A stretch of DNA of 64,000 nucleotides from Acidisoma silvae (GTDB lineage Bacteria; Pseudomonadota; Alphaproteobacteria; Acetobacterales; Acetobacteraceae), in the NCBI RefSeq assembly GCF_020618775.1, contig NZ_JAESVB010000004.1, positions 186,001 through 250,000 of the forward strand. Direction: 5' to 3'. Positions 1 through 64,000 of the stretch are shown piece after piece. Positions within the stretch are counted from its first letter, which is position 1; every line of letters begins with the position of its first letter. Below the pieces are notes generated by a model that ran no database searches, had not been told where the DNA came from, and saw only the letters and a list, made by a program, of their open reading frames with translations. A program made the position numbers and the translations under genes.

Positions 1-306
1 CTCGCGGTCATCGGCGATGATTTCGGTGCCGACCGGCACCTTGATGGTGATCGATTCGGCATCGCGGCCGGTGCGGTTGCTGCCCGATCCGTTGCCGCCC
101 TTGGGCGCCTTGAAATGCTGGCTGTAGCGGAAGTCGATCAGCGTATTGAGATCGGCCGAGGCTTCGAAAATGATATCGCCGCCGCGCCCGCCGTTGCCGC
201 CGTCCGGCCCGCCGAATTCGATATACTTTTCCCGGCGGAAGGCGACCGCACCATCCCCGCCGTCGCCGGAGCGGACATAGATTTTGGCTTGATCGAGGAA
301 CTTCAT
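1..306 (-). CDS. obgE: GTPase Obg, N-terminal part (gene cut by window edge)
   Basis: Only the first 102 codons lie in the window; the gene continues past position 1. The protein begins [19 protein letters not shown] and shows the glycine-rich Obg fold ([13 protein letters not shown], then [11 protein letters not shown]), which is the diagnostic N-terminal domain of this ribosome-associated GTPase. The GTP-binding domain is outside the window. Obg takes part in large-subunit ribosome maturation and stress control. It lies downstream of rplU and rpmA on the same strand, the usual bacterial order, but a terminator hairpin separates it from rpmA, so its transcription may depend partly on read-through. 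Confidence 0.95.
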
Positions 307-317
307 AAACGCACCGG

Positions 318-348
318 AAAAAAAATAGGGGCCGACAGAGCCGGCCCC
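318..348 (-). terminator. Rho-independent terminator between rpmA and obgE
   Basis: On the minus strand a GC-rich stem (GGGGCCG pairing with CGGCCCC, arms at 342-348 and 328-334) is followed by eight T residues (complement of the A run 318-325). It sits after the rpmA stop and only 12 bases before the obgE start, so it would end or attenuate the rplU-rpmA transcript. Confidence 0.75.
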
Positions 349-404
349 TTGAAAGTCGATTGGATCAGCGCCCCGCGGGGCGCTGCGTCAATAAGGGTCG
401 GCTC

Positions 405-671
405 TTACTCAGCGGCGAGGGGTAGCGGCTTCACCGAAACATGGACGCGGTCGGCCTTCTTTTCGAAGGACACGTGACCGTCGACCAGCGCGAAGATCGT
501 GTGATCCTTGCCGAGGCCGACATTCGCGCCCGGCTTCATCTTCGTGCCGCGCTGGCGGATGATGATGTTGCCGGCGATGACGCTTTCGCCACCGAACTTC
601 TTGACGCCAAGGCGGCGGCCGGCGGTATCGCGGCCGTTGCGGGATGAACCGCCTGCTTTCTTATGTGCCAT
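405..671 (-). CDS. rpmA: 50S ribosomal protein L27
   Basis: The 88-residue product starts [20 protein letters not shown], the highly conserved L27 N-terminus that reaches toward the peptidyl transferase centre of the large ribosomal subunit. Its length matches the family. There is no cleavable N-terminal extension of the Firmicutes type: the mature-type AHKKAGG sequence directly follows Met1. An AGGAG ribosome binding site lies 7-8 bases upstream of the ATG. It is 28 bases downstream of rplU, with which it must be co-transcribed. Confidence 0.98.
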
Positions 672-699
672 CTCTGTATCTCCTGCTTAAAGCGTGGGC

Positions 700-1017
700 T
701 CAGGCCGCGACGATTTCGGCGATGCGCAGCACGGTGACGTGCTGGCGATGGCCGTTCTTGCGGCGGCTGTTCTGCCGGCGGCGCTTCTTGAAGATGATGA
801 TCTTCGCCAGGCGATCCTGGGCGACGACGGTCGCGGTGACGGTGGCGCCGGCCACGAGCGGGGCGCCGACCTGGGCTGCGATACCTTCGCCGCCAACGGC
901 CAGAACCTCGTCGAAGGTGACCGTGCTGCCTTCCTCGACCTCAAGCTTCTCAATCTTAACAATCGCGTTGGGGACAACGCGATACTGCTTTCCGCCAGTG
1001 CGGATCACTGCAAACAT
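700..1017 (-). CDS. rplU: 50S ribosomal protein L21
   Basis: The 105-residue product begins [15 protein letters not shown], the standard L21 N-terminus, and has the basic [17 protein letters not shown] segment that binds 23S rRNA. I chose the ATG at 1017 because it gives the usual family length; an in-frame ATG at 1035 would add six residues (MKEIET) and longer starts would include non-homologous sequence. L21 is an early-assembly large-subunit protein. It is the first gene of the rplU-rpmA unit, with a good sigma-70-type promoter about 110 bases upstream. Confidence 0.97.
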
Positions 1018-1122
1018 AGTCTCAATCTCTTTCATGCTGCGCCCTCGTTGGGGCGGCTTCTTTTTTTGAGGCCGACATAGCGGGACGAACCCGCTTCCCT
1101 TCGCAGGGAGGCCAGCGGCCGG

Positions 1123-1151
1123 CATGTATCGGCCGGCCCTGTTCGTGTCAA
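1123..1151 (-). promoter_or_regulatory. Sigma-70-type promoter of rplU-rpmA
   Basis: On the minus strand a perfect -35 box TTGACA (1151-1146) is followed after exactly 17 bases by TACATG (1128-1123) as a -10 box. Transcription would start near 1116, giving a leader of about 100 bases before rplU. Box quality and spacing are seen directly; the start site is inferred. Confidence 0.7.
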
Positions 1152-1200
1152 TCTGATTGCGCTTCTGCCGACCTGCGATGCAGGCGGGGCAGGGCCGCAA

Positions 1201-1956
1201 TCAGCCTTCGGTCTTGACGATCTTCATGCCGGCGAAGGCCTGCACCACCGGCATGATCTCGATCGTATTGACGTTGAAATGCGCGGGCAGGGAGATGATC
1301 CAGCGCACCGTCTCGGCCACGTCCTCGGAGGTCAGCGGCGTCGTATTGGCGTAGACATTGGCCGCCTTGTTGTCGTCACCCGCGAAACGGACGTTCGAGA
1401 ATTCGGTGCCGCTGACCAGGCCCGGCTCGATATCCGTGGCGCGGACCTTGGTGCCCAGCAGATCGGTGCGCAGGTTGAGCGTGAACTGGCGGACGAAGGC
1501 CTTGGTGGCGCCATAGACATTGCCGCCGAAATACGGCCAAGACCCGGCGATGGAGCCGATATTGACGACATGGCCGCGATCGCGGGCCACCATGCCCGGC
1601 AATACGGCGCGGGTGACATAGGTCAGGCCCTTGATATTGGTGTCGATCATCCGCTCCCAGTTTTCCAGGTCGGCCTCATGGGCGGGTTCCAGGCCAAGGG
1701 CGAGGCCGGCATTGTTCACCAGCACGTCGATCTCGGCCCATTCGGCCGGCAGACCGGCAATCGCCTTTTCGACGGCGGCGCGATCCGTCACGTCGAAAAC
1801 CAGCGGCAGCACGCGGTCGGTGCCGAGTTCCTTGGCCAGGGCCTCCAGGCGGTCGGCGCGGCGGCCGGTCGCGATGATCTTATGACCCAGGGGGGCGAGA
1901 AGGCGGGCGATGGACGCGCCGAAACCAGCCGAGGCACCCGTGATAAGAACGATCAT
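1201..1956 (-). CDS. ydfG: YdfG-type NADP-dependent 3-hydroxy acid / L-allo-threonine dehydrogenase (SDR)
   Basis: A classical short-chain dehydrogenase closely resembling E. coli YdfG over its whole length, including LPAEWAEIDVLVNNAGLALG and the C-terminal LPAHFNVNTIEIMPV. The nucleotide-binding TGASAGFG motif is at the N-terminus and the catalytic Ser135, Tyr148 and Lys152 are present (numbered from the start used here). The family reduces or oxidises 3-hydroxy acids and serine-type substrates with NADP, and malonic semialdehyde can serve as a substrate. I use the second ATG (1956) because the AGGAG site lies six bases before it, whereas it abuts the ATG at 1962. It stands alone between rplU and the divergent DJ-1 gene. 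Confidence 0.9.
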   Translation of the reverse strand: MIVLITGASAGFGASIARLLAPLGHKIIATGRRADRLEALAKELGTDRVLPLVFDVTDRAAVEKAIAGLPAEWAEIDVLVNNAGLALGLEPAHEADLENWERMIDTNIKGLTYVTRAVLPGMVARDRGHVVNIGSIAGSWPYFGGNVYGATKAFVRQFTLNLRTDLLGTKVRATDIEPGLVSGTEFSNVRFAGDDNKAANVYANTTPLTSEDVAETVRWIISLPAHFNVNTIEIMPVVQAFAGMKIVKTEG

Positions 1957-2187
1957 CTTCATCTCCTGCTTAACCCGCCGCCAAAGCCGGCAGTGCGATC
2001 TGCCACGGGTTCTGCCACCTCGGGCGAGGCGGGAGAAGGCGCAAATACGCGCAATTTCCGCGCTTCACGTAGAAGGTGGCGTCACATTGCCCGGCGCCGA
2101 GCTTGAGGCAGCCTGCCGGGCCGCCAACCTTCCGGGGCAAGAACGCGGGCAGACAAGGCCGGCGGCACCCCTATGGAGGACAAGGCA

Positions 2188-2748
2188 TTGGCCATATCGG
2201 ACAAGAAAATCGCGGCGCTGGTGACCGATGGTTTCGAGCAGGTGGAACTGACAGGGCCGGTGGGGGCGCTCCGCCAGGCTGGCGCCCATGTCACCATCGT
2301 CTCGCCCAAGGACGGCCAGATCCAGGGTATGAACCATGACGAGAAAGGCGACAGTTTCACGCCCGACCGGCAGTTATCGGCAACCAAGCCGGAGGAATTC
2401 GACGCGCTGCTGCTGCCGGGCGGCGTCGCCAATCCGGACTATCTGCGCGTGAACAAGGATGCCGTGGCCTTCGTCGGGCATTTCGCCAAATCCGGCAAAC
2501 CGATTGCCGCCATCTGCCACGGGCCCTGGACCTTGATCGAGGCCGGTGCCGTCAAAGGCCGCAAGGTCACGTCCTGGCCCTCGCTTCGCACCGACCTCAC
2601 CAATGCCGGCGCCACCTGGGTGGATCAGGAAGTGGTGCAGGACGGCGCGCTGATCACCTCGCGCAAGCCGGACGATATTCCCGCCTTTTCAGAGGCCTTC
2701 ATCGGTTTGCTGAAAGCCTGCTCCGGCCCCGACCGGCGAGCCGGCTGA
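2188..2748 (+). CDS. DJ-1/PfpI family protein (type 1 glutamine amidotransferase-like)
   Basis: The product has the DJ-1/PfpI fold: a nucleophile elbow AAICHGP with Cys110-His111, and a conserved Glu17 in TDGFEQVEL near the N-terminus. This Glu/Cys/His set is typical of YhbO/PfpI proteins, reported as stress-protective hydrolases or deglycase/glyoxalase-like enzymes. The exact substrate cannot be read from sequence. The start is uncertain: a strong GGAGG site (2175-2179) lies eight bases before TTG 2188, giving MAISDKKIAALVTDGFEQ, while the in-frame ATG at 2173 overlaps that site and has none of its own. A terminator hairpin follows the gene. Confidence 0.85.
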   Translation: MAISDKKIAALVTDGFEQVELTGPVGALRQAGAHVTIVSPKDGQIQGMNHDEKGDSFTPDRQLSATKPEEFDALLLPGGVANPDYLRVNKDAVAFVGHFAKSGKPIAAICHGPWTLIEAGAVKGRKVTSWPSLRTDLTNAGATWVDQEVVQDGALITSRKPDDIPAFSEAFIGLLKACSGPDRRAG

Positions 2749-2785
2749 CCGAACACACGAAGCGCCGCTGACTGGCGTGGCGGCA

Positions 2786-2816
2786 GGCCTGGGGGCATGA
2801 TCCCTGGGCCTTTTTT
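2786..2816 (+). terminator. Rho-independent terminator after the DJ-1/PfpI gene
   Basis: GGCCTGGGG (2786-2794) pairs with CCCTGGGCC (2802-2810), nine pairs with two G-T wobbles, followed by six T residues. Its position shows that the next gene starts downstream of it, at 2833, rather than at an in-frame ATG inside the hairpin (2797). Confidence 0.7.
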
Positions 2817-2832
2817 ACATGGCGAGGGTGAT

Positions 2833-4263
2833 ATGAGCTTTCCGGCCGAATTGCTGACCCCGGAGGAGATGGCGGCGGTCGACCGGGCCGCCCCATTGCT
2901 GGGCGTGCCGGGGCTCACGCTGATGGAGAATGCCGGGCGCGCTGTGGCACGCGCCATTCGCCGCCGCATGGCACCCTGCCGGACGCTGGTTCTGTGCGGA
3001 CCCGGCAATAATGGCGGCGACGGCTATGTCATCGCCCGTCATCTGGCGCAGGAAGGCTGGCCCGTCACCGTCGCGGCATTGGCCGAGCCCAAAGCCGGCA
3101 CGGATGCCGCCGCGATGGCGGCGGCCTGGCACGGGCCGCGTGCCGATTTTACAGAGCAGGCCGCGGCCCGCGCCGATCTGGTGATCGACGCGGTCTTTGG
3201 TTCCGGTCTCAGCCGTGAGGTGGAAAGCGCTGTTTTTAAAATATTATTATCCGCGAAGCGGGTCGTTGCCGTCGATGTGCCGAGCGGGTTGGATGGTGCC
3301 ACTGGCCAGCCGAGGGGCGATGTCGTGCCGGCCGAATTCACCGTCACCTTCTTCCGCCTCAAGCCCGGCCATCTGCTGCTGCCGGGGCGGGATCTGTGCG
3401 GGGAGATCGTGCTGGCCGATATCGGCATGCCGGCAGGCGTTCTGCTCACAGATCAGGTGAAGACCTTCGCCAATAGCCCTGATCTTTGGACATTGCCGCA
3501 GCTCAGCCTCAGCGGTCAGAAATATACGCGCGGCATGCTGACCGTGCTGGCGGGCAGCGAAATGGCGGGTGCCGCGCGCATGGCGTCGCTCGCCGCCAGG
3601 CGGGTAGGGGCCGGATTGCTGACGGTCGTGGTGCAGGGCAATGGCGACGTGCTGCGCGCGACTGAGCCCGGCCTGATCATCTCCGAAATGCCGGTCGATG
3701 AATTGCTGCAAGATCAACGGTGTAAGACATGGCTTTGCGGTCCGGGCCTGGGCATCGACCGGGCGCGGGCGGTGCTACCGCAGCTTATCGCCGCCGGCCG
3801 CCAGATCGTCGCCGATGCCGATGCGCTGGGCGCCTGCGCGGGTGCGCCGGACAAGCTGCGCGGCGTTTCCGTCATCACCCCGCATGGCGGCGAGTTCGCC
3901 AAGCTGTTCGGCCCTGTGGGCGCGGACAAGTTGGCGGCCGCTCGCGCGGCGGCGAAGCGCATCGACGCCGTGGTGGTGCTGAAGGGCGCGGATACCGTCA
4001 TCGCATCACCGGACGGACGGGCGGCCATCAACCACAATGCGCCGCCGTCGCTGGCCACCGCCGGGTCGGGTGACGTGCTGGCCGGCATCATCGCCGGGCT
4101 GCTGACCCAGGGCATGGCCCCATGGGAAGCGGCGGCGGCCGGCGTCTGGCTGCATGGCGAGGCGGCAAATCTCGCGGATGCCGACAGCGGCGGCGCCGGT
4201 CTGATCGCCGAGGATCTGGCGGACGGGCTCAGGCGCGCCCTTGCTGCGATGCAGCGCGGCTAG
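2833..4263 (+). CDS. nnr: Bifunctional NAD(P)HX epimerase / ADP-dependent NAD(P)HX dehydratase
   Basis: A 476-residue two-domain repair enzyme that rescues hydrated NADH/NADPH. The N-terminal YjeF_N epimerase domain (about 1-210) has CGPGNNGGDGYVIARHL and VDVPSGLDGATG. The C-terminal ribokinase-like dehydratase domain (about 225-476) has TPHGGEFAKLFG and the nucleotide-binding TAGSGDVLAGIIAGLL. The start at 2833 has a GAGGGTG site just upstream and begins MSFPAELLTPEEMAAVD, as usual for the family. It is a single-gene unit preceded by a terminator and followed by tRNA-Leu. Confidence 0.95.
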   Translation: MSFPAELLTPEEMAAVDRAAPLLGVPGLTLMENAGRAVARAIRRRMAPCRTLVLCGPGNNGGDGYVIARHLAQEGWPVTVAALAEPKAGTDAAAMAAAWHGPRADFTEQAAARADLVIDAVFGSGLSREVESAVFKILLSAKRVVAVDVPSGLDGATGQPRGDVVPAEFTVTFFRLKPGHLLLPGRDLCGEIVLADIGMPAGVLLTDQVKTFANSPDLWTLPQLSLSGQKYTRGMLTVLAGSEMAGAARMASLAARRVGAGLLTVVVQGNGDVLRATEPGLIISEMPVDELLQDQRCKTWLCGPGLGIDRARAVLPQLIAAGRQIVADADALGACAGAPDKLRGVSVITPHGGEFAKLFGPVGADKLAAARAAAKRIDAVVVLKGADTVIASPDGRAAINHNAPPSLATAGSGDVLAGIIAGLLTQGMAPWEAAAAGVWLHGEAANLADADSGGAGLIAEDLADGLRRALAAMQRG

Positions 4264-4365
4264 GCCGCCAGTCTAAGGGGCAAATCTTTCAATCAAGCTC
4301 TGTTACGCTCGCGCTTGTGGGGGTGGCACTTCTCCTGTAAAGCGCCGCCCCTACGGCTTTAGCCT

Positions 4366-4450
<85 letters not shown>

Positions 4451-4570
4451 TGATTGCTCGGCGTCAGGCCGCTCGGCCGCCGGCCTTGCGGTCTCTCTCC
4501 GCCCGACTAACCGCCGCCTTTACGGGTTAACCCTAACGCCTTTTCGTTCGACCGGAGCCCAGACTTTCAA

Positions 4571-5896
4571 ATGCAGATCAACCAAACCCAGTCCGACGGC
4601 CTGAAGCAGGCTTTCACTGTCACGCTGCCCTTCGCTGACCTCGACCAGAAGCGTCAGGCGCGGCTGGTTGAACTGGGCCGCACCATTCGCCTGCCCGGCT
4701 TCCGCCCCGGCAAGGTGCCGATGAGCCTGCTGCAGAAGCGCTATGGTTCTGCCGTCCTCGCCGAAATCTCCGACGAATCGGTGAACGAAGCGACCCGCCA
4801 GCTCTTCTCCGAGCGCGGCATTCGCCCGGCTTTGCAGCCGAAGGTCGATCTGGTCTCGGCCGGCGACGACAAGGATCTTGAATTCACCATCGAGCTCGAA
4901 GTCCTGCCGGAAATCAGCATCCCCAACCTGGGTGAGATCACGCTGACCCGCCTGAAGGCCGAGCCGACCGACGAGGCGCTGGCCCAGGGGCTCGACAATC
5001 TGCTCAAGAGCCGCCGCAAGGAAATCGAAGTCACCGAAGACCGCCCGGCCGTTGCTGGCGACGCGGTTGTGGTCGATTTCGTCGGCACCATCGACGGCGT
5101 CGCTTTCGAAGGCGGCACGGCGACCGACGTTCCGGTCGAAATCGGCGGCACGGGCTTCATTCCGGGCTTCGCCGAGCAGCTGGACGGCATCAAGGCCGGT
5201 GAAAACCGCACCATCAAGGTGACCTTCCCGGCCGAATACGGCGCGGCCGAGCTGGCCGGCAAGGACGCCGAGTTCGCGATCACAGCCAAGGCGCTGAAGA
5301 CCTTCGAGACCGCCGTCGCCGACGACGCGCTGGCGACCGAACTGGGCTTCGAGGATCTGGAAGACCTCAAGAAGTTCATCCGCGACCGCCTGCAACGCGA
5401 GCTCGACTCGGAAGCGCGCCAGAACCTGAAGCGCCAGCTGCTCGACGCCCTGGCCGAGCGCATCACCTTTGACGTTCCGCCGACCCTGGCTGCCAGCGAA
5501 TTCAAGCAGATCTGGGATCGCCTGGAAGAAGAGCGCAAGGCCGGCCGTCTGGACGAAGCCGACAAGGACAAGGACGAGGAAACGCTGAAGACCGAGTATC
5601 AGGCGATCGCCGACCGTCGCGTTCGCCTGGGTCTTCTGCTTGCCGAAATCGGCCAGAAGAACGGCATCACCGTCACCAATGACGAGCTGAACCGGGCCAT
5701 TTTCCAGCACAGCATGATGTATGGCGCCCGCCAGAAAGAGGCGCTGGACATGTTCCGCAAGAACCCGCAGGCGGCCGAATTCCTGCGCGGACCGATCTTC
5801 GAAGAGAAGGTCGTGGACTATGTGCTCGAGCTGGCGAAGGTCGAGGACAAGAGCGTGACGCAGGAAGAGCTGGCCGCCGCCTCTTCCGAGGAATAA
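4571..5896 (+). CDS. tig: Trigger factor (ribosome-associated chaperone, peptidyl-prolyl isomerase)
   Basis: The 441-residue product has the three trigger-factor domains in order: the ribosome-binding N-terminal domain with the signature GFRPGKVPM near residue 45, an FKBP-type isomerase domain around 160-240 (GDAVVVDFVGTIDGVAFEGG, then GFIPGFAEQLDGI), and an alpha-helical C-terminal chaperone domain. It binds at the ribosomal exit tunnel and helps nascent chains fold. It stands directly upstream of clpP and clpX, the classical order. A 10-bp perfect palindrome GGGTTAACCC lies at 4524-4533, 37 bases before the start, and may be part of its promoter. Confidence 0.97.
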   Translation: MQINQTQSDGLKQAFTVTLPFADLDQKRQARLVELGRTIRLPGFRPGKVPMSLLQKRYGSAVLAEISDESVNEATRQLFSERGIRPALQPKVDLVSAGDDKDLEFTIELEVLPEISIPNLGEITLTRLKAEPTDEALAQGLDNLLKSRRKEIEVTEDRPAVAGDAVVVDFVGTIDGVAFEGGTATDVPVEIGGTGFIPGFAEQLDGIKAGENRTIKVTFPAEYGAAELAGKDAEFAITAKALKTFETAVADDALATELGFEDLEDLKKFIRDRLQRELDSEARQNLKRQLLDALAERITFDVPPTLAASEFKQIWDRLEEERKAGRLDEADKDKDEETLKTEYQAIADRRVRLGLLLAEIGQKNGITVTNDELNRAIFQHSMMYGARQKEALDMFRKNPQAAEFLRGPIFEEKVVDYVLELAKVEDKSVTQEELAAASSEE

Positions 5897-5918
5897 GCGT
5901 CCCCCTCTTTTAATTTCC

Positions 5919-5954
5919 GACCTGTGGCCTCACATTGCCTTGAGGCCGCAGGTC
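5919..5954 (+). terminator. Strong hairpin between tig and clpP (possible terminator or attenuator)
   Basis: GACCTGTGGCCTCA (5919-5932) pairs with TGAGGCCGCAGGTC (5941-5954), 14 pairs with one G-T wobble and an 8-base loop. No T run follows on the plus strand, so factor-independent termination is doubtful; it may limit read-through or protect the tig mRNA 3' end. Confidence 0.4.
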
Positions 5955-6113
5955 GCCCCTGGCTGAAAGCCCGTCGCCATTACGGGACGGCAAACGCTGG
6001 GGTCGGCTCTAGGCCGAGGGCTCTTGCGATACGGACAGGTTCATGAGGAAATGTCCCCCTATCGCATCGTGACGCTCCGGGACGAAGGCCCGAGCGGGGA
6101 AAGGACTGTGAGC

Positions 6114-6752
6114 ATGCAAGACCGGGACCCCTTAACCGTCTACAACAACACGCTGGTTCCGATCGTCGTTGAGCAAACCTCTCGGGGTGAGCGGTCCTAC
6201 GACATCTATTCGCGCCTGCTGAAAGAGCGAATCATCTTCATGACCGGTCAGGTCTTCGATGAGATGAGCTCCTTGATCTGCGCCCAGCTGCTGTTCCTCG
6301 AAAGCGAGAATCCGACCAAGGACATCGCGTTCTACATCAACAGCCCCGGCGGCGTCGTGACCTCGGGCCTCGCGATTTATGACACCATGCAATACATCCG
6401 CTGCCCGGTCAGCACCGTATGCATTGGGCAGGCCGCGTCGATGGGCAGCCTGCTGCTGACGGCCGGCGCCCCTGGCAAGCGCTTCGCGCTGCCGAATGCC
6501 CGCATCATGGTGCATCAGCCGTCCGGCGGTGCGCAGGGCCAGGCGACGGATATCCAGATTCAGGCGCAGGAGATCCTCCGGATCCGCCAGCGTCTGAACG
6601 AGATCTACGTCAAGCATACGGGCCAGTCGCTCGACACCATCGAAAAGAAGCTGGAGCGTGACAGCTTCATGTCGGCGGCCGAGGCGAAGGAATTCGGGCT
6701 GATCGACGAGGTCGTGGAAAGCCGCCCGATTCTGGGCGACGAGGCGAAATAG
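6114..6752 (+). CDS. clpP: ATP-dependent Clp protease proteolytic subunit
   Basis: The 212-residue serine peptidase forms the tetradecameric barrel that degrades proteins fed to it by ClpX or ClpA. The catalytic triad is visible as Ser109 (GQAASMGS), His134 (MVHQPSGG) and Asp183. The start at 6114 ([12 protein letters not shown]) has AAGGA eight bases upstream and gives the usual family length; an in-frame ATG at 6024 would add a 30-residue tail not found in the family. It is followed by clpX after about 260 bases, so the two may be transcribed separately. Confidence 0.97.
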
Positions 6753-6771
6753 GCCTGAGACTGAGGGCAGA

Positions 6772-6804
6772 CCATCGGGCCGACTAAGCAGTCCGGTCCG
6801 ATGG
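6772..6804 (+). terminator. Hairpin downstream of clpP
   Basis: CCATCGGGCCG (6772-6782) pairs with CGGTCCGATGG (6794-6804), with one wobble. There is no T run, so this is at most a weak terminator. The remaining clpP-clpX intergenic sequence up to 7012 contains no gene that I can support. Confidence 0.35.
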
Positions 6805-7012
6805 CCTGAAACTTGGAAGGCTTGGCCGTCGCATAGAAAGACGGTGACACGCCCGGGCGCGGGTATCCCCTGATTTGCGCCGGGGCGGTAAGGTCTTTGA
6901 TGGGAGGCGGGTCCGGCTGTCGGGGCGATCGGGCCACCACCTTGTTTTTTAACGCTTCCGGGGCGTAGTCTACCAGATTGACGCCTGGGCCGACCCGGGA
7001 GAGGAGCCTGCC

Positions 7013-8266
7013 ATGAGCAAGACCAGCGATTCGAAGAACACTCTGTACTGCTCGTTCTGCGGCAAGTCCCAGCACGAAGTGCGCAAGCTTATCGCGGGAC
7101 CGACGGTCTTCATCTGCGACGAATGTGTCGAACTCTGCATGGATATCATCCGTGAGGAGAACAAGACGCATCTGGTCAAGTCGCGCGATGGCGTGCCTAC
7201 ACCGCGCGAGATTTGCAAGGTGCTGGACGATTATGTCATCGGCCAGACACACGCCAAAAAGGTGCTGAGCGTCGCGGTCCACAATCATTACAAGCGCCTG
7301 GCCCATGGTCAGAAGCACAATGATGTGGAGATCGCGAAGTCCAACATCATGCTGATCGGGCCCACCGGCTCCGGCAAGACGCTGCTGGCGCAGTCCCTGG
7401 CCCGCATGCTGGACGTGCCCTTCACCATGGCGGATGCGACCACGCTCACGGAAGCCGGCTATGTCGGCGAAGATGTCGAGAACATCATCCTGAAGCTGTT
7501 GCAGGCCGCCGACTATAATGTCGAGCGCGCGCAGCGCGGCATCGTCTATATCGACGAAGTCGACAAGATCAGCCGCAAGTCCGACAACCCCTCCATCACC
7601 CGCGACGTGAGCGGTGAGGGCGTGCAGCAGGCCCTGCTCAAGATCATGGAAGGCACCGTCGCCTCCGTGCCGCCGCAGGGCGGGCGCAAGCATCCGCAGC
7701 AGGAATTCCTGCAGGTCGACACCACCAATATCCTGTTCATCTGCGGCGGTGCTTTCGCGGGTCTGGACAAGATCATCGGCGCGCGCGGCAAGGGCTCGGG
7801 CATCGGTTTCGGGGCTTCCGTGAAAGACCCGGACGAGCGCAAGACCGGCGAGCTGCTGCGCGAAGTGGAGCCTGAGGATCTGCTGCGCTTCGGCCTTATC
7901 CCGGAATTCATCGGTCGTCTGCCCGTGCTGGCGACGCTGGAAGACCTGGACGAAGCGGCGCTGATCGAAATCCTGACCAAGCCCAAGAATGCCCTGGTTA
8001 AGCAGTATGGCCGTCTGTTCGAGATGGAAGGCGTCAAGCTTAACTTCACGGACGAGGCTCTGAAATCCGTGGCGGGCCGGGCCATCAAGCGCAAGACCGG
8101 CGCGCGTGGCCTGCGGTCCATCATGGAACAGATCCTGCTGAGCACGATGTACGAGCTTCCCGGCCTCAGCAATGTCGAGGAAGTCGTCATCAACGGCGAA
8201 GTCGCCGAAAGCCGGGCCGAACCCTTGTTCACCTACGGCAAGGAACGGGCCGAAGAGAGTGCTTGA
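7013..8266 (+). CDS. clpX: ATP-dependent Clp protease ATP-binding subunit ClpX
   Basis: The 417-residue AAA+ unfoldase begins with the zinc-binding domain (Cys13-x2-Cys16 and Cys35-x2-Cys38) that recognises substrates and adaptors. The AAA+ module follows with Walker A GPTGSGKT at residues 116-123, Walker [10 protein letters not shown] and the IGF loop that docks on ClpP (SGIGFGASV). In alphaproteobacteria ClpXP degrades cell-cycle regulators including CtrA, which is relevant because a CtrA-like gene lies 22 kb downstream. A sound GAGAGGAG ribosome binding site precedes the ATG. It is followed by lon after 59 bases and the two may share a transcript. Confidence 0.98.
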
Positions 8267-8325
8267 ACTCGGGTGCCGCTGACGGGCCCGATAGAGAGAA
8301 CGACTGTCCTTGAAAGGAGGTCATC

Positions 8326-10755
8326 GTGAGTGAAATTGACGACGTGAAGACCGAGCAGGCGCCCGTCGAGGGCCGCATGCCCGTTCTGCCGCTGCGGGAC
8401 ATCGTGGTATTCCCGCATATGATTGTGCCGCTGTTCGTGGGTCGCGAGAAATCCGTCCGCGCGCTGGAAGCCGTTGCCAAGGAAGGCAAGCAGATCCTGC
8501 TCGTCGCGCAGAAAAGCGCGGCGCAGGATGACCCTTCGGCGGACGACATCTACAAGGTCGGCACCGTGTCGACGATCCTGCAGCTGCTGAAGCTGCCGGA
8601 CGGCACGGTGAAGGTTCTGGTGGAAGGCTCCAGCCGCGCCACCGTGACGCGCTTCACCGAGGTCGAGAATTTCTTCGAGGCCGAGGTTGAGCCGCTGGCG
8701 GAAGAGCTTGGCGACCCGAAGGAGCTGGAAGCGCTCGGCCGTACGGTCGTCGGCCAGTTCGAGCAGTATATCAAGCTGAACAAGAAGATCGCCCAGGAAG
8801 TCCTGGTCTCGCTCAATCAGATCGACGATTCGGGCAAGCTGGCCGATACGGTCGCCAGCCACCTGACGCTCAAGATTGCCGAGAAGCAGGAATTGCTGGA
8901 AACGCCGGTCGTCGGTGACCGGCTGGAACGTCTCTTCGCCCATATGGAGAACGAGATCGGCGTTCTGCAGGTGGAAAAGCGCATCCGCAACCGCGTGAAG
9001 CGGCAGATGGAGAAGACGCAGCGCGAATACTACCTGAACGAGCAGCTCAAGGCGATCCAGAAGGAACTCGGCGAGGGCGAGGACGGCAAGGACGAGACGG
9101 CGGAAATCGAAGAGAAGATCCGCAAGACCAAGCTGTCCAAGGAAGCCCGCGACAAGGCCATGGCCGAGCTGAAGAAGCTCCGCACCATGAGCCCGATGAG
9201 CGCCGAAGCGACCGTCGTGCGCAACTACCTGGATTGGATCCTGTCCATCCCGTGGAAGAAGCGCAGCAAGATCAAATCCGATCTCGACGCGGCGGAGAAG
9301 GTGCTCAACGACGAGCATTACGCCATGGAGAAGATCAAGGAGCGCATTCTGGAATATCTGGCGGTGCAGGTGCGCAGCCAGAAGATCAAAGGGCCGATTC
9401 TGTGCCTGGTGGGGCCGCCGGGCGTCGGCAAGACCTCGCTGGCGAAATCCATCGCCCATGCCACGGGCCGCAATTTCGTGCGCATGTCGCTCGGCGGCGT
9501 GCGGGACGAGGCGGAAGTGCGCGGCCATCGCCGGACCTATATCGGCTCCATGCCGGGCAAGGTCATCCAGGGCATGAAGAAGGCCAAGACCTCCAACCCG
9601 CTCTTCCTGCTGGACGAGATCGACAAGCTGGGCGCCGACTGGCGCGGCGACCCGAGCTCGGCGCTGCTGGAAGTGCTGGACCCGGAGCAGAACGGCACCT
9701 TCGCGGATCATTACCTGGAAGTCGATTATGACCTCTCGGACGTGATGTTCGTCACCACGGCGAACAGCCTGCGTATGCCCCAGCCGCTGCTGGACCGCAT
9801 GGAGATCATTCGCATCCCCGGCTATACCGAGGATGAGAAGATCGAAATCGCCAAGCGCCATCTGGTGCCGAAGCAGGGTCAGGCCCACAACCTCAAGAAA
9901 GAGGAATGGTCCGTCGCCGACTATGCGCTGCGCGATCTGGTCCGCTACTACACGCGGGAAGCCGGCGTCCGTAATCTGGAACGCGAAGTCGCCAATCTCG
10001 CCCGCAAGGCGGTGAAGGAGATCGTTACCGGCAAGGCGACGCAGGTCGATTTCACGGCCGAGAATCTTGAAACCTATGCCGGCGTGAAAAAGTTCCATTA
10101 CGGCGAGGCCGAGTCGGAAGACATGGTCGGAGTCGTGACGGGTCTGGCCTGGACGGAAGTCGGCGGCGAGATCCTGACCATCGAAAGCGTGCTGCTGCCC
10201 GGCAAGGGTGGCGTCAAGCAGACCGGCAAGCTCGGCGACGTGATGCAGGAGAGTGTGGCGGCCGCCATCAGCTACGTGCGCAGCCGGTCCATCACCTTCG
10301 GCATCAAGCCGACGCTGTTCGAGAAGCGGGATATCCATGTCCATGTGCCGGAAGGGGCGACTCCGAAGGACGGTCCGTCCGCTGGTATCGCCATGGCGAC
10401 CTCCATCGTCAGCGTGCTGACGGGCATCCCCGTGCGGCGCGATGTGGCCATGACGGGTGAGATCACCCTGCGCGGCCGAGTCCTGCCGATCGGCGGCTTG
10501 AAGGAAAAGCTGCTGGCCGCTTTGCGCGCCGGGATCACCACGGTCTTCATTCCGAAGGAAAACGAGAAGGACCTCGCGGAAATTCCCGAAAATGTGAAGA
10601 AGGGCATTAAGATCATCCCTGTGTCCCATGTGGATGAGGTGATCAGCCAAGCATTGGCCAGAAAGCCTGAAGCTATCGAATGGTCTGCTCCTGATGACGA
10701 CGCGATTCCCGCGAAATCGGAGACTGGGGACAAGGCGCCATCGCTTCCCCATTAA
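8326..10755 (+). CDS. lon: ATP-dependent protease La (Lon)
   Basis: The 809-residue enzyme has the N-terminal substrate-binding LON domain (LPLRDIVVFPHMIVPLFVGR), a central coiled-coil, an AAA+ module with Walker A GPPGVGKTS, and the C-terminal serine-lysine protease domain with catalytic Ser685 (PKDGPSAGIAMA) and Lys728 (GGLKEK). Lon degrades damaged and regulatory proteins and binds DNA. Translation starts at GTG 8326 behind a very strong AAGGAGG site. A good terminator follows at 10785. The order clpP-clpX-lon-HU is widely conserved in proteobacteria. Confidence 0.98.
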   Translation: MSEIDDVKTEQAPVEGRMPVLPLRDIVVFPHMIVPLFVGREKSVRALEAVAKEGKQILLVAQKSAAQDDPSADDIYKVGTVSTILQLLKLPDGTVKVLVEGSSRATVTRFTEVENFFEAEVEPLAEELGDPKELEALGRTVVGQFEQYIKLNKKIAQEVLVSLNQIDDSGKLADTVASHLTLKIAEKQELLETPVVGDRLERLFAHMENEIGVLQVEKRIRNRVKRQMEKTQREYYLNEQLKAIQKELGEGEDGKDETAEIEEKIRKTKLSKEARDKAMAELKKLRTMSPMSAEATVVRNYLDWILSIPWKKRSKIKSDLDAAEKVLNDEHYAMEKIKERILEYLAVQVRSQKIKGPILCLVGPPGVGKTSLAKSIAHATGRNFVRMSLGGVRDEAEVRGHRRTYIGSMPGKVIQGMKKAKTSNPLFLLDEIDKLGADWRGDPSSALLEVLDPEQNGTFADHYLEVDYDLSDVMFVTTANSLRMPQPLLDRMEIIRIPGYTEDEKIEIAKRHLVPKQGQAHNLKKEEWSVADYALRDLVRYYTREAGVRNLEREVANLARKAVKEIVTGKATQVDFTAENLETYAGVKKFHYGEAESEDMVGVVTGLAWTEVGGEILTIESVLLPGKGGVKQTGKLGDVMQESVAAAISYVRSRSITFGIKPTLFEKRDIHVHVPEGATPKDGPSAGIAMATSIVSVLTGIPVRRDVAMTGEITLRGRVLPIGGLKEKLLAALRAGITTVFIPKENEKDLAEIPENVKKGIKIIPVSHVDEVISQALARKPEAIEWSAPDDDAIPAKSETGDKAPSLPH

Positions 10756-10784
10756 TCGGCGGTTTTTCTACAAAAACGTGACTG

Positions 10785-10818
10785 AAAAAGGCGGCGGGTG
10801 ACTATCCGCCGCCTTTTT
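10785..10818 (+). terminator. Rho-independent terminator after lon
   Basis: AAAAAGGCGGCGG (10785-10797) pairs perfectly with CCGCCGCCTTTTT (10806-10818), with an 8-base loop. The A run and T run make it usable in both directions, but the genes present indicate it ends the lon transcript. Confidence 0.88.
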
Positions 10819-10838
10819 CCTGCCCTATGGCATCTTTA

Positions 10839-10910
10839 GGCACGAAACATGGCGTGAGAGCTTGTGCCACAAGCGCAGACTCTTTTGGCTTGTGCCGATG
10901 GGGGCACGAA
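10839..10910 (+). promoter_or_regulatory. Repeated GGCACRA half-sites in the HU promoter region
   Basis: Four copies of one short element lie upstream of HU: GGCACGAA at 10839-10846 and 10903-10910, and on the other strand GCTTGTGCC at 10860-10868 and 10888-10896. The first GCTTGTG also forms a perfect 7+1+7 palindrome (10860-10874). The arrangement looks like an operator array for a DNA-binding protein; the binding protein is not identified. Confidence 0.45.
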
Positions 10911-11001
10911 CTTTTGGGAGTGGGTCCGCAGACATCCGGACCGACATGCCCGGTGTTCCTCCGTCGTGGATTTAGGTTTTTTGAGAACAGGGAGTTCGAG
11001 C

Positions 11002-11271
11002 GTGAACAAAAATGATTTGATCGCGGCGGTCGCGGAAGCGACTGATCTCTCCCGCGCTAAGGCCGGTGAGGTTGTGGACGCGGTTTTCGCCAAGATCACG
11101 GAAGGGCTGAAGTCCTCTGAAGTGCGCCTGGTCGGCTTCGGGAACTTCGTGACCGCCCATCGCAAGGCCGGCACGGGCCGTAACCCCCGCACGGGTGAGG
11201 AGATTGCCATTCCGGCTTCCACCTCCGTGCGCTTCAAGCCCGGCAAGGCTCTGAAGGACTCGCTGAACTAA
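11002..11271 (+). CDS. hupB: DNA-binding protein HU
   Basis: The 89-residue nucleoid protein begins MNKNDLIAAVAEATDLS and carries the DNA-embracing arm with GFGNFVTAHRKAGTGRNPRTG, the HU/IHF signature. It bends and wraps DNA as a homodimer or heterodimer. The start is GTG 11002 with a CAGGGAG site seven bases upstream; longer in-frame starts upstream run through the operator-like repeats and are not credible. Position after lon is the conserved arrangement. Confidence 0.95.
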   Translation: MNKNDLIAAVAEATDLSRAKAGEVVDAVFAKITEGLKSSEVRLVGFGNFVTAHRKAGTGRNPRTGEEIAIPASTSVRFKPGKALKDSLN

Positions 11272-11345
11272 TCAGCCTGTCGGACGGTTCCTGGGTCTCC
11301 TGGGGGCTGCCTGACGGCTGCGGCTGGTCTTCCAGCCGGTAATAA

Positions 11346-11369
11346 GGGCCGGGGCCTCGTCCCCGGCCC
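11346..11369 (+). terminator. Hairpin after HU (probable terminator)
   Basis: GGGCCGGGG (11346-11354) pairs perfectly with CCCCGGCCC (11361-11369). The following T stretch is short (GCTTTAT), so efficiency is uncertain. Confidence 0.5.
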
Positions 11370-11497
11370 CGCTTTATGGTCGAGGCCGCTCTGGCGGTTC
11401 GAAGCACAAAGCAAAGCTCGATGCGTCCAGCGCTCTTGTGCTGGCCGCATCGGGACGCTACCGGGTTTTCCCATACCGATATGCGTATCGGCACGGC

Positions 11498-11572
11498 GGG
11501 CGGTTAGCTCAGCGGTAGAGCGTCTCGTTTACACCGAGAGGGTCGGCGGTTCGAAACCGTCACCGCCCACCA
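11498..11572 (+). tRNA. tRNA-Val (anticodon TAC)
   Basis: A complete cloverleaf with acceptor GGGCGGT/ACCGCCC, D-arm TAGCTCAGCGGTAGAGC, anticodon loop TTTACAC with TAC, and T-arm GGTTCGAAACC. CCA is encoded. Confidence 0.97.
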
Positions 11573-11690
11573 TTCTTTTCCCAGTTTTTTGCATCCGATT
11601 TTCGCGCCGCTGGGCAGCCTGTGGCTGCACGCGGTCGCGCATTCGTCGGTCGTCGCCCGCGCATGAAGCCGGACCGCATCGTTTTGTCTG

Positions 11691-11715
11691 TCATCCCCGG
11701 CAAGGCCGGGGATGA
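11691..11715. repeat. REP-like GC-rich palindrome in the tRNA-Val/tRNA-Asp spacer
   Basis: TCATCCCCGGC (11691-11701) and GCCGGGGATGA (11705-11715) form a perfect 11-bp inverted repeat around a 3-base AAG loop. Extragenic palindromes of this general type (CATCCCCGGC...GCCGGGGATG) are common dispersed elements in alphaproteobacteria. No T run follows, so I do not call it a terminator. The rest of the 318-base spacer 11573-11890 holds no gene that I can support. Confidence 0.6.
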
Positions 11716-11890
11716 CGTGTTTACTGCGGATATTCCACCGCCCACGCGACTCACGAAATATGCGTCAACTTGATGTCAACGCCCAAAGCGGGCAGGGCGG
11801 CCATCGCTGACCGGGCAGCAGAACGGCGTTTTTCCAGGCTTTGCGCGCTTGACGCTGTCAGGCCAGCGGGCTAATTCCCCTCTCGTCGCT

Positions 11891-11967
<77 letters not shown>

Positions 11968-12011
11968 GCGGCGACAACCTTCCCCTAAATACGTCAATCT
12001 GCCATCATCGA

Positions 12012-12037
12012 AAAAGCCCCGGACAACCGGGGCTTTT
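12012..12037 (+). terminator. Rho-independent terminator after tRNA-Asp
   Basis: AAAAGCCCCGG (12012-12022) pairs perfectly with CCGGGGCTTTT (12027-12037) around an ACAA loop. It separates the tRNA from the complex I operon; 12038-12213 then serves as the nuo leader and promoter region. Confidence 0.88.
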
Positions 12038-12213
12038 CGCCGTTGCTTGCCTGCCGTCTGCCATGCCTAATGGCCGGGTGTGCCATGATTACAAGTCTTT
12101 CATGACAGTGGGTTAAGGGGGGTGGCGCACCGCTTGCGGAGGGACTAGGGTCCGTTCGCAAATGCGGTAAGCCGCTGCATAAGTGCGACACGTCTAGCGT
12201 CCCGACCGAGGAG

Positions 12214-12585
12214 ATGAAGGTGCAACCTCTGCTTTCGCAGTACTGGCCCATTCTGATCTTTGGAGCGATTGCAGCGGTCATCGCCGGGGCCATGATGGCT
12301 GGCGCCATGCTGGCCGCGCGCCAGAAACCCTATGCCGAGAAACTCTCCGCCTATGAATGCGGGTTCGAGCCCTTCGACGATGCGCGCCGCCGTTTCGACG
12401 TGCGCTTCTATCTCGTCTGCCTGCTTTTCATCATCTTCGACCTGGAAGTGGCCTTCCTCTTCCCCTGGGCCGTCAGCCTGTCCCATATCGGCATCATGGG
12501 CTTCGTGACCATGCTGGCCTTTCTGGCGGAACTGATGGTCGGCTACGTCTACGCATGGCGCAAAGGCGCCCTGGATTGGGAGTGA
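12214..12585 (+). CDS. nuoA: NADH-quinone oxidoreductase subunit A
   Basis: A 123-residue inner-membrane subunit with three predicted transmembrane helices and the conserved loop [20 protein letters not shown], which contributes to the quinone-chamber region of complex I (ND3 homologue). GAGGAG lies immediately before the ATG. It is the first gene of the nuoA-N operon, in which all 14 subunits follow on one strand with gaps of a few bases or small overlaps. Confidence 0.97.
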
Positions 12586-12590
12586 CAGCG

Positions 12591-13163
12591 ATGAGCGGTG
12601 CAGCAGCCGGGACCACCGGAACCGACGTCGTCTGGAACGGGCGCGAGCTTCCGCCGGGACCGGATCAGGACGCCGTGATGAAGGCTATTACTGGCGAGAT
12701 TTCCGGCAAGGGCTTCATCGTCGGCAATCTCGACAATATCGTGAACTGGGCGCGCACCGGCAGCCTGTGGCCGATGACCTTCGGCCTGGCCTGCTGCGCG
12801 GTCGAGATGATCCATGCCTATATGCCGCGCTACGATCTGGACCGGATGGGCGTCATTCCGCGCGCCTCCCCCCGGCAGAGCGACGTCATGATCGTCGCCG
12901 GCACGCTGACCAATAAAATGGCCCCGGCGCTGCGCAAGCTGTACGACCAGATGTCCGAGCCGCGCTGGGTCATTTCCATGGGCAGCTGCGCCAATGGCGG
13001 CGGCTATTATCACTATTCCTATTCGGTGGTGCGCGGCTGTGACCGCATCGTGCCGGTGGACGTCTATGTTCCGGGCTGTCCGCCGACCGCCGAAGCGCTG
13101 GTTTACGGGATCATGCAGTTGCAGAAGAAGATCCGCCGCACGGGGACCATTCTCCGTGGCTGA
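12591..13163 (+). CDS. nuoB: NADH-quinone oxidoreductase subunit B (cluster N2 subunit)
   Basis: The 190-residue PSST homologue carries the terminal [4Fe-4S] cluster N2, whose ligands are visible as the tandem Cys68-Cys69 (GLACCAVEM), Cys133 (GSCANGGG) and Cys163 (VPGCPPT). N2 passes electrons to quinone. I start at ATG 12591 just after nuoA; upstream in-frame codons overlap nuoA and lack homology. The 3' end overlaps nuoC by eight bases. Confidence 0.97.
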
Positions 13164-13803
13164 CACTCCCGACACCGCAGCCGCCGAAGCCCCGGTTCCG
13201 GCGCCGCTGACCCCCTTCGAGGTTCTGGCGGCTGAGGCGGCCGCTTTGCCGCGCGTTCTGTCCTCCAAGGTCGATGTCGGCGAAATTGAAATTCGCACCG
13301 ACCGGGACTCGCTGCTTGGGCTGATGACGGTGCTGAAGGATGATCCGCGCTTCGCTTTCGAGCAGGTGATGGATATCTGCGGCGTCGACTGGCCCGCGAA
13401 TCCCGAGCGCTTCGAGGTCGTCTACAATCTTCTGTCCGTCTCGCTGAACCATCGCATCCGCGTCATCGTGACGACCGACGGTGTGGCACCGGTGCCGTCC
13501 GTCTCGCATCTCTGGGCCGTCGCCACCTGGTGGGAGCGCGAGGCCTGGGATCTGTTCGGCATACCCTTCTCGGGCCAGCCGGATCTGCGCCGCATCCTGA
13601 CCGATTACGGTTTCGTCGGTCACCCGATGCGGAAGGACTTTCCGCTGACCGGCTATACCGAGGTCCGCTACGACGAAGAGCGCAAGCAGGTCGTCTATGA
13701 GCCGGTGAAGCTGGTTCAGGACTTCCGCCGTTTCGATTTCATCTCGCCCTGGGAAGGCATGACGAACTTGCCCGGTGACGAGAAAGCCCATCGGGAGGGC
13801 TGA
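13156..13803 (+). CDS. nuoC: NADH-quinone oxidoreductase subunit C
   Basis: The 215-residue 30-kDa peripheral-arm subunit has the family signature [20 protein letters not shown] followed by [18 protein letters not shown]. It is a separate gene here, not fused to nuoD as in E. coli. The start is a GTG at 13156 that overlaps the end of nuoB, giving [15 protein letters not shown], an alanine/proline-rich lead before the conserved domain. Three bases separate it from nuoD. Confidence 0.94.
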
Positions 13804-13806
13804 GCC

Positions 13807-15039
13807 ATGAGCGAAACCGTCACCGGCACCGTGCCGGAACACACGATCGTCAATCCCGAGACCAAGATCATCGAGATCGACAGTCACGCGCTGAATTTCG
13901 GTCCCCAGCATCCGGCCGCGCATGGCGTGCTGCGCCTGATTCTGGAAATGGACGGCGAAGTCGTCGACCGCGCTGACCCGCATGTCGGGCTGTTGCATCG
14001 CGGCACCGAAAAGCTGATGGAATATCGGACGTATTTGCAGAATACGCCGTATTTCGACCGGCTCGACTATGTCAGCCCCATGGCGCAGGAACAGTGCTAT
14101 GTGATGGCGATCGAGAAGCTTCTCGGCATTGCAGTGCCGGAGCGGGCGGAGTGGATTCGCACGCTCTTCGCGGAAATCACCCGCATCCTCAATCATCTGC
14201 TGAATATCACGTCCTTCGCGCTCGACGTCGGCGCCACCACGCCCAGCCTTTGGGGCTATGAGGTGCGTGAGCAGCTGATGGAATTCTACGAAGCGGCGTC
14301 CGGCGCGCGCATGCATGCCAATTACATCCGTCCGGGCGGCGTCAACCGTGATCTGCCGGCCGGCCTGGAAGAGCGTATGCTCGCCTGGTGCGATACCTTC
14401 CCGACCTTCGTCGATGACATGGAAGGGCTTCTGACCGGCAATCGCATCTGGAAACAGCGCACCGTCGATATCGGCGTGGTGACAGCCGAGGAAGCGCTGA
14501 ACTGGGGCTTTTCGGGCCCTAATCTGCGCGCTTCCGGCGTGCCGTGGGATTTGCGTCGCGCGCAGCCCTATTCCAAATACAGCGAAGTCGAGTTCGACAT
14601 TCCCGTCGCCCGCCACGGCGACTGCTACGACCGCTATCTGGTCCGCGTGCAGGAAATGCGGGAAAGCCTGAAGATCATCCGCCAGTGCCTGGCCAAGATG
14701 AAACCCGGCCCGGTGCGCATCGCCGACAACAAGTTCACGCCGCCCAAGCGGGGTGAGATGAAGCGGTCGATGGAAGCGCTGATCCATCACTTCAAGCTGT
14801 TTACGGAAGGTTTCCACGTGCCGGCGGGGACGACCTATACGGCGGTCGAATCGCCCAAGGGCGAATTCGGCGTCTATCTGGTCGCCGACGGCACCAATAA
14901 ACCCTACCGCTGCAAGATCCGTCCCACGGGCTTTGCCCATCTGCAGGCCATGGACAAGATGGCGAAGGGTCACATGCTGGCCGATGCGGTCTCCATCATC
15001 GGGTCCATTGACCTCGTCTTCGGCGAAATCGACAGGTAA
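13807..15039 (+). CDS. nuoD: NADH-quinone oxidoreductase subunit D
   Basis: The 410-residue 49-kDa subunit forms the quinone-binding site together with NuoB. The sequence shows [21 protein letters not shown], the Q-site loop with conserved His and Tyr residues, and the hydrogenase-derived C-terminal [12 protein letters not shown]. Length and motifs are typical of alphaproteobacteria and mitochondria. Confidence 0.97.
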
Positions 15040-15041
15040 TC

Positions 15042-15815
15042 ATGAGCTCTTCACACGTTGCCGAGGTTGCGGAGCCGGCAAGCTTCGCGTTCGATGCCGC
15101 AAGCCTCGCCGAGATCGAGAAAATCCTGAAGCGCTATCCGCCCGAGCGGAAGGCGAGCGCCGTTATTTTCCTGCTCTATGAAGTGCAGAAGCAGATGGCG
15201 CGCCAGACCAATAGCGGCTGGGTGCCGCGCGTCGGTATGGATGTGGTCGCGGCCATGCTCGATATGGCGCCGATCCGCGTCTATGAGGTCGCGACCTTCT
15301 ACACGATGTTCAACCTCAAGCCGGTCGGCCGCTACCATCTACAGGTCTGCACGACGACACCCTGCTGGCTGCGTGGCTCGGACGAGGTCGTGGCGGCCTG
15401 TTTCAAGAAAACCGGCCTCTCGCATTTCGGCGAAGTGAGCGCGGACGGGCTGTTCAGCATGGCCGAGGTCGAATGCCTGGGCGCCTGCGTCAATGCGCCG
15501 ATGATGCAGGTCAATAACGAAAACTATTACGAGGATCTCGACGGTCCGCGCACGGAAGCACTGCTGGATGCTTTTCGTCGTGGCGAGCCGCCGGCCGCAG
15601 GCCCGACGATCAATCGTCTCGGCAGCCAGGCCGAGGGCGGCCCGACGACACTGACCCATGCCGGGGAATTCTGGTCGCCGGAGAAATATGCCGTGGTGAA
15701 GCGCGAGCGCGCGGAAGCCGCTGCGAAGGCGGCCGCTGAAGCCGAGGCCGCTGCCGCTGCGGCCGCTGCTAATCCGCCCGCCGCCGATGGCGCGGCCAAG
15801 CCTGCGGGAGCGTAA
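15042..15815 (+). CDS. nuoE: NADH-quinone oxidoreductase subunit E (24-kDa, 2Fe-2S)
   Basis: This 257-residue subunit carries the [2Fe-2S] cluster N1a; its ligands are Cys103 and Cys108 (CTTTPCWLRG) and Cys145 and Cys149 (CLGACVNAP). It belongs to the NADH-oxidising module with NuoF and NuoG. The last 40 or so residues are a low-complexity Ala/Glu-rich tail (EAAAKAAAEAEAAAAAAAAN), which makes the protein longer than most bacterial NuoE; similar tails occur in other alphaproteobacteria. Confidence 0.96.
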   Translation: MSSSHVAEVAEPASFAFDAASLAEIEKILKRYPPERKASAVIFLLYEVQKQMARQTNSGWVPRVGMDVVAAMLDMAPIRVYEVATFYTMFNLKPVGRYHLQVCTTTPCWLRGSDEVVAACFKKTGLSHFGEVSADGLFSMAEVECLGACVNAPMMQVNNENYYEDLDGPRTEALLDAFRRGEPPAAGPTINRLGSQAEGGPTTLTHAGEFWSPEKYAVVKRERAEAAAKAAAEAEAAAAAAAANPPAADGAAKPAGA

Positions 15816-15818
15816 GCC

Positions 15819-17159
15819 ATGACGGTCGAAGGCCCCAAGATGCTGGAAGACAAGGATCGTCTTTTCACCAATATCCACGGCCAGCGGGACTGGTCGCTGG
15901 ACGGCGCGCGCGCCCGTGGCGACTGGGACGGCACGGCCGAGATTCTCGGCCTCGGTCGTGGCGCGATCGTGGATGAGATCAAGGCCTCCGGCCTGCGCGG
16001 CCGTGGTGGCGCCGGTTTCCCCTCCGGCCTGAAATGGTCCTTCATGCCGAAGGATCGCGGCAATAAGCCGGCCTATCTCGTCGTCAATTGCGATGAGAGC
16101 GAGCCCGGCACCTGCAAGGACCGCGAGATCCTGCGCAACGAGCCGCATAAGCTGGTGGAAGGCTGCCTCATCGCGGGTTTCGCGATGGGTGCGACGGCCG
16201 CCTATTGCTATCTGCGCGGCGAATACTGGTTTGAATATACGCGCCTCCAGGCGGCGGTGGAGCAGGCCTATGCGGCCGGGCTTCTTGGCAAGAACGCCGC
16301 CGGTTCGGGCTATGATTTCGACGTCTTCGTGCATCGCGGCGCCGGCGCCTATATCTGCGGCGAAGAGACGGCGATGCTGGAAAGCCTGGAAGGCAAGAAG
16401 GGCATGCCGCGCTCCAAGCCGCCCTTTCCGGCGGCGATGGGCCTGTATGGTCTGCCCTCCACCGTCACCAATTGCGAGACGGTGGCGGTCGCCCCCACCA
16501 TCATGCGCCGTGGCGCCAAATGGTTCGCGAGCTTCGGCCGCGACAAGAACCAGGGCACCAAGCTTTTCGCGATTTCCGGCCATGTGAACCGGCCCTGCAC
16601 CGTCGAGGAATCGATGGGCATCACCATGCGCGAATTGATCGAAACTCATGCCGGCGGCGTGCGTGGCGGCTGGGACAATCTGCTGGCGATCATTCCGGGC
16701 GGCGTTTCGGTGCCCATGATCACCAAGGACATGGCCGAAAAGGCGCTGATGGACTTCGACAGTTTGCGCGAAATGCGCTCGGGCCTCGGCACCGGCGCCG
16801 TCATCGTCATGGATAAGTCAACCGATCTGATCAAGGCCATTGCGCGCATCTCGGCTTTCTACAAGCATGAAAGCTGCGGCCAGTGCACGCCCTGCCGCGA
16901 AGGCACGGGCTGGATGATGCGGATCATGAACCGCATGGTCGAAGGCCGCGCCGAGGTCGATGAGATCGATATGCTGGAGCAGGTTACCCGGCAGGTCGAA
17001 GGCCATACGATCTGCGCGCTGGGTGACGCGGCCGCCTGGCCGATCCAGGGGCTGATCCGGCATTTCCGCCCCGTGATGGAGGAGCGAATCGCGGCCTATA
17101 AGGCATCGCGCGGCGCTTCCCCCACGGCCACGCAACCCATGGCGATCGCGGCGGAGTAG
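15819..17159 (+). CDS. nuoF: NADH-quinone oxidoreductase subunit F (51-kDa, FMN and NADH site)
   Basis: The 446-residue flavoprotein accepts hydride from NADH on FMN. Visible are the NADH/FMN glycine-rich segment [16 protein letters not shown], the loop [19 protein letters not shown], and the [4Fe-4S] N3 ligands in [17 protein letters not shown] plus a distal Cys in [14 protein letters not shown] second in-frame ATG at 15840 ([11 protein letters not shown]) matches the usual family N-terminus, so the first seven residues are uncertain. Confidence 0.96.
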
Positions 17160-17164
17160 CACCG

Positions 17165-19219
17165 ATGACCAAGCTGACCATCGACGGTATCGAGGTTGAC
17201 GTTCCCGCGGGCTTTTCCGTGCTGCAAGCGGCGGAAGCCGCCGGCAAGGAAATCCCGCGCTTCTGTTTCCATGACCGCCTGTCCGTCGCCGCCAATTGCC
17301 GCATGTGCCTGGTGGAAGTGGAAAAGGCGCCGAAGCCCGTCGCCTCCTGCGCTTTCCCGGTGGGTGAGGGCATGGTGGTGAAGACCGACAGCCCCCTGGC
17401 CCGCAAGGCGCGCCGGGGCGTGATGGAATTCCTGCTCATCAACCATCCGCTGGATTGCCCGATCTGCGATCAGGGCGGCGAATGCGATTTGCAGGATCAG
17501 GCCATGGCCTATGGCCGCGACCATTCCCGCTATACCGAGGACAAGCGCGCGCAGCGCGACAAGGACTTGGGTCCGTTGGTCCGCACGGTGATGACGCGCT
17601 GCATTCAATGCACGCGCTGCGTGCGTTTCGCAACCGAAATCGCCGGCGTGCCGGAACTGGGCGGCGTTTCGCGCGGCGAGAATCTGGAAATCACCACCTA
17701 TGTTCAGAAGGCGCTGTCTTCCGAACTCTCCGGCAATCTGGTCGATATCTGCCCGGTCGGTGCGCTGACCTCCAAACCCTATACCTTCTCGGCGCGGTCC
17801 TGGGAGTTGAAGAAGACCGACAGCATCGACGTCATGGATGCGGTCGGTTCCGCCATTCGCATCGATACGCGCGGGCCGCAGGTCATGCGCATCCTGCCGC
17901 GCCTGAATGAGGACGTGAACGAGGAATGGCTGGCCGATAAGTCCCGCCATATCGTGGACGGGCTGACCCGCCGCCGCCTGGACAAGCCCTGGCTGCGCGT
18001 GAACGGCAAGTTGCAGGTGGCGACCTGGGAAGAGGCTTTCCTGGCCGTCGCCGCGCGGCTGAAGGATGTCGCCGGTGACCGCATCGGCGCGCTGGCCGGT
18101 GACCTGGCGGATGCCGAAAGCATGCTGGCGCTGAAGGATCTGCTGGCCTCGCTCGGCTCGAAGAATGTCGACGCCCGTCAGGGTGGTGCTGCCTTCGATA
18201 CCAGCCGTCGCGACTTCTACCTCTTCAACAGCACCATCGCCGGCATCGAAGAAGCCGATGCGGTTCTGCTCATCGGCACCAATCCGCGCCATGAGGCGCC
18301 GATCCTGAACGCCCGCATCCGCAAGCGCTGGCGCCAGAACCGTCTGCCGGTCGGCGTCATCGGCCAGGCGATCGATCTCACCTATCCGTCCGACATCATC
18401 GGTGCGGGGGCTGACACGCTGACGGCGCTGCTGTCGGGCGACCATGCTTTCGCCGAAGTTCTGGCGGGTGCCGCCAAGCCGATGATCGTCGTGGGCGAGG
18501 GGGCTTTGCAGGGACCGAATGGTGCCGCCGTTCTGGCCGCCGCCTGGGCGCTGGCCGAAAAGGTCGGCGGTTTTGTCGAAGGCTGGCACGGTTTCAACGT
18601 GCTGCACCGCGCCGCCGCCCGCGTCGGCGCGCTCGATCTCGGCTTCGTGCCGACGGCGGGTGCCAAGGGCTGGGCCGAAATGGTCTCCGGCGGTGTGGAC
18701 GTGCTGTGGCTGCTGGGCGCCGATGAATTCGACGCCAGCGCCATCGCGCCGGAAACCTTCGTCATCTATCAGGGCCATCACGGCGACCGGGGCGCGGCGC
18801 GCGCCGATGTCATTCTGCCAGGCGCGGCCTATACCGAAAAGAGCGGCACCTACGTCAATACGGAAGGCCGCGTGCAGCAGATCCAGCCGGCGACCTTCCC
18901 GGTCGGCGACGCCAAGGAAGACTGGCGCATCCTGCGCGCCTTCAGCGCGGTGATCGGCAAGACGCTGCCCTATGACAGCATCGCCGCCCTTCGCCAGCGC
19001 CTTGTCGCCGTCAACCCGGTCTTCGGAACGGTCGATAATTTCACGCGACTGGCAACGACGGATACGGCCGGCCCTGCCAATCTCGGCCAGTCCGTCAGCG
19101 ACCTGCCTTTCGGCAATACCATCGCCGATTATTACCAGACCGACCCGATCAGCCGCGCGAGCCCGACCATGCAAGCTTGTACCGAGACCTACGTCCCCGT
19201 CCTGCAGGCGGCGGAGTAA
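17165..19219 (+). CDS. nuoG: NADH-quinone oxidoreductase subunit G (75-kDa)
   Basis: The 684-residue subunit is the iron-sulfur backbone of the peripheral arm. The N-terminus carries a [2Fe-2S] site (FCFHDRLSVAANCRMCLVE), a His/Cys-ligated [4Fe-4S] site (HPLDCPICDQGGECDLQD) and a further [4Fe-4S] site (CIQCTRCVRF with DICPVGALTSKP). The rest is the molybdopterin-oxidoreductase-like fold without a cofactor. Length is typical of alphaproteobacterial and mitochondrial types rather than the longer E. coli protein. Confidence 0.96.
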   Translation: MTKLTIDGIEVDVPAGFSVLQAAEAAGKEIPRFCFHDRLSVAANCRMCLVEVEKAPKPVASCAFPVGEGMVVKTDSPLARKARRGVMEFLLINHPLDCPICDQGGECDLQDQAMAYGRDHSRYTEDKRAQRDKDLGPLVRTVMTRCIQCTRCVRFATEIAGVPELGGVSRGENLEITTYVQKALSSELSGNLVDICPVGALTSKPYTFSARSWELKKTDSIDVMDAVGSAIRIDTRGPQVMRILPRLNEDVNEEWLADKSRHIVDGLTRRRLDKPWLRVNGKLQVATWEEAFLAVAARLKDVAGDRIGALAGDLADAESMLALKDLLASLGSKNVDARQGGAAFDTSRRDFYLFNSTIAGIEEADAVLLIGTNPRHEAPILNARIRKRWRQNRLPVGVIGQAIDLTYPSDIIGAGADTLTALLSGDHAFAEVLAGAAKPMIVVGEGALQGPNGAAVLAAAWALAEKVGGFVEGWHGFNVLHRAAARVGALDLGFVPTAGAKGWAEMVSGGVDVLWLLGADEFDASAIAPETFVIYQGHHGDRGAARADVILPGAAYTEKSGTYVNTEGRVQQIQPATFPVGDAKEDWRILRAFSAVIGKTLPYDSIAALRQRLVAVNPVFGTVDNFTRLATTDTAGPANLGQSVSDLPFGNTIADYYQTDPISRASPTMQACTETYVPVLQAAE

Positions 19220-19228
19220 GAGACGGTC

Positions 19229-20233
19229 ATGGGTTTCTTCTCCACCATCCTGGGCCAGATCATTCTCGCGGCCCTCGAAACCTTCGCGGTGCTGGTGCCG
19301 CTGCTGATGATCGTGGCCTATGCCACCTATGGCGAACGCCGCGTGATGGCGGCGATGCAGCTGCGCAAGGGGCCGAATGTCGTCGGTCCCTTCGGCCTGT
19401 GGCAGCCCTTCGCCGACGCCATCAAGATGGTGATGAAGGAAACCATCGTGCCGACCGGCGCGAACCGGGTTCTGTTCCTCATCGCGCCGCTGCTGACATT
19501 CGGCCTCGCCATGGTCGCCTGGGCGGTGGTGCCGACCGGCAACCATCTCGCGGTCGCCAATATCAATGTCGGCATTCTGTATCTGTTCGCGATCAGCTCG
19601 CTCGGCGTCTACGGCATCATCATTGCCGGCTGGTCGTCCAATTCCAAATACGCCTTTCTCGGCGCGCTGCGCTCGGCGGCGCAGATGGTCAGCTACGAAG
19701 TCTCCATCGGCTTCGTCATGGTCTCCGTCCTGCTTTGCGTCGGCAGCCTGAATTTGAACGACATCGTGCGCGCGCAGAACGGGCTGTGGTTCTTCATCCC
19801 GCTTTTCCCGATGTTCATCGTCTTCTTCATCTCGGGCCTGGCGGAATGTAACCGCGTGCCTTTCGATCTGGCGGAAGGTGAAAGCGAAATCGTGGCCGGC
19901 TTCATGGTGGAATATTCCTCCATGACCTACGCCATGTTCTTCCTCGGCGAATACGCGAATATGACGCTGATGAGCGCCATGACCTCCATCCTCTTCCTGG
20001 GTGGCTGGATGTCGCCGGTGCCGTTCCTGGCCTTCATCCCGGGACCGATCTGGCTGATCCTGAAGATCTGCTTCGTCATGTTCGTCTTCATCTGGGTGCG
20101 CGCGACCTTCCCGCGCTTCCGCTACGACCAGCTGATGCGGCTGGGCTGGAAAGTCTTCCTGCCGCTGTCGATCGGCTGGATGGTGCTGACGGCCTGCGCG
20201 CTCGAAATCTTCGGATGGCTGCCCCATGGCTGA
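19229..20233 (+). CDS. nuoH: NADH-quinone oxidoreductase subunit H
   Basis: The 334-residue ND1 homologue is an eight-helix membrane subunit that connects the quinone site to the proton channels. It contains [16 protein letters not shown] and the acidic loop [20 protein letters not shown], both hallmarks of the family. It is followed by a 48-base gap to nuoI, one of the longest in the operon. Confidence 0.97.
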
Positions 20234-20281
20234 GTTTCATACGGTCACCATGGCTGCGACGACGAAAAGGGGAATGGAATA

Positions 20282-20770
20282 ATGGGTGTCCTCGACCGTG
20301 CGGCGCGCAGTCTGCTGCTGACGGAACTCGTCGGCGGCATGGCGATCACGCTTCGCTACATGTTCAAGCCGAAGGTGACGATCAACTATCCCTTCGAGAA
20401 GGGCCCGCTATCCCCGCGTTTCCGTGGCGAACACGCGCTGCGCCGCTATCCCAATGGCGAAGAGCGTTGCATCGCCTGCAAGCTCTGCGAGGCGATCTGC
20501 CCGGCCCAGGCCATCACCATCGAGGCCGAACCGCGTGAAGACGGCAGCCGCCGCACCACGCGCTACGACATCGACATGGTGAAATGCATCTATTGCGGCC
20601 TCTGCGAGGAAGCCTGCCCGGTGGATGCCATCGTCGAAGGCCCGAATTTCGAATACGCGACCGAAACGCGCGAGGAGCTGCTTTATAACAAGGACAAGCT
20701 TCTTTCGAACGGCGACCGCTGGGAGCCGGAACTCGCGCGGCGCCTCGAACTAGACGCCCCGTACCGGTAA
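20282..20770 (+). CDS. nuoI: NADH-quinone oxidoreductase subunit I (two 4Fe-4S clusters)
   Basis: The 162-residue TYKY homologue shows two ferredoxin motifs, [16 protein letters not shown] and [16 protein letters not shown], holding clusters N6a and N6b on the path to N2. An AAGGGGAATGG stretch before the ATG serves as ribosome binding site. Length and motifs are canonical. Confidence 0.97.
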
Positions 20771-20779
20771 CAGCGCGCC

Positions 20780-21511
20780 ATGATCTTCGCTCAAATCTTC
20801 TTCTATCTCTTCGCCGCCATCCTCATCGTCTCCTCGGTGATGGTGGTGACGTCCCGGAACCCGGTTCATTCCGTGCTGTTCCTCATCCTGTGCTTCTTCA
20901 ACGCTGCCGCCCTGTTTTTGATCGCGGGGGCCGAATTTTTGGCCTTCATCCTGATCATCGTCTATGTCGGCGCCGTCGCCGTGCTGTTCCTGTTCGTGGT
21001 CATGATGCTGGACATCGACTTCTCGGAATTGCGGGCGGGCGTGCAGCGCTACGCGCCCATCGGCGCCGTGGTCGGTATCATCCTGCTGCTGGAACTGGTG
21101 ATGGCGGTGGGTGGTTGGAAGATCGCCCCGGCCGCCGCCGGGCTGCGCATGACGCCGATGCCCTTCGGCATCAGCAATACGGATGCCATCGGCCGCATCC
21201 TCTACACGCAATATGCCTTCCTGTTCGAAACCTCCTCGGTCGTGCTGATGGTCGCCATGATCGGCGCCATCGTGCTCACGCATCGTGAACGCACGCGCTC
21301 CAAGAGCCAGAACATCGCACGCCAGAACGCCCGCCAGCCGGCGGATGCGCTGACCATGATGGATGTGCCGATCGGCGTCGGCGTGAAGCAGCTTGGCATC
21401 CTGCGTCCTGACGCGGCCCGCACCGACCCGGCGCTGACCGCGCCAGGACCGAAGGTGACGCTGCCGGAAGGCGACGCCGTCGCCGTGACCCACAAGCCGG
21501 GAGCGCATTGA
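20780..21511 (+). CDS. nuoJ: NADH-quinone oxidoreductase subunit J
   Basis: The ND6 homologue has five predicted membrane helices, including the conserved [27 protein letters not shown] helix region. At 243 residues it has a hydrophilic C-terminal extension of roughly 60 residues after the last helix (from about [10 protein letters not shown] onward) that is proline- and alanine-rich and has no function I can assign. It overlaps nothing and is one base from nuoK. Confidence 0.95.
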
Positions 21512-21512
21512 T

Positions 21513-21821
21513 ATGCCCATCGGTATCGGCCCCTATCTGGTCGTCTCCTCCATCCTGCTGGTGGTGGGCATCTTCGGGATCTTCATGAACCGGAAGAACG
21601 TCATCACCATCCTGATGTCGATCGAACTCATCCTGCTCGCCGTGAACCTCAACTTCGTCGCGTTTTCCGGCGAATTGCATGACCTCACCGGGCAGATCTT
21701 CACGATGTTCGTGCTGACCGTCGCCGCCGCCGAGGCGGCCATCGGCCTCGCGATCGTCGTCACCTACTTCCGCAACCGCGGCTCGATCGCGGTCGAAGAC
21801 GTCAATCTGATGAAGGGCTGA
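21513..21821 (+). CDS. nuoK: NADH-quinone oxidoreductase subunit K
   Basis: A 102-residue, three-helix ND4L homologue. The conserved glutamates lie in the helices, in [16 protein letters not shown] and [13 protein letters not shown], where they take part in proton translocation. The ATG lies one base after the nuoJ stop codon, implying translational coupling. Confidence 0.96.
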
Positions 21822-21824
21822 GAC

Positions 21825-23747
21825 GTGATCTTCGCTATTGCCGTCTTCGCACCGCTCTTCGGCTCGCTGATCGCGGGTCTGTTCGGTCCTTGGCTCAAGG
21901 ACCAGGGCGCTCAATTCGTCAGCATCCTCGGGATGCTCATCGCCGCGGTCTGCGGCGTCATTTCCGGCGTGCATCTGCTGTCGGGCGCCGGGCATCCGAC
22001 GACGATCGCCATCGCCGAATGGCTGCATGTCGGCGGTTTCCAGGTCGACTGGGCGCTGCGCTACGACAGCCTCTCGGCCGTCATGGTGCTGATGGTGACG
22101 GTGGTCGCCACCCTGATCCACATCTATTCCATCGGCTATATGCATGGTGACCGCTCGGTCCCGCGCTTCTTCTCCTACCTGTCGCTGTTCACCTTCGCGA
22201 TGCTGATGCTGGTGACGGCCAATGACCTCGTCCAGCTCTTCTTCGGCTGGGAAGGCGTGGGTCTCGTCTCCTACCTGCTCATCGGCTTCTGGTATGAGAA
22301 GCCTTCGGCCAATGCGGCGGCCATCAAGGCCTTCGTCATGAACCGCGTCGGCGACCTCGGCTTTGCGCTTGGCATCGGCCTGGTCTTCTTCCTCTTCGGC
22401 TCGGTCCGCTTCCCGGACATCTTCGCCGCCGTGAGCGCGCAGAGCCATGCCGTCTACCATTTGTTCGGCACGGATCTGCACGCCCTCGACGTGATCGGCA
22501 TCCTGCTCTTCATCGGCGCCATGGGTAAGTCGGCCCAGATCGGTCTGCATCCGTGGTTGGCGGATGCGATGGAAGGCCCGACGCCGGTTTCCGCCCTCAT
22601 CCACGCGGCCACCATGGTCACCGCCGGCGTCTTCCTGATGGTGCGCATGTCGCCGCTATTGGAATATGCGCCCGTGGCGCTGGCGGTGGTCGGCGTCATC
22701 GGCGGCACCACGGCGCTGTTCGCCGCGACGATCGGCTGCGTGCAGACCGACATCAAGCGCATCATCGCTTATTCCACCTGTTCGCAGCTCGGCTATATGT
22801 TCGTGGCGGTCTCGGTCGGCGCCTATCAGGCCTCGATCTTCCACCTCATCACCCATGCCTGCTTCAAGGCGCTGCTGTTCCTCACCGCCGGTTCCGTCAT
22901 CCACGCGATGTCGGGCGAGCAGGACATCCGCAAGATGGGCGGTCTCGCGAAGCTCATTCCCTATACCTATGTCATGATGTGGATCGGCAGCCTGGCGCTG
23001 GCCGGAATCCCGCCGCTGTCGGGCTATTTCTCGAAGGACGCCATCGTCAACGCCGCCTTCATGGGCCATGGCGGCGGCTATGCCTGGTTCTGCGTCGCGG
23101 CCGCCGCCTTCCTGACGGCTTTCTATTCCGGCCGCCTGCTGCTGCTGACCTTCCACGGCAAGCCGCGCGGCGACGATCATGTCATGAGCCATGTCCATGA
23201 AAGCCCGCTGGTGATGACCGGCCCGCTGTTCCTGCTGGCCCTTGGCGCCATCTTCGTCGGCGGCGTCTTCGCGCATGACTTCATCGGCGCGGACCAGGCG
23301 AAGTTCTGGAACGGCGCGATTTCGGCCATCAACCATCCGTCGATCCTGCTCGATATCGACAAGACGCCTTTCCTGATCGAAATCCTGCCGACCGTGCTGG
23401 CCGTCCTCGGCTTCGTGCTGTCCTATGTGATGTATGTCGCCAAGCCCGAACTGCCGGCCATGCTGGCGACGCGCTTCGCGCCGATCTACCGGCTGCTGCT
23501 CAACAAATACTATTTCGATGAACTCTATGACGTCATCTTCGTGAAGCCCTATCACGCCATCGCCCGCGCGATCTGGCATGTGGGCGACGAGGATATCATC
23601 GACGGTATTCCGCGGGGCGGGGCGGGTCTCGCGCGCTTCTCGGCGGGTGGCGTCGGCCGTCTGCAAAGCGGTTCGCTGGCCCAATACGCCTTTGTCATGC
23701 TGATCGGGCTCGTCGTCCTGATCACCGTCTTCCTGATCTTCCGGTGA
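21825..23747 (+). CDS. nuoL: NADH-quinone oxidoreductase subunit L
   Basis: The 640-residue ND5 homologue is an antiporter-like proton-pumping subunit with the long lateral helix at the C-terminus. FFGWEGVGLVSYLLIGFW and HPWLADAMEGPTPVSALIHAATMV are diagnostic. Translation begins with GTG 21825, three bases after the nuoK stop. Its 3' end touches the start region of nuoM. Confidence 0.96.
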   Translation: MIFAIAVFAPLFGSLIAGLFGPWLKDQGAQFVSILGMLIAAVCGVISGVHLLSGAGHPTTIAIAEWLHVGGFQVDWALRYDSLSAVMVLMVTVVATLIHIYSIGYMHGDRSVPRFFSYLSLFTFAMLMLVTANDLVQLFFGWEGVGLVSYLLIGFWYEKPSANAAAIKAFVMNRVGDLGFALGIGLVFFLFGSVRFPDIFAAVSAQSHAVYHLFGTDLHALDVIGILLFIGAMGKSAQIGLHPWLADAMEGPTPVSALIHAATMVTAGVFLMVRMSPLLEYAPVALAVVGVIGGTTALFAATIGCVQTDIKRIIAYSTCSQLGYMFVAVSVGAYQASIFHLITHACFKALLFLTAGSVIHAMSGEQDIRKMGGLAKLIPYTYVMMWIGSLALAGIPPLSGYFSKDAIVNAAFMGHGGGYAWFCVAAAAFLTAFYSGRLLLLTFHGKPRGDDHVMSHVHESPLVMTGPLFLLALGAIFVGGVFAHDFIGADQAKFWNGAISAINHPSILLDIDKTPFLIEILPTVLAVLGFVLSYVMYVAKPELPAMLATRFAPIYRLLLNKYYFDELYDVIFVKPYHAIARAIWHVGDEDIIDGIPRGGAGLARFSAGGVGRLQSGSLAQYAFVMLIGLVVLITVFLIFR

Positions 23748-23752
23748 GCACG

Positions 23753-25315
23753 ATGAACCAGGCCGGTTTCCCCCTGCTGTCTCTGCTCACCTTCCTGCCG
23801 CTGGCGGGCGTGGTGGTGCTGTTCTTCCTTCGCGGCGATGAAGAGTCGGTTGCTCGCGCCGCGCGCTGGACGGCGCTCTGGACCAGCCTCATCGTCTTCG
23901 TTCTCAGCCTCGTTCTGTGGTTCGATTTCGACAAAAGCTTCGCGGGCTTCCAGTTCCAGGAGGTCATGTCCTGGCTGCCGCAATATGGCGTCTCCTACCG
24001 CATGGGCGTGGATGGCATCAGCGTTCTGTTCGTCCTGATCTCCACCGCACTGACGCCCATCGCCATTCTGTCGGCCTGGAAACAGGGCGGGGCGCGGGCG
24101 CGCGAATACATGATCGCCTTCCTGGTGCTGGAAACCACCATGATCGGCATCTTCAGCGCGCTCGATTTCATGCTTTTCTTCGTCTTCTTCGAAGCCGTGC
24201 TGATCCCGATGTTCGTCATCATCGGCGTCTGGGGCGGGGAACGCCGGCGCTATGCCGCCATCAAGTTCTTCCTCTTCATGTTCGCGGGCTCCATGCTGAT
24301 GCTGCTCGGCCTCATCGCCCTCTGGGTGCATGACGGCACCACCAGCATCCCCGACATGCTGCGCATGCCGCTGCCGCCGCACATGCAGTTCTGGCTTTTC
24401 CTGGCCTTCTTCGCCGCCTTCGCGGTGAAAATCCCGATCTGGCCGGTGCATACCTGGCTGATCGACGCCCATAACGAGGCGCCGATCGCGGGTTCGGTTC
24501 TGCTCGCGGGCGTGCTGGCCAATATGGGTGGCTACGGCTTCCTGCGCTTCTCGGTGGCGCTGCTGCCGCAGGCCTCGCAGTATTTCGCGCCCTTCATGTT
24601 CACGCTGGCCGTCGTCGCCATCATCTACACATCGATCGCGGCCCTGGTGCAGCGCGACCTGCTGAAATTCTGCGCCTATTCCTCGGTCGGCCATATGGCC
24701 ATCGCGGTGGTCGGCATCTTCACTTTCTCGGTGCAGGGCATCGAAGGCTCGCTTTTCCGCATGCTGTCCCACGGCTTCATCACCGCCGCTTTGTTCATCT
24801 GCGTCGGCGTGCTGATGGACCGCACGCGCAGCCAGAGCATGGACGGTTTCGGCGGCCTGGCCCGCAACATGCCCTTCTACGCGCTGCTGTTCATGATCTT
24901 CGCCATGGGCACCGTCGGCCTGCCGGGCACGGCCGGGTTCATCGGCGAAATCCTGGTCATCGTGGCCGCCCTGAAGGTCAATTTCTGGCTGTCGCTGCTG
25001 ACCGGCACGACGCTGATCCTGAGCGCCATCTATACCTTGGTCATGTATCGCAAGGTCATCTTCGGCGGGCTGGAACGGCCCGAGCTGAAGGTGCTTGCCG
25101 ATATCGGCCCGCGTGAAATCGTCATGCTGGTGCCGCTGGTGATCCTGACCATCTGGATGGGGATCTATCCCTCCAGCTTCTCCACCTTCTTCGATGCGAC
25201 GGCGAATGCCATGGCCCAGGCCCATACGGTGGCCCTGGCCGGCACGCCCGCGCATCTGGCTTCGGCGGCAGGCACTCTCGCCCCGAGCAGCGTTCCGGCC
25301 GGGGGGGCCAACTGA
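23753..25315 (+). CDS. nuoM: NADH-quinone oxidoreductase subunit M
   Basis: The ND4 homologue is a 14-helix antiporter-like subunit; it shows FFVFFEAVLIPMFVIIGVWG and the channel segment KIPIWPVHTWLIDAHNEAP. I use ATG 23753 (MNQAGFPLLSLLTFLP) because GGTGAG lies four bases upstream and family members begin close to PLLSL. A GTG at 23744, overlapping the nuoL stop by four bases, is an alternative that adds three residues. The stop overlaps the nuoN start. Confidence 0.95.
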   Translation: MNQAGFPLLSLLTFLPLAGVVVLFFLRGDEESVARAARWTALWTSLIVFVLSLVLWFDFDKSFAGFQFQEVMSWLPQYGVSYRMGVDGISVLFVLISTALTPIAILSAWKQGGARAREYMIAFLVLETTMIGIFSALDFMLFFVFFEAVLIPMFVIIGVWGGERRRYAAIKFFLFMFAGSMLMLLGLIALWVHDGTTSIPDMLRMPLPPHMQFWLFLAFFAAFAVKIPIWPVHTWLIDAHNEAPIAGSVLLAGVLANMGGYGFLRFSVALLPQASQYFAPFMFTLAVVAIIYTSIAALVQRDLLKFCAYSSVGHMAIAVVGIFTFSVQGIEGSLFRMLSHGFITAALFICVGVLMDRTRSQSMDGFGGLARNMPFYALLFMIFAMGTVGLPGTAGFIGEILVIVAALKVNFWLSLLTGTTLILSAIYTLVMYRKVIFGGLERPELKVLADIGPREIVMLVPLVILTIWMGIYPSSFSTFFDATANAMAQAHTVALAGTPAHLASAAGTLAPSSVPAGGAN

Positions 25316-26739
25316 TGAACTGGCTGATCGCTCTCCCCGAACTCGCGCTGTCGCTATGCGGGCTCGCCATCATGATGGCCGGTGTCTTCGCGCCCAAGAA
25401 GCACGCCTTCCAGCTGTCCAGCATGCTGTCGCTCGGCGCCCTGCTGGGTGTCGGCGGCCTGGTTCTGGTCTCGCCGACCGGCTTGGGCTTCGGCGGCCTG
25501 TTCATCGCCGATGCCTTCAGCCGCTTCGCGCAATTGCTGATCCTGGCCGGCGCCGGCCTCGCCATCATCCTGTCGCTCGACTTCAATGAGCGGGAGGAGG
25601 GACTGGCGCGGTTCGAATTCCCGATCCTGATCCTTTTCGCCTCCAGCGGCATGATGATCATGGTGGGTGCCACCAATCTCATGACCCTCTATCTGGGGCT
25701 GGAATTGCAGTCGCTCGCCCTTTACGTGGTCGCCGCTTTCGCCCGCGACAGCCTGAAATCCTCGGAAGCCGGCCTGAAGTATTTCGTCCTCGGGTCGCTT
25801 GCCTCCGGCATCCTGCTCTATGGCATGACGCTGACCTACGGCTTCTCGGGCAGCACGGATTTCATCCATATCGCCCGCGCGCTGGTTACCAGCACGCCGT
25901 CGGTCGGCCTCGTCATCGGCATGGTCTTCGTGCTGGTCGGCATCGTTTTCAAGATCGCTGCCGTGCCCTTCCACATGTGGTCGCCGGATGTCTATGAGGG
26001 CGCGCCGACATCCGTGACGGCGCTGTTCGGCTCCGCGCCGAAAGTGGCGGCGATGGCGATGCTGATCCGCGTCATGGCCTGGCCCTTCGGGCATCTGTTC
26101 GTGCAGTGGCAGCTTCTGATCGAAATCATCGCCATCGCCTCGCTGATCCTCGGCGCGCTGGCGCCGCTGGTGCAGACCAATATCAAGCGCCTGATGGCCT
26201 ATTCCTCCATCGGCCATGTCGGCTACGCGCTGATGGGTCTGGCCGCCGGCAACGGCAATGGCATCAGCGCCATGCTGGTCTATCTCGCCACCTATATCTT
26301 CATGACGCTCGGCGCCTTCGGCATCATCATCGCCATGCGCCGCCAGGGCCGCTCGGTGGAGAAGATCACCGATCTTGCCGGTCTCGGCCGCCATCATCCC
26401 GGCCTTGCCATCGCCATGACCATCTTCATGCTCAGCATGGCCGGCGTGCCGCCGCTGTCCGGCTTTTTCGGCAAGCTTTACGTCTTCCTGGCGGCAATCC
26501 AAAGCGGGCTGTGGCTGCTGGCCGTGATCGGCGTCATCACCAGCGTCATCGGTGCCTATTACTACCTGCGCATCGTCAAGCTGATGTATTTCGATGCGCC
26601 GGAAGCGGCCTTTGACCATCCGGCACCGTCGCTGTCCTTCGTCGTCGCGCTGACCGGGGCGGTGACGCTGCTGTTCATTCTGGTGGCCGGTCCCGTCACC
26701 ACCGCGGCGCAGGCCGCGGCCATGGCCCTGTTGGGGTGA
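25315..26739 (+). CDS. nuoN: NADH-quinone oxidoreductase subunit N
   Basis: The 474-residue ND2 homologue is the third antiporter-like subunit, with MTLYLGLELQSLALYVVAAF and VPFHMWSPDVYEGAPTSVTA as family signatures. It starts within TGATG at the nuoM stop. It is the last structural complex I gene; birA overlaps its stop by four bases, so birA is probably part of the same transcript. Confidence 0.96.
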   Translation: MNWLIALPELALSLCGLAIMMAGVFAPKKHAFQLSSMLSLGALLGVGGLVLVSPTGLGFGGLFIADAFSRFAQLLILAGAGLAIILSLDFNEREEGLARFEFPILILFASSGMMIMVGATNLMTLYLGLELQSLALYVVAAFARDSLKSSEAGLKYFVLGSLASGILLYGMTLTYGFSGSTDFIHIARALVTSTPSVGLVIGMVFVLVGIVFKIAAVPFHMWSPDVYEGAPTSVTALFGSAPKVAAMAMLIRVMAWPFGHLFVQWQLLIEIIAIASLILGALAPLVQTNIKRLMAYSSIGHVGYALMGLAAGNGNGISAMLVYLATYIFMTLGAFGIIIAMRRQGRSVEKITDLAGLGRHHPGLAIAMTIFMLSMAGVPPLSGFFGKLYVFLAAIQSGLWLLAVIGVITSVIGAYYYLRIVKLMYFDAPEAAFDHPAPSLSFVVALTGAVTLLFILVAGPVTTAAQAAAMALLG

Positions 26740-27521
26740 CAGCAAGCCCCTCGGCGGTTCCGCTTCAGCTTGCCCGGGGGTATCGGCTCGAAGAAGTCCA
26801 GCTGATCCCCTCGACCTCGGATGCCTGCGTCGCCCGCGCCCATGCGGGCGCCGAAGATGGGCTCGCCATTCTGGCGCTCGCCCAATCCGCCGCGCGCGGC
26901 AGTCGCGGGCGCAGCTGGAGCGCGCCGCTCGGCAATCTTTATCTTTCTGTCCTGCTGCGGCCGCGCAATGCGGCCGAGGCCGGCGGCGCCGGCCAATGGG
27001 CGCTGCTGGCCGGCCTTGCCTTCGTTGAGGCGCTGGCGGCTTTCGACACCGAACCCGATCTGCTGACCGTCAAATGGCCGAATGACGTGCTGCGCGACGG
27101 TGCCAAGCTGGGCGGCGTGCTGGTCGATGCCGGCATGAGTCCTGACGGGCTGGACTGGCTGGTGATCGGCGTCGGCGGCAATCTGGCGGTGGCGCCGGTG
27201 GTGGCTGGCCGGCGCACGGCCGCCCTCCGCTCGCGCACGGATGCCCCGCCCACACCCCGTGACGTTGCGGCCATCTTCATCGCCCGCATCGACCATTGGC
27301 GCGGCCTATTGGCGCAAACCGGCTTCGGGCCGATCCGCGCGGCCTGGCTGGAGCGGGCTCACCCCATCGGCACGCCGATCACGGTGCGCGACGCACGCGG
27401 CGACAGCATGGCCGAAGGTCTCTTCGCCGGACTATCCGAAACCGGCGAGTTGTTATTATCCATGGGCGCAACAATACGCGCCATTTCCACCGGCGACGTA
27501 CTTTTGGGGCAGGGAGGCTAA
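26736..27521 (+). CDS. birA: Biotin-[acetyl-CoA carboxylase] ligase
   Basis: The 261-residue protein attaches biotin to the carboxyl carrier protein through biotinyl-AMP. The biotin/ATP loop is ARGSRGRSW and the conserved KWPNDVL and KLGGVLVD follow. It lacks the N-terminal helix-turn-helix of E. coli BirA, so it is a monofunctional ligase and not a repressor. The start GTG 26736 overlaps nuoN by four bases. The order nuoN-birA-coaX-rnj is typical of alphaproteobacteria. Confidence 0.92.
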   Translation: MTASPSAVPLQLARGYRLEEVQLIPSTSDACVARAHAGAEDGLAILALAQSAARGSRGRSWSAPLGNLYLSVLLRPRNAAEAGGAGQWALLAGLAFVEALAAFDTEPDLLTVKWPNDVLRDGAKLGGVLVDAGMSPDGLDWLVIGVGGNLAVAPVVAGRRTAALRSRTDAPPTPRDVAAIFIARIDHWRGLLAQTGFGPIRAAWLERAHPIGTPITVRDARGDSMAEGLFAGLSETGELLLSMGATIRAISTGDVLLGQGG

Positions 27522-27527
27522 TCGGCC

Positions 27528-28337
27528 ATGCTTCTGGTGATCGACGCCGGGAACACGAATATCGTCATGGCCATTCATGACGGCAAAGGCTGGCGGGGCG
27601 ACTGGCGCATCTCGACCGATGCGCAGCGCACCTCGGACGAATATGCGGTCTGGCTGATGACCTTGATGCGCCATTGCGGGCTGGAGCCGAAATCGGTAAC
27701 CCGGGCCGTCATCGGCATCGTGGTGCCGGCGGCGCTCTATCACCTGCGGCGTCTCTGCCGCGAGTGGTTCGAGGTCGAGCCGATGATCGCCTCGGCCGAG
27801 CTCGATTGGGGTTTTGAGATCCGCAGCGATTCGCCGACCGAAGTGGGGGCGGACCGTCTGCTGAATACGCTGGCCGCCCATCACATTTACGGTGGCCCCT
27901 TGGTGGTTGTGGATTTCGGAACGGCCACCAATTTTGATGTCGTGGACCAGGATGGGAATTTTATCGGCGGGATCATCTCGCCGGGCGTCAATCTGTCGAT
28001 CGAGGCTTTGCACCGAGCCGCGGCGCGTCTTCCGCGCATTGCGATCGGTCGGCCTCAGGTGGTGATTGGACGTTCGACGGTACCCGCCATGCGGTCCGGT
28101 ATTTTCTGGGGCTATGTCGGCATGGTGGAGGGGCTTGTGGCCCGCATCCGTGGCGAGCTGGGTGTGCCGATCAAGGTGATCGCGACCGGCGGCCTCGCTC
28201 CGCTTTTTGCCGAAGGCACCGCTATTTTCGAATCGATTGACCCCGATCTCACGCTGGAAGGGATGCGCTTGTTGGCGCTGCGCAATTCCGCTCCCAGCCT
28301 GCCGAAGGACTGGAAGCGCCATTCCACAGGAGATTGA
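27528..28337 (+). CDS. coaX: Type III pantothenate kinase
   Basis: A 269-residue kinase of the ASKHA fold catalysing the first step of coenzyme A synthesis. Motifs seen in order: [16 protein letters not shown] (phosphate-binding), [25 protein letters not shown] and [15 protein letters not shown]. Six bases separate it from birA and GGGAGG precedes the start, so it is in the same unit. Its stop overlaps a weak TTG candidate start of the next gene. Confidence 0.95.
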
Positions 28338-28354
28338 CCAAGGATAAGGGCCTA

Positions 28355-30007
28355 ATGACCAATTATGACGACGATCTTGCTTTCCTCCCGCTCGGCGGGA
28401 CGGGCGAGATCGGCATGAACTTGAACCTCTACCGCTGCAATGGGCAGTGGTTGGCGGTAGACTGCGGCCTGGGCTTCGGCGGGCCGGAGCATCCCGAAGT
28501 GGATGTCATGGTGCCGGACGCGAGTTTCATTGCCGAGCGGCGCGACAAGCTGCTGGGCCTTGTGATTACCCATGCCCATGAAGACCATCTCGGCGCCGTC
28601 GCCTGGCTGTGGCGCGGGCTGCAATGCCCGATCTACGCCACACCTTTCGCGGCCGCCGTTCTGCGCCGCAAGCTGACGGAAGCCGGACTGCTGGCCGAAG
28701 TGACGCTGCATGTCGTGCAGCCGGGCAGCACGCTGGCCCTCGGCGATTTTTCGATCGAATTCGTCTCCATGGCGCATTCGGTGCCGGAAGCGCAGGCGCT
28801 GGCCATCACCACGCCCTATGGCGTGATTTTGCATAGTGGCGACTGGAAGCTGGACCCGGACCCGGTCGTGGGTCCGGTGTCGGACGAAGCGACGCTGAAG
28901 CGCCTGGGCGACCAGGGCGTGCTGGCCATGGTCTGCGATTCGACCAATGCGCTGGTCGAAGGCCATTCCGGGTCCGAGGCGGAAGTCCGCCGCGCGCTGC
29001 CGGAACTGATTCGCAATCTGAGCGGGCGAGTGGCCATCACCTGTTTCGCGAGCAATGTGGCGCGGCTGGAAAGCATCGGCCTGGCCGCCAAGGCCGTCGG
29101 CCGCCAGGTGGCGATTGCGGGGCGCAGTCTGCGCAATATCGAGGCAGCGGCGCGCGAATGCGGCTATCTGGCCGACGTGCCGCATTTCCTCAGTGAGGAC
29201 GCGGCGGCGGATGTCCCGGATGATCGTCTGCTGCTGATCCTGTCGGGCAGCCAGGGCGAGGCGCGCAGCGCCATGTCCCGCGTGGCGCTGGATACCCATC
29301 CGCGCATCGCACTGGGGGAGGGCGATACCGTCATCTTCTCCAGCCGCGTCATTCCGGGGAATGAGCGGGCGGTCGGGCTGGTGCAGGACAATCTGGTCCG
29401 CCGTGGCGTGCGGCTGATGACGGATAACGACCATATGGTTCATGTCTCCGGCCATCCGGCTCGGGACGAGCTGCGGCGGATCTATGCCCTGGTGCGGCCG
29501 AAATATTCGGTGCCGGTGCATGGCGAATGGCGCCATCTGACGGCCCATGCGGGTCTGGCCGAGGAAGCCGGCGCCAAGCCGCTGATGCTGGAAGATGGCG
29601 ACATTCTGGAACTCGCCCCCGGTCGCCCCGCGATCATCGACAGCGCGCCGGTCGGCCGTCTGGCGGTGGACGGCAACCGGCTGGTGCCGATGTCGGGCGG
29701 CGTGCTGGCGGCCCGCCGGCGCATGCTGTTCAACGGTGTCGTTATCGGCAGTCTGGTGGTGGATGAGCAGGGCCGTATTCGCGGCAATGCGCAAATCAGC
29801 GCGCCGGGCCTTTTCGATGCCGAGGATCCCGAGCGGGTGCGTATGGAAGCCGAATTTACGGCCGCCGTCGCTGACCTGCCGGCACCCCTGCGGCGGGACG
29901 ATTTCGCGCTGGCGGAATCGGCCAAGGCGTCGCTGCGCCGGACGGTGGGCAAGCGCGTGCAGAAGCGTCCGCTGGTCGATATCCATCTGATGCGGATCGC
30001 GGGTTAA
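28355..30007 (+). CDS. rnj: Ribonuclease J
   Basis: A 550-residue metallo-beta-lactamase/beta-CASP ribonuclease acting in RNA processing and decay, with both endo- and 5'-exonuclease activity in the family. The Zn-binding motif HAHEDHLGAVAW, downstream HSGDWKLDPDPV and the beta-CASP signature HVSGHPARDELRR are present. I start at ATG 28355 (MTNYDDDLAFLPLGGTGEIG) with AAGGATAAGGG upstream; TTG 28334 would add seven residues and overlap coaX. Confidence 0.94.
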   Translation: MTNYDDDLAFLPLGGTGEIGMNLNLYRCNGQWLAVDCGLGFGGPEHPEVDVMVPDASFIAERRDKLLGLVITHAHEDHLGAVAWLWRGLQCPIYATPFAAAVLRRKLTEAGLLAEVTLHVVQPGSTLALGDFSIEFVSMAHSVPEAQALAITTPYGVILHSGDWKLDPDPVVGPVSDEATLKRLGDQGVLAMVCDSTNALVEGHSGSEAEVRRALPELIRNLSGRVAITCFASNVARLESIGLAAKAVGRQVAIAGRSLRNIEAAARECGYLADVPHFLSEDAAADVPDDRLLLILSGSQGEARSAMSRVALDTHPRIALGEGDTVIFSSRVIPGNERAVGLVQDNLVRRGVRLMTDNDHMVHVSGHPARDELRRIYALVRPKYSVPVHGEWRHLTAHAGLAEEAGAKPLMLEDGDILELAPGRPAIIDSAPVGRLAVDGNRLVPMSGGVLAARRRMLFNGVVIGSLVVDEQGRIRGNAQISAPGLFDAEDPERVRMEAEFTAAVADLPAPLRRDDFALAESAKASLRRTVGKRVQKRPLVDIHLMRIAG

Positions 30008-30216
30008 AGGGCGTTTCGCGGGCGTTCGGACGGCGGGCGGTGAGACCCTGGCCGGCCCGAATCGCCCGCGGAGTCGCAAAACTTGCAGTGCCTGCCGGTT
30101 GGACTTCCGCAAACCGCGCGGCGCAGAGCCGATCCCCGGACGAAGAGGGGCTTGATTGTGACAGCCCTCTTGCAGCCTCCGGCAACTGCGGTTAGGAAGA
30201 CGTCCATCGGAACCGT

Positions 30217-30291
30217 GGGCGCATAGCTCAGCGGGAGAGCACCACCTTGACACGGTGGGGGTCACAGGTTCAATCCCTGTTGCGCCCACCA
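30217..30291 (+). tRNA. tRNA-Val (anticodon GAC)
   Basis: Acceptor GGGCGCA/TGCGCCC, D-arm TAGCTCAGCGGGAGAGC, anticodon loop TTGACAC with GAC, T-arm GGTTCAATCCC, CCA encoded. Together with the TAC isoacceptor at 11498, two valine tRNAs are in this window. Confidence 0.97.
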
Positions 30292-30339
30292 CGGTTCTGA
30301 TCATTTCCCCAAAATCGCTATCGCGCTGACTGTTAAAAC

Positions 30340-30365
30340 GCTGCATCCTCCGGTTGCAGCTTTTT
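30340..30365 (+). terminator. Probable terminator after tRNA-Val
   Basis: GCTGCA (30340-30345) pairs with TGCAGC (30355-30360) around a 9-base loop, followed by TTTTT. The stem is short, so confidence is moderate. Confidence 0.5.
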
Positions 30366-30399
30366 GCGTTTGAGCCGTGTCGTCGTTTGTCAGTTTATT

Positions 30400-30421
30400 G
30401 CGATCACGAATTCGTGAGCGC
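30400..30421. promoter_or_regulatory. Near-perfect 22-bp palindrome upstream of the CtrA-like gene
   Basis: The core TCACGAATTCGTGA (30404-30417) is a perfect 14-bp palindrome, and the flanking GCG/CGC extend the symmetry to 22 bp with one mismatched pair. It lies 161 bases before the regulator gene in a gene-free stretch (30292-30581), as expected for a dimeric regulator's operator. The binding protein is unknown. Confidence 0.45.
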
Positions 30422-30552
30422 TATGAAGCGATGCTCAATAAATTGCGTCGTCATCGTAACAATAGGCTGTGTTTAGAGGTTTCTTGCCTTTACCCTAATG
30501 ATGCAGCCTGGGGTTGCGCCCGTTATTGACGAATACACGCATAGGTAGCACC

Positions 30553-30583
30553 ATTGGCTTACAACCATAGGATGTAGGCCAAT
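30553..30583 (+). promoter_or_regulatory. Hairpin enclosing the start codon of the CtrA-like gene
   Basis: ATTGGCTTACA (30553-30563) pairs with TGTAGGCCAAT (30573-30583), 11 pairs with one G-T wobble. The 9-base loop ACCATAGGA exposes the AGGA ribosome binding site, while the first two bases of the ATG at 30582 are in the stem. Such a structure could restrain translation until it melts or is bound. Confidence 0.5.
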
Positions 30584-31322
30584 GCGTGTCCTCCTCGTTG
30601 ACAATGACGTGCAAGCGGTGACGACAACCCAGCGGGCCCTGAAATCGACCGGGGCGGTGCTGGAACATGTCGAGACCGGGGAAGAAGCCTTCCAGCTCGC
30701 CAAGCGCTACGACTATGACGCGCTGGTCATGGACCTGATTCTGCCCGACACGGATGGGTATGAGGTCATCCGCCGGCTGCGGTGGAGTTCCGTCGGTGTG
30801 CCTATCCTGGTTCTGTCCAGTCTCACGCGGCCGCAGGCGAAGGTGAAGGCCTTCTCCCTGGGCGCGGATGACTTTCTGGCCCGCCCCTTCGATGACGCCG
30901 AGCTGGGCGCCCGCATCCAGGCTTTGGTGCGTCGGTCCAAGGGGCTCAGTCATTCGCGCATCGGGCTCGGGTCCACCGTCCTCGATATGGATTCCAACAT
31001 CGTCACCGTGCATGGCAAGACCGTGCATCTGACCGAGAAGGAATATCGCATCCTGGAACTGCTGTTCCTGCGCAGCGGCAGCATCGTCGCCAAGGAATCC
31101 TTCCTCAACCACCTCTATGGCGGCAATGACGAGCCTGACATCAAGATCATTGACGTCTTCGTCTGCAAGCTGCGCCGCAAGCTGAGCCAGGCCGGGGCAG
31201 GGGATGTCATCACCACTGTCTGGGGGCGTGGCTATATCGTGCGCGACGTGGGGGCGGCGACCCACGCCCTTGGCCGCGCCATGCCGCCCGATCTCAGCAG
31301 CCAGGGCGTCGCATTGGTTTAG
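30582..31322 (+). CDS. CtrA-like OmpR-family response regulator (divergent receiver)
   Basis: A 246-residue DNA-binding response regulator. The C-terminal winged helix matches CtrA closely (SFLNHLYGGNDEPDIKIIDVF, then CKLRRKL and TVWGRGYIVRD). The receiver keeps the phospho-acceptor Asp51 (LVMDLILPD) but the metal-binding acidic position 8 is Asn (VDNDV) and the conserved lysine is Arg101 (ARPFDD). CtrA controls cell-cycle, division and motility genes in alphaproteobacteria. The receiver changes suggest either a specialised paralogue or altered phosphorylation; I cannot tell whether another CtrA exists in the genome. A 20-residue C-terminal tail follows the DNA-binding domain. Neighbours are tRNA genes, so it is monocistronic. 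Confidence 0.85.
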   Translation: MRVLLVDNDVQAVTTTQRALKSTGAVLEHVETGEEAFQLAKRYDYDALVMDLILPDTDGYEVIRRLRWSSVGVPILVLSSLTRPQAKVKAFSLGADDFLARPFDDAELGARIQALVRRSKGLSHSRIGLGSTVLDMDSNIVTVHGKTVHLTEKEYRILELLFLRSGSIVAKESFLNHLYGGNDEPDIKIIDVFVCKLRRKLSQAGAGDVITTVWGRGYIVRDVGAATHALGRAMPPDLSSQGVALV

Positions 31323-31400
31323 AAACAGCGGATAAGCGCGATTTGCGGCCCGGTGGCACTGGCGCTGGGACGCAAGGCGCACTAGTTTGCGGCCGACCGC

Positions 31401-31490
<90 letters not shown>

Positions 31491-32222
31491 AATCTCTCAT
31501 AAATCCAGATTGCTCTTGGGCCGCCCTGGCGAGACGTCCCGTCTGCGGACCGAAGGGTCATGCGAATGGCTTTGCCGCGACAGGCGCACGGCACGCCACA
31601 TGCCCGGAGACCTGCCGTGTTCCTGCCGATCCTGCGGTAGCACTCACGCAAACGCGAGACTCGTTGCTGATCCATAAAGACGATTTCGTGATCGGGCTTT
31701 AAAAATAATCAGACAAAAAAATGTTGCCCGGTCAATCGGCTTAGTTGATGTGGTCAGCGCCTAGTGCGGCGGACTAGGCCGTGAGATTAGAAAACTAAGC
31801 GGCCTGGAAGATAACTCCTTCAGAATTATTTGTAATCCATTGATTTAACGTCAAAAACCGCTCGCAAATAAAATGCGCAGTAAATAATCGGGACTAGGTC
31901 TCAATCGACAGAATTAGTCATGTAAAGAACCGATATTGGCTCATCGAAAATATCGCAAAAAATGGCCGGATAAATCGATAAAAAACTAACAAAAACATAT
32001 TGTTAAAAAAAAGAAGAACCGATTTTTATGACTGAATTTTGCAAAGTCATCACTCTGGTTTTGAAAGTAGAAAGCAATTGACCATGCTTTGTTAATCTTA
32101 TTACGGTCCCACTCAGAGCGATGTCCCCGAGAAATTCTGCTTAGGAAGCGGGAGAAATCGCACACCCACGTGCTGCGTCAGACATCCGTTTCTTAATCGC
32201 CGATTTCGCATGGAGAGCTGGG
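31491..32222. other. AT-rich gene-free stretch before the Hint-domain gene
   Basis: No credible gene is seen in these 732 bases. Base composition drops sharply from about 31680 on: 31981-32040 has only 12 G or C in 60 bases, against clearly GC-rich flanks. It contains a 7-bp inverted repeat GCCTAGT/ACTAGGC at 31759-31779 and long A runs (31999-32010). It probably serves as a long promoter and leader for the gene at 32223, or marks acquired DNA. No promoter boxes are clear enough to call. Confidence 0.6.
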
Positions 32223-33644
32223 ATGAGTTACAGTAATGCTAATGGTGTGACCTATGCGGTTGGTCTGCCTTACTTTCCGCCTCTATCTCTCGTCACATTC
32301 ACCAACGTAACCATTACCGGCAGCTGGGAAGACAATGTCTATCCCATCCCGACAACCAACGTCATCACGACATCCGAGAATATATCGGGCCTTCTCGCGG
32401 CACTCTCCACCTTTGCGATCGTTCCGACCGTTGTGGACACGGTGACTTTCACGATCGGTTTGGCTAATACCTTCCATGTCGGTGGTGAACTCGATTTCAG
32501 TTCCGTCGTCGGCGCATTGGGGAATGTCTTCGATATCGACGGCGGTGATGTCAAAAACAGCGGCCTCGTGACCGCCCTTGGCACTGTCACGGCCAATATC
32601 GGCAATGGCGGCACATTCGATGTCGGCGCGACCGGCCTGTCTCTGCTGACGGGCGTGAGTGTGAATTTCGAGAATACCGGCGGCACAACCACGGGCGGTA
32701 CTTTCATCGTCAACGGTTCCGGTGGTGGCATCGCTATTCTGACGGCACAATCCATCACGGGTTTCGTCAATGCCAGTGACAAGATTGAATTCGAAGGCCT
32801 CACCACGCCGGTCACCAGCTACACCGTCAGCGCGTCGGTGCTCGGCCAGCAGACTGTGACGCTGTACGGCGGTGGCGCGGATGGCACCGGTGAGATTGCA
32901 AGCTTCACGGTGGGCACGCTTGCCGCTCCCAGCACGCTCCATGTCGGAACAACCTCGATCAATCCGGGTTCGGGAAATCCCGATACCGGGTCACTGGTCT
33001 TCTCGGCCAATGCCGGCGGCATCACCGTTGGCGCGGACGTTACCGGTGACTCGATCCTCTGCTTCCTCGACGGCACCATGATCCGCACGTTGGACGGCGA
33101 GCAGGCCATCGAAACCTTCGAGATCGGCGATCTGGTGGTAACATCCAGCGGCAAGGTGGAAGAGATTCGCTGGATTGGCATCAGCACCAATTCCGCCAAA
33201 GGCCGCGACCCGCTGAACGTTCTGCCCATCCGCATCCGCGCGGGTGCGCTCGGTGACAATCTGCCGCTGCGCGACCTGCTGGTTTCGCCCGATCATGCGC
33301 TGCTGATCGACGGTGTGCTGGTGCAGGCGGGCGCTCTGGTGAACGACCTCTCCATCACCCGCGAATACGACGTGCCGGAGACCTTCACCTATTACCATAT
33401 CGAACTGTCCAGCCATGAACTCATCCTGGCCGAAGGCGTCCCGGCCGAGACCTTCGTGGACAATGTCAGCCGCATGGCCTTCGACAACTGGGCGGAACAC
33501 GAAGCGCTGTATGGTGATGCGCCGATCGAGGAAATGGATCTGCCGCGTGCGCAATCGGCACGTCAGGTGAAGCCTCTGACGCAGCATCGACTCATGGCTC
33601 GCGCCGAAGCCCTGTTCGGCGTGCCGATGAAGATCGCCGCCTGA
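32223..33644 (+). CDS. Hint-domain (Hedgehog/intein-type) protein with beta-rich N-terminal region
   Basis: A 473-residue protein. Residues 1 to about 270 are Gly/Thr/Val/Asn-rich with repetitive beta-strand patterns, such as FDIDGGDV and FDVGATG, resembling adhesin or autotransporter passenger sequence. From about 275 to 415 there is a Hint_2-type domain: SILCFLDGTMIRTLDGEQ, then EIRWIGI, LLVSPDHALLIDG and ELSSHELILAEG. Cys280 is the only cysteine in the protein and sits at the Hint nucleophile position; His358 fits the block-B histidine. No N-terminal signal peptide is seen. Hint domains do N-S acyl shift and self-cleavage; activity here is inferred. The preceding DNA is unusually AT-rich, and a terminator follows. 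Confidence 0.8.
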   Translation: MSYSNANGVTYAVGLPYFPPLSLVTFTNVTITGSWEDNVYPIPTTNVITTSENISGLLAALSTFAIVPTVVDTVTFTIGLANTFHVGGELDFSSVVGALGNVFDIDGGDVKNSGLVTALGTVTANIGNGGTFDVGATGLSLLTGVSVNFENTGGTTTGGTFIVNGSGGGIAILTAQSITGFVNASDKIEFEGLTTPVTSYTVSASVLGQQTVTLYGGGADGTGEIASFTVGTLAAPSTLHVGTTSINPGSGNPDTGSLVFSANAGGITVGADVTGDSILCFLDGTMIRTLDGEQAIETFEIGDLVVTSSGKVEEIRWIGISTNSAKGRDPLNVLPIRIRAGALGDNLPLRDLLVSPDHALLIDGVLVQAGALVNDLSITREYDVPETFTYYHIELSSHELILAEGVPAETFVDNVSRMAFDNWAEHEALYGDAPIEEMDLPRAQSARQVKPLTQHRLMARAEALFGVPMKIAA

Positions 33645-33674
33645 CGCAAGTCGCCTGACTGGCTCTGCCACGGA

Positions 33675-33707
33675 ACCGGCGACCGCAGAGACGCGGCCGC
33701 CGGTTTT
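33675..33707 (+). terminator. Terminator after the Hint-domain gene
   Basis: ACCGGCGACCGC (33675-33686) pairs with GCGGCCGCCGGT (33693-33704), one mismatch, followed by TTTT. On the minus strand it lies past the convergent SDR gene end as well. Confidence 0.65.
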
Positions 33708-33713
33708 GTGCTG

Positions 33714-34544
33714 TCAAGCCTGAGGATAGTCGGTGCTGAGCGTCACCGCTTCCCAGGCGTCGATTTCGGCGGTGACCGCCGCCAGCTTCGCCCGCGCGCG
33801 GCGCAGCGCGTCCGACCCCAGCAGCAGGTTCAGCGGTGGCGTGGCACTATCCGCCAGCGTCAGCAGCGCCTTGGCGGCACGGTCCGGGTCACCGATCTGC
33901 TGCCCGGCCATGCCGTCCATATAGGCCAGCGCCTTGCCCACGGTCTCGGCATAGGTCTCGCCCAGGCCCGCGCCGCTGCGGCGGATGGAATGGTCGGACA
34001 GGAAATCCGTGCGGAAGGCGCCGGGGGCCACGGCGGTGACGGTGATGCCGAAGGGCGCGACTTCCTGCGCCAGGGCGGCCGACAGACCCTCCACCGCGAA
34101 TTTCGCGCCGGCATAGAGGCCGGAGGAGGCCATCGGCGCGCGCCCGGCGATGGAGGTGACGTTGATGATGTGGCCGGCTCCCTGCGCCCGCAGATGCGGC
34201 AGCGCCGCGCGGATCAGCTGGAAAGGGCCGAAGACATTGACGGCAAACAGCCGCGCCACTTCCGCGTCTGTCGCTTCCTCAACCGCGCCCAGCAAGCCGT
34301 AGCCCGCGTTGTTGACGATGACGTCGATACGGCCGAGCAGCGCGAAGGCGCGGGAGACCGTCTCCGTCACCGATGCCCCGTCGGTGATTTCCAGCGGCAG
34401 GACGTGAAGCTTGCCCGCGCCGGTGGCGATATCCGGCTGGCCTTCGCGCACCGTGCCGATGACGGTATCGCCACGGGCCAGTGCGGCCTCTGCCAGCGCT
34501 TTGCCCAGGCCCCGGCCGATGCCGGTGATAAGCCATGTCGTCAT
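33714..34544 (-). CDS. SDR family NAD(P)-dependent oxidoreductase
   Basis: A 276-residue classical short-chain dehydrogenase with the cofactor motif TGIGRGLG (7-14), NNAG at 78-81 and catalytic Ser131, Tyr144 and Lys148. The C-terminal third (GDPDRAAKALLTLADSATPP) is typical of SDRs related to the oxidoreductase/retinol-dehydrogenase-like group with NADP preference. Substrate unknown. It is divergent from the LysR gene at 34653, which is therefore its likely regulator. Confidence 0.85.
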   Translation of the reverse strand: MTTWLITGIGRGLGKALAEAALARGDTVIGTVREGQPDIATGAGKLHVLPLEITDGASVTETVSRAFALLGRIDVIVNNAGYGLLGAVEEATDAEVARLFAVNVFGPFQLIRAALPHLRAQGAGHIINVTSIAGRAPMASSGLYAGAKFAVEGLSAALAQEVAPFGITVTAVAPGAFRTDFLSDHSIRRSGAGLGETYAETVGKALAYMDGMAGQQIGDPDRAAKALLTLADSATPPLNLLLGSDALRRARAKLAAVTAEIDAWEAVTLSTDYPQA

Positions 34545-34652
34545 TACCCATCTCCTTGAAGAACTGGATGGGAGATAATCCTGCCGCGAGACGGGATAAT
34601 CGGTGATCTGCTACACGGGTTGCTTAGCTGAACTTATGAATGGAAGCGGCCC

Positions 34653-35621
34653 ATGGTTCTGCCGGCAGATTACGGTGCCTTGCGCGCCTTTACGGCGGTG
34701 GCCGAGACCCTGAGCTTCGCCCGCGCGGCCGAAACTTTGGGCGTGTCATCCTCGGCGCTGAGCCAGACCATTCGGGGGTTGGAGGATCGCGTGGGCGCGC
34801 GGCTGCTCAACCGCACCACGCGCAGCGTCTCGCTGACAGAGGCCGGCACGGTGTTGTTGCAGGAGGCGAGGCCGGCGATCGCGGCGCTGGCCGCGGCCTT
34901 CGGCCGTGCCCGCCATACCGACGGCAGCCCGGCGGGCATCGTCAAAATCCATGCCTTCCGCATCGCGGCGGATATCTTCCTGCTGCCCATGCTGGCCCGG
35001 TTTCAACGGGACTTCCCGGACATTGTGCTGGATATCACGCTGGACGATGCCGTCATCGATCTGGTCGCCGCCGGTTTCGATGCCGGCATCCGGGTGGGCG
35101 AGGTGATCGAGCGTGACATGGTGGCGGTGAAGCTGGGCGAGGCCATCCGCCAGATCGCCGTGGCCTCGCCGGCCTATATCGCGGAAAAGGGCCGGCCCGA
35201 GAGCCCGGCCGATCTGCTGCATCACCGCTGCATCAATTGGCGCTGGCCGGGCAAGACCACGATCTACGACTGGGAATTCTGCGAGAATGACCGCTGGTTT
35301 TCGGTCGCGGTGGACGGGCCTCTGATCGTCAATAGCCGCGCCTTCGCGGTGCAGGCGGCGGCCAGCGGCGTCGGCATCGCCTTCGTCAAGGATTCCGACG
35401 CGGCGGCGCTGATCGCGGACGGTCGGCTGGTGCCGCTGCTGGAAGAATGGTCCGCCCCCTTCGAAGGGTTTTATCTATGCTATCCGCAGCAAAGGCACAT
35501 GGCGCCAGCCTTGCGCGCCTTCGTCGACGCCGTGACGGCGCCGACGAAGAGGCCAACCGCCCGGCCAGACGGTCAGCCCTTGGCCCAATGGAGCGCCGCA
35601 TCGGCGGCGAAGCCTTTGTAG
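34653..35621 (+). CDS. LysR family transcriptional regulator
   Basis: The 322-residue protein has a winged helix-turn-helix in residues 1-60 (ALRAFTAVAETLSFARAAET, then LSQTIRGLEDRVGARLLNRTTR) and a periplasmic-binding-protein-like effector domain with INWRWPG typical of the CrgA/PecT subgroup. It is divergent from the SDR gene 33714-34544 with 108 bases between. GGAAG lies seven bases before the ATG. Its last 49 bases overlap the convergent NmrA-type gene. Confidence 0.88.
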   Translation: MVLPADYGALRAFTAVAETLSFARAAETLGVSSSALSQTIRGLEDRVGARLLNRTTRSVSLTEAGTVLLQEARPAIAALAAAFGRARHTDGSPAGIVKIHAFRIAADIFLLPMLARFQRDFPDIVLDITLDDAVIDLVAAGFDAGIRVGEVIERDMVAVKLGEAIRQIAVASPAYIAEKGRPESPADLLHHRCINWRWPGKTTIYDWEFCENDRWFSVAVDGPLIVNSRAFAVQAAASGVGIAFVKDSDAAALIADGRLVPLLEEWSAPFEGFYLCYPQQRHMAPALRAFVDAVTAPTKRPTARPDGQPLAQWSAASAAKPL

Positions 35622-36451
35622 GAGCGCGGGGCGTGGCCCAGCAGGGCGGTCAGCCGCGCTATATCCTGTGCTGTCGCCACTGCCCCGTCCGACTGGTAGC
35701 GCGCGAACATCAGGCGCATGTCCAAGGCGTGCCAGGCAGGCAGCATGCCACGCATCCGCTGTTCCATCGCCCCCAGATCGTCGCCGGCATAGCGCACGGC
35801 GCGCCCCAGCAGGCCGGTCCAGATCGCGGCGATGCCTTCGCCCGTCAAAGCATCCGGACCGGCGAGTTCGTAGATTTCGCGGCCGAGCGGCGCAGGGGAT
35901 CGGTCGCGCCGCACCAGTTCGATGGCTGCGGCCTCGCCGATATCGCGGATATCGACCATGGAGACGCCAAGGCTGCCGATGGGCGAGCCATAGACGCCGG
36001 CCTGCAGCAGCGCGTCCTTCTGACGCAGGTCGTTCTGGATGAAATAGGCCGGGCGCAGAATGGTCGCCGGCAGGTCCAGCGCCGCGATCATCCGTTCCAC
36101 GGTGAACTTGCCGGCGAAATGCGGCACGTCGGCATAGGCCTCGCCCCGCATCACCGACAGATAGACGATGCCGGTGACACCGGAATCTTTGGCGACCGTC
36201 AGGGCCAGCATAGCCTGGGTCAGCTCGTCGGGGACATTAGGGGCCAGCAGGAATAGCGTGCTGACGCCCGCCATAGCCGCACGCAGGCTGTCGACATCGG
36301 CGAGATCGCCGCGAACGGCCTTGGCCCCTTTGGGCAGTATCGCGCTATCGGGCGACCGGGTCAGCGCCCGCACCTCGCTGCCTGACGATTGCAGATTGGC
36401 CAGGACCTGGGCGCCGATCGTGCCGGTGCTGCCGGTAACAAGAATGGTCAT
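35573..36451 (-). CDS. NmrA-like NAD(P)-binding oxidoreductase/sensor
   Basis: The 292-residue protein has the atypical SDR fold with TGSTGTIGAQVL at the N-terminus and GIVYLSVMRGE where classical SDRs have the catalytic Tyr-x3-Lys, placing it in the NmrA/quinone-reductase-2 (QOR2, YtfG-like) group. Members are NADPH-quinone reductases or redox-sensing regulators; which applies here is open. It is divergent from the LysR gene at 36568, separated by 116 bases full of inverted repeats. Its 3' end overlaps the LysR gene at 34653 convergently by 49 bases. Confidence 0.82.
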   Translation of the reverse strand: MTILVTGSTGTIGAQVLANLQSSGSEVRALTRSPDSAILPKGAKAVRGDLADVDSLRAAMAGVSTLFLLAPNVPDELTQAMLALTVAKDSGVTGIVYLSVMRGEAYADVPHFAGKFTVERMIAALDLPATILRPAYFIQNDLRQKDALLQAGVYGSPIGSLGVSMVDIRDIGEAAAIELVRRDRSPAPLGREIYELAGPDALTGEGIAAIWTGLLGRAVRYAGDDLGAMEQRMRGMLPAWHALDMRLMFARYQSDGAVATAQDIARLTALLGHAPRSYKGFAADAALHWAKG

Positions 36452-36503
36452 TGGGTTGCTCCTCCGAATGCGGGCAAAGCTGCTCGCTGGGTAGACAATT
36501 AGC

Positions 36504-36562
36504 TGTTCCGATTTTCGATAGAAGGCGGCAAAATAGAGACGGAACGTCTCAAAATCGGAACA
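36504..36562. promoter_or_regulatory. Nested inverted repeats between NmrA-like and LysR genes
   Basis: TGTTCCGATTTT (36504-36515) and AAAATCGGAACA (36551-36562) are perfect 12-bp inverted copies. Between them lies a second dyad, GAGACG-GAA-CGTCTC (36536-36550). The pair fills the divergent promoter region and is the likely binding site of the adjacent LysR protein. Confidence 0.6.
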
Positions 36563-36567
36563 CCGTA

Positions 36568-37452
36568 ATGAATCTCGATGCTCTGACCGATTTCAATCTG
36601 GTGGCGTCCCACGGCGGATTCGGGCGTGCCAGCCGGCTGTCCGGCCGATCCAAGGCCACGCTGTCGCGGCGCGTGGCCGAACTGGAGCAGAGCCTGGGGG
36701 TCAGGCTGATCGAGCGCGGGTCGCACAGCCTGCGCCTGACCGATGAGGGCCGCAGCCTGCATGACCGGACGGAGGGTCTGCTGGCTGAGATCGCCGAAGC
36801 GGGGGAGGCCGTGGTGCTGGGTGCGGCGACCCCGCGTGGCCGCCTCCGGGTCAGCGCGCCGGTGGTCTTCGCCCATGTCGCGCTTGGCGCCATCGCCGCC
36901 CGTTTTGCCCTGGCCTATCCGGACGTGCAGTTGGAGATCACGGCGGAGGATCGTCAGGTCGATCCGGTGGAGGACGGCTATGACCTTATCATTCGCATAG
37001 ATCCAGCGCCGGATGAAACCCTGGTCGGCCGCTGTTTCCTGCATGACGAGCGGCTGATCGTGGCGCCCTTGGGCCAGGTCATGCCGCAGGATGATGGAGC
37101 TGCGGTGCGGGCCGTGCTGCTTTCGGCCAGCACGCCGGGCCAGGTCTGGCGCATCGCGGCCGACGCGGGCGGGGCGCTTGCCATGCGCCCCGAGCCGGTG
37201 CTGCGGCTCTCGTCTTTACTCATGGTGCGGGAGGCGGTTCTAGCCGGCGCCGGCGCCGCTTTGCTGCCGAAACTGCTGGTGGCCAAGGATATTGCCGCCG
37301 GCCGTCTTGCGCTTTGGGGCGTCCATGCCGGGCCGCCCGTCGAAATTTGGGCCCTGCAAAGCTCGCGCAGGCTGATCGGCGCCAAGGTTCGCGCGTTTCT
37401 CGATCTGCTCGACAGCGCCTTTCCCGGCAAGGTCTTCTCACCGGCATCTTAG
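36568..37452 (+). CDS. LysR family transcriptional regulator
   Basis: A 294-residue regulator beginning MNLDALTDFNLVASHGGFG with a helix-turn-helix (RASRLSGRSKATLSRRVAELE) over residues 15-50 and a LysR effector domain after residue 85. I start at ATG 36568, just after the inverted repeat; an upstream ATG at 36451 would place the operator inside the coding sequence. It faces away from the NmrA-like gene and probably controls it and itself. Confidence 0.88.
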   Translation: MNLDALTDFNLVASHGGFGRASRLSGRSKATLSRRVAELEQSLGVRLIERGSHSLRLTDEGRSLHDRTEGLLAEIAEAGEAVVLGAATPRGRLRVSAPVVFAHVALGAIAARFALAYPDVQLEITAEDRQVDPVEDGYDLIIRIDPAPDETLVGRCFLHDERLIVAPLGQVMPQDDGAAVRAVLLSASTPGQVWRIAADAGGALAMRPEPVLRLSSLLMVREAVLAGAGAALLPKLLVAKDIAAGRLALWGVHAGPPVEIWALQSSRRLIGAKVRAFLDLLDSAFPGKVFSPAS

Positions 37453-37522
37453 AATTTAACTGTGAAGCCTATCTACAAAGATTAACTTGGAAGTTTACCT
37501 TCGTACTGCTCTAACGGCAGGC

Positions 37523-37975
37523 ATGAGCATGCCTGAAGCCGATAGCCAGCCCGATCTGGCCGCCATCCTCGCCAGCGAGCTGCGCGCCATTGCCAGCAAG
37601 CTGAAGCGCCGCCTGCGCGATCAAGCGGGCAGCGGCGACCTCACGCCCTCGCAGGTCGCGGTCGTGCTGCGGCTGGAGAAAGACGGGCCGACCACGGTTT
37701 CGGCCCTGGCGCGCGCGGAGGGGATGCGCCCGCAATCCATGGGTGCGGCCATCGCGCCGCTGGAGGCGGCGGGGCTGGTGGAGGGCAGGCCGGACCCGCA
37801 TGACGGGCGGCAGACCATCCTGTCGCTCTCCGATCAATGCCTTGCCCTGCTGCGGGACGGCCGCGCCGCCCGGCAGGACTGGCTGACCCGCACCATCGCC
37901 GCGCGGCTCTCACCGGGTGAGCAGAAAACCCTCGGCATCGCCGTCGATCTCCTTAAGCGGCTGGTCGATGACTGA
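37523..37975 (+). CDS. MarR family transcriptional regulator
   Basis: A 150-residue winged-helix protein with the MarR pattern LTPSQVAVVLRLEKDGPTT, recognition region GMRPQSMGAAIAPLEAAGLV and wing EGRPDPHDGRQTILSLS. Start choice between ATG 37523 and ATG 37529 is uncertain, since neither has a strong ribosome binding site. It is 25 bases upstream of the isochorismatase-like gene and followed by a membrane protein and two MFS genes on the same strand, suggesting a drug or metabolite efflux unit under MarR control. Confidence 0.87.
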   Translation: MSMPEADSQPDLAAILASELRAIASKLKRRLRDQAGSGDLTPSQVAVVLRLEKDGPTTVSALARAEGMRPQSMGAAIAPLEAAGLVEGRPDPHDGRQTILSLSDQCLALLRDGRAARQDWLTRTIAARLSPGEQKTLGIAVDLLKRLVDD

Positions 37976-38000
37976 TCACAGATAGAGAAGGAGGCGGCCT

Positions 38001-38564
38001 ATGCCCGTCACCACACTGGATAAGCAGACGGCCCTCATCATCGTCGATTTGCAGAAGGGCATCGTGGAACTGCCGCTGCTGCACCCGATTGCGGGAATCC
38101 TGGCCAATGCGCGCCTTCTGGCCGATGCCTTTCGCGCAAAAGACCTGCCGGTTGTGCTGGTTAATGTCGACGGCAGCGCGCCGGGGCGGACGGAGCGTCC
38201 ACGCCCGGCACAGATATGGCCGGAGGGATGGACCGATTTCGTGCCCGAACTCGGCCAGCGCCCCGGCGATATCGTGGTGACGAAGCGCAGCTGGGGGGCT
38301 TTCGCGACGACCAACCTGGATGCGCGGCTGACGGCGCTTGGCGTGACGCAGGTCGTCATTCTTGGCATCGCGACCGGTGGCGGTGTGGAGGCCACGGCCC
38401 GACAGGCGTACGAACAGGGTTTCCATGTCACGCTGGCGATAGACGCCATGACGGATCGGCGGGCGGAAGCGCATGACTATTGCCTGACCCATGTCTTTCC
38501 GCGCCTGGGCGAGACAGCAACCACGCAGGCGATCATCGACCTGCTGAACACCAGGAACGTTTGA
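38001..38564 (+). CDS. Isochorismatase-fold hydrolase lacking the catalytic cysteine
   Basis: The 187-residue protein has the isochorismatase/cysteine-hydrolase fold with Asp16 (ALIIVDLQKG) and Lys95 (VVTKRSWGAF), but the nucleophile loop reads GIATGGGVEATARQA: Gly128 stands where cysteine hydrolases have Cys. A Gly there also occurs in true isochorismatases such as PhzD, which hydrolyse a vinyl ether without a thiol. So amidase activity is unlikely; an ether or enol-ether hydrolase role or a non-catalytic role is possible. GAAGGAGG precedes the ATG strongly. It lies between MarR and a membrane protein gene. Confidence 0.82.
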   Translation: MPVTTLDKQTALIIVDLQKGIVELPLLHPIAGILANARLLADAFRAKDLPVVLVNVDGSAPGRTERPRPAQIWPEGWTDFVPELGQRPGDIVVTKRSWGAFATTNLDARLTALGVTQVVILGIATGGGVEATARQAYEQGFHVTLAIDAMTDRRAEAHDYCLTHVFPRLGETATTQAIIDLLNTRNV

Positions 38565-38566
38565 TC

Positions 38567-38896
38567 ATGCTCGAACCTCATGTTCTGGCCTATTTCTTTG
38601 GCGGCGTCTTTCTGGCCAATGCCGTGCCGCATGGCGTCGCCGGGCTGATGGGACGGCCCTTTCAGTCGCCCTTCGCCAAGCCGCGCGGGGAGGGGCTTTC
38701 CTCCTCCACCGTTAATATTCTTTGGGGTTTCGCCAATCTCGTCGCGGGCTATCTTCTCATCTGCCGCGTGGGAAACTTCAATCTCCGTGACACCTCTGAT
38801 GTGCTGGCGCTGGCTCTGGGTATTTTGGCGCTGTCGCTTTTTGCCGCCCGGCATTTCGGCCGATTCCATGGCGGCAACAGGCCAGAGCGCGCGTGA
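38567..38896 (+). CDS. Small integral membrane protein of unknown function
   Basis: The 109-residue product has three hydrophobic segments, about residues 6-26, 48-66 and 79-97 (NILWGFANLVAGYLLIC and VLALALGILALSLFAA), and a short basic C-terminus. I do not recognise the family. It starts two bases after the isochorismatase-like gene and overlaps the following MFS gene start by four bases, so it is co-translated with the transporter. Confidence 0.75.
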   Translation: MLEPHVLAYFFGGVFLANAVPHGVAGLMGRPFQSPFAKPRGEGLSSSTVNILWGFANLVAGYLLICRVGNFNLRDTSDVLALALGILALSLFAARHFGRFHGGNRPERA

Positions 38897-40131
38897 GCGC
38901 GGCGCGCGGCGGCACCTTCCGTTCTCTGCGGGTCCATAATTACCGGATTTGGGCGGCGGGTGCGCTTGTCTCCAATATCGGCACCTGGATGCAGCGCACG
39001 GCGCAGGCCTGGCTGGTGCTGACGCAACTCACGCATCACAATGCCTCGGCCGTCGGCGTCGTCATGGCGCTGCAATTCGGCCCGCAGCTTCTGTGGCTGC
39101 CCTGGACGGGTTCGGCCGCCGACCGCTTCGACAAGCGCCGGCTGCTGATGGCCACGCAGGCGGCGATGGGTCTGCTGGCGCTGGCACTCGGCCTGCTGAC
39201 CGTCACCGGTCATGTCCGTCTCTGGCAGGTGGACGTCTTTGCCTTCCTCTTCGGCTCCGCCGCCGCCTTCGACGCGCCGGTGCGGCAGACCTTCGTGGGT
39301 GAACTGGTGGGAGAGCGTGACCTGTCAAATGCGGTCTCGCTCAATTCCACCTCCTTCAATGCGGCGCGCATGATCGGACCGGGCCTGGCCGGACTTGTCA
39401 TCGCCTCCGTCGGCACCGGCTGGGCTTTCCTGATCAACGGACTGTCCTTCGTCGCCGTGCTGATGTCGCTCAAGCTGATCCGCGTCGGCGCGTTGCACCT
39501 GCAAGCGCGGGCGCGGCGCGGGCGTGGAAGCTTTGTCGAGGGGCTGCGCTATGCCTGGGCGCGGCCGGACCTGCGCGCCATCCTGCTGCTGCTCGCGCTG
39601 ATCGGCACCTTCGGCCTGAATTTCACAATCTATATCGCCACCATGGCCGTGCGGGTCTTTCATACCGGCGCCAATGGTTTTGGCTGGCTAACCTCCGCCA
39701 TGGCCATCGGCACCATCAGCGGTGCTTTGTTCAATGCCAGCCGGGAGACAGCCCGCTTCCGGTCGCTCCTCGTCGGATCGGCGTTTTTCGGCATCGGCTG
39801 CCTGGCGGCCGCACTGTCGCCCGGCGTTTGGTTTTTCGCAGCCTGCCTAGTTGTCATTGGTGTCGCGGCGCTGACACTGACCAATACGACGAACAGCCTG
39901 ATGCAGCTGTCGACCGAACCCGCGATGCGCGGCCGGGTGATGGCCTTGCGCGTCGGCATTGCGCTGGGCGGCACGCTGGTCGGCGCACCGGTCGTCGGCT
40001 GGGTGGCCGACCATTGCGGGCCACGCTGGGCGCTGGGTGTCGGTGCCGCGTCCGGTTTTGCGGCGGCGATTGTCGCGGCCCATGCACTCATGCGCAGGGT
40101 GCATCACCAGCCGCAAAGTCCGGCGATTTAA
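38893..40131 (+). CDS. MFS transporter (EntS-like DHA3 group)
   Basis: A 412-residue twelve-helix efflux-type permease. The N-terminal WAAGALVSNIGTWMQRTAQAWLVL pattern with GSAADRFDKRRLL in loop 2-3 and FDAPVRQTFVGELV is typical of the MFS_3/enterobactin-exporter-like group. The GTG start at 38893 overlaps the preceding gene by four bases. Substrate unknown; association with MarR suggests efflux of a small aromatic or drug-like compound. Confidence 0.85.
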   Translation: MSAARGGTFRSLRVHNYRIWAAGALVSNIGTWMQRTAQAWLVLTQLTHHNASAVGVVMALQFGPQLLWLPWTGSAADRFDKRRLLMATQAAMGLLALALGLLTVTGHVRLWQVDVFAFLFGSAAAFDAPVRQTFVGELVGERDLSNAVSLNSTSFNAARMIGPGLAGLVIASVGTGWAFLINGLSFVAVLMSLKLIRVGALHLQARARRGRGSFVEGLRYAWARPDLRAILLLLALIGTFGLNFTIYIATMAVRVFHTGANGFGWLTSAMAIGTISGALFNASRETARFRSLLVGSAFFGIGCLAAALSPGVWFFAACLVVIGVAALTLTNTTNSLMQLSTEPAMRGRVMALRVGIALGGTLVGAPVVGWVADHCGPRWALGVGAASGFAAAIVAAHALMRRVHHQPQSPAI

Positions 40132-40193
40132 GGGCTGGCGGCGCTGCGCGACTGCGCCTACCGAGGAGACAAGGATAACGTCTTGAGAGTCGG

Positions 40194-41396
40194 ATGCTGG
40201 CTGCGACTGGACGGCAGGGCCGCCGCGACTGGCTCGATATCGCCATGCTGGGCCTGTCCCAGCTGCTGGCCTATGGCACGTTGTATTACAGCTTCAGCAT
40301 TCTGGCGCCCGCCATGGCGCGGGATTTCCACTGGTCGCGCGACTGGATTTTCGGTGCGCTGTCGGCGGCCTTCCTGGCCGGGGGCCTGGCGTCACCCTTC
40401 GTCGGCCGCTGGATAGACCGCGCCGGCGCCGGCCGTGTCATGAGCATCGGCTCGGTCGCGGCAGCGGCCTCTCTGGCAGCCTGCGCCTTGGCGCCGACCG
40501 GTCTGTTTTTTGTCCCTTCCTTGATCGCCTCCGGCGTCGCCTCGACCCTCGTGCAATATGGCGCGGCTTTTCCCTTGCTGGTGCAACGCCACCCGGCCAA
40601 GGCGCGCGCCAGCATCGTCTATCTGACCCTGATCGGCGGCTTTTCCTCGACCGTGTTCTGGCCGCTGACGAGCGGGCTGGAGCATCTGATGACCTGGCGA
40701 CAGGTCTATTTCATTTTCGCGGCCCTGCATCTGTGCCTGTGTCTGCCGGTGCATCTCTGGTTCTGCCGGCGGCCCGGAATGCCGGAGACGGTGGCGCACC
40801 AGCCGGCTGTCATTCGGGTCTCGATGCCGGGAACGCTGCCGCCGGAGGCGCGGGACCGCGGCTTTGTGCTGATGGCAATTGCCTTCTCCTTCCAGAGCTT
40901 CGTCGGCGCGGCAATCCAGGTCCATATGCTGCCCATGCTGAAGGCCCTCGCGCTGGGGCCGGCGGCCGTCTTTGTTAGCGCGCTGTTCGGGCCGGCTCAG
41001 GTCGCCAGCCGCATCATCAATATCGTCTTCAACAAGGACATGCCCCAGTTGACCCTGGCGACGGCCTCGGCCGCGATGTTTCCGGTGGCGCTGGTCGTGC
41101 TGTGCCTGACGGCGCCATCCTTCGCCGGTGCCATGCTGTTCACCTTGCTGTTCGGCATCGGCAGCGGGCTGAACAGCATCGTTGCCGGAACGCTGCCGCT
41201 GGCGCTGTTCGGGGCGGAGGGCTATGGCGCGCGCCAGGGCAAGATCATGTCCGTGCGGCTGGTGGCCGGCGCCATCTCGCCCTTCGTCTTCGCGGTGCTG
41301 ACGGACCGTATCGGCATCACCCCCGCCGTTCTGTCCATGGCGGTTGTCGAACTCGGCGCGGTGACGGGATTCGCGGCGATTGCGCGGCTGGTGTAG
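40194..41396 (+). CDS. MFS transporter
   Basis: A 400-residue permease with twelve predicted helices; loop 2-3 motif GRWIDRAGAGRVM is present and the N-terminus reads GLSQLLAYGTLYYSFSILAPA, a pattern found in MFS carriers of organic acids and unknown substrates in proteobacteria. Sixty-two bases separate it from the first MFS gene, so the two may be independent. Upstream of the ATG the ribosome binding site is weak (GAGAG). Confidence 0.83.
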   Translation: MLAATGRQGRRDWLDIAMLGLSQLLAYGTLYYSFSILAPAMARDFHWSRDWIFGALSAAFLAGGLASPFVGRWIDRAGAGRVMSIGSVAAAASLAACALAPTGLFFVPSLIASGVASTLVQYGAAFPLLVQRHPAKARASIVYLTLIGGFSSTVFWPLTSGLEHLMTWRQVYFIFAALHLCLCLPVHLWFCRRPGMPETVAHQPAVIRVSMPGTLPPEARDRGFVLMAIAFSFQSFVGAAIQVHMLPMLKALALGPAAVFVSALFGPAQVASRIINIVFNKDMPQLTLATASAAMFPVALVVLCLTAPSFAGAMLFTLLFGIGSGLNSIVAGTLPLALFGAEGYGARQGKIMSVRLVAGAISPFVFAVLTDRIGITPAVLSMAVVELGAVTGFAAIARLV

Positions 41397-41411
41397 CCGC
41401 CGCGCCTTCCC

Positions 41412-42353
41412 TTACAGCATCACGACATATTCGCGCAGTTCGGCATGGCTGAATTCCCGCCCGATGACGCGATTGCGCCCTGCATTCTTGGCCAGATACA
41501 ATTGCCGGTCGGCCGCGTTGATCCAGGCGCCCGGGGGAATATCCATCGTGCAGGATGCGGTCGCAACGCCCAGGCTGACGGTCACGAAGGGCGCGGTATC
41601 CGAGGCGTCATGCGGAATGCCCAGGGCGGAAACCCGCATGCTGATCGTCTCCGCGATTTCCATCGCTTCCTGATAGCCGATATCGGGCAGCACGCAGGCG
41701 AATTCCTCACCGCCGTAGCGTACCGTCACATCCGCCGCGCGGCGCGCCGCACGATGCAGCGTGGCGGCGACCTGCACGATGCAGCGGTCACCGATCATAT
41801 GGCCGTAAAGATCGTTGAAGCGCTTGAAGAAATCGATGTCGAGAATGATGACCGACAGATTGCCGCCGCCGACCGACAGGCGCGCGGTTTCCCGCGCCAG
41901 ACTCTGCTCAAGCTGACGGCGATTGCCGAGCCCGGTCAGCGCGTCGGTCACGGCGAGCGTCGCCAGCTGGTCGCGCATGCGCTTCAGCTCAAGATGATTG
42001 CGCACCCGCGCCTGCACGATGGCCGGCGAAATCGGCTTGGCGATATAGTCTATGGCCCCCAGCGACAGGCCTTCCAGCTCCGCACCCTCATGCCCCAGGG
42101 CGGTGGTGAAGATGATGGGAATATCGGCGAGCAGCGAATCCGCCTTGATATGCTTGCAGACCTCGTACCCATTGGTGCCGGGCATCAGCACGTCCAGCAA
42201 AACCAGATCCGGCATGACGTTGCGCAGCAGGTCGTAGACTTCCTCGGCCGAGGTCGCGAAGCAGATATCGTAATCGTCTTCCAGCGCGGCGCTGAGGATT
42301 TCGATATTCGAAACTTCGTCGTCGACGACCAGGATGACCGGGCGCTTGTTCAT
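41412..42353 (-). CDS. Response regulator with GGDEF domain (diguanylate cyclase)
   Basis: A 313-residue protein: receiver domain 1-120 with phospho-acceptor Asp54 (LVLLDVLMPG) and Lys106, then GGDEF domain about 135-300 with the active signature GGEEF at 214-218. An RxxD inhibitory site (Arg205 to Asp208) lies exactly five residues before it, so product inhibition by c-di-GMP is likely. The protein should make c-di-GMP when phosphorylated. Its start overlaps the hybrid kinase stop by four bases, indicating that the kinase's Hpt domain phosphorylates it. Confidence 0.93.
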   Translation of the reverse strand: MNKRPVILVVDDEVSNIEILSAALEDDYDICFATSAEEVYDLLRNVMPDLVLLDVLMPGTNGYEVCKHIKADSLLADIPIIFTTALGHEGAELEGLSLGAIDYIAKPISPAIVQARVRNHLELKRMRDQLATLAVTDALTGLGNRRQLEQSLARETARLSVGGGNLSVIILDIDFFKRFNDLYGHMIGDRCIVQVAATLHRAARRAADVTVRYGGEEFACVLPDIGYQEAMEIAETISMRVSALGIPHDASDTAPFVTVSLGVATASCTMDIPPGAWINAADRQLYLAKNAGRNRVIGREFSHAELREYVVML

Positions 42354-45214
42354 GGCAGGATGTCCTCAGCCACATTGGCAGGTGTCGTCAGTTCCTCAAG
42401 GTAGCTCAGCGCCTTCGGGTAATCGAGAGATGCCAGTGCCTGCCGGATGGGATCAAGCCGCAGGCCTTCCGGGGTATTGCCGAGCTTGGCCTCCAGCGCC
42501 TCGAACATCTTGCGCGCCTTCAGGCTGCGGCGCTGTAGCAACTGGTGCAGCTCAGCCAGTTCCGACGTGACGGCGGAATAGTCCAACGTGCCGGCGCGCA
42601 GCAGGGCGGGGGCCAATGGTGCGACGGGGGATTGTCCGCGCAGGCTTTGCGCGGCGGTCAAGGCCGGTTTCATGGTCTCGTCCAGGCGCTGCATCAGGCG
42701 GGGCAGGTCATCCAGCACCCGGCGTGCCAGGGCGTCTTCCACCTGTCGCGCGCTTTCCGCGACTTCGCGGATTTCCAGCGCACCGGCCGTACCTTTCAGC
42801 GTATGGGCGCTGCGCCGGGCTTCGTCCCATTCCTGGTCATCGATCTGGTGATGCAGCGTCGGCACGGCATCGGCGAATTTATAGCCGAAATCGATGATCA
42901 GCTTGCGCAGCAATTTGCGCCGTCCGTTGAGCCGGGCCAGCGCCGTCGGCAGATCGAAGGGCGGCAGCGTTGCCGGCAGGTTTTCGTCGGCGGCCGGGAC
43001 AGCGGGGGCGGGCGCCACCGTCTCGACCGGGGCCGGCGCCGGGCGCACGGTCCGGTCGCGGTCGGGCTTGAGCCAGCGCGACAATTTCTCCAGCAGCAGC
43101 GGCGGCTCAATCGGCTTGCTGGAATGGTCGTTCATGCCGGCATCCAGGCAGTTCTGCCGTTCCTGCTCATAGGCATGGGCGGTCATGGCGATGATCGGCA
43201 GATCGGTGGCCGAGAGCGACTGGCGGATGCGCTTGGTGGCTTCGATGCCGTCCATTTCCGGCATCTGCACATCCATCAGAACGGCGTCGTAGCGGCTGGG
43301 CTCGGCCTCGATCATCTCGCAGGCGATGCGGCCGTTCTCCGCCGTTTCCACCACCAGCCCGGCATCCGTCAGAATCTCGAAGGCCAGTTCACGGTTGATT
43401 TCATTGTCTTCCACCAGCAGGAGCACCGCACCGCGATAGGGTGCGGCGATCATCACCGTTTGTTCGGGTGCCAAGGCAGGCTGCACCTCTTCGGTGCCGA
43501 AAAGAGCGGACAGCGTCTCCATCAGAACGTCGGTGTCGAGCGGCTTGACCAGGAACGCCGCGATGCCGGCGGCGCCGGCGGCGCTGATGGCTTCCTCGCG
43601 GCTATAGGCCGTTACCATCATGATGGTCGGCATCTTCGGGATGCTCGGGTCGTCGCGCATCTGGTTGATGGTCTCGATGCCGTCCAGGCCCGGCATCCGC
43701 CAGTCGACCAGAACGAGGTCGAAGGGCTTGCCGGTGCGGTTGGCGGTGCGCAGCAGCGCCAGCGCCTCATGCCCGGACGCGGCCAGATCGAGCTGGCCGA
43801 ACCAGGGGCTGAGGGTTTCCGACAGGATCTGGCGCGAGCCGGCATTGTCGTCGGCGATCAGCACGCGCAGGTGGCGCAGATAGGCGATGGAGGCGGGCGA
43901 GGGAACCGAGGACTGGCTGGAAACCGCCAGCTGCGCGGTGAAGGAAAACTGGCTGCCGATGCCCTGTTCGCTCTGCACGGTCAGCGTGCCGCCCATCAGC
44001 TCCACCAGTTGGCGGCTGATGGAGAGGCCCAAGCCCGTGCCGCCGAAACGGCGGGTCATGGAGGTATCGGCTTGGGTGAAGGCCTTGAACAACTGGTCTA
44101 CCTGCGACGGCGTCATGCCGATGCCGCTGTCCCGCACCGAAAATTCCATCAGCAGATCGTCGCCCTGCTTCCGGATAACGCGAGCCGAGAACTGCACATG
44201 GCCGGCATCGGTGAATTTGATGGCATTGCTGACGAGATTGGTGACGATCTGGTTAAGGCGCAGCGGATCACCCACCACCGTATCGGGCGTATCGGCGCTG
44301 ATATTGAATTCCAGCGCGACATTCTTCTCGACCGCCCGCAGCGCCAGCATCTGGCGCACCGAATCCAGCGAATGGCGCAGCTGAAAGCTGGTCCGTTCCA
44401 GCACCAGTTTGCCGGCCTCGATCTTCGAGAAGTCGAGGATATCGTTGATCAGGTCCAGCAGGCTGGTCGTGGCCGATTTGATCTTGACCAGGTAGTCCCG
44501 CTGCTTGGGCGTCATTTCCGTGCGCAGCGCCAGATGGCTGAACCCCAGAATGGCGTTCATCGGCGTGCGGATTTCATGGCTCATATTGGCCAGGAACAGG
44601 GATTTGGCGACGCTGGCGGCCTGCGCGTCCTTGGTGCGTTCGGCGACCGTTTCCTCCAGCGTCTCATTATGGCGCTGAATTTCCGCGCTCATCTGCTCGA
44701 CTCGGGTGAAGCTTTCCACCAGCCGGTTGCTGATCCACATCAGCACGCTGCCTTCCAGCAGGACCACCGCCGCGTGGAAAACGACGCGGGCGATATCACC
44801 GCCATTGGGAAAGACAGCGGCCGGTAGCAGCAGGTCGAGCGCCAGATGGTGCAGCCCGATCGCGACTGAGGCGAGCAGGATGGCGCGCCAATCGCACCAG
44901 GCGATCAGCAGCGCCAGACATGCGAAGAAATACATATGCATGTCGATCTGCCACGGATTGCCGCGCAGCAGATAAACCAGCAGCGCCGGTTCCCCCACCA
45001 AAGCGACGGCGGAGATATAGCGCGTGGCCGGCCCGATTCCGTTGATCTTCCAGCTGACATGGTAGGTGGCGGCCAGGATGACGGCGAAGAGCGTCGGCAC
45101 AAGAACCGACTGGCCCAGCCCCCAGGACACGATGACGATCAGCGGCACATGGCCCCAGAGCAGCAGGGCCATCAGCTGCCCGAAACGGCTGCGGAGCGCG
45201 AGGATCTCGACCAT
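42350..45214 (-). CDS. Hybrid sensor histidine kinase with two receivers and Hpt domain
   Basis: A 954-residue membrane kinase: about six transmembrane helices in 15-165, a short coiled-coil (170-205), HisKA with His213 (NMSHEIRTPMN), HATPase with N box NLVSNAIKF (326-334) and GTGLGLS, receiver 1 with Asp504 (LVDWRMPGLDG), receiver 2 with Asp648 (LMDVQMPEMDG) and a C-terminal Hpt with His804 (SAHTLKGTAGAL). This is a complete internal phosphorelay. The membrane sensor region has conserved His/Asp residues (DMHMYFF, GLHHLALD) seen in similar uncharacterised sensors. Output is probably the GGDEF regulator encoded next, hence c-di-GMP. Confidence 0.93.
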   Translation of the reverse strand: MVEILALRSRFGQLMALLLWGHVPLIVIVSWGLGQSVLVPTLFAVILAATYHVSWKINGIGPATRYISAVALVGEPALLVYLLRGNPWQIDMHMYFFACLALLIAWCDWRAILLASVAIGLHHLALDLLLPAAVFPNGGDIARVVFHAAVVLLEGSVLMWISNRLVESFTRVEQMSAEIQRHNETLEETVAERTKDAQAASVAKSLFLANMSHEIRTPMNAILGFSHLALRTEMTPKQRDYLVKIKSATTSLLDLINDILDFSKIEAGKLVLERTSFQLRHSLDSVRQMLALRAVEKNVALEFNISADTPDTVVGDPLRLNQIVTNLVSNAIKFTDAGHVQFSARVIRKQGDDLLMEFSVRDSGIGMTPSQVDQLFKAFTQADTSMTRRFGGTGLGLSISRQLVELMGGTLTVQSEQGIGSQFSFTAQLAVSSQSSVPSPASIAYLRHLRVLIADDNAGSRQILSETLSPWFGQLDLAASGHEALALLRTANRTGKPFDLVLVDWRMPGLDGIETINQMRDDPSIPKMPTIMMVTAYSREEAISAAGAAGIAAFLVKPLDTDVLMETLSALFGTEEVQPALAPEQTVMIAAPYRGAVLLLVEDNEINRELAFEILTDAGLVVETAENGRIACEMIEAEPSRYDAVLMDVQMPEMDGIEATKRIRQSLSATDLPIIAMTAHAYEQERQNCLDAGMNDHSSKPIEPPLLLEKLSRWLKPDRDRTVRPAPAPVETVAPAPAVPAADENLPATLPPFDLPTALARLNGRRKLLRKLIIDFGYKFADAVPTLHHQIDDQEWDEARRSAHTLKGTAGALEIREVAESARQVEDALARRVLDDLPRLMQRLDETMKPALTAAQSLRGQSPVAPLAPALLRAGTLDYSAVTSELAELHQLLQRRSLKARKMFEALEAKLGNTPEGLRLDPIRQALASLDYPKALSYLEELTTPANVAEDILP

Positions 45215-45215
45215 G

Positions 45216-45596
45216 TCAGAAGCCCTGGTTGTGTGGCGTGGAGAGGCAGCCGTGCGCGGCGATGGGATTGATCACCAACCAGGCGCCGGCGCGGTAGAGT
45301 GCCGCGATGAAATCGGGACGGTCGGAGGCAACGATGAATACGTCGGGCAGACCGCCGGAATCGACCAGCCGCCCGCCCGCGCGGCCGACGATGGCAGCCG
45401 CCTGCATCGCGCCTTCCCAAGGCGGAAGAACGATCGCGACCTGTGTCTGCCCGCGCTCCGGCTGGGCGACGAGCAGCAATATGGCGAGGACGGAGGCGAA
45501 AAGGAGAACCAGGGCGGGCAGCAGCGGACGCCAGCCCGGGGCGGGCTCGGCGAGGCCGGTCTGCCGGGGAAGGACGGCCGCGCGCAGGCTCGTCAT
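45216..45596 (-). CDS. Small membrane-anchored protein of the signalling operon (unknown)
   Basis: A 126-residue product from ATG 45596; a TTG at 45635 would add 13 residues. One strong transmembrane helix (LLPALVLLFASVLAILLLVA, about 24-43) is followed by a roughly 80-residue, probably periplasmic, alpha/beta domain (TQVAIVLPPWEGAMQAAAIV, GGRLVDSGGLPDVFIVASD, FIAALYRAGAWLVINPIA) ending with a Cys-containing tail. I do not recognise the family. It lies one base before the hybrid kinase gene, so it is likely a partner or signal-sensing accessory of that kinase. Confidence 0.68.
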   Translation of the reverse strand: MTSLRAAVLPRQTGLAEPAPGWRPLLPALVLLFASVLAILLLVAQPERGQTQVAIVLPPWEGAMQAAAIVGRAGGRLVDSGGLPDVFIVASDRPDFIAALYRAGAWLVINPIAAHGCLSTPHNQGF

Positions 45597-45695
45597 GATG
45601 CGCGCGGGACCGACAGGGTGCCGCGCGTCAGACAATGCTCCGCATTAAGGAATTTGGTCATATCTAGTTCGCTCATCACGCAAGCGGACTAACCC

Positions 45696-45721
45696 GCCCG
45701 GCTAGTTTCTGTTAGCCGGGC
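45696..45721. promoter_or_regulatory. Inverted repeat upstream of the signalling operon
   Basis: GCCCGGCTA (45696-45704) and TAGCCGGGC (45713-45721) form a perfect 9-bp dyad with an 8-base loop, about 100 bases before the operon start. No T run follows in either direction that would fit a terminator for a neighbouring gene, so an operator is more likely. Confidence 0.4.
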
Positions 45722-45871
45722 TGTATAAAAAACACATCTGAAATTTCGCCGAATTTCGTCAGGCGCATAGTGCGTTATTGTGACGGGCTGTTACCGGGCG
45801 GAAACGAATCGTTTCGAGCACGATGGGGCTGTTCATTTGCCGGACGAGGGCGACAATCTTAGCCCAGAATC

Positions 45872-45897
45872 AAAAAAGGCCGGGCAAGCCCGACCTT
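45872..45897 (-). terminator. Rho-independent terminator of the cold-shock gene
   Basis: On the minus strand AAGGTCGGG pairs with CCCGGCCTT (one wobble) around CTTG, followed by six T (complement of A run 45872-45877). It lies about 65 bases past the csp stop. Confidence 0.85.
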
Positions 45898-45962
45898 CTT
45901 TTTAGCGTTTCGTGGGTTGGTGCCAGTACGTCCGTGGTCACCAACCCGAAACGCTGTTCGCT

Positions 45963-46172
45963 TTAGGCTGCCTGAAGGTTCTCAGCGGCGATCTTGCCGT
46001 TGCGATCATTCTTCACGGCGTCGAAGCTGAGCTTCTGGCCTTCGTTGATGGTGCGCATACCCGAACGCTCGACGGCGGAGATGTGGACGAACACGTCCGG
46101 GCCGCCGTTGTCGGGCTGAATGAAGCCGAAGCCCTTGGTGGTGTTGAAGAACTTAACGGTTCCAACGGTCAT
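45963..46172 (-). CDS. Cold-shock protein (CspA family)
   Basis: The 69-residue single-domain RNA chaperone starts [19 protein letters not shown] and carries both nucleic-acid-binding motifs, KGFGFIQ and DVFVHISA. It prevents RNA secondary structure at low temperature. I start at ATG 46172, with AAAGGA eight bases upstream; an upstream in-frame start would give an unusual 18-residue extension. A probable promoter at 46321-46349 implies a leader of about 140 bases, like the long temperature-sensitive leaders of other csp genes. Confidence 0.95.
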
Positions 46173-46320
46173 GACGATTTTCCTTTCAATCGTATCGTAA
46201 AAAATTTGGCCCGGGCGGTTAGCCATGACGGACCGTTCATGGTCGATTTTGAAAGAGGAAGATCGTCAGCGGCGCAGGTAGCGCAGGAACAAAGTTCGTC
46301 AGTAAAGATCGATGGGCGGC

Positions 46321-46349
46321 TATCTAGACCGTTCGGGCAGTATCGGCAA
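46321..46349 (-). promoter_or_regulatory. Probable promoter of the cold-shock gene
   Basis: On the minus strand TTGCCG (46349-46344) and TAGATA (46326-46321) are spaced 17 bases. Inferred start near 46314 would give an untranslated leader of about 140 bases, in keeping with cspA-type regulation. Confidence 0.45.
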
Positions 46350-46437
46350 GACAATTTTGAGAAAACGCCCGGCATGCAACTTTCGCAATGCAGCACTAGG
46401 TCTGAGTTTCACTGCAACTGGGTATGAAATTAACCGG

Positions 46438-47367
46438 CTAACTCGCTTCTCCGGCCGCTCTCTGCTGTTTCGGCCAGCGCCGATGCAGCCAAAGCCAGGT
46501 ACCGGGCTGGGCGCGTACCCAGCCTTCCACGGTCAGGTTGAGCGCGGCGGTCATGGCAGCGATATCTGCGGTTCGGTCGCCGGTGCGCGGAATGTCCAAT
46601 GCCGGCTCGCAGATCATGCGCAGCCGCGCCGGGCCGATCCGCTCCACCCGGACCGGCACCAGCGGCAGATTGAAGCGGAGCGCGAATTGCGCCGGGGCGG
46701 TGGCCGTCATGGCCATCTGGCCGAAGAAGGGGGCGGCAATCCCGTCATTCATCTTCTGGTCGATGAGCAGGCCGAGCGAGCCGCCCTGCGCCAGATGCGA
46801 TAGCGCCGCGCGGGCGCCGGCCGCGCCCTTGGCGAACATGGTGACATCAGCGCCATGGGCCGTGCTGCGCAGCGCCTGGATTGCCTCTTCCATCGCCGGG
46901 TTGGATGCCCGGCGATAGGCCCCCGAGACGGCGAGGCCCATCTGGGCGGCAATCGGCAGGATCATTTCCCAATTGCCGATATGGGCAGAGAAAAAGATGG
47001 CCTGGCCCGGCGGCAGATTGCCTTCGCCGACGAATTCCCAGCCGGGACCGCTGGCCGTGCGCTTCAGCGCGGCCAGATGCGGCAATTCGCCGACATTGCG
47101 GCCGAGATTGCGCCAGACAGCGCTGATGATGCGCTTGCGCTCTGCGGCCGTGAGATCGGGCAAGGCGCGGGTCAGATTACGGTCCGCGACCTTCGACGCG
47201 CCGATAAAGGGGCCGATGGCGGCGGTAACGGCGCCTGCGAGATTAGAGGCGTGGACAGGTCCGATCAGACGCAGAAAGCCGAACCCGGCCCGCAGCGCTA
47301 TGCGGATGGCCGCCTGGCCAGGATGGCGTCGCGGGCCGAGGTCTATGCCGTTTTTGTCGCGGGACAT
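46438..47367 (-). CDS. LpxL/HtrB-type lysophospholipid (lipid A) acyltransferase
   Basis: A 309-residue inner-membrane acyltransferase with the catalytic H-x4-E motif at His129-Glu134 (SAHIGNWEM), the substrate-binding LLIDQKMNDG segment and a hydrophobic N-terminal region, as in the lauroyl/myristoyl transferases that complete lipid A. I start at MSRDKNGIDL (47367); an upstream ATG at 47412 adds unrelated residues. It could alternatively acylate another phospholipid. It stands alone between the csp and Ldh-family genes. Confidence 0.85.
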   Translation of the reverse strand: MSRDKNGIDLGPRRHPGQAAIRIALRAGFGFLRLIGPVHASNLAGAVTAAIGPFIGASKVADRNLTRALPDLTAAERKRIISAVWRNLGRNVGELPHLAALKRTASGPGWEFVGEGNLPPGQAIFFSAHIGNWEMILPIAAQMGLAVSGAYRRASNPAMEEAIQALRSTAHGADVTMFAKGAAGARAALSHLAQGGSLGLLIDQKMNDGIAAPFFGQMAMTATAPAQFALRFNLPLVPVRVERIGPARLRMICEPALDIPRTGDRTADIAAMTAALNLTVEGWVRAQPGTWLWLHRRWPKQQRAAGEAS

Positions 47368-47515
47368 CAGAGCGTTACGCGAAACAGGGCGGCAAGCGCC
47401 GGTGCCGAGCAATGGGGAGACGAGTGCCGGCCGGACAAGACGCTGCCTCTTTCTTCGACGGTGTGACGCCGCCCGCGTGTAGGGCGGCGCGGCCCAAGGC
47501 GTCTAGCCATATAAT

Positions 47516-47547
47516 GTATCGGGCGCTGCCGCAGCGGCGCCCGATAC
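47516..47547 (-). terminator. Long hairpin after the Ldh-family gene
   Basis: GTATCGGGCGC (47516-47526) pairs perfectly with GCGCCCGATAC (47537-47547), 11 pairs and a 10-base loop, starting four bases after the gene's stop codon. The following minus-strand bases (ATTATATGG) have only a poor T run. Confidence 0.5.
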
Positions 47548-47550
47548 GGG

Positions 47551-48579
47551 TCAAAAACCCAGCACCTGCGCGGTATCCGGGTCCACCGGCACGCCGTCGC
47601 GCAGGCGCTGTTCCACCACCTGCCATTCACGGTCGCCCGGGGCCATCGCAGGCGGCGCGCCGTCGCGCTGGGGCGACGCGCGCAGCGCATCCAGATAGCG
47701 GCGCATGCCCAGCGCCATCTCCGTGACGCCAGCGAAGCGCGCCGGGTCGATGGCGATGAAGAAATGGCCGAGATTGGCGGGCTTCGCCGGGGTTGAGGCG
47801 CCGAGCGAGGCCAGATCATGGTCCAAAGTCGCGCCCGTCAGGACGGCGGACAGCAGGGTCGCGAGCCCGGCCAGGGCCGCGCCCTTAAACCCGTAATCGG
47901 CACCGCCCATGGGCATGAGCGTGGTGGCCTCGGCCGGATCCCGCACCGGGTTGCCATCGCCATCGACGGCGATGGCTTCGGGCAGCGGATGCCCCAGCGA
48001 GCGGTAGAGCAGCACGCGATTGAAGGGGATGGAGGAGGTCGCCATGTCCATCAGCCAGGGCTTTTCGTCCGGCACCGGGGCGGCCACCGCCAGCGGATTG
48101 GTGCCGTGAAAGGCGTCCCGCCCGCCAAACAGCGTCACTAGGCTTTCCGCATTGGTCGTCGCCAGGCCGATCATGCCGGCCTCGGCGGCGGCCAGGGCAT
48201 AGGCGCCGGCGGCACCGAAATGGGACGAGCCGGTGGCCCCCACCGCGCCGATGCCGCTGTCGCGCGCCAGGTCGACCGCGAGCTTCATCGCCTCGTAGCT
48301 AGTGTGATGGCCAAGCCCGTTATCGCCGTCCAGCATGGCGGTGGCGGCGGCGGTCTTGCGTATTTTGATCTGCGGGCGGCCGTTGATCTCCCCCGAGCGC
48401 AGCGGCCCATAATAATACCCGACCAGCCGCACGCCGTGGCTGTCGACCCCGTGCAGGGATGCGTGCATGAGCGCGCGCACGGTATGGGCAGAGGACGCGG
48501 CATCCGCCCCGGCTTCCGTCAGTTTCTGCTGCACGCGCGCGGCCAAAATATCGGCCGGCACGATGATCGGAGCTTTCAT
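47551..48579 (-). CDS. Ldh family oxidoreductase (malate/ureidoglycolate dehydrogenase-like)
   Basis: The 342-residue protein belongs to the LDH2/MDG2 fold that binds NAD(P) without a Rossmann fold. Signatures seen: HGVDSHGVRLVGYYYG near residue 45, TGSSHFGAAGAYALAAAEAGMIGL and FHGTNPLAVAAP. Members include malate and ureidoglycolate dehydrogenases and delta-1-piperideine-2-carboxylate reductase, acting on 2-oxo or 2-hydroxy acids. The substrate is not determined, but the gene is divergent from rutC, so a role in the last, carboxylic-acid steps of the neighbouring catabolic cluster is plausible. AAGGA lies eight bases before the ATG. Confidence 0.85.
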   Translation of the reverse strand: MKAPIIVPADILAARVQQKLTEAGADAASSAHTVRALMHASLHGVDSHGVRLVGYYYGPLRSGEINGRPQIKIRKTAAATAMLDGDNGLGHHTSYEAMKLAVDLARDSGIGAVGATGSSHFGAAGAYALAAAEAGMIGLATTNAESLVTLFGGRDAFHGTNPLAVAAPVPDEKPWLMDMATSSIPFNRVLLYRSLGHPLPEAIAVDGDGNPVRDPAEATTLMPMGGADYGFKGAALAGLATLLSAVLTGATLDHDLASLGASTPAKPANLGHFFIAIDPARFAGVTEMALGMRRYLDALRASPQRDGAPPAMAPGDREWQVVEQRLRDGVPVDPDTAQVLGF

Positions 48580-48767
48580 CCCGCAATCCTTGGTCTTCTC
48601 TCTGTGCAGGATAGCGCCAGCCGGGCGCGCAGACCAAGGGGAGAGGGCAGCCGGGCTCCATCACCCATTTTGTGCGCATTTGTCCATGCCCGCGCGCGGG
48701 GGCGCGCGTAGAATGGCGGCCATTGTCACGGCGATACAGGGTCGTGGCACGGAAAAGGGACATCGCT

Positions 48768-49169
48768 ATGAACGAAGCCATCAATCCGCCGGGCTGGCTG
48801 CCGGGAAAGACCGCCAATGGCACGCTGCATCTGAACTGGGGCGTGAAGGCCGGCAACCATGTCTATGTCGCGGGCATGCTATCGCTGGACCCCTATGACG
48901 GCAGCCTGGTCGGCCTTGGCGACATCACCGCGCAGACGCGCCGCGTGCTGGACAGCATCAAGGAAGTGATCGAACTGGCCGGCGGCACCATGGCCGATGT
49001 CACCTTCAACCAGATCTTCCTGCGCAGCATGGACGACTATCACGCCATGAACGCGGTCTATGTCGAATACTTCAAGGAATTTCTGCCCGCGCGCTTCTGC
49101 CTGAAAGGCGAGATGGTGAAGCCGGAATTTCTGGTGGAAATCGCGACCACCGCCGTCATCACCCGCTGA
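48768..49169 (+). CDS. rutC: RutC family protein (aminoacrylate deaminase-type Rid protein)
   Basis: The 133-residue trimeric Rid-fold protein resembles E. coli RutC strongly: AQTRRVLDSIKEVIELAGGT, then ADVTFNQIF, PARFC and LVEIATTAVI. The Rid-defining Arg109 (PARFC) and Glu124 are kept, so enamine/imine hydrolysis is expected. In the Rut pathway RutC acts on 3-aminoacrylate or its precursor, giving malonic semialdehyde. The start at ATG 48768 has AAAAGGGA upstream. It is divergent from the Ldh-family gene and ends at a bidirectional hairpin; the other Rut-like genes lie 5-9 kb downstream. Confidence 0.88.
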   Translation: MNEAINPPGWLPGKTANGTLHLNWGVKAGNHVYVAGMLSLDPYDGSLVGLGDITAQTRRVLDSIKEVIELAGGTMADVTFNQIFLRSMDDYHAMNAVYVEYFKEFLPARFCLKGEMVKPEFLVEIATTAVITR

Positions 49170-49179
49170 GTTTTGCGGC

Positions 49180-49220
49180 AAAGGCTGGGCCGCCGCACGC
49201 CGTGCGGTGGCTCAGCCTTT
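49180..49220. terminator. Bidirectional terminator between rutC and araC-type gene
   Basis: Nineteen bases (49180-49198) pair with 49202-49220 with two wobbles and only three loop bases. AAA and TTT flank the stem ends. It separates the convergent rutC and AraC-family genes. Confidence 0.65.
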
Positions 49221-50032
49221 CAGGCCGCCAGAACGCGCGGGCAGCCGCGATAGCCGGACGGCGATATGCCGAAGACATCCTTGAAGATGCGGCTGAAATA
49301 AGCGGAATCGCTGAATCCCCAGCGGAAGCAGATCGCCGAGATGGACTGCGCCGCGTAAAGCGGATCGCGCAAATCCTCGCCGCAGCGTTCCAGCCGGCGG
49401 CGGCGAATGAAGTGATTGGCATTCTCCCCCGTCGCCTCGAAAAGCTGCTGCAGATAGCGCAGCGAAATGCCGGCATATTGGGCGACCAATGCCGGCGACA
49501 GGTCGGGGTCGGACAGATGCAGCTCGATCACCTGCATGGCGCGGAGCGCGATGGCGTTCTTGGCGGCAGAGCCGTTGAGCACACGACCGGCAACGGCATG
49601 AGCGGCAATGGCCGCGGCCAGGAACTCCACCAGCGACAGTGCCAGCGGCCGCATCTCGGCGTCCGTCAGCCGGTCGCCCCGTTCCACGGCCTCGCGCAGA
49701 AGCGCGGCCAGAAAGACAGTGCTGGCCTGGCGGGGCGGCAGCACGACCAGCGCCGCCGCCATGGGGTGAGAGGCCAGGCGCGCGCCGCTGGCCTGGCGTG
49801 GAAAGACGGCGGCCTGGATTGTCAGGTCATCGCTGTCGGCAATCGTCAGCCGGCGGCCGATGCGCACCGCAACGAGGTCACCGGCTTTGACGGTGACGCT
49901 GCTGCCGTCCATGTCGAGCCGCGCTTGGCCTGTGGCAATCCGCAGCAGGCAGAAGCCGCCCGCGTGGCCTGACCAGACCTGCGGCATCGCGCCATCGGAC
50001 AGGCGCAGGTCTGCGAGCGACAGGCCGTTCAT
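49220..50032 (-). CDS. AraC family transcriptional regulator
   Basis: A 270-residue regulator with an N-terminal cupin-like sensing domain (GFCLLRIATGQARLDMDGSS) and a C-terminal double helix-turn-helix over about 165-265 (LVAQYAGISLRYLQQLFEAT and ISAICFRWGFSDSAYFSRIF), the AraC/XylS signature. It overlaps the end of the ABC permease gene by four bases, so it is the last gene of the seven-gene operon that begins with the RutA-like enzyme. It probably senses a pathway substrate. Confidence 0.88.
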   Translation of the reverse strand: MNGLSLADLRLSDGAMPQVWSGHAGGFCLLRIATGQARLDMDGSSVTVKAGDLVAVRIGRRLTIADSDDLTIQAAVFPRQASGARLASHPMAAALVVLPPRQASTVFLAALLREAVERGDRLTDAEMRPLALSLVEFLAAAIAAHAVAGRVLNGSAAKNAIALRAMQVIELHLSDPDLSPALVAQYAGISLRYLQQLFEATGENANHFIRRRRLERCGEDLRDPLYAAQSISAICFRWGFSDSAYFSRIFKDVFGISPSGYRGCPRVLAA

Positions 50033-50967
50033 TTCTGGCCGCGCAAGAACGGAAGACCGATTTCACCCGGGCCGGTCTTGCCTTTGCCCATCAGCACCCA
50101 GGCCACCAGCGCCAGCACGAAGGGCGACATCAGCAGAAGCGGCGGCGGAATGGACAGGCCGATGGCCTGACCCTGGTATTGCAGGGCATCCGCACAGCCG
50201 AAGAGGATGGAGGCCGCCAGGATCCAAAGCGGGCGCCAGCGGCTGAAGATGACGACGGCAACCGCCAGATAGCCGCGTCCCCCGGTCATATTATCGACGA
50301 AGACGCCGCCCGAGGCGACGATCGTCAGATAGCCGCCGCCAAGCCCGGCGCAGAGGCCGGTGAAGGCCATGGCCCCGAAGCGGAGCGCGGTGACGGAAAC
50401 CCCGGCGGCATCCGCCGCCCCGGCACCTTCGCCGACGGCGCGGATGATAAGGCCGAGGCGGGTGTATTTCAGCATCAGGCCCAGCACCACGGCCAGCAGC
50501 ACGGCGCCGTAGAAGACCGGGCTTTGCATGAAGAAGGCGCGGCCGATGATCGGCCAATGATCCAGAACCGGAATGCGATAGATGGAAATGGCGCGCAACG
50601 ACGGCGCGTTGTAGCTCGGGTTCAGCACCTCCTGCCGCAGCAGGGACGTGGCGCCGAGGGCCAGGATATTGAAGCCGATGCCGATGACGATCTGGTCGGC
50701 GCGCAGCAGGGCGACGGCCAGCGCCAGAATTGCGGCGGCGCCCAGGCCCCACAGCGCGCCGCTCAGCAGGCCGATCATCGGCACATTGCTTTCCTGCAAG
50801 CCCAGCACGGAACCGAAGGCGCCGAACAGCATCAGGCCTTCCAGCCCGATATTGAGCACGCCGGCGCGTTCGGAGATCAGCTCGCCGAGGGAGGCGAGCA
50901 GCATCGGCGCGCTCAGCCGCACGGCGGCGGCCAGAAGAAGCGAAATGGTGATGGGATCGAACGACAT
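50029..50967 (-). CDS. ABC transporter permease (nucleoside/BMP type), second subunit
   Basis: The 312-residue membrane subunit, starting MSFDPITISLLLAAAVRLSAP, has LGELISERAGVLNIGLEGLM, a signature of the YufQ/NupC-type permease of nucleoside and BMP-family importers. Eight or more hydrophobic helices are visible. The ATG shares its T with the previous gene's stop region (TAATG), so translation is coupled. It pairs with the permease at 50967-52049, the ATPase and the BMP-type binding protein. Confidence 0.9.
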   Translation of the reverse strand: MSFDPITISLLLAAAVRLSAPMLLASLGELISERAGVLNIGLEGLMLFGAFGSVLGLQESNVPMIGLLSGALWGLGAAAILALAVALLRADQIVIGIGFNILALGATSLLRQEVLNPSYNAPSLRAISIYRIPVLDHWPIIGRAFFMQSPVFYGAVLLAVVLGLMLKYTRLGLIIRAVGEGAGAADAAGVSVTALRFGAMAFTGLCAGLGGGYLTIVASGGVFVDNMTGGRGYLAVAVVIFSRWRPLWILAASILFGCADALQYQGQAIGLSIPPPLLLMSPFVLALVAWVLMGKGKTGPGEIGLPFLRGQK

Positions 50968-52049
50968 TACTTGCGGCCCTTCACCAGCCGGAAGCCCTGA
51001 ATGGTGGCCAGGAACAGGATCGGCAATCCGCTCATGATCATCGCCATGGCGGAGGGAATGCTCAGCACGCTTTGCAGCGCGATCGTGCCGCTGTTGATGG
51101 CGCCGAAATAGAGCGCGACGATGACGGCGCCGAGCGGCTCCAGCCCGCCCAGCAGGGCGACGGCCAGACCGTCGAAGCCGAAATCGGAGCTGAAACCCTC
51201 GATCAGCCGGTATTGCACGCCCAGCACTTCGATCGCGCCGCCGACACCGGCAATGGCCCCGGAGATAAGCATGGAGGACAGGATCAGGCGGGACAGGGGC
51301 ATGCCTTGCAGGCGCGCGGCGCGCGGGCTGAGACCGGCGGCGCGCAGACGAATGCCGAAGGTGCTGTGATAGAGCAGAAACCACAGCAAGGCGGCGGTCA
51401 CGACGGCGATGACGGCACCCAGATGCAGGCGCGTGCCCGGCAGCAGCAACGGCAGCTGCGCGGCATTGGCGATCTTGGCGGACATATTGAAGTTGGAGCC
51501 GGCAGGTTGCAGCGGCCCTTCCACCAGATATTTGACGAAATAGATGCCGATGAAATTCATCATCAGCGTGACGATGATTTCATTGGCGCCGCGCCATAGT
51601 TTCAGCACCGCCGGGATCAGGCCCCAGAGGGCGCCGAAGATGGCGCCGGAGATCAGAGAAATCGGCAGCAGCAGCAGGCCGAGGGAATGCGGCAGCATCG
51701 TCGCCGGCAGAACGGCACCCACGGCACCGAGCTGCAACTGGCCTTCCGCGCCGAGGTTATAGAAACCGCAGCGGATGGCGATGAGGGCGGCGAGCGCGGT
51801 CATCAGCCGGGGCGTCATGAAGACCAGCGTATCGCCAATCGCCATGCGCGACCCGAAGGCCCCGTTGATCATGACGGAGAGAGCCTGCCAGGGAGAGACG
51901 CCGAGGGCGGCCAGGATCAGCAGACCCACCGCGAGGCTGGCCGCGAAGGCGATGATGACGACCAGGGCATAGCCCTGGGTCAGTTTCCGCGCGGCCTCGT
52001 TGATGCGATCCGGCCAGCCTGTCTTGGTTTCGGTGATGGTCGCGGTCAA
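50967..52049 (-). CDS. ABC transporter permease (nucleoside/BMP type), first subunit
   Basis: A 360-residue membrane protein of the YufP-like branch. It contains AIRCGFYNLGAEGQLQLGAV and GANEIIVTLMMNFIGIYFVKYL, both characteristic of permeases that work with BMP-family nucleoside-binding lipoproteins. About ten hydrophobic helices. It overlaps the ATPase gene by four bases. Confidence 0.9.
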   Translation of the reverse strand: MTATITETKTGWPDRINEAARKLTQGYALVVIIAFAASLAVGLLILAALGVSPWQALSVMINGAFGSRMAIGDTLVFMTPRLMTALAALIAIRCGFYNLGAEGQLQLGAVGAVLPATMLPHSLGLLLLPISLISGAIFGALWGLIPAVLKLWRGANEIIVTLMMNFIGIYFVKYLVEGPLQPAGSNFNMSAKIANAAQLPLLLPGTRLHLGAVIAVVTAALLWFLLYHSTFGIRLRAAGLSPRAARLQGMPLSRLILSSMLISGAIAGVGGAIEVLGVQYRLIEGFSSDFGFDGLAVALLGGLEPLGAVIVALYFGAINSGTIALQSVLSIPSAMAMIMSGLPILFLATIQGFRLVKGRK

Positions 52050-53539
52050 TGCGCGGCGCCTCCGGTCATGAGTGCGCCGATCTCTTCGCGGGAAGCGCGG
52101 CCGTTCACTTCACCGACCGCGCGGCCGGCATAGAAAATGATGATGCGATCGCTGATGCGCATGATTTCGTCGAGATTGCTGGAAATGAACAGCACGGCGC
52201 GGCCGCCATTGGCGGCATCGCGCAGGCGGCGCAGAATTTCCTCGCTGGCCGCCACATCCAGGCCGCGCGTCGGCTGATAGACGGCGATGATATCGGCGTC
52301 CTCGTTCATGGCCCGCGCCAGCACGATCTTCTGCTGGTTGCCGCCGGAGAGAATGCGCGGCGTGACATGCACATTGCGGCTGCGGACGTCGGACGCCGCG
52401 CGCATTTCTTCGGCGCGGGCGGTGATGGCGGCATGGTTCAGGCGGCCGGCGCGCGCATAGGGCGCTTCGTCGATCTTGTTGAGCAGGAGATTGACCGCGA
52501 TCGGCAGGTCGAGAACGAGACCTTCCTGATGGCGGTCTTCCGGCACCAGCCCAACGCGGGGGCGGCCGTCGGCATGGCTTCGTCCGGCCTCGACCGTGCC
52601 GCTGTCGGGTGTCAGCGCACCGGCGACGAGTTCGAACAATTCGCGCTGGCCATTGCCTTCGACCCCGGCAATGCCGACGACTTCGCCGGCGCGCAGCGTG
52701 AGGGAAGTATCGCGCAGGCCGGAGGAGGAGGGCGTGGCCGCCACCGAGACGTTCTGAAGGCTGAGCCGCACGGCGCCGGGCGCTTCGCCCGTGCCGTCCA
52801 GCGCGGCCGAGAGATCGACCTCATGCCCCACCATGTCGCGGACGAAATCCTCCCGCGCGCGGCCGGCGACGGGGCCGGAGCTGATCAGCTTGCCGCGCCG
52901 GATGACGGAGGCATGCTGCGCGTGATCCACAACCTCGTTGAGATGGTGCGTGACGACGACGACAGCCCGGCCGGCTGCCGCGATCTGCCTCAAAACCTTG
53001 TAGAAGGCAGCGATTTCGGCCGGGTTCAGAATGGTTGTCGGCTCATCGAACAGGACCAGCTCGGCCTTGTTGATGAGCGCCTTCAGAATTTCCACGCGCT
53101 GCTGCAAGGACAAGGGCAGGGTGGAGACGATGGCTTTCGGGTCGATGGAAAGACCAAAACTATCCGCGAGCCGGGCAATATCGGCATTGCGGGCAAGGCT
53201 GGGGCGAATGGCGGGCGGGGCCGCCAGACGCAGGTTCTCAGCCACCGTGAAGGTCGGCACCAGTTTGAAATGCTGGTGCACCATCCCGATACGGTTGGCG
53301 ATGGCGTCCGCCGGAGAGCGGTGAATGACTTCACGGCCCTCCAGCAGAATGCCGCCCATATCGGGCTGATACATGCCGAACAGGATGTTCAGCAGGGTGC
53401 TTTTGCCAGCCCCGTTCTCACCCAGGATGGCGTGGATTTCACCGCGGCGGAAGGCGACCGTGACATTGTCGAGAACAGGATGCCCCGGCGTGAAAGCCTT
53501 GGTGATAGCGGTGAGGGTGAGATAAGGGTCTGGCGGCAT
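52046..53539 (-). CDS. ABC transporter ATP-binding protein with two nucleotide-binding domains
   Basis: A 497-residue fused ATPase of the sugar/nucleoside (RbsA, YufO) type. Domain 1 has Walker A GENGAGKST (40-48) and Walker B LVLFDEPTT (161-169), but its signature is the reduced LSLQQ (143-147). Domain 2 has a degenerate Walker A (GVEGNGQRE) and a good signature LSGGNQQK. Such asymmetry is normal for this family. It energises the two permeases downstream and the binding protein upstream, with overlaps of 4 bases and a gap of 9 bases. Confidence 0.92.
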   Translation of the reverse strand: MPPDPYLTLTAITKAFTPGHPVLDNVTVAFRRGEIHAILGENGAGKSTLLNILFGMYQPDMGGILLEGREVIHRSPADAIANRIGMVHQHFKLVPTFTVAENLRLAAPPAIRPSLARNADIARLADSFGLSIDPKAIVSTLPLSLQQRVEILKALINKAELVLFDEPTTILNPAEIAAFYKVLRQIAAAGRAVVVVTHHLNEVVDHAQHASVIRRGKLISSGPVAGRAREDFVRDMVGHEVDLSAALDGTGEAPGAVRLSLQNVSVAATPSSSGLRDTSLTLRAGEVVGIAGVEGNGQRELFELVAGALTPDSGTVEAGRSHADGRPRVGLVPEDRHQEGLVLDLPIAVNLLLNKIDEAPYARAGRLNHAAITARAEEMRAASDVRSRNVHVTPRILSGGNQQKIVLARAMNEDADIIAVYQPTRGLDVAASEEILRRLRDAANGGRAVLFISSNLDEIMRISDRIIIFYAGRAVGEVNGRASREEIGALMTGGAAH

Positions 53540-53548
53540 GGTCAGAGA

Positions 53549-54535
53549 CTATTCAACGGAAACTTGGTTCTTTCCGATCTTGCTCATCAGATCGAAAATC
53601 TTCGCCTGCACGCTGGCATCGACGTGACGGAAGGGGGTCGCCATGGTCCAGCCGTCATTCGACAGATCCATCGTGTAGATAGAGCCGTTGAGCTTACCTT
53701 CGGTGAAGAACTGGCCCATCTGGTCATAGGCTTTGTTGAAGTTCAGCACCGTGCTGGTGACGACCGCGTCCGGATAGTCCTTGCTCTGATCCATATAAGA
53801 CCCGATCGTGAAGGCCTGATTTTCTTCCGCTGCCTGCTGCGTGCCGACATCGGCCAGGTCAGCGGAGGGGATCAGAACATCGACGCCGCGCGCGATGACG
53901 CCGGTCGCGATTTCCTTGGCCTTCGCGATATCCGTGAAGGAGCCGACATAAACGGTGTCGACCTTGATATCCGGCACGAGGGACTTCGCACCCTTGACGG
54001 TGAATTCAACCGCGCGCTTGGCGGAGGGAATTTCTTCACCGGCGATGATGGCGATATGCTTGGCCTTGCTGGACGCAGCGGCGGCGGCACCGGTGACGAA
54101 GCCGTACTGATCCCAGTTGACGGACCAGGCGGAGTAATTCTTCAAGCCGGCAGTGTCAGAGGCATAGCTGTAGAGAACGAACTGGGTGTTCGGATATTCC
54201 TTGGCCACTTCCTCGATCGCCGCCGAAAAGCCGGAGCTGTGGCAGATGATCATCTTCACGCCGCGACCGGCCATTTGGCGCAGAATGGAGGGGGCCGCCT
54301 CATAGGTCGCGTTATCGACATAGGAGGGTTTGAAATTGTATTTCTTGGCCATGGCCGTGAAGGCGGCATAGCCCGGCGGATCCCAGTTGCCCTGGGTCAC
54401 ATTGCCGCTGAACAAGCCGGCGACCTCGATCTGGTCGGCGGCAAAAGCGCGCGAGCTGCCGATGGTGGCGCCCGACAGAACAGCCGTACCGAGAGCCAGG
54501 CCCACGAAACGGCGACGATCAATGGTATAGGTCAT
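53549..54535 (-). CDS. BMP family ABC transporter substrate-binding protein
   Basis: A 328-residue periplasmic protein of the BMP/PnrA-like group, which usually binds nucleosides or related heterocycles. The N-terminus DRRRFVGLALGTAVLSGATI has a twin-arginine-like motif and signal sequence with cleavage near AFA-AD at about residue 33. Later segments (SGFSAAIEEVAKEYPNTQF, GFVTGAAAAASSKAKHIAII) match the family. It has no lipobox cysteine, so it is soluble. Its position between the Rid/RutA genes and the ATPase links its ligand to the pyrimidine-like chemistry of the cluster. Confidence 0.9.
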   Translation of the reverse strand: MTYTIDRRRFVGLALGTAVLSGATIGSSRAFAADQIEVAGLFSGNVTQGNWDPPGYAAFTAMAKKYNFKPSYVDNATYEAAPSILRQMAGRGVKMIICHSSGFSAAIEEVAKEYPNTQFVLYSYASDTAGLKNYSAWSVNWDQYGFVTGAAAAASSKAKHIAIIAGEEIPSAKRAVEFTVKGAKSLVPDIKVDTVYVGSFTDIAKAKEIATGVIARGVDVLIPSADLADVGTQQAAEENQAFTIGSYMDQSKDYPDAVVTSTVLNFNKAYDQMGQFFTEGKLNGSIYTMDLSNDGWTMATPFRHVDASVQAKIFDLMSKIGKNQVSVE

Positions 54536-54613
54536 CTGACGAAGAGATCACTTTCTCTCTGAATGTTTCGGAAAAGGACCCGGTTTGCCGGGGTATGTTT
54601 TTCAGACGGGCGT

Positions 54614-55006
54614 TCAGACCTTGTCGGGAATCATCACGACAAGATCGATTTCGAGCAGCAGGTCGGCATCCGCCAGACCGGCGACATGGATGAAGGTGCT
54701 GGCGGGCAGTTCGACACCGTCGAAGAATTTCAGCCGTCCGCGATGGATGGCGGGCGCGAAGCCGGGATCGGTGACATAGGTCACCGTCTTCACGATATCG
54801 TCCGGCGTCGCACCAAGGCCCGCCAGCATCAGGCCGATATTCTTGTAGGTCTGGGCGACCTGGGCATCGATATCGCCCGCGCCGACCACCGCGCCATTCT
54901 CATCCCAGGACACCTGACCGGTCGGGAAGACCGGCGTGCCTTGGCGGATCTTGGCGTGGTTGTAGTAGCTTTGCTGCTTCAGCCCGGTGGGGTTGATGAC
55001 GGTCAT
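54614..55006 (-). CDS. Rid-family protein lacking the RidA arginine
   Basis: A 130-residue YjgF/Rid-fold protein (VFPTGQVSWDENGAVVGAGD, then PDDIVKTVTYVTD). Where RidA and RutC have the substrate-carboxylate arginine in PAR, this protein has PAS (Ser103), so it is of a divergent Rid subfamily and may act on a different intermediate. ATG 55006 follows a GGTGGG site by eight bases; a GTG at 55015 overlapping the previous stop is an alternative. It is five bases after the RutA-like gene and surely co-transcribed with it. Confidence 0.86.
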   Translation of the reverse strand: MTVINPTGLKQQSYYNHAKIRQGTPVFPTGQVSWDENGAVVGAGDIDAQVAQTYKNIGLMLAGLGATPDDIVKTVTYVTDPGFAPAIHRGRLKFFDGVELPASTFIHVAGLADADLLLEIDLVVMIPDKV

Positions 55007-55011
55007 TCTAT

Positions 55012-56112
55012 TCACCCACCGTGCTGATGCGCATAGGCATTGGTCTGCACGCCATGGTCGTGCAGGCCTTGGACAACATCGATGCCGATCGTCTTCAAGT
55101 CGTCGATGAAGTCCGGCACGATGACGGTGATACCGTTAAGCTTGCCGTTGATCACGATATCGGCGAGCTTGCGGGCGATCGTCTCGGGCGAGCCGATGAT
55201 GGCGGCCGGCGACATGGAATTGCGGCTTTCGCCCTGGGCGATGAAGCGGTTCGCCATGGTATTCTGCTTCAGGCTTGGGTCCATCGAATATTCGCGCGTC
55301 TGGTTGTCCAGCGCTTCGGCATCGACGCCGGAATTATAGTAATCGACGCGCTCCTGGGCCTGCTTGTCGGTGGCGCCGGGCACGATGGTGAAGAGACCAT
55401 AGGTCTTGAAATCGTCACTGCCGGCTTCGGCCGCCAGTTCCTTGGCCCGCAGCGCGGTCTTCACGAAATCATCGCGATTGCTGCCCAGCAGGAAGCTGCC
55501 GGTGCAATTCTTGATGGTGAAGCGGAAGCCACGGTCGGACGCGCCGGCGCAGATGATGGGCGGCGCCTTCTTGGGCTTCGGGTTCGACATGCAATCGGTC
55601 AGTTTGTAGAAGCGGCCGTCATGGTCGACGCGTTCCTCGGTCCATAGGCGCTTGGCGACCGTCACCCATTCCTCGGCCAGGGCATAACGGCCTTCATGGT
55701 CCAGATCCTGCCACAGGCCCATCTGGCCCAGATCGGCCGGATTGGACCCGGCGACGATGTTCAAGCCGAAACGCCCGCCGGAAATCTCGTCGATCCCGGC
55801 GACCATCTTCGCGATCACGGCCGGGTGGAAGATCATGGTGTGGACCGTACCCCAGACACCGATGCGGCTTGTGCATTCCGCAAGGCCCGACATGATGGAC
55901 ATAGATTCGAGCGTGAAGTCCCAATGCTGGCTGGGGCCGCCGTAGCCACGCCACTTTGCCATCGCCAGGGCGAAATCGAAGCCCATCTCTTCGGCGAGAA
56001 TGGTGACCGACTTGTTATAGGCATAGGTCGCGGGCAGCTGCGGGCTGGTGGTGGAGGTGATCCAGCCGCCATTGCCCACCGGCAGGAACACACCCAATTC
56101 TACTGAGGTCAT
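55012..56112 (-). CDS. RutA-like flavin-dependent monooxygenase (LLM class)
   Basis: The 366-residue luciferase-like protein shares with E. coli RutA the opening ELGVFLPVGNGGWITSTTSP, FDFALAMAKWRGYGGP, ISGGRFGLNIVAGSNPADL and NDC-type YKLTDCMSNPKP. RutA uses FMNH2 and oxygen to cleave the N3-C4 bond of uracil. The match covers the full length but is clearly divergent, and the FMN-loop reads NIVAGSN rather than NLVTGWQ, so the substrate may differ. The start ATG 56112 has GGATAAG upstream. A LysR-type operator-like dyad lies 116 bases upstream. No dedicated flavin reductase (RutF) is in the window. Confidence 0.87.
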   Translation of the reverse strand: MTSVELGVFLPVGNGGWITSTTSPQLPATYAYNKSVTILAEEMGFDFALAMAKWRGYGGPSQHWDFTLESMSIMSGLAECTSRIGVWGTVHTMIFHPAVIAKMVAGIDEISGGRFGLNIVAGSNPADLGQMGLWQDLDHEGRYALAEEWVTVAKRLWTEERVDHDGRFYKLTDCMSNPKPKKAPPIICAGASDRGFRFTIKNCTGSFLLGSNRDDFVKTALRAKELAAEAGSDDFKTYGLFTIVPGATDKQAQERVDYYNSGVDAEALDNQTREYSMDPSLKQNTMANRFIAQGESRNSMSPAAIIGSPETIARKLADIVINGKLNGITVIVPDFIDDLKTIGIDVVQGLHDHGVQTNAYAHQHGG

Positions 56113-56227
56113 AGGCTTATCCGTTCTTAGCTTTAAGATGATGCCCAACGGCAGGGGTCCGTCATCGCAGTGTCGCAAAGCTAGCAGTAAAGACCGGCGG
56201 TACGTGCTCCAATCTGATCCGCGTCGT

Positions 56228-56244
56228 GTTGCGTTTCCGGCAAC
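56228..56244. promoter_or_regulatory. LysR-type operator upstream of the RutA-like gene
   Basis: GTTGCG-TTTCC-GGCAAC is an inverted repeat with the T-N11-A core used by LysR regulators. It has the same architecture and nearly the same arms as the site at 57260-57276, 116 bases before the RutA-like start. Confidence 0.6.
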
Positions 56245-56279
56245 GCGAGCTATGCCGTAACTGTTGGTTTCCGGTCTAT

Positions 56280-57197
56280 CTATGCAAGGCCGCGTGGCGA
56301 ATCGACGGCCGCCCGAAAGGATTTTACGACGCGCTTCAAAAACTCGGCGGCGGCGTAGGATAGACGGCGGTCACGATGAATGCAGACGGCCGAGGTGGCC
56401 GAGGCGAAATCCGGGTCCGAAATCGGAATTGCCTTCAGCCGGCCTTCGCGCAGTTCCTTGCGCAGCGCCAGGGCGGGCGCGACGGTCAGCGTCTTGCCGG
56501 TCAGCGCCATGGCCTTGGTCATTTCCAGATGGTTGGTGGAGACCAGGATATCGGGGGTCAGCCGCTGCTTGGTAATGGCCTGATCGATGAACTGGCGCAG
56601 GCCGAAGCTGGCGACCGGCAAGGTAATCTGCTGGCTGCAAACCTCTGCCAAGGTCACGCTCTCCCGGTCCGCGAAGGGATGGGACGGATGGGCGATGCAC
56701 ATCACCGGCTCGGTATATTGCGCGGCGACTTCGATAGAAGGGCGCGGCTTGACGTTGAAAACGATGCCGATTTCGGTCTCGTCGCGGATCAGCGCCTCGA
56801 TGATGCGGTCGGACGACTCGGAATAGACCGAGAATTTGATGGCCGGGAATTCCTCGTTGAACTCCGAAATGGCACGGGGCAGGAAGTCGACCAGCAGGCC
56901 CTCGATCACCCAGATCTTTACCTCACCCAGGCGCAGGCCCTTCATATTCTTGATGCTTTCCTGGACGCGCTCCAGGTCGCGGAACATGTGGCGGGTATAG
57001 CGCTCCAGCACCAGGCCGGCGGGTGTCAGCTGAATGCCGGTATTGGTGCGTTCCAGCAGCAGGGAGCCCAGCATCCGTTCCAGAATGGCGATCTGCCGGC
57101 TGATGGCCGAGGGGGCCACATGCAGCCGGTCGGCCGCGCGGCGAATGGAGCGCGTTTCCGCCACCTCGTTGAAATAGCGATAGGCGCTCAGATTCAT
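56280..57197 (-). CDS. LysR family transcriptional regulator of the Rut/Ten-like cluster
   Basis: A 305-residue regulator: helix-turn-helix in residues 1-60 (YFNEVAETRSIRRAADRLHV, then SAISRQIAILERMLG) and a substrate-binding domain after 90. It belongs to the branch with RHMFRDLERVQESIKNMKGL linker seen in alphaproteobacterial regulators of catabolic genes. It lies upstream of the RutA-like gene on the same strand and is divergent from the RutD-like gene, and both targets have the same 17-bp dyad, so it is the likely regulator of both arms. Confidence 0.88.
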   Translation of the reverse strand: MNLSAYRYFNEVAETRSIRRAADRLHVAPSAISRQIAILERMLGSLLLERTNTGIQLTPAGLVLERYTRHMFRDLERVQESIKNMKGLRLGEVKIWVIEGLLVDFLPRAISEFNEEFPAIKFSVYSESSDRIIEALIRDETEIGIVFNVKPRPSIEVAAQYTEPVMCIAHPSHPFADRESVTLAEVCSQQITLPVASFGLRQFIDQAITKQRLTPDILVSTNHLEMTKAMALTGKTLTVAPALALRKELREGRLKAIPISDPDFASATSAVCIHRDRRLSYAAAEFLKRVVKSFRAAVDSPRGLA

Positions 57198-57259
57198 CTC
57201 AGGGCTCCGTCATCGGCCCGTGGGCCATCCGCAAATCAGACGCGCATGATGCCATTGGT

Positions 57260-57276
57260 GTTGCCCAATCGGCAAC
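57260..57276. promoter_or_regulatory. LysR-type operator between the lysR and rutD-like genes
   Basis: GTTGCC-CAATC-GGCAAC is a perfect 6-bp inverted repeat containing T-N11-A (TTGCC-N5-GGCAA). A further imperfect palindrome CTCGCAACGTTGTGAG lies at 57331-57346. It sits 140 bases before the RutD-like start and 63 bases before the LysR start. Confidence 0.65.
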
Positions 57277-57415
57277 GTGGCAGTCATCACATTCGGCTGG
57301 GGATTGTCACACAGGCTTCTTATGCTCGTCCTCGCAACGTTGTGAGTTTGTGTGCCGGACGCGGCGCGCGGTGCGGCTCTTCATTGGGGCCGAGCGAAGG
57401 ATCAGGAGTAGCGGC

Positions 57416-58204
57416 ATGCCGACAGTGCAGGTTCGGGGCGAAGAGTTCCATTACGAAATTACCGGCAGCGGGCCGACCCTGCTGCTGGTCACGGGACTGG
57501 CCGGGACCGCGTCCTATTGGAAGCCGAATGTCGAGGCGCTGTCGCGGCACTATAAGGTCATCTGCTACGACCACCGTGGCACGGGCGCCAGCGTCCGCAC
57601 GGAAGGCAGCTATTCGATCGAAGGGCTGACCGATGATCTGGTCGGCCTGCTGGATGCGCTGGGCGAGAAGACGGTGCTCTTCGTCGGCCATTCCACCGGC
57701 GGCGCCATCGGCCAGGTTCTGGCCGCCCGCCATCCGGATCGGGTCAGCCGTATGGTGCTGTATGCGACCTGGGCGACGCTCTGCCCCCAGATGGCGCTGG
57801 CCATGGAAATGCGGGTGAAGCTGCTGAAGGCCTTTGGCCCGGCCATGTATCACCGGGCCTCGCCGGCCTTCCTGTTCCCGCCGCGCTATGTCTGCGAGAA
57901 TTGGGCGGCGATCGAGCCCGCGCTGGCCCGCAATGCCGAGCTATCGACGACGCCGACCATTCTGGAAGCGCGCGTCAATGCGGTGACATCCTTCGACGGC
58001 CGCGCCTATCTGCCCGATATCCAATGCCCGACCTTGGTGCTGGTGGCGCGGGACGATAATCTGACGCCGCTGGAATCCTCGGAAGAACTCGCCCGTGGCA
58101 TTCCAGGCGCGGAATTGCAGGTTCTATCCTATGGCGCCCACGCCGTCTCGCAGACCGAGCCGGAGGTCTTCAACAAGGCGGTGCTGACCTTCCTCGCTTA
58201 TTGA
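57416..58204 (+). CDS. RutD-like alpha/beta hydrolase
   Basis: A 262-residue alpha/beta-hydrolase with CYDHRGTGAS, the nucleophile elbow GHSTGG with Ser93, acid in ARDDNLTP (Asp213 or Asp214) and His242 (YGAHAVSQTEPE). Overall shape and the ASPAFLFPPRYV lid segment resemble RutD, which speeds the breakdown of carbamate/aminoacrylate in uracil catabolism. E. coli RutD has Ala in place of the nucleophile Ser, so this protein may be a true serine hydrolase, for example cleaving an amide or ester intermediate. AGGAG lies seven bases before ATG 57416. It leads the plus-strand arm of the cluster. Confidence 0.84.
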   Translation: MPTVQVRGEEFHYEITGSGPTLLLVTGLAGTASYWKPNVEALSRHYKVICYDHRGTGASVRTEGSYSIEGLTDDLVGLLDALGEKTVLFVGHSTGGAIGQVLAARHPDRVSRMVLYATWATLCPQMALAMEMRVKLLKAFGPAMYHRASPAFLFPPRYVCENWAAIEPALARNAELSTTPTILEARVNAVTSFDGRAYLPDIQCPTLVLVARDDNLTPLESSEELARGIPGAELQVLSYGAHAVSQTEPEVFNKAVLTFLAY

Positions 58205-58385
58205 GGAAGGCCAAACCGCTGGCTCTTTCCATATCGCGGGAGCGCGCCTAAGCCAGATGGATTGACCACGATGGTGATCGGGGCCAGGCCTATGCGTCCC
58301 GCTCATGGCGTGGAGAGCAGCGAACCTTACGACCGCCGCCAGGGCAGGGGCTCTGGCAGCCAGTTTACAACAGGAGGTGCTTTTG

Positions 58386-59342
58386 TTGCGTCGTTTCTTA
58401 CTGGGTTTTGCTGCTGTATTGGTCGCCGCGCCCATCGCCATGCCGAAGGCTCATGCCGCCGACCAAAAGCTGACGGTGCTGCTGGATTGGTTCGTCAATC
58501 CTGATCACGCAACGATCCTCTCGGCCGAATATTCCGGCGCCTTCAAGCGCCACGGCCTCGACGTCAAGATCATCGCTCCGGCCGATCCCAGCCTGCCGCC
58601 GCGCCAGATCGCCGCCGGCCAGGCCGACCTCGCGCTGACCTATCAGCCGCAGCTTTACCTGATGGCCGATCAGGGTCTGCCGGTCGTGCGCGTCGGCACC
58701 GTCATCAACAAGCCGCTGAACGTGCTGGCGACCATCAGCGACAGCGGCATCAAGACCATGAAGGATTTCAAGGGCAAGAAGATCGGCTTCTCGGTCGCAG
58801 GCCTGGATGATTCCGTGGTCGATACGATGCTGGAATATGCCGGCGTGTCGCCCAAGGACGTGACGCTGGTCAATGTCAATTTCGCGCTCGTCACTGCGCT
58901 GACCTCGCATCAGGTCGATGGCGTCATCGGCGCCTATCGCAATTTCGAAGTCAACGAGTTGAAGGGCATGGGCAAGACCCCCGTCACTTTCACGCCCGAG
59001 GATTACGGCGTGCCGCCGGATGATGAGCTGGTCTTCATCGCCAATAAGAAGGAAGCGCATGATCCCAAGATCACCGCTTTCCTCGAAGCGCTACAGGAAG
59101 GCACCACCTATCTGGAAGCCCATCCGGATGAGATGTGGGCTGCCTTCATCAAGCAGCACCCGGATCTGAACAACAAGCTGAACAAGACGGCCTGGTACCA
59201 GACGCTCAGCTATTTCGCGAAAAACCCCTTCACGCTCGATCAGAAGCGCTACACGGACTATGAAAAGTTCATGTACGATCACAAGCTGATCAAGACGCAG
59301 CCGCCGCTGTCCGACTACGCCATCGAATTGAAGGCGAGCTGA
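58386..59342 (+). CDS. thiY: ThiY-like (NMT1/THI5) hydroxymethylpyrimidine ABC transporter binding protein
   Basis: A 318-residue periplasmic protein with signal peptide MRRFLLGFAAVLVAAPIA cleaved near AHA-AD. The mature part shows LTVLLDWFVNPDHATILSAE, IIAPADPSLPPRQIAAGQAD and YQPQLYLMAD, diagnostic of the ThiY/THI5-like family that binds thiamin pyrimidine precursors (HMP, formylaminopyrimidine). Start: TTG 58386 (alternatively TTG 58383) is best, with AGGAGG (58372-58377) eight bases upstream; longer starts upstream lack homology. No thiamin (TPP) riboswitch is recognisable in 58205-58385, unlike many biosynthetic thiY operons. Confidence 0.88.
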   Translation: MRRFLLGFAAVLVAAPIAMPKAHAADQKLTVLLDWFVNPDHATILSAEYSGAFKRHGLDVKIIAPADPSLPPRQIAAGQADLALTYQPQLYLMADQGLPVVRVGTVINKPLNVLATISDSGIKTMKDFKGKKIGFSVAGLDDSVVDTMLEYAGVSPKDVTLVNVNFALVTALTSHQVDGVIGAYRNFEVNELKGMGKTPVTFTPEDYGVPPDDELVFIANKKEAHDPKITAFLEALQEGTTYLEAHPDEMWAAFIKQHPDLNNKLNKTAWYQTLSYFAKNPFTLDQKRYTDYEKFMYDHKLIKTQPPLSDYAIELKAS

Positions 59343-59435
59343 CCGACGGACGCATAAGGGCGCTGGCTGCCGCGCAAGCGGCGGCCGGTGCCTGTCCGAC
59401 CTCGACCGGGTCGGCACATTAAGAGGATTGTTAGC

Positions 59436-60152
59436 GTGGTTTCCAACATCGTCACCGGCGCCCAGGCGCCGGATTTTGATTTCGGCCTGTTCGGCCGCCT
59501 GCGCCGCGATGCCGCCAGCGAATGGTCAAGCTATATCGACCATCCCTTCATGCGTGCGCTCGGGCGCGGCACGCTGCCGCAGGCGTGGTTTCAGAACTTC
59601 CTGATCCAGGACTATCTTTACCTGATCCAATATGCCCGCGGCTATGCGCTGGCCGGCTATAAAAGCGAGTCCCTTAGTGAACTCGTCGCCGCCAACCGCA
59701 CCATGACGGCGTTGCTCGACGTCGAAATGCCGCTGCACGTCTCCTATTGCAAAGAATGGGGCATTTCCCAGCCGGAACTGGAAGGCGCACCGCCTGACCT
59801 GCGCATGACGGCCTATGCCAATTTCTTCCTGGAACGCGGCTCCTCGGGTGACCGGCTGGATCTGGAAATTGCGCTTGCACCTTGCCTGGTCGGCTATGCT
59901 GAAATCGCCCAGAACCTGCTGGCGGACCCGGAAACGGTGCTGGAAGGCAATCCTTACGCACCTTGGATCAACAGCTATTCGGGCGAGGACTATCGCGCGA
60001 CGGTCGCGCAATCGATCATCGACCTTGATGCCTTCGGCAAGCGCCGTGGCGCGGAAGCGCGCTATGCCTCGCTGCTCGACACCTTCAAGACGGCAAGCCT
60101 GCTGGAAGCGCAGTTCTGGGGCATCGGCTGGCAGGATGGGGCGGCTGTATGA
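59436..60152 (+). CDS. tenA: TenA family aminopyrimidine aminohydrolase (thiaminase II)
   Basis: A 238-residue helical enzyme with Asp59 (LIQDYLYL), Cys150 in APCLVGYAEI, Tyr154 and Glu224 in SLLEAQFWGIGW, matching the TenA active site (B. subtilis Asp44, Cys135, Tyr139, Glu205). TenA hydrolyses 4-amino-5-aminomethyl-2-methylpyrimidine to HMP and ammonia and can cleave thiamin. The GTG start at 59436 has AAGAGG nine bases upstream. It lies between thiY and thiZ, overlapping thiZ by four bases, so transport and hydrolysis are coupled. Confidence 0.92.
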   Translation: MVSNIVTGAQAPDFDFGLFGRLRRDAASEWSSYIDHPFMRALGRGTLPQAWFQNFLIQDYLYLIQYARGYALAGYKSESLSELVAANRTMTALLDVEMPLHVSYCKEWGISQPELEGAPPDLRMTAYANFFLERGSSGDRLDLEIALAPCLVGYAEIAQNLLADPETVLEGNPYAPWINSYSGEDYRATVAQSIIDLDAFGKRRGAEARYASLLDTFKTASLLEAQFWGIGWQDGAAV

Positions 60153-60889
60153 CCATCGCCGATTGTCCGGGCATCGTCATCGAAGGGCTGACGCTTCGCT
60201 TCGGTGAGCGCACTATCTTCCAGAACCTGGACCTGACGATTACCGGCGGCCAGTTCGTGGTGCTGCTGGGCACCAGCGGCGTCGGCAAAAGCAGCCTGCT
60301 CAAGATCGTCGCCGGCCTGTCCAAAGCCTCCGCCGGCACGGTGCGGGCCAGCGACGGCAAGCCGCTGCAAGGCCGTATCGCCTATATGGGCCAGACGGAT
60401 CTGCTCTATCCCTGGCTGACCGTCGTGCAGAATGTCATGCTCGGCACGCGCCTGCGTGGCGAGAAGCCCAATCTGGACCGCGCCATGGAGTTGCTGAAGC
60501 GCGTCGGCCTCGCCGAGCGCGCCAAGGCGCTGCCGATGGAACTCTCGGGCGGCATGAAGCAGCGCACGGCCATCGCGCGCACGCTGTATGAAGACCGGCC
60601 CATCGTGCTGATGGACGAGCCCTTTTCGGCGCTCGATACCTTCACCCGCTCGCGCATTCAGGAACTGGCGGCTGAATTGCTGGTCGGCCGCACTGCGCTG
60701 CTGATTACGCATGATCCTTTCGAGGCTTGCCGCCTGGGCCATCATCTGGTCGCGCTCGCCGGCCACCCGGCCGTGCTGGGCGCGCCGATTCTGGTGCCGG
60801 GCCAGCCGCCGCGCGCACCGGATGATCCGCATCTGCTCGAAACCCAAGGCCATCTGATGCGCGTTTTGACGGAGCTTGAGACAGAATGA
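60149..60889 (+). CDS. thiZ: ABC transporter ATP-binding protein, ThiZ-like
   Basis: A 246-residue SsuB/TauB-type ATPase with Walker A LGTSGVGKSS, signature LSGGMKQRTAIART and Walker B IVLMDEPFSALD. It pairs with the permease next door and the ThiY-like binding protein as an importer of the thiamin pyrimidine type. It overlaps tenA and the permease by four bases each, showing tight translational coupling. Confidence 0.93.
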   Translation: MTIADCPGIVIEGLTLRFGERTIFQNLDLTITGGQFVVLLGTSGVGKSSLLKIVAGLSKASAGTVRASDGKPLQGRIAYMGQTDLLYPWLTVVQNVMLGTRLRGEKPNLDRAMELLKRVGLAERAKALPMELSGGMKQRTAIARTLYEDRPIVLMDEPFSALDTFTRSRIQELAAELLVGRTALLITHDPFEACRLGHHLVALAGHPAVLGAPILVPGQPPRAPDDPHLLETQGHLMRVLTELETE

Positions 60890-61656
60890 CCCGTCAAACC
60901 CTCAGCAAGATTCTGCGTCCCATCGTGACGCTGGTGGTGATGATCCTGGTCTGGTGGGCGATCACCGCTTTCACCTCCCTGCCGCCCTATATGCTGCCGA
61001 GCCCGGTGACGGTGGCGCAGGCTTTGGTGGCGCAGCAGCAGACGCTGATCGGTGCCACCGCCACGACCTTCTCGGAAATCATCCTGGGTCTGGCTGCCGG
61101 CACCATCCTCGGCATGGCGCTGGCCCTCGCCATGGTCTTTTCGCCGCTGTTGCAACGTTGGCTGATGCCGCTGCTGCTGCTGAGCCAGGCGATACCGGTC
61201 TTCGCGCTGGCGCCGTTGCTGGTGCTGTGGTTCGGCTTCGGCATGGCGTCCAAGGTCGTTATGGCGGTGCTGGTCATCTTCTTCCCGGTCACCGCCTCCT
61301 TCTTCGACGGCCTGCGGCGGGTGGATATCGGCTGGCTTGATCTGGCCCGCACCATGAACGCGTCCCCCTGGGCGATGCTGCGCCATGTGCGCCTGTTCGC
61401 GGCCCTGCCGGCCTTCGGCTCGGGCCTGCGCGTGGCGACCGCCATCGCGCCCATCGGCGCCATCATCGGCGAATGGGTCGGGTCTTCCGCCGGTCTCGGC
61501 TATGTCATGATGAATGCCAATGCGCGCATCCAGACAGATGTGATGTTCGCCGCATTGAGCATCCTCTCCGTCATGGCGATTGTGCTCTGGGTCATCGTCG
61601 ACCGCGTGCTGAAGCGCATCCTGTACTGGGCGCCCGATACCATCGGCGTTCCCTGA
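60886..61656 (+). CDS. thiX: ABC transporter permease, ThiX-like
   Basis: A 256-residue membrane subunit with about six helices, an SsuC/TauC-type permease. The cytoplasmic EAA-like loop (LDLARTMNASPWAMLRHVRL) contacts the ATPase. The closest functional relatives by context are ThiX proteins of HMP/formylaminopyrimidine transporters, but the permease sequence alone does not decide the substrate; the assignment rests on the ThiY-like and TenA neighbours. Confidence 0.9.
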   Translation: MTRQTLSKILRPIVTLVVMILVWWAITAFTSLPPYMLPSPVTVAQALVAQQQTLIGATATTFSEIILGLAAGTILGMALALAMVFSPLLQRWLMPLLLLSQAIPVFALAPLLVLWFGFGMASKVVMAVLVIFFPVTASFFDGLRRVDIGWLDLARTMNASPWAMLRHVRLFAALPAFGSGLRVATAIAPIGAIIGEWVGSSAGLGYVMMNANARIQTDVMFAALSILSVMAIVLWVIVDRVLKRILYWAPDTIGVP

Positions 61657-61697
61657 TTTCCTGACGTTTCCGACTATCACAAGGAGATTGCCTGCCC

Positions 61698-63023
61698 ATG
61701 TCGCGGACAGTTATTCGCAATGGTATGATCCTGACGCTGGACGATGCCGCCACCTATTTCGAGACCGGCCGCGTTATCATCAAGGGTGACCGCATCGTCG
61801 CGGTGGAACCGGAATCCGCACCCTTCCTGGCTTTGCCGGATGACATCGTCATCGACGCCACCGACAAGGTGGTGATGCCGGGCCTGGTGGACCTGCATTT
61901 CCACACCGCCATCGGCAAGGGCTACAACGACCACATGCCGCTCTGGGAATACCTGGACGAATGCTGGTATCCGCTGATCCGCGCGCTGGACCCGGAAGCC
62001 GCCTATTGGGCGGCGGCGGCGAGCTATATGGAATCAATCAAGTCGGGTGCCACGACGATCAACGACATGTATCGTCAATTGGGCGCGCTGGCGCAGGCGG
62101 CCGAGGATATCGGCATCCGCGCCGTGCTGTCGAATGACGTGGCACTGCCCGAGCATGACCTGGACAGTCTTCAGGACAATCACGACGCCTATACGTCGCT
62201 GCATGGCCGCGCCAATGGCCGCATCCAGGTGCGTATCGGCATCGAATGGCTGCCGCTCTCCTCGGCCGATCTGCTGCGCGAAGCCCGCGCCATGGCCAAT
62301 TCGCTTGGCGCCGGCGTTCATGTCCATCTGAACGAGAGCAAGACCGAGGTCGATTTCTGCCTGGAGAAATTCGGCAAGCGCCCGACCGAACTCGCCTATG
62401 AATGCGGCCTGCTGGGGCCGGATACGGTCGCTGCCCATTGCGTCTGGCTGGATGACCGTGAAATGCAGATGATGGCGGAAACCGGCACCCATATTTCCCA
62501 CAATCCCAATTCCAACGCCAAACTGGGCAATGGCATTGCGCGCGTGCCGGAAATGGTCGGTCTCGGCATCAATGTCGGCCTCGGCCATGACGCGGTCGAG
62601 TGCAATAACAGCGCCGATATGTTCGAGGTGATGAAGTATGCCTCGCTGATGCAGCGGGCGAGCCGCGTGGATGCGACGCTGATGCCGGCTGACCAGGTGT
62701 TGCGCATGGCGACCCGCAATGGCGCGCGGGCGCTGGGGCATGAGACCGGGCAATTGACGGCCGGCGCCAAGGCCGATGTCATCCTCATCGACACCAATAA
62801 CGCCATGTTCACGCCGCTGCTGCGCGACACCGCCATGCACCTGTCCAGCCATCTTGTCTTCGCGGCCAATGGCAGCGTGGTCGATACCTCCATCATCGAC
62901 GGGCAGATCGTCATGCAGGGCCGCCGCATGACGCGCATTGACGAGGCCCAGGTGGTGCGCGAGGCCAATGCCGCCTTCCGCCGCATCAAGGACAAGATGA
63001 CAGTCGTGAGGCGCGCACAATGA
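61698..63023 (+). CDS. Amidohydrolase (TrzA/MtaD/SAH-deaminase-like), probable aminopyrimidine deaminase
   Basis: A 441-residue metal-dependent hydrolase of the TIM-barrel amidohydrolase family. Metal ligands seen: His67 and His69 (LHFHT), His210 (HVHLNESK), His247 (AHCVWL) and Asp298. The last motif reads LGHDAVECNN instead of the common LGTDGxxSNN, a notable change next to the metal-binding aspartate. Family members deaminate or dechlorinate ring amines (adenosyl-homocysteine, guanine, triazines). In this operon a 4-amino to 4-oxo conversion of an aminopyrimidine is the natural guess, but the substrate is unproven. AAGGAGA lies nine bases before the ATG, 41 bases after thiX. Confidence 0.87.
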   Translation: MSRTVIRNGMILTLDDAATYFETGRVIIKGDRIVAVEPESAPFLALPDDIVIDATDKVVMPGLVDLHFHTAIGKGYNDHMPLWEYLDECWYPLIRALDPEAAYWAAAASYMESIKSGATTINDMYRQLGALAQAAEDIGIRAVLSNDVALPEHDLDSLQDNHDAYTSLHGRANGRIQVRIGIEWLPLSSADLLREARAMANSLGAGVHVHLNESKTEVDFCLEKFGKRPTELAYECGLLGPDTVAAHCVWLDDREMQMMAETGTHISHNPNSNAKLGNGIARVPEMVGLGINVGLGHDAVECNNSADMFEVMKYASLMQRASRVDATLMPADQVLRMATRNGARALGHETGQLTAGAKADVILIDTNNAMFTPLLRDTAMHLSSHLVFAANGSVVDTSIIDGQIVMQGRRMTRIDEAQVVREANAAFRRIKDKMTVVRRAQ

Positions 63024-64000
63024 GCATTGATCTGAAAACACTGCTGGCGGCGGTCGACGCGCGCCAGGGCGAACTTGTCGATCTGCTGTGCAAGCTGGTG
63101 AGTTTCGAGACGCCGGCCCCGCCGGCGCGCAATACCGGTGCGGCGCAGGATTATATGGCGAGCTACCTGCGCGAGCTCGGCGCCGAGATCGATATCTGGG
63201 ACGTGCATCCGAATGACCCGAATGTCGTCGGCACCATCAAGGGCAGTGAACCGGCGACCCATCACAGCCTGATCGTCAACGGCCATATCGACGTCGCGGC
63301 GGTGGAGGAGGGCGAACCCTGGGAGACCGGGCCGTTTCAGCCCATCGTCCGCGACGGTTTCATCATCGGGCGCGGCACGGCGGATATGAAGGGTGGCCTG
63401 GCCGGCGCCTTGCTGGCGCTGCGCATTCTGAACGATCACGGCATCAAGCTGCCCGGCGACGTCATCTTCCAATCCGTCATCGGCGAAGAGGTCGGTGAGG
63501 CCGGCACGCTGGAATGCAACAAGCGCGGCTATACCGCCGATATGGCGGTGGTGGTCGATACCACGGACCTGCGCATTCAAGGCCAGGGTGGCGTCATCAC
63601 CGGCTGGATCACCGTCAAAAGCCCGCAGACCTATCATGACGGCACGCGCGGCCGCATGATCCATGCGGGCGGCGGTCTGTTCGGCGCCAGCGCCATCGAA
63701 AAGATGGCCAAGATCATCCAGGGCCTGGGTGAACTGGAACGCCATTGGGCGGTGACGAAGCAATATCCGGGCTGCCCGCTGGGGTCGACCACCATCAATC
63801 CGGCCGTCATCGAAGGCGGCCGCCACGCCGCCTTCATCGCCGACGAATGCCGGCTCTGGGTCACAGTGCATTACTATCCGAACGAGAATTACGCGGATGT
63901 GGTGCGCGAGATCGAGGAGCATGTCGCCGGTATCGCGGCGGGTGACCCGTGGCTGCGCGTCAATCGCCCGACCTTCGTCTGGGGGGGTACGTCGATGATC
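63020..64000 (+). CDS. M20 family metallohydrolase (ArgE/DapE/YlmB-like), 3' end outside window
   Basis: Starts MSIDLKTLLAAVDARQGELV at an ATG that overlaps the previous stop by four bases; 327 codons are in the window. Zinc ligands are visible: His in NGHIDVAAV, Asp in GTADMKGGLAG, the Glu pair in IGEEVGEAGT and a later Asp in VVVDTTD. The family covers N-acyl amino acid deacylases and the formylaminopyrimidine deformylase YlmB. The ThiXYZ/TenA context makes a deformylase or an N-acyl amide cleaving enzyme acting on a ring-opened product most likely; I cannot choose from sequence. Confidence 0.9.
   Translation, partial: MSIDLKTLLAAVDARQGELVDLLCKLVSFETPAPPARNTGAAQDYMASYLRELGAEIDIWDVHPNDPNVVGTIKGSEPATHHSLIVNGHIDVAAVEEGEPWETGPFQPIVRDGFIIGRGTADMKGGLAGALLALRILNDHGIKLPGDVIFQSVIGEEVGEAGTLECNKRGYTADMAVVVDTTDLRIQGQGGVITGWITVKSPQTYHDGTRGRMIHAGGGLFGASAIEKMAKIIQGLGELERHWAVTKQYPGCPLGSTTINPAVIEGGRHAAFIADECRLWVTVHYYPNENYADVVREIEEHVAGIAAGDPWLRVNRPTFVWGGTSMI

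Follow-up and report, generated by a model that had tools for sequence, protein, structure and literature searches.

A candidate pathway for the catabolism of vitamin B1 and its breakdown products at an Acidisoma silvae locus with Rut-type and thiamin-salvage genes

Introduction

Many waters contain little vitamin B1, and its availability shapes the microbial communities there. Microbes are known to salvage its debris (FAMP, HMP, thiazole). ThiXYZ, TenA and YlmB-type genes make up the known FAMP salvage set, and the TenA family cleaves thiamin or amino-HMP. In the window analyzed here, a stretch of 64,000 nucleotides from Acidisoma silvae, genes of this kind stand together with relatives of RutA, RutC and RutD. 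This raises the question of whether the locus recovers precursors for thiamin synthesis, degrades a pyrimidine such as uracil, or dismantles the vitamin itself. A sequence-only reading of this DNA had proposed that uptake of the thiamin pyrimidine, TenA and a deaminase supply the substrate for a Rut-type ring opening, and was aware of no described pathway uniting the two gene sets. Likewise, no paper linking Rut-type and thiamin-salvage gene sets was found in the open-licence literature searched.

Results

Gene content and operon layout

Gene calls based on open frames and profile matches recovered every family named in the sequence-only reading at 47551-64000 (Table 1). Its gene list was nevertheless incomplete, as it had omitted a BMP-type ABC importer (50029-54535), the LysR and AraC regulators and a dehydrogenase. 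Overlaps of 4 nt join TenA to ThiZ, ThiZ to ThiX, the amidohydrolase to the M20 gene and RutA to Rid2 (55012 to 55015), so that these genes look like operons rather than chance neighbours. Upstream of thiY, the same strand carries the RutD-like gene, and the ThiY-like protein carries a hydrophobic leader at its N-terminus, as judged by eye. The M20 gene crosses the window end and a ThiM operon follows just beyond it, making the system larger than had been supposed. The place of the dehydrogenase gene, whose product we take to be Ldh_2 (a family name), is occupied by an aldo-keto reductase in seven other loci. The window cluster yielded no flavin reductase, and the best RutF match in the same genome was weak (74 bits).

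Table 1. Features of the locus in window numbering, with the matches on which each assignment is based
Feature	Position	Strand	Match or remark
Malate/lactate/ureidoglycolate-dehydrogenase-type gene	47551..48579	-	Best profile NF011599, 203 bits, under cut-off 356
Rid1, RutC-like	48768..49169	+	TIGR03610, 121 bits vs cut-off 169; best PDB match 3v4d RutC
AraC-family regulator	49220..50032	-	Profile match
Permease 2, BMP-type ABC importer	50029..50967	-	Top profile putative B6 ABC permease 1, 220 bits vs cut-off 465
Permease 1, BMP-type ABC importer	50967..52049	-	Profile match
ATPase, BMP-type ABC importer	52046..53539	-	Profile match
BMP-family substrate-binding protein	53549..54535	-	Profile match
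Rid2 (second Rid protein)	54614..55015	-	Without catalytic Arg; 4-nt overlap with the RutA-like stop codon
RutA-like FMN monooxygenase	55012..56112	-	TIGR03612, 271 bits vs cut-off 498.3; best PDB match E. coli RutA 5wan, E 1e-70
LysR-family regulator	56280..57197	-	Separates two divergent gene groups
RutD-like alpha/beta hydrolase	57416..58204	+	TIGR03611, 212 bits vs cut-off 238.5; first gene of the Thi group
ThiY-like pyrimidine-binding protein	58305..59342	+	Best PDB match 3ix1 (formylaminopyrimidine-binding protein), E 2e-37
TenA (thiaminase II family)	59388 or 59436..60152	+	TIGR04306, 127 bits vs cut-off 130; Cys in APC motif
ThiZ, ABC ATPase	60149..60889	+	
ThiX, ABC permease	60886..61656	+	
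Amidohydrolase, TRZ/ATZ/SAH-deaminase superfamily	61698..63023	+	Predicted HMP (4-amino) deaminase
M20 amidohydrolase, FAMP-deformylase (YlmB) type	63020..64000, on to about 64297	+	NF006370, 704 bits, above cut-off 412
ThiM-linked, putative thiazole operon: monooxygenase, sulfurtransferase, amidase, HAD hydrolase, Rid, ThiM	about 64.4-71.5 kb, outside the window		

A separate branch of RutA-family enzymes

The Rut-type proteins of the window all scored below the NCBIfam equivalog cut-offs (Table 1) and are therefore regarded as relatives of the uracil enzymes rather than as established members. Window-type RutA formed a separate branch with moderate clade support (90/85, or 84/90 with E. coli RutA in the tree). 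RutB, which hydrolyses ureidoacrylate when uracil is degraded, was found in none of the 12 window-type loci and stood beside RutA in all five distant RutA loci examined, one of which had supplied the probe. Homologues of RutA at about 40% identity were rejected as members of the system, the examined ones adjoining RutB. The residues L65, T105, N134 and V136 of the RutA O2-reactivity motif, as given in excerpts from PMC7662398 and PMC8234197, are intact in 12/12 window-type proteins, and motif position 224 is Phe in 11 and Leu in one. Past the NxV motif, positions 140, 141 and 143 are Asn, Pro and Asp in all 12 window-type proteins and in none of the six RutB-linked ones, which all carry Glu at position 143.

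The window system thus shares with the Rut pathway of E. coli (rutABCDEFG) a monooxygenase of the RutA family that carries the O2 motif associated with the N5-peroxide mechanism, relatives of RutC and RutD and, in several of the other loci, a flavin reductase. However, it has no RutB, possesses its own RutA branch and an additional Arg-less Rid, occurs together with ThiXYZ, TenA and an M20 enzyme of the deformylase type, and contains an amidohydrolase predicted to act upstream.

The RutD-like hydrolase retains the Ser-His-Asp triad and is similar to RutD at E 4e-36. Its similarity to PDB 3kxp is far weaker (E 1e-13); we take this structure to be acetamidomethylene-succinate hydrolase, an alpha/beta hydrolase of vitamin B6 degradation whose step comes after a methylated vitamin ring has been opened by oxidation. 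Among the Rid proteins, Rid1 retains the catalytic Arg of RutC in 9/9 orthologues compared, and Ser replaces this residue in all 13 Rid2 proteins compared. Both Rid2 and Rid3, the Rid protein of the ThiM operon, are devoid of the Arg required by Rid deaminases, an observation that counts against a catabolic role for the locus.

Conservation of the gene association

A lack of conservation in related genomes was among the outcomes that the sequence-only reading had named as refuting it; the association was found to be conserved. Orthologues 70-80% identical to the window amidohydrolase occurred at 11 distinct loci (window included) from two phyla; a RutA-family gene was nearby in all of them, and TenA with ThiXYZ in ten, in several gene orders. 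Queries with the amidohydrolase only returned the same association in 3/3 matching plasmid records, and in the Microbacteriaceae they matched 5 of 378 genomes, each time close to RutA-family genes. The Microbacteriaceae clusters are without M20 and BMP genes, and in three of them the sole RutA-family protein is more distant and has Ser at position 143. Within the Pararhizobium family (394 genomes), the amidohydrolase was present in one genome and the RutA orthologue in two, with one locus common to both. In total, the searches comprised 1974 genome scans, repeats counted.

The set also occurs in reduced forms. A minimal Curtobacterium operon consists of an NCS1 permease, the amidohydrolase, RutA and Rid2, without TenA or ThiXYZ; both this locus and L062 combine the amidohydrolase with the RutA orthologue and have no BMP importer. 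Conversely, three loci (L017, L018, L033) hold a core of RutA, BMP and Rid genes without the amidohydrolase or Thi genes, which suggests that the core itself may act on another pyrimidine. Genomes G386, G387 and G391 yielded no amidohydrolase orthologue at E 1e-60; L033 is a plasmid record, and its result covers the plasmid. The amidohydrolase itself matches many superfamily profiles below cut-off, and it may instead be an SAH or adenosine deaminase.

Thiamin-related genes and their regulation

The families of FAMP salvage (ThiXYZ, YlmB, TenA) are all present, TenA scoring slightly below its cut-off. The sequence-only reading had made the M20 enzyme a late amidase, a role that we rejected: the protein passes the NF006370 cut-off and a 65% identical counterpart carries a FAMP deformylase annotation. 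It is thus probably a FAMP deformylase of the YlmB type acting ahead of TenA. A PF03070 match on contig C18 was discarded as a second TenA, since its neighbours resemble pqqB, pqqD and pqqE by eye and it is probably PqqC; a weaker match (54 bits) lies on contig C8.

No TPP riboswitch was found at the 14 pyrimidine and five thiazole loci scanned, and two to five were detected elsewhere in each of the seven whole genomes searched, which served as a positive control. ThiC had no match in the A. silvae genome, where ThiD and ThiE occur in gene sets behind TPP riboswitches. The ThiXYZ, M20 and TenA part may therefore also serve thiamin synthesis, salvage being a second role. ThiC was present in 4/10 other genomes searched, including two rhizobia with the complete cluster. 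The importer, M20 deformylase and TenA families are those of FAMP salvage in Bacillus, but here TPP riboswitches are missing, deaminase-type and ring-opening-type enzymes follow, and the set also occurs in ThiC-bearing rhizobia.

The ThiM-linked operon

The operon beyond the window probably acts on the thiazole moiety of thiamin. It was found at five loci, its own included, with NtaA, the sulfurtransferase and ThiM in all five, and three of the four other strains also carry the pyrimidine set. Among 11 genomes holding the pyrimidine cluster or its core, an NtaA orthologue (66% or more) was found in three, and also in the Paracoccaceae strain La 6; it was missing in the other eight of the 11, and paralogues at 40-43% occur in several genomes. 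The oxygenase matches DszA (5tlc) at E 4e-110 and so resembles the NtaA/DszA/HcbA1 flavin monooxygenases, whereas its partners here are ThiM, a sulfurtransferase, an amidase and a Rid protein, a partnership that was not found in the open-licence literature searched.

Discussion

Proposed pathway

Conserved clustering, a RutA branch of its own, the absence of RutB and the lack of any TPP riboswitch at the scanned clusters indicate that the pathway is probably catabolic and not for uracil. On balance, we favor a locus that catabolizes vitamin B1 and its breakdown products. Points that weigh against this reading, besides the Arg-less Rid proteins, are the missing flavin reductase, the moderate clade support, the loci with the core but no feeder genes, the Curtobacterium and Microbacteriaceae clusters with their reduced gene content, the eight genomes without the NtaA orthologue and the absence of a ThiC match in A. 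silvae. The substrates, step order and physiological role given below are predicted from gene content. ThiXYZ would take up formylaminopyrimidine or thiamin, the M20 enzyme would remove the formyl group and TenA would then yield HMP. Deamination at C4 by the amidohydrolase would give a 4-oxo-pyrimidine, whose N3-C4 bond the RutA-like flavin enzyme could open. The two leftover nitrogens would be taken off by the RutD-like hydrolase, Rid2 and Rid1, and the aldehyde would be handled by a reductase, of malate/lactate-dehydrogenase type here and an aldo-keto reductase elsewhere. On chemical grounds, opened 2-methylpyrimidin-4-one should be an amidine and not the amide previously envisaged, so that the RutD-like hydrolase or Rid2 would need to handle an amidine. 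The BMP-type importer probably takes up a pyrimidine that has already lost its amino group, or a related ring.

Both halves of thiamin may be catabolized, by the pyrimidine set and the thiazole operon, respectively. TenA would also free hydroxyethylthiazole from thiamin, ThiM would phosphorylate it and the NtaA/DszA-type monooxygenase would open the thiazole ring. The amidase could then remove an N-acyl group, Rid3 could act on an enamine or imine, the HAD enzyme would release the phosphate and the sulfurtransferase would take the sulfur. Descriptions of thiamin cleavage by thiaminase I or II share the TenA family with this scheme, but those found end at HMP, hydroxyethylthiazole or its phosphate, whereas here putative ring-opening enzymes exist for both halves. 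The original idea, in which thiamin-pyrimidine uptake, TenA and a deaminase lead into a Rut-type ring opening, is thus strengthened by the conserved and rearranged clustering, the absence of RutB and the lack of TPP riboswitches, but had to be revised in the position of M20, the amide and the extent of the system.

Alternative readings

A Rut-type pathway for uracil, thymine or cytosine that lies next to thiamin genes by accident appears improbable. Relatives of RutA, RutC and RutD are present, the top profiles of the BMP importer are putative B6 importers far under cut-off, and the Curtobacterium operon begins with an NCS1 permease; but no Rut profile reaches its cut-off, RutB stands beside all five distant homologues examined and at none of the 12 window-type loci, and the Asn, Pro, Asp signature sets the window-type proteins apart. 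Ordinary salvage, in which ThiXYZ, M20 and TenA regain HMP from which thiamin is then made and the RutA part lies next to them without a functional link, is somewhat easier to defend but still unlikely. On the one hand, the gene set matches that of FAMP salvage, and A. silvae has ThiD and ThiE behind riboswitches yet no ThiC match. On the other hand, the scanned clusters are without riboswitches, the complete set is retained in two rhizobia that have ThiC, the amidohydrolase and RutA-family genes remain with the Thi genes despite rearrangement in two phyla, and the RutD-like gene precedes thiY on its strand.

Detoxification of antivitamin pyrimidines such as bacimethrin, instead of nutrition, seems very unlikely. 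The amidohydrolase could deaminate HMP analogues, and a 60% identical RutA relative adjoins a VanA-type Rieske oxygenase and a formaldehyde dehydrogenase, but two importers, a deformylase-type M20, ThiM and the thiazole operon suggest uptake and use. A refinement compatible with B1 catabolism, namely two partly separate systems, is a serious possibility, although short of an even chance. Here, a core (BMP importer, RutA-like enzyme, hydrolase and Rid proteins) would process an environmental oxo-pyrimidine, and an optional feeder of Thi genes and amidohydrolase would yield the same compound from thiamin debris. The loci with the core but no feeder (L033 as a plasmid record only) and the three genomes without an amidohydrolase orthologue fit this division, but the Curtobacterium and L062 loci argue that the importer is not obligate.

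Significance

Returning to vitamin B1 catabolism, the evidence leaves evenly poised the fullest version of this reading: a complete pathway, patchy in its distribution and in part carried on plasmids, that dismantles the vitamin in at least two phyla and draws nitrogen, carbon and sulfur from it. Such a pathway would join the TenA split to a dedicated deaminase and a RutA-type N5-peroxide enzyme for the pyrimidine, and to a ThiM-primed DszA-like enzyme, a sulfurtransferase, an amidase and an Arg-less Rid for the thiazole. If true, it would account for the occurrence of TenA and ThiXYZ without TPP control, advise caution against labelling each TenA or ThiXYZ cluster as salvage, and provide new substrates for two groups of flavin enzymes, the RutA and DszA types. 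Vitamin B1 would then be food beyond its role as a cofactor, and the destruction of both rings would constitute a sink that is absent from the current B1 cycle.

Gene content of the pyrimidine cluster

The window lies within a contig of 389,673 bases (C4) of a 5.4 Mb genome that is 98.9% complete. All gene families named by the sequence-only reading were found in it, as open frames with matches in profile and structure databases. Profile matches were clear but below the curated cut-offs for RutA (271 versus 498 bits), RutC (121 versus 169), RutD (212 versus 238.5) and TenA (127 versus 130), and the M20 protein scored above the cut-off of NF006370 (704 versus 412). The M20 protein had been one of two candidates proposed for a late amide-hydrolysis step. 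Its counterpart in Paracoccaceae La 6 (65% identical) is annotated as N-formyl-4-amino-5-aminomethyl-2-methylpyrimidine (FAMP) deformylase, so the enzyme would work ahead of TenA instead. The nearest solved structure to ThiY is the FAMP-binding protein 3ix1. The amidohydrolase retains the superfamily-typical motifs HxH, His, Glu, His and Asp, which we take to be the metal and catalytic residues, and its closest solved relatives are deaminases and chlorohydrolases. Left of the cluster, an Rfam match to an sRNA overlaps a small open frame; an open frame about 9 kb away, resembling by eye an isochorismatase-type hydrolase (RutB superfamily), was left out of the cluster.

Positions and layout of the features discussed (window coordinates, or locus coordinates where an L-number is given)
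Feature	Position	Strand	Layout
Isochorismatase-type open frame	38001-38564		
Alphaproteobacterial sRNA ar35	45869-46006		
Small open frame	45963-46226		same strand as ar35
Rid1 (RutC-like), malate/lactate-dehydrogenase-type gene			left end of cluster
Minus-strand group		minus	RutA-like, Rid2 (4-nt overlap), BMP substrate-binding protein, ATPase, two permeases, then AraC
Rid2	54614-55015		
LysR gene	56280-57197		between the two divergent groups
Plus-strand group		plus	RutD-like, ThiY, TenA, ThiZ, ThiX, amidohydrolase, M20; gaps 100, 93, -4, -4, 41, -4 nt
M20 gene, 3' end	~64297		beyond window
Probable thiazole operon	L004:1402-8478	minus	NtaA/DmoA-type monooxygenase, rhodanese-type sulfurtransferase, amidase, HAD hydrolase, Rid3, ThiM, AMT-family transporter; gaps -14, -4, -7, -4, 79, 151 nt (HAD start chosen)
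Rid3	L004:3789-4181		
Cupriavidus necator pENH92 set	L034:13869-24368		
RutA homologue with RutB	L011:281-3490		
Microbacteriaceae clusters with extra genes	L063-L065, ~0.9-15.9 kb		

Distribution of the gene set

With the RutA-like protein as query, a scan of 84,980 species yielded 17 loci, seven orthologous (70-85% identity) and ten distant (25-30%), and the plasmid search yielded 50 records, five of them with at least 60% identity. The complete cluster was found in Pararhizobium polonicum, Rhizobium daejeonense, Rhizobium sp. ACO-34A, Sinirhodobacter populi and Paracoccaceae La 6. The core (RutA-like, BMP importer and Rid part), with no Thi genes or amidohydrolase at the locus, was found in Rhizobium sp. 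CFBP 8762, an Acidocella MAG and Pantoea sp. SOD02. Among the seven genomes behind the RutA scan, the amidohydrolase was absent genome-wide at E 1e-60 from three (G386, G387 and G391); the remaining four carried an orthologue at the locus, two of them with extra homologues (36-38%). In Curtobacterium, four genes form an operon: NCS1 permease, amidohydrolase, RutA-like and Rid2.

We also searched with the amidohydrolase alone. It occurred in 3 of 72,556 plasmid records, all three with a RutA orthologue (two of these plasmids were typed as non-mobilizable and one as conjugative). In the family of P. polonicum it was found in one of 394 genomes and the RutA orthologue in two, with one genome and locus in common. 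Among 385 genomes of the window's class it was restricted to the own genome, and a RutA search of the same class returned no orthologue beyond that genome, only four homologues at 40-42%. Five of 378 genomes of Microbacteriaceae, the family of Curtobacterium, carried it, and four of these added a locus where TenA, ThiXYZ and a RutA-family gene are also present; RutA was 67% identical in one (L062), and the other three had only a RutA-family protein at ~45%. In total the amidohydrolase was present in 11 distinct loci, each lying 1.3-10.3 kb (midpoint to midpoint) from a RutA-family gene and ten having TenA and ThiXYZ, which bears out the expected conservation of the association and the co-occurrence of RutA-like genes with TenA. 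RutA is almost the same in two of these loci (L019 and L036), and five of the 11 were themselves recovered by the RutA scan; the counts from plasmids and Microbacteriaceae therefore carry less bias. The actinobacterial TenA and ThiY copies are remote (22-33% identity); of these, four TenA and two ThiY proteins were checked against Pfam, and each hit the expected family. The gene set is real and conserved; its arrangement differs between lineages, its distribution is patchy, and several copies are plasmid-borne.

Three Microbacteriaceae loci (L063-L065) additionally encode a GMC oxidoreductase, an Amidohydro_2 protein, two NtaA-type monooxygenases and two TenA-like genes. They may encode a variant route that first oxidizes the hydroxymethyl group, releases it as CO2 and only then opens the ring.

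A second operon to the right of the window

The probable thiazole operon directly adjoins M20 on its right, and the nearest solved structure to its monooxygenase is DszA. All of its genes except the transporter recur, whole or in part, in four other loci, and ThiM is present in all five. The La 6 plasmid pLA6_001 carries LysR, NtaA, sulfurtransferase, amidase, HAD, Rid and ThiM in the same order at 52-84% identity, and the pyrimidine cluster of this organism is on a separate plasmid, pLA6_003. Sinirhodobacter (G390) and a Microbacteriaceae genome (G835), which both have the pyrimidine cluster as well, contain shorter versions, and so does a Pseudonocardia plasmid (search of the plasmid record only). 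An NtaA orthologue of at least 66% identity was present in 3 of 11 genomes searched that have the pyrimidine cluster or core. Thiazole degradation is the probable role of this operon.

Uracil degradation and thiamin salvage as alternatives

RutB, of the Rut uracil pathway, adjoins all five examined RutA homologues of ~40% identity (one being the probe source), and it stands beside none of 12 window-type RutA proteins, those grouping with the protein of the window. In a tree of 22 proteins, from which the long E. coli branch was left out, a branch with support 90/85, present in 88% of bootstrap trees, set the 13 window-type proteins apart from the rest, and the same set received 84/90 when E. 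coli RutA was added. Of the O2-binding residues of RutA, as defined in PMC7662398 and PMC8234197, L65, T105, N134 and V136 are retained in 12/12 window-type proteins, with Phe (11 proteins) or Leu (one) at position 224. Past the NxV motif the sequences diverge: position 143 is Glu in 6/6 RutB-linked, Asp in 12/12 window-type and Ser in 4/4 proteins of a second Microbacteriaceae group, and it may contribute to substrate binding. From these sequence comparisons, the natural reading is that the cluster is not a uracil pathway and that RutA-type chemistry would be kept on a different substrate.

Two other sets were observed. In the C. necator set, a 60% identical RutA relative stands beside flavin reductases, RidA, a RutD-like hydrolase, an NMT1-type ABC importer, a VanA-type Rieske oxygenase and a formaldehyde dehydrogenase, perhaps for methoxy-pyrimidine breakdown. 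At L011, RutB and a 31% identical amidohydrolase come after a RutA homologue, an arrangement that may represent a further Rut pathway fed by a deaminase.

Regarding salvage, Rfam scans of the window, of 19 kb beyond its right end and of 13 other pyrimidine and four other thiazole loci (a set without L034 and the partial L022) detected no TPP riboswitch. Elsewhere, all seven whole genomes searched had two to five each, and of four plasmid records one had two and three had none; four Microbacteriaceae genomes were left out of this search. Those of the own genome stand ahead of ThiD and of a gene set ending in ThiE, inside which frames resemble ThiO and ThiG by eye (the ThiG-like frame gave no NCBIfam match at 1e-20). 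ThiC had no match in the own genome, at 98.9% completeness, or in 6 of 10 other genomes searched. It was found in two genomes with the complete cluster (G385 and G388) and two with the core (G386 and G387); therefore, a need for the thiamin pyrimidine (HMP) cannot account for the cluster in those rhizobia. The cluster is probably not plain salvage, although in Acidisoma silvae, which may depend on outside HMP, it may also serve salvage.

Proposed catabolism of both thiamin rings

Strikingly, each flavin monooxygenase operon encodes a Rid protein that, unlike Rid1, lacks the catalytic Arg: Ser replaces it in 13/13 Rid2, and Cys, Cys or Leu in the three Rid3. According to PMC4433059 and PMC8113886, respectively, this Arg holds the substrate carboxylate and is required by RutC. 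Since Rid1 retains it, Rid1 would fit a carboxylate-bearing aminoacrylate.

We infer the chemistry steps for both rings. Deamination of HMP at C4 would give a 4-oxo-2-methylpyrimidine with a uracil-like N3-C4 amide, which RutA-type attack would convert to an acetamidino-acrylate; once the amidine is lost, an aminoacrylate with a carboxylate, suited to Rid1, would remain. For hydroxyethylthiazole, C2 oxidation and C-S cleavage would produce an N-formyl enamine thiol, from which the amidase would take the formyl group, and a Rid protein would act on a carboxylate-free enamine or imine. An open-licence literature search, including PMC10470507, PMC4475313 and PMC12815266, found no work joining these gene sets; older bacterial thiamin-breakdown biochemistry was outside its scope. 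Our best reading is that thiamin and its debris are catabolized, through the pyrimidine operon, joined in some of the genomes by the thiazole operon.
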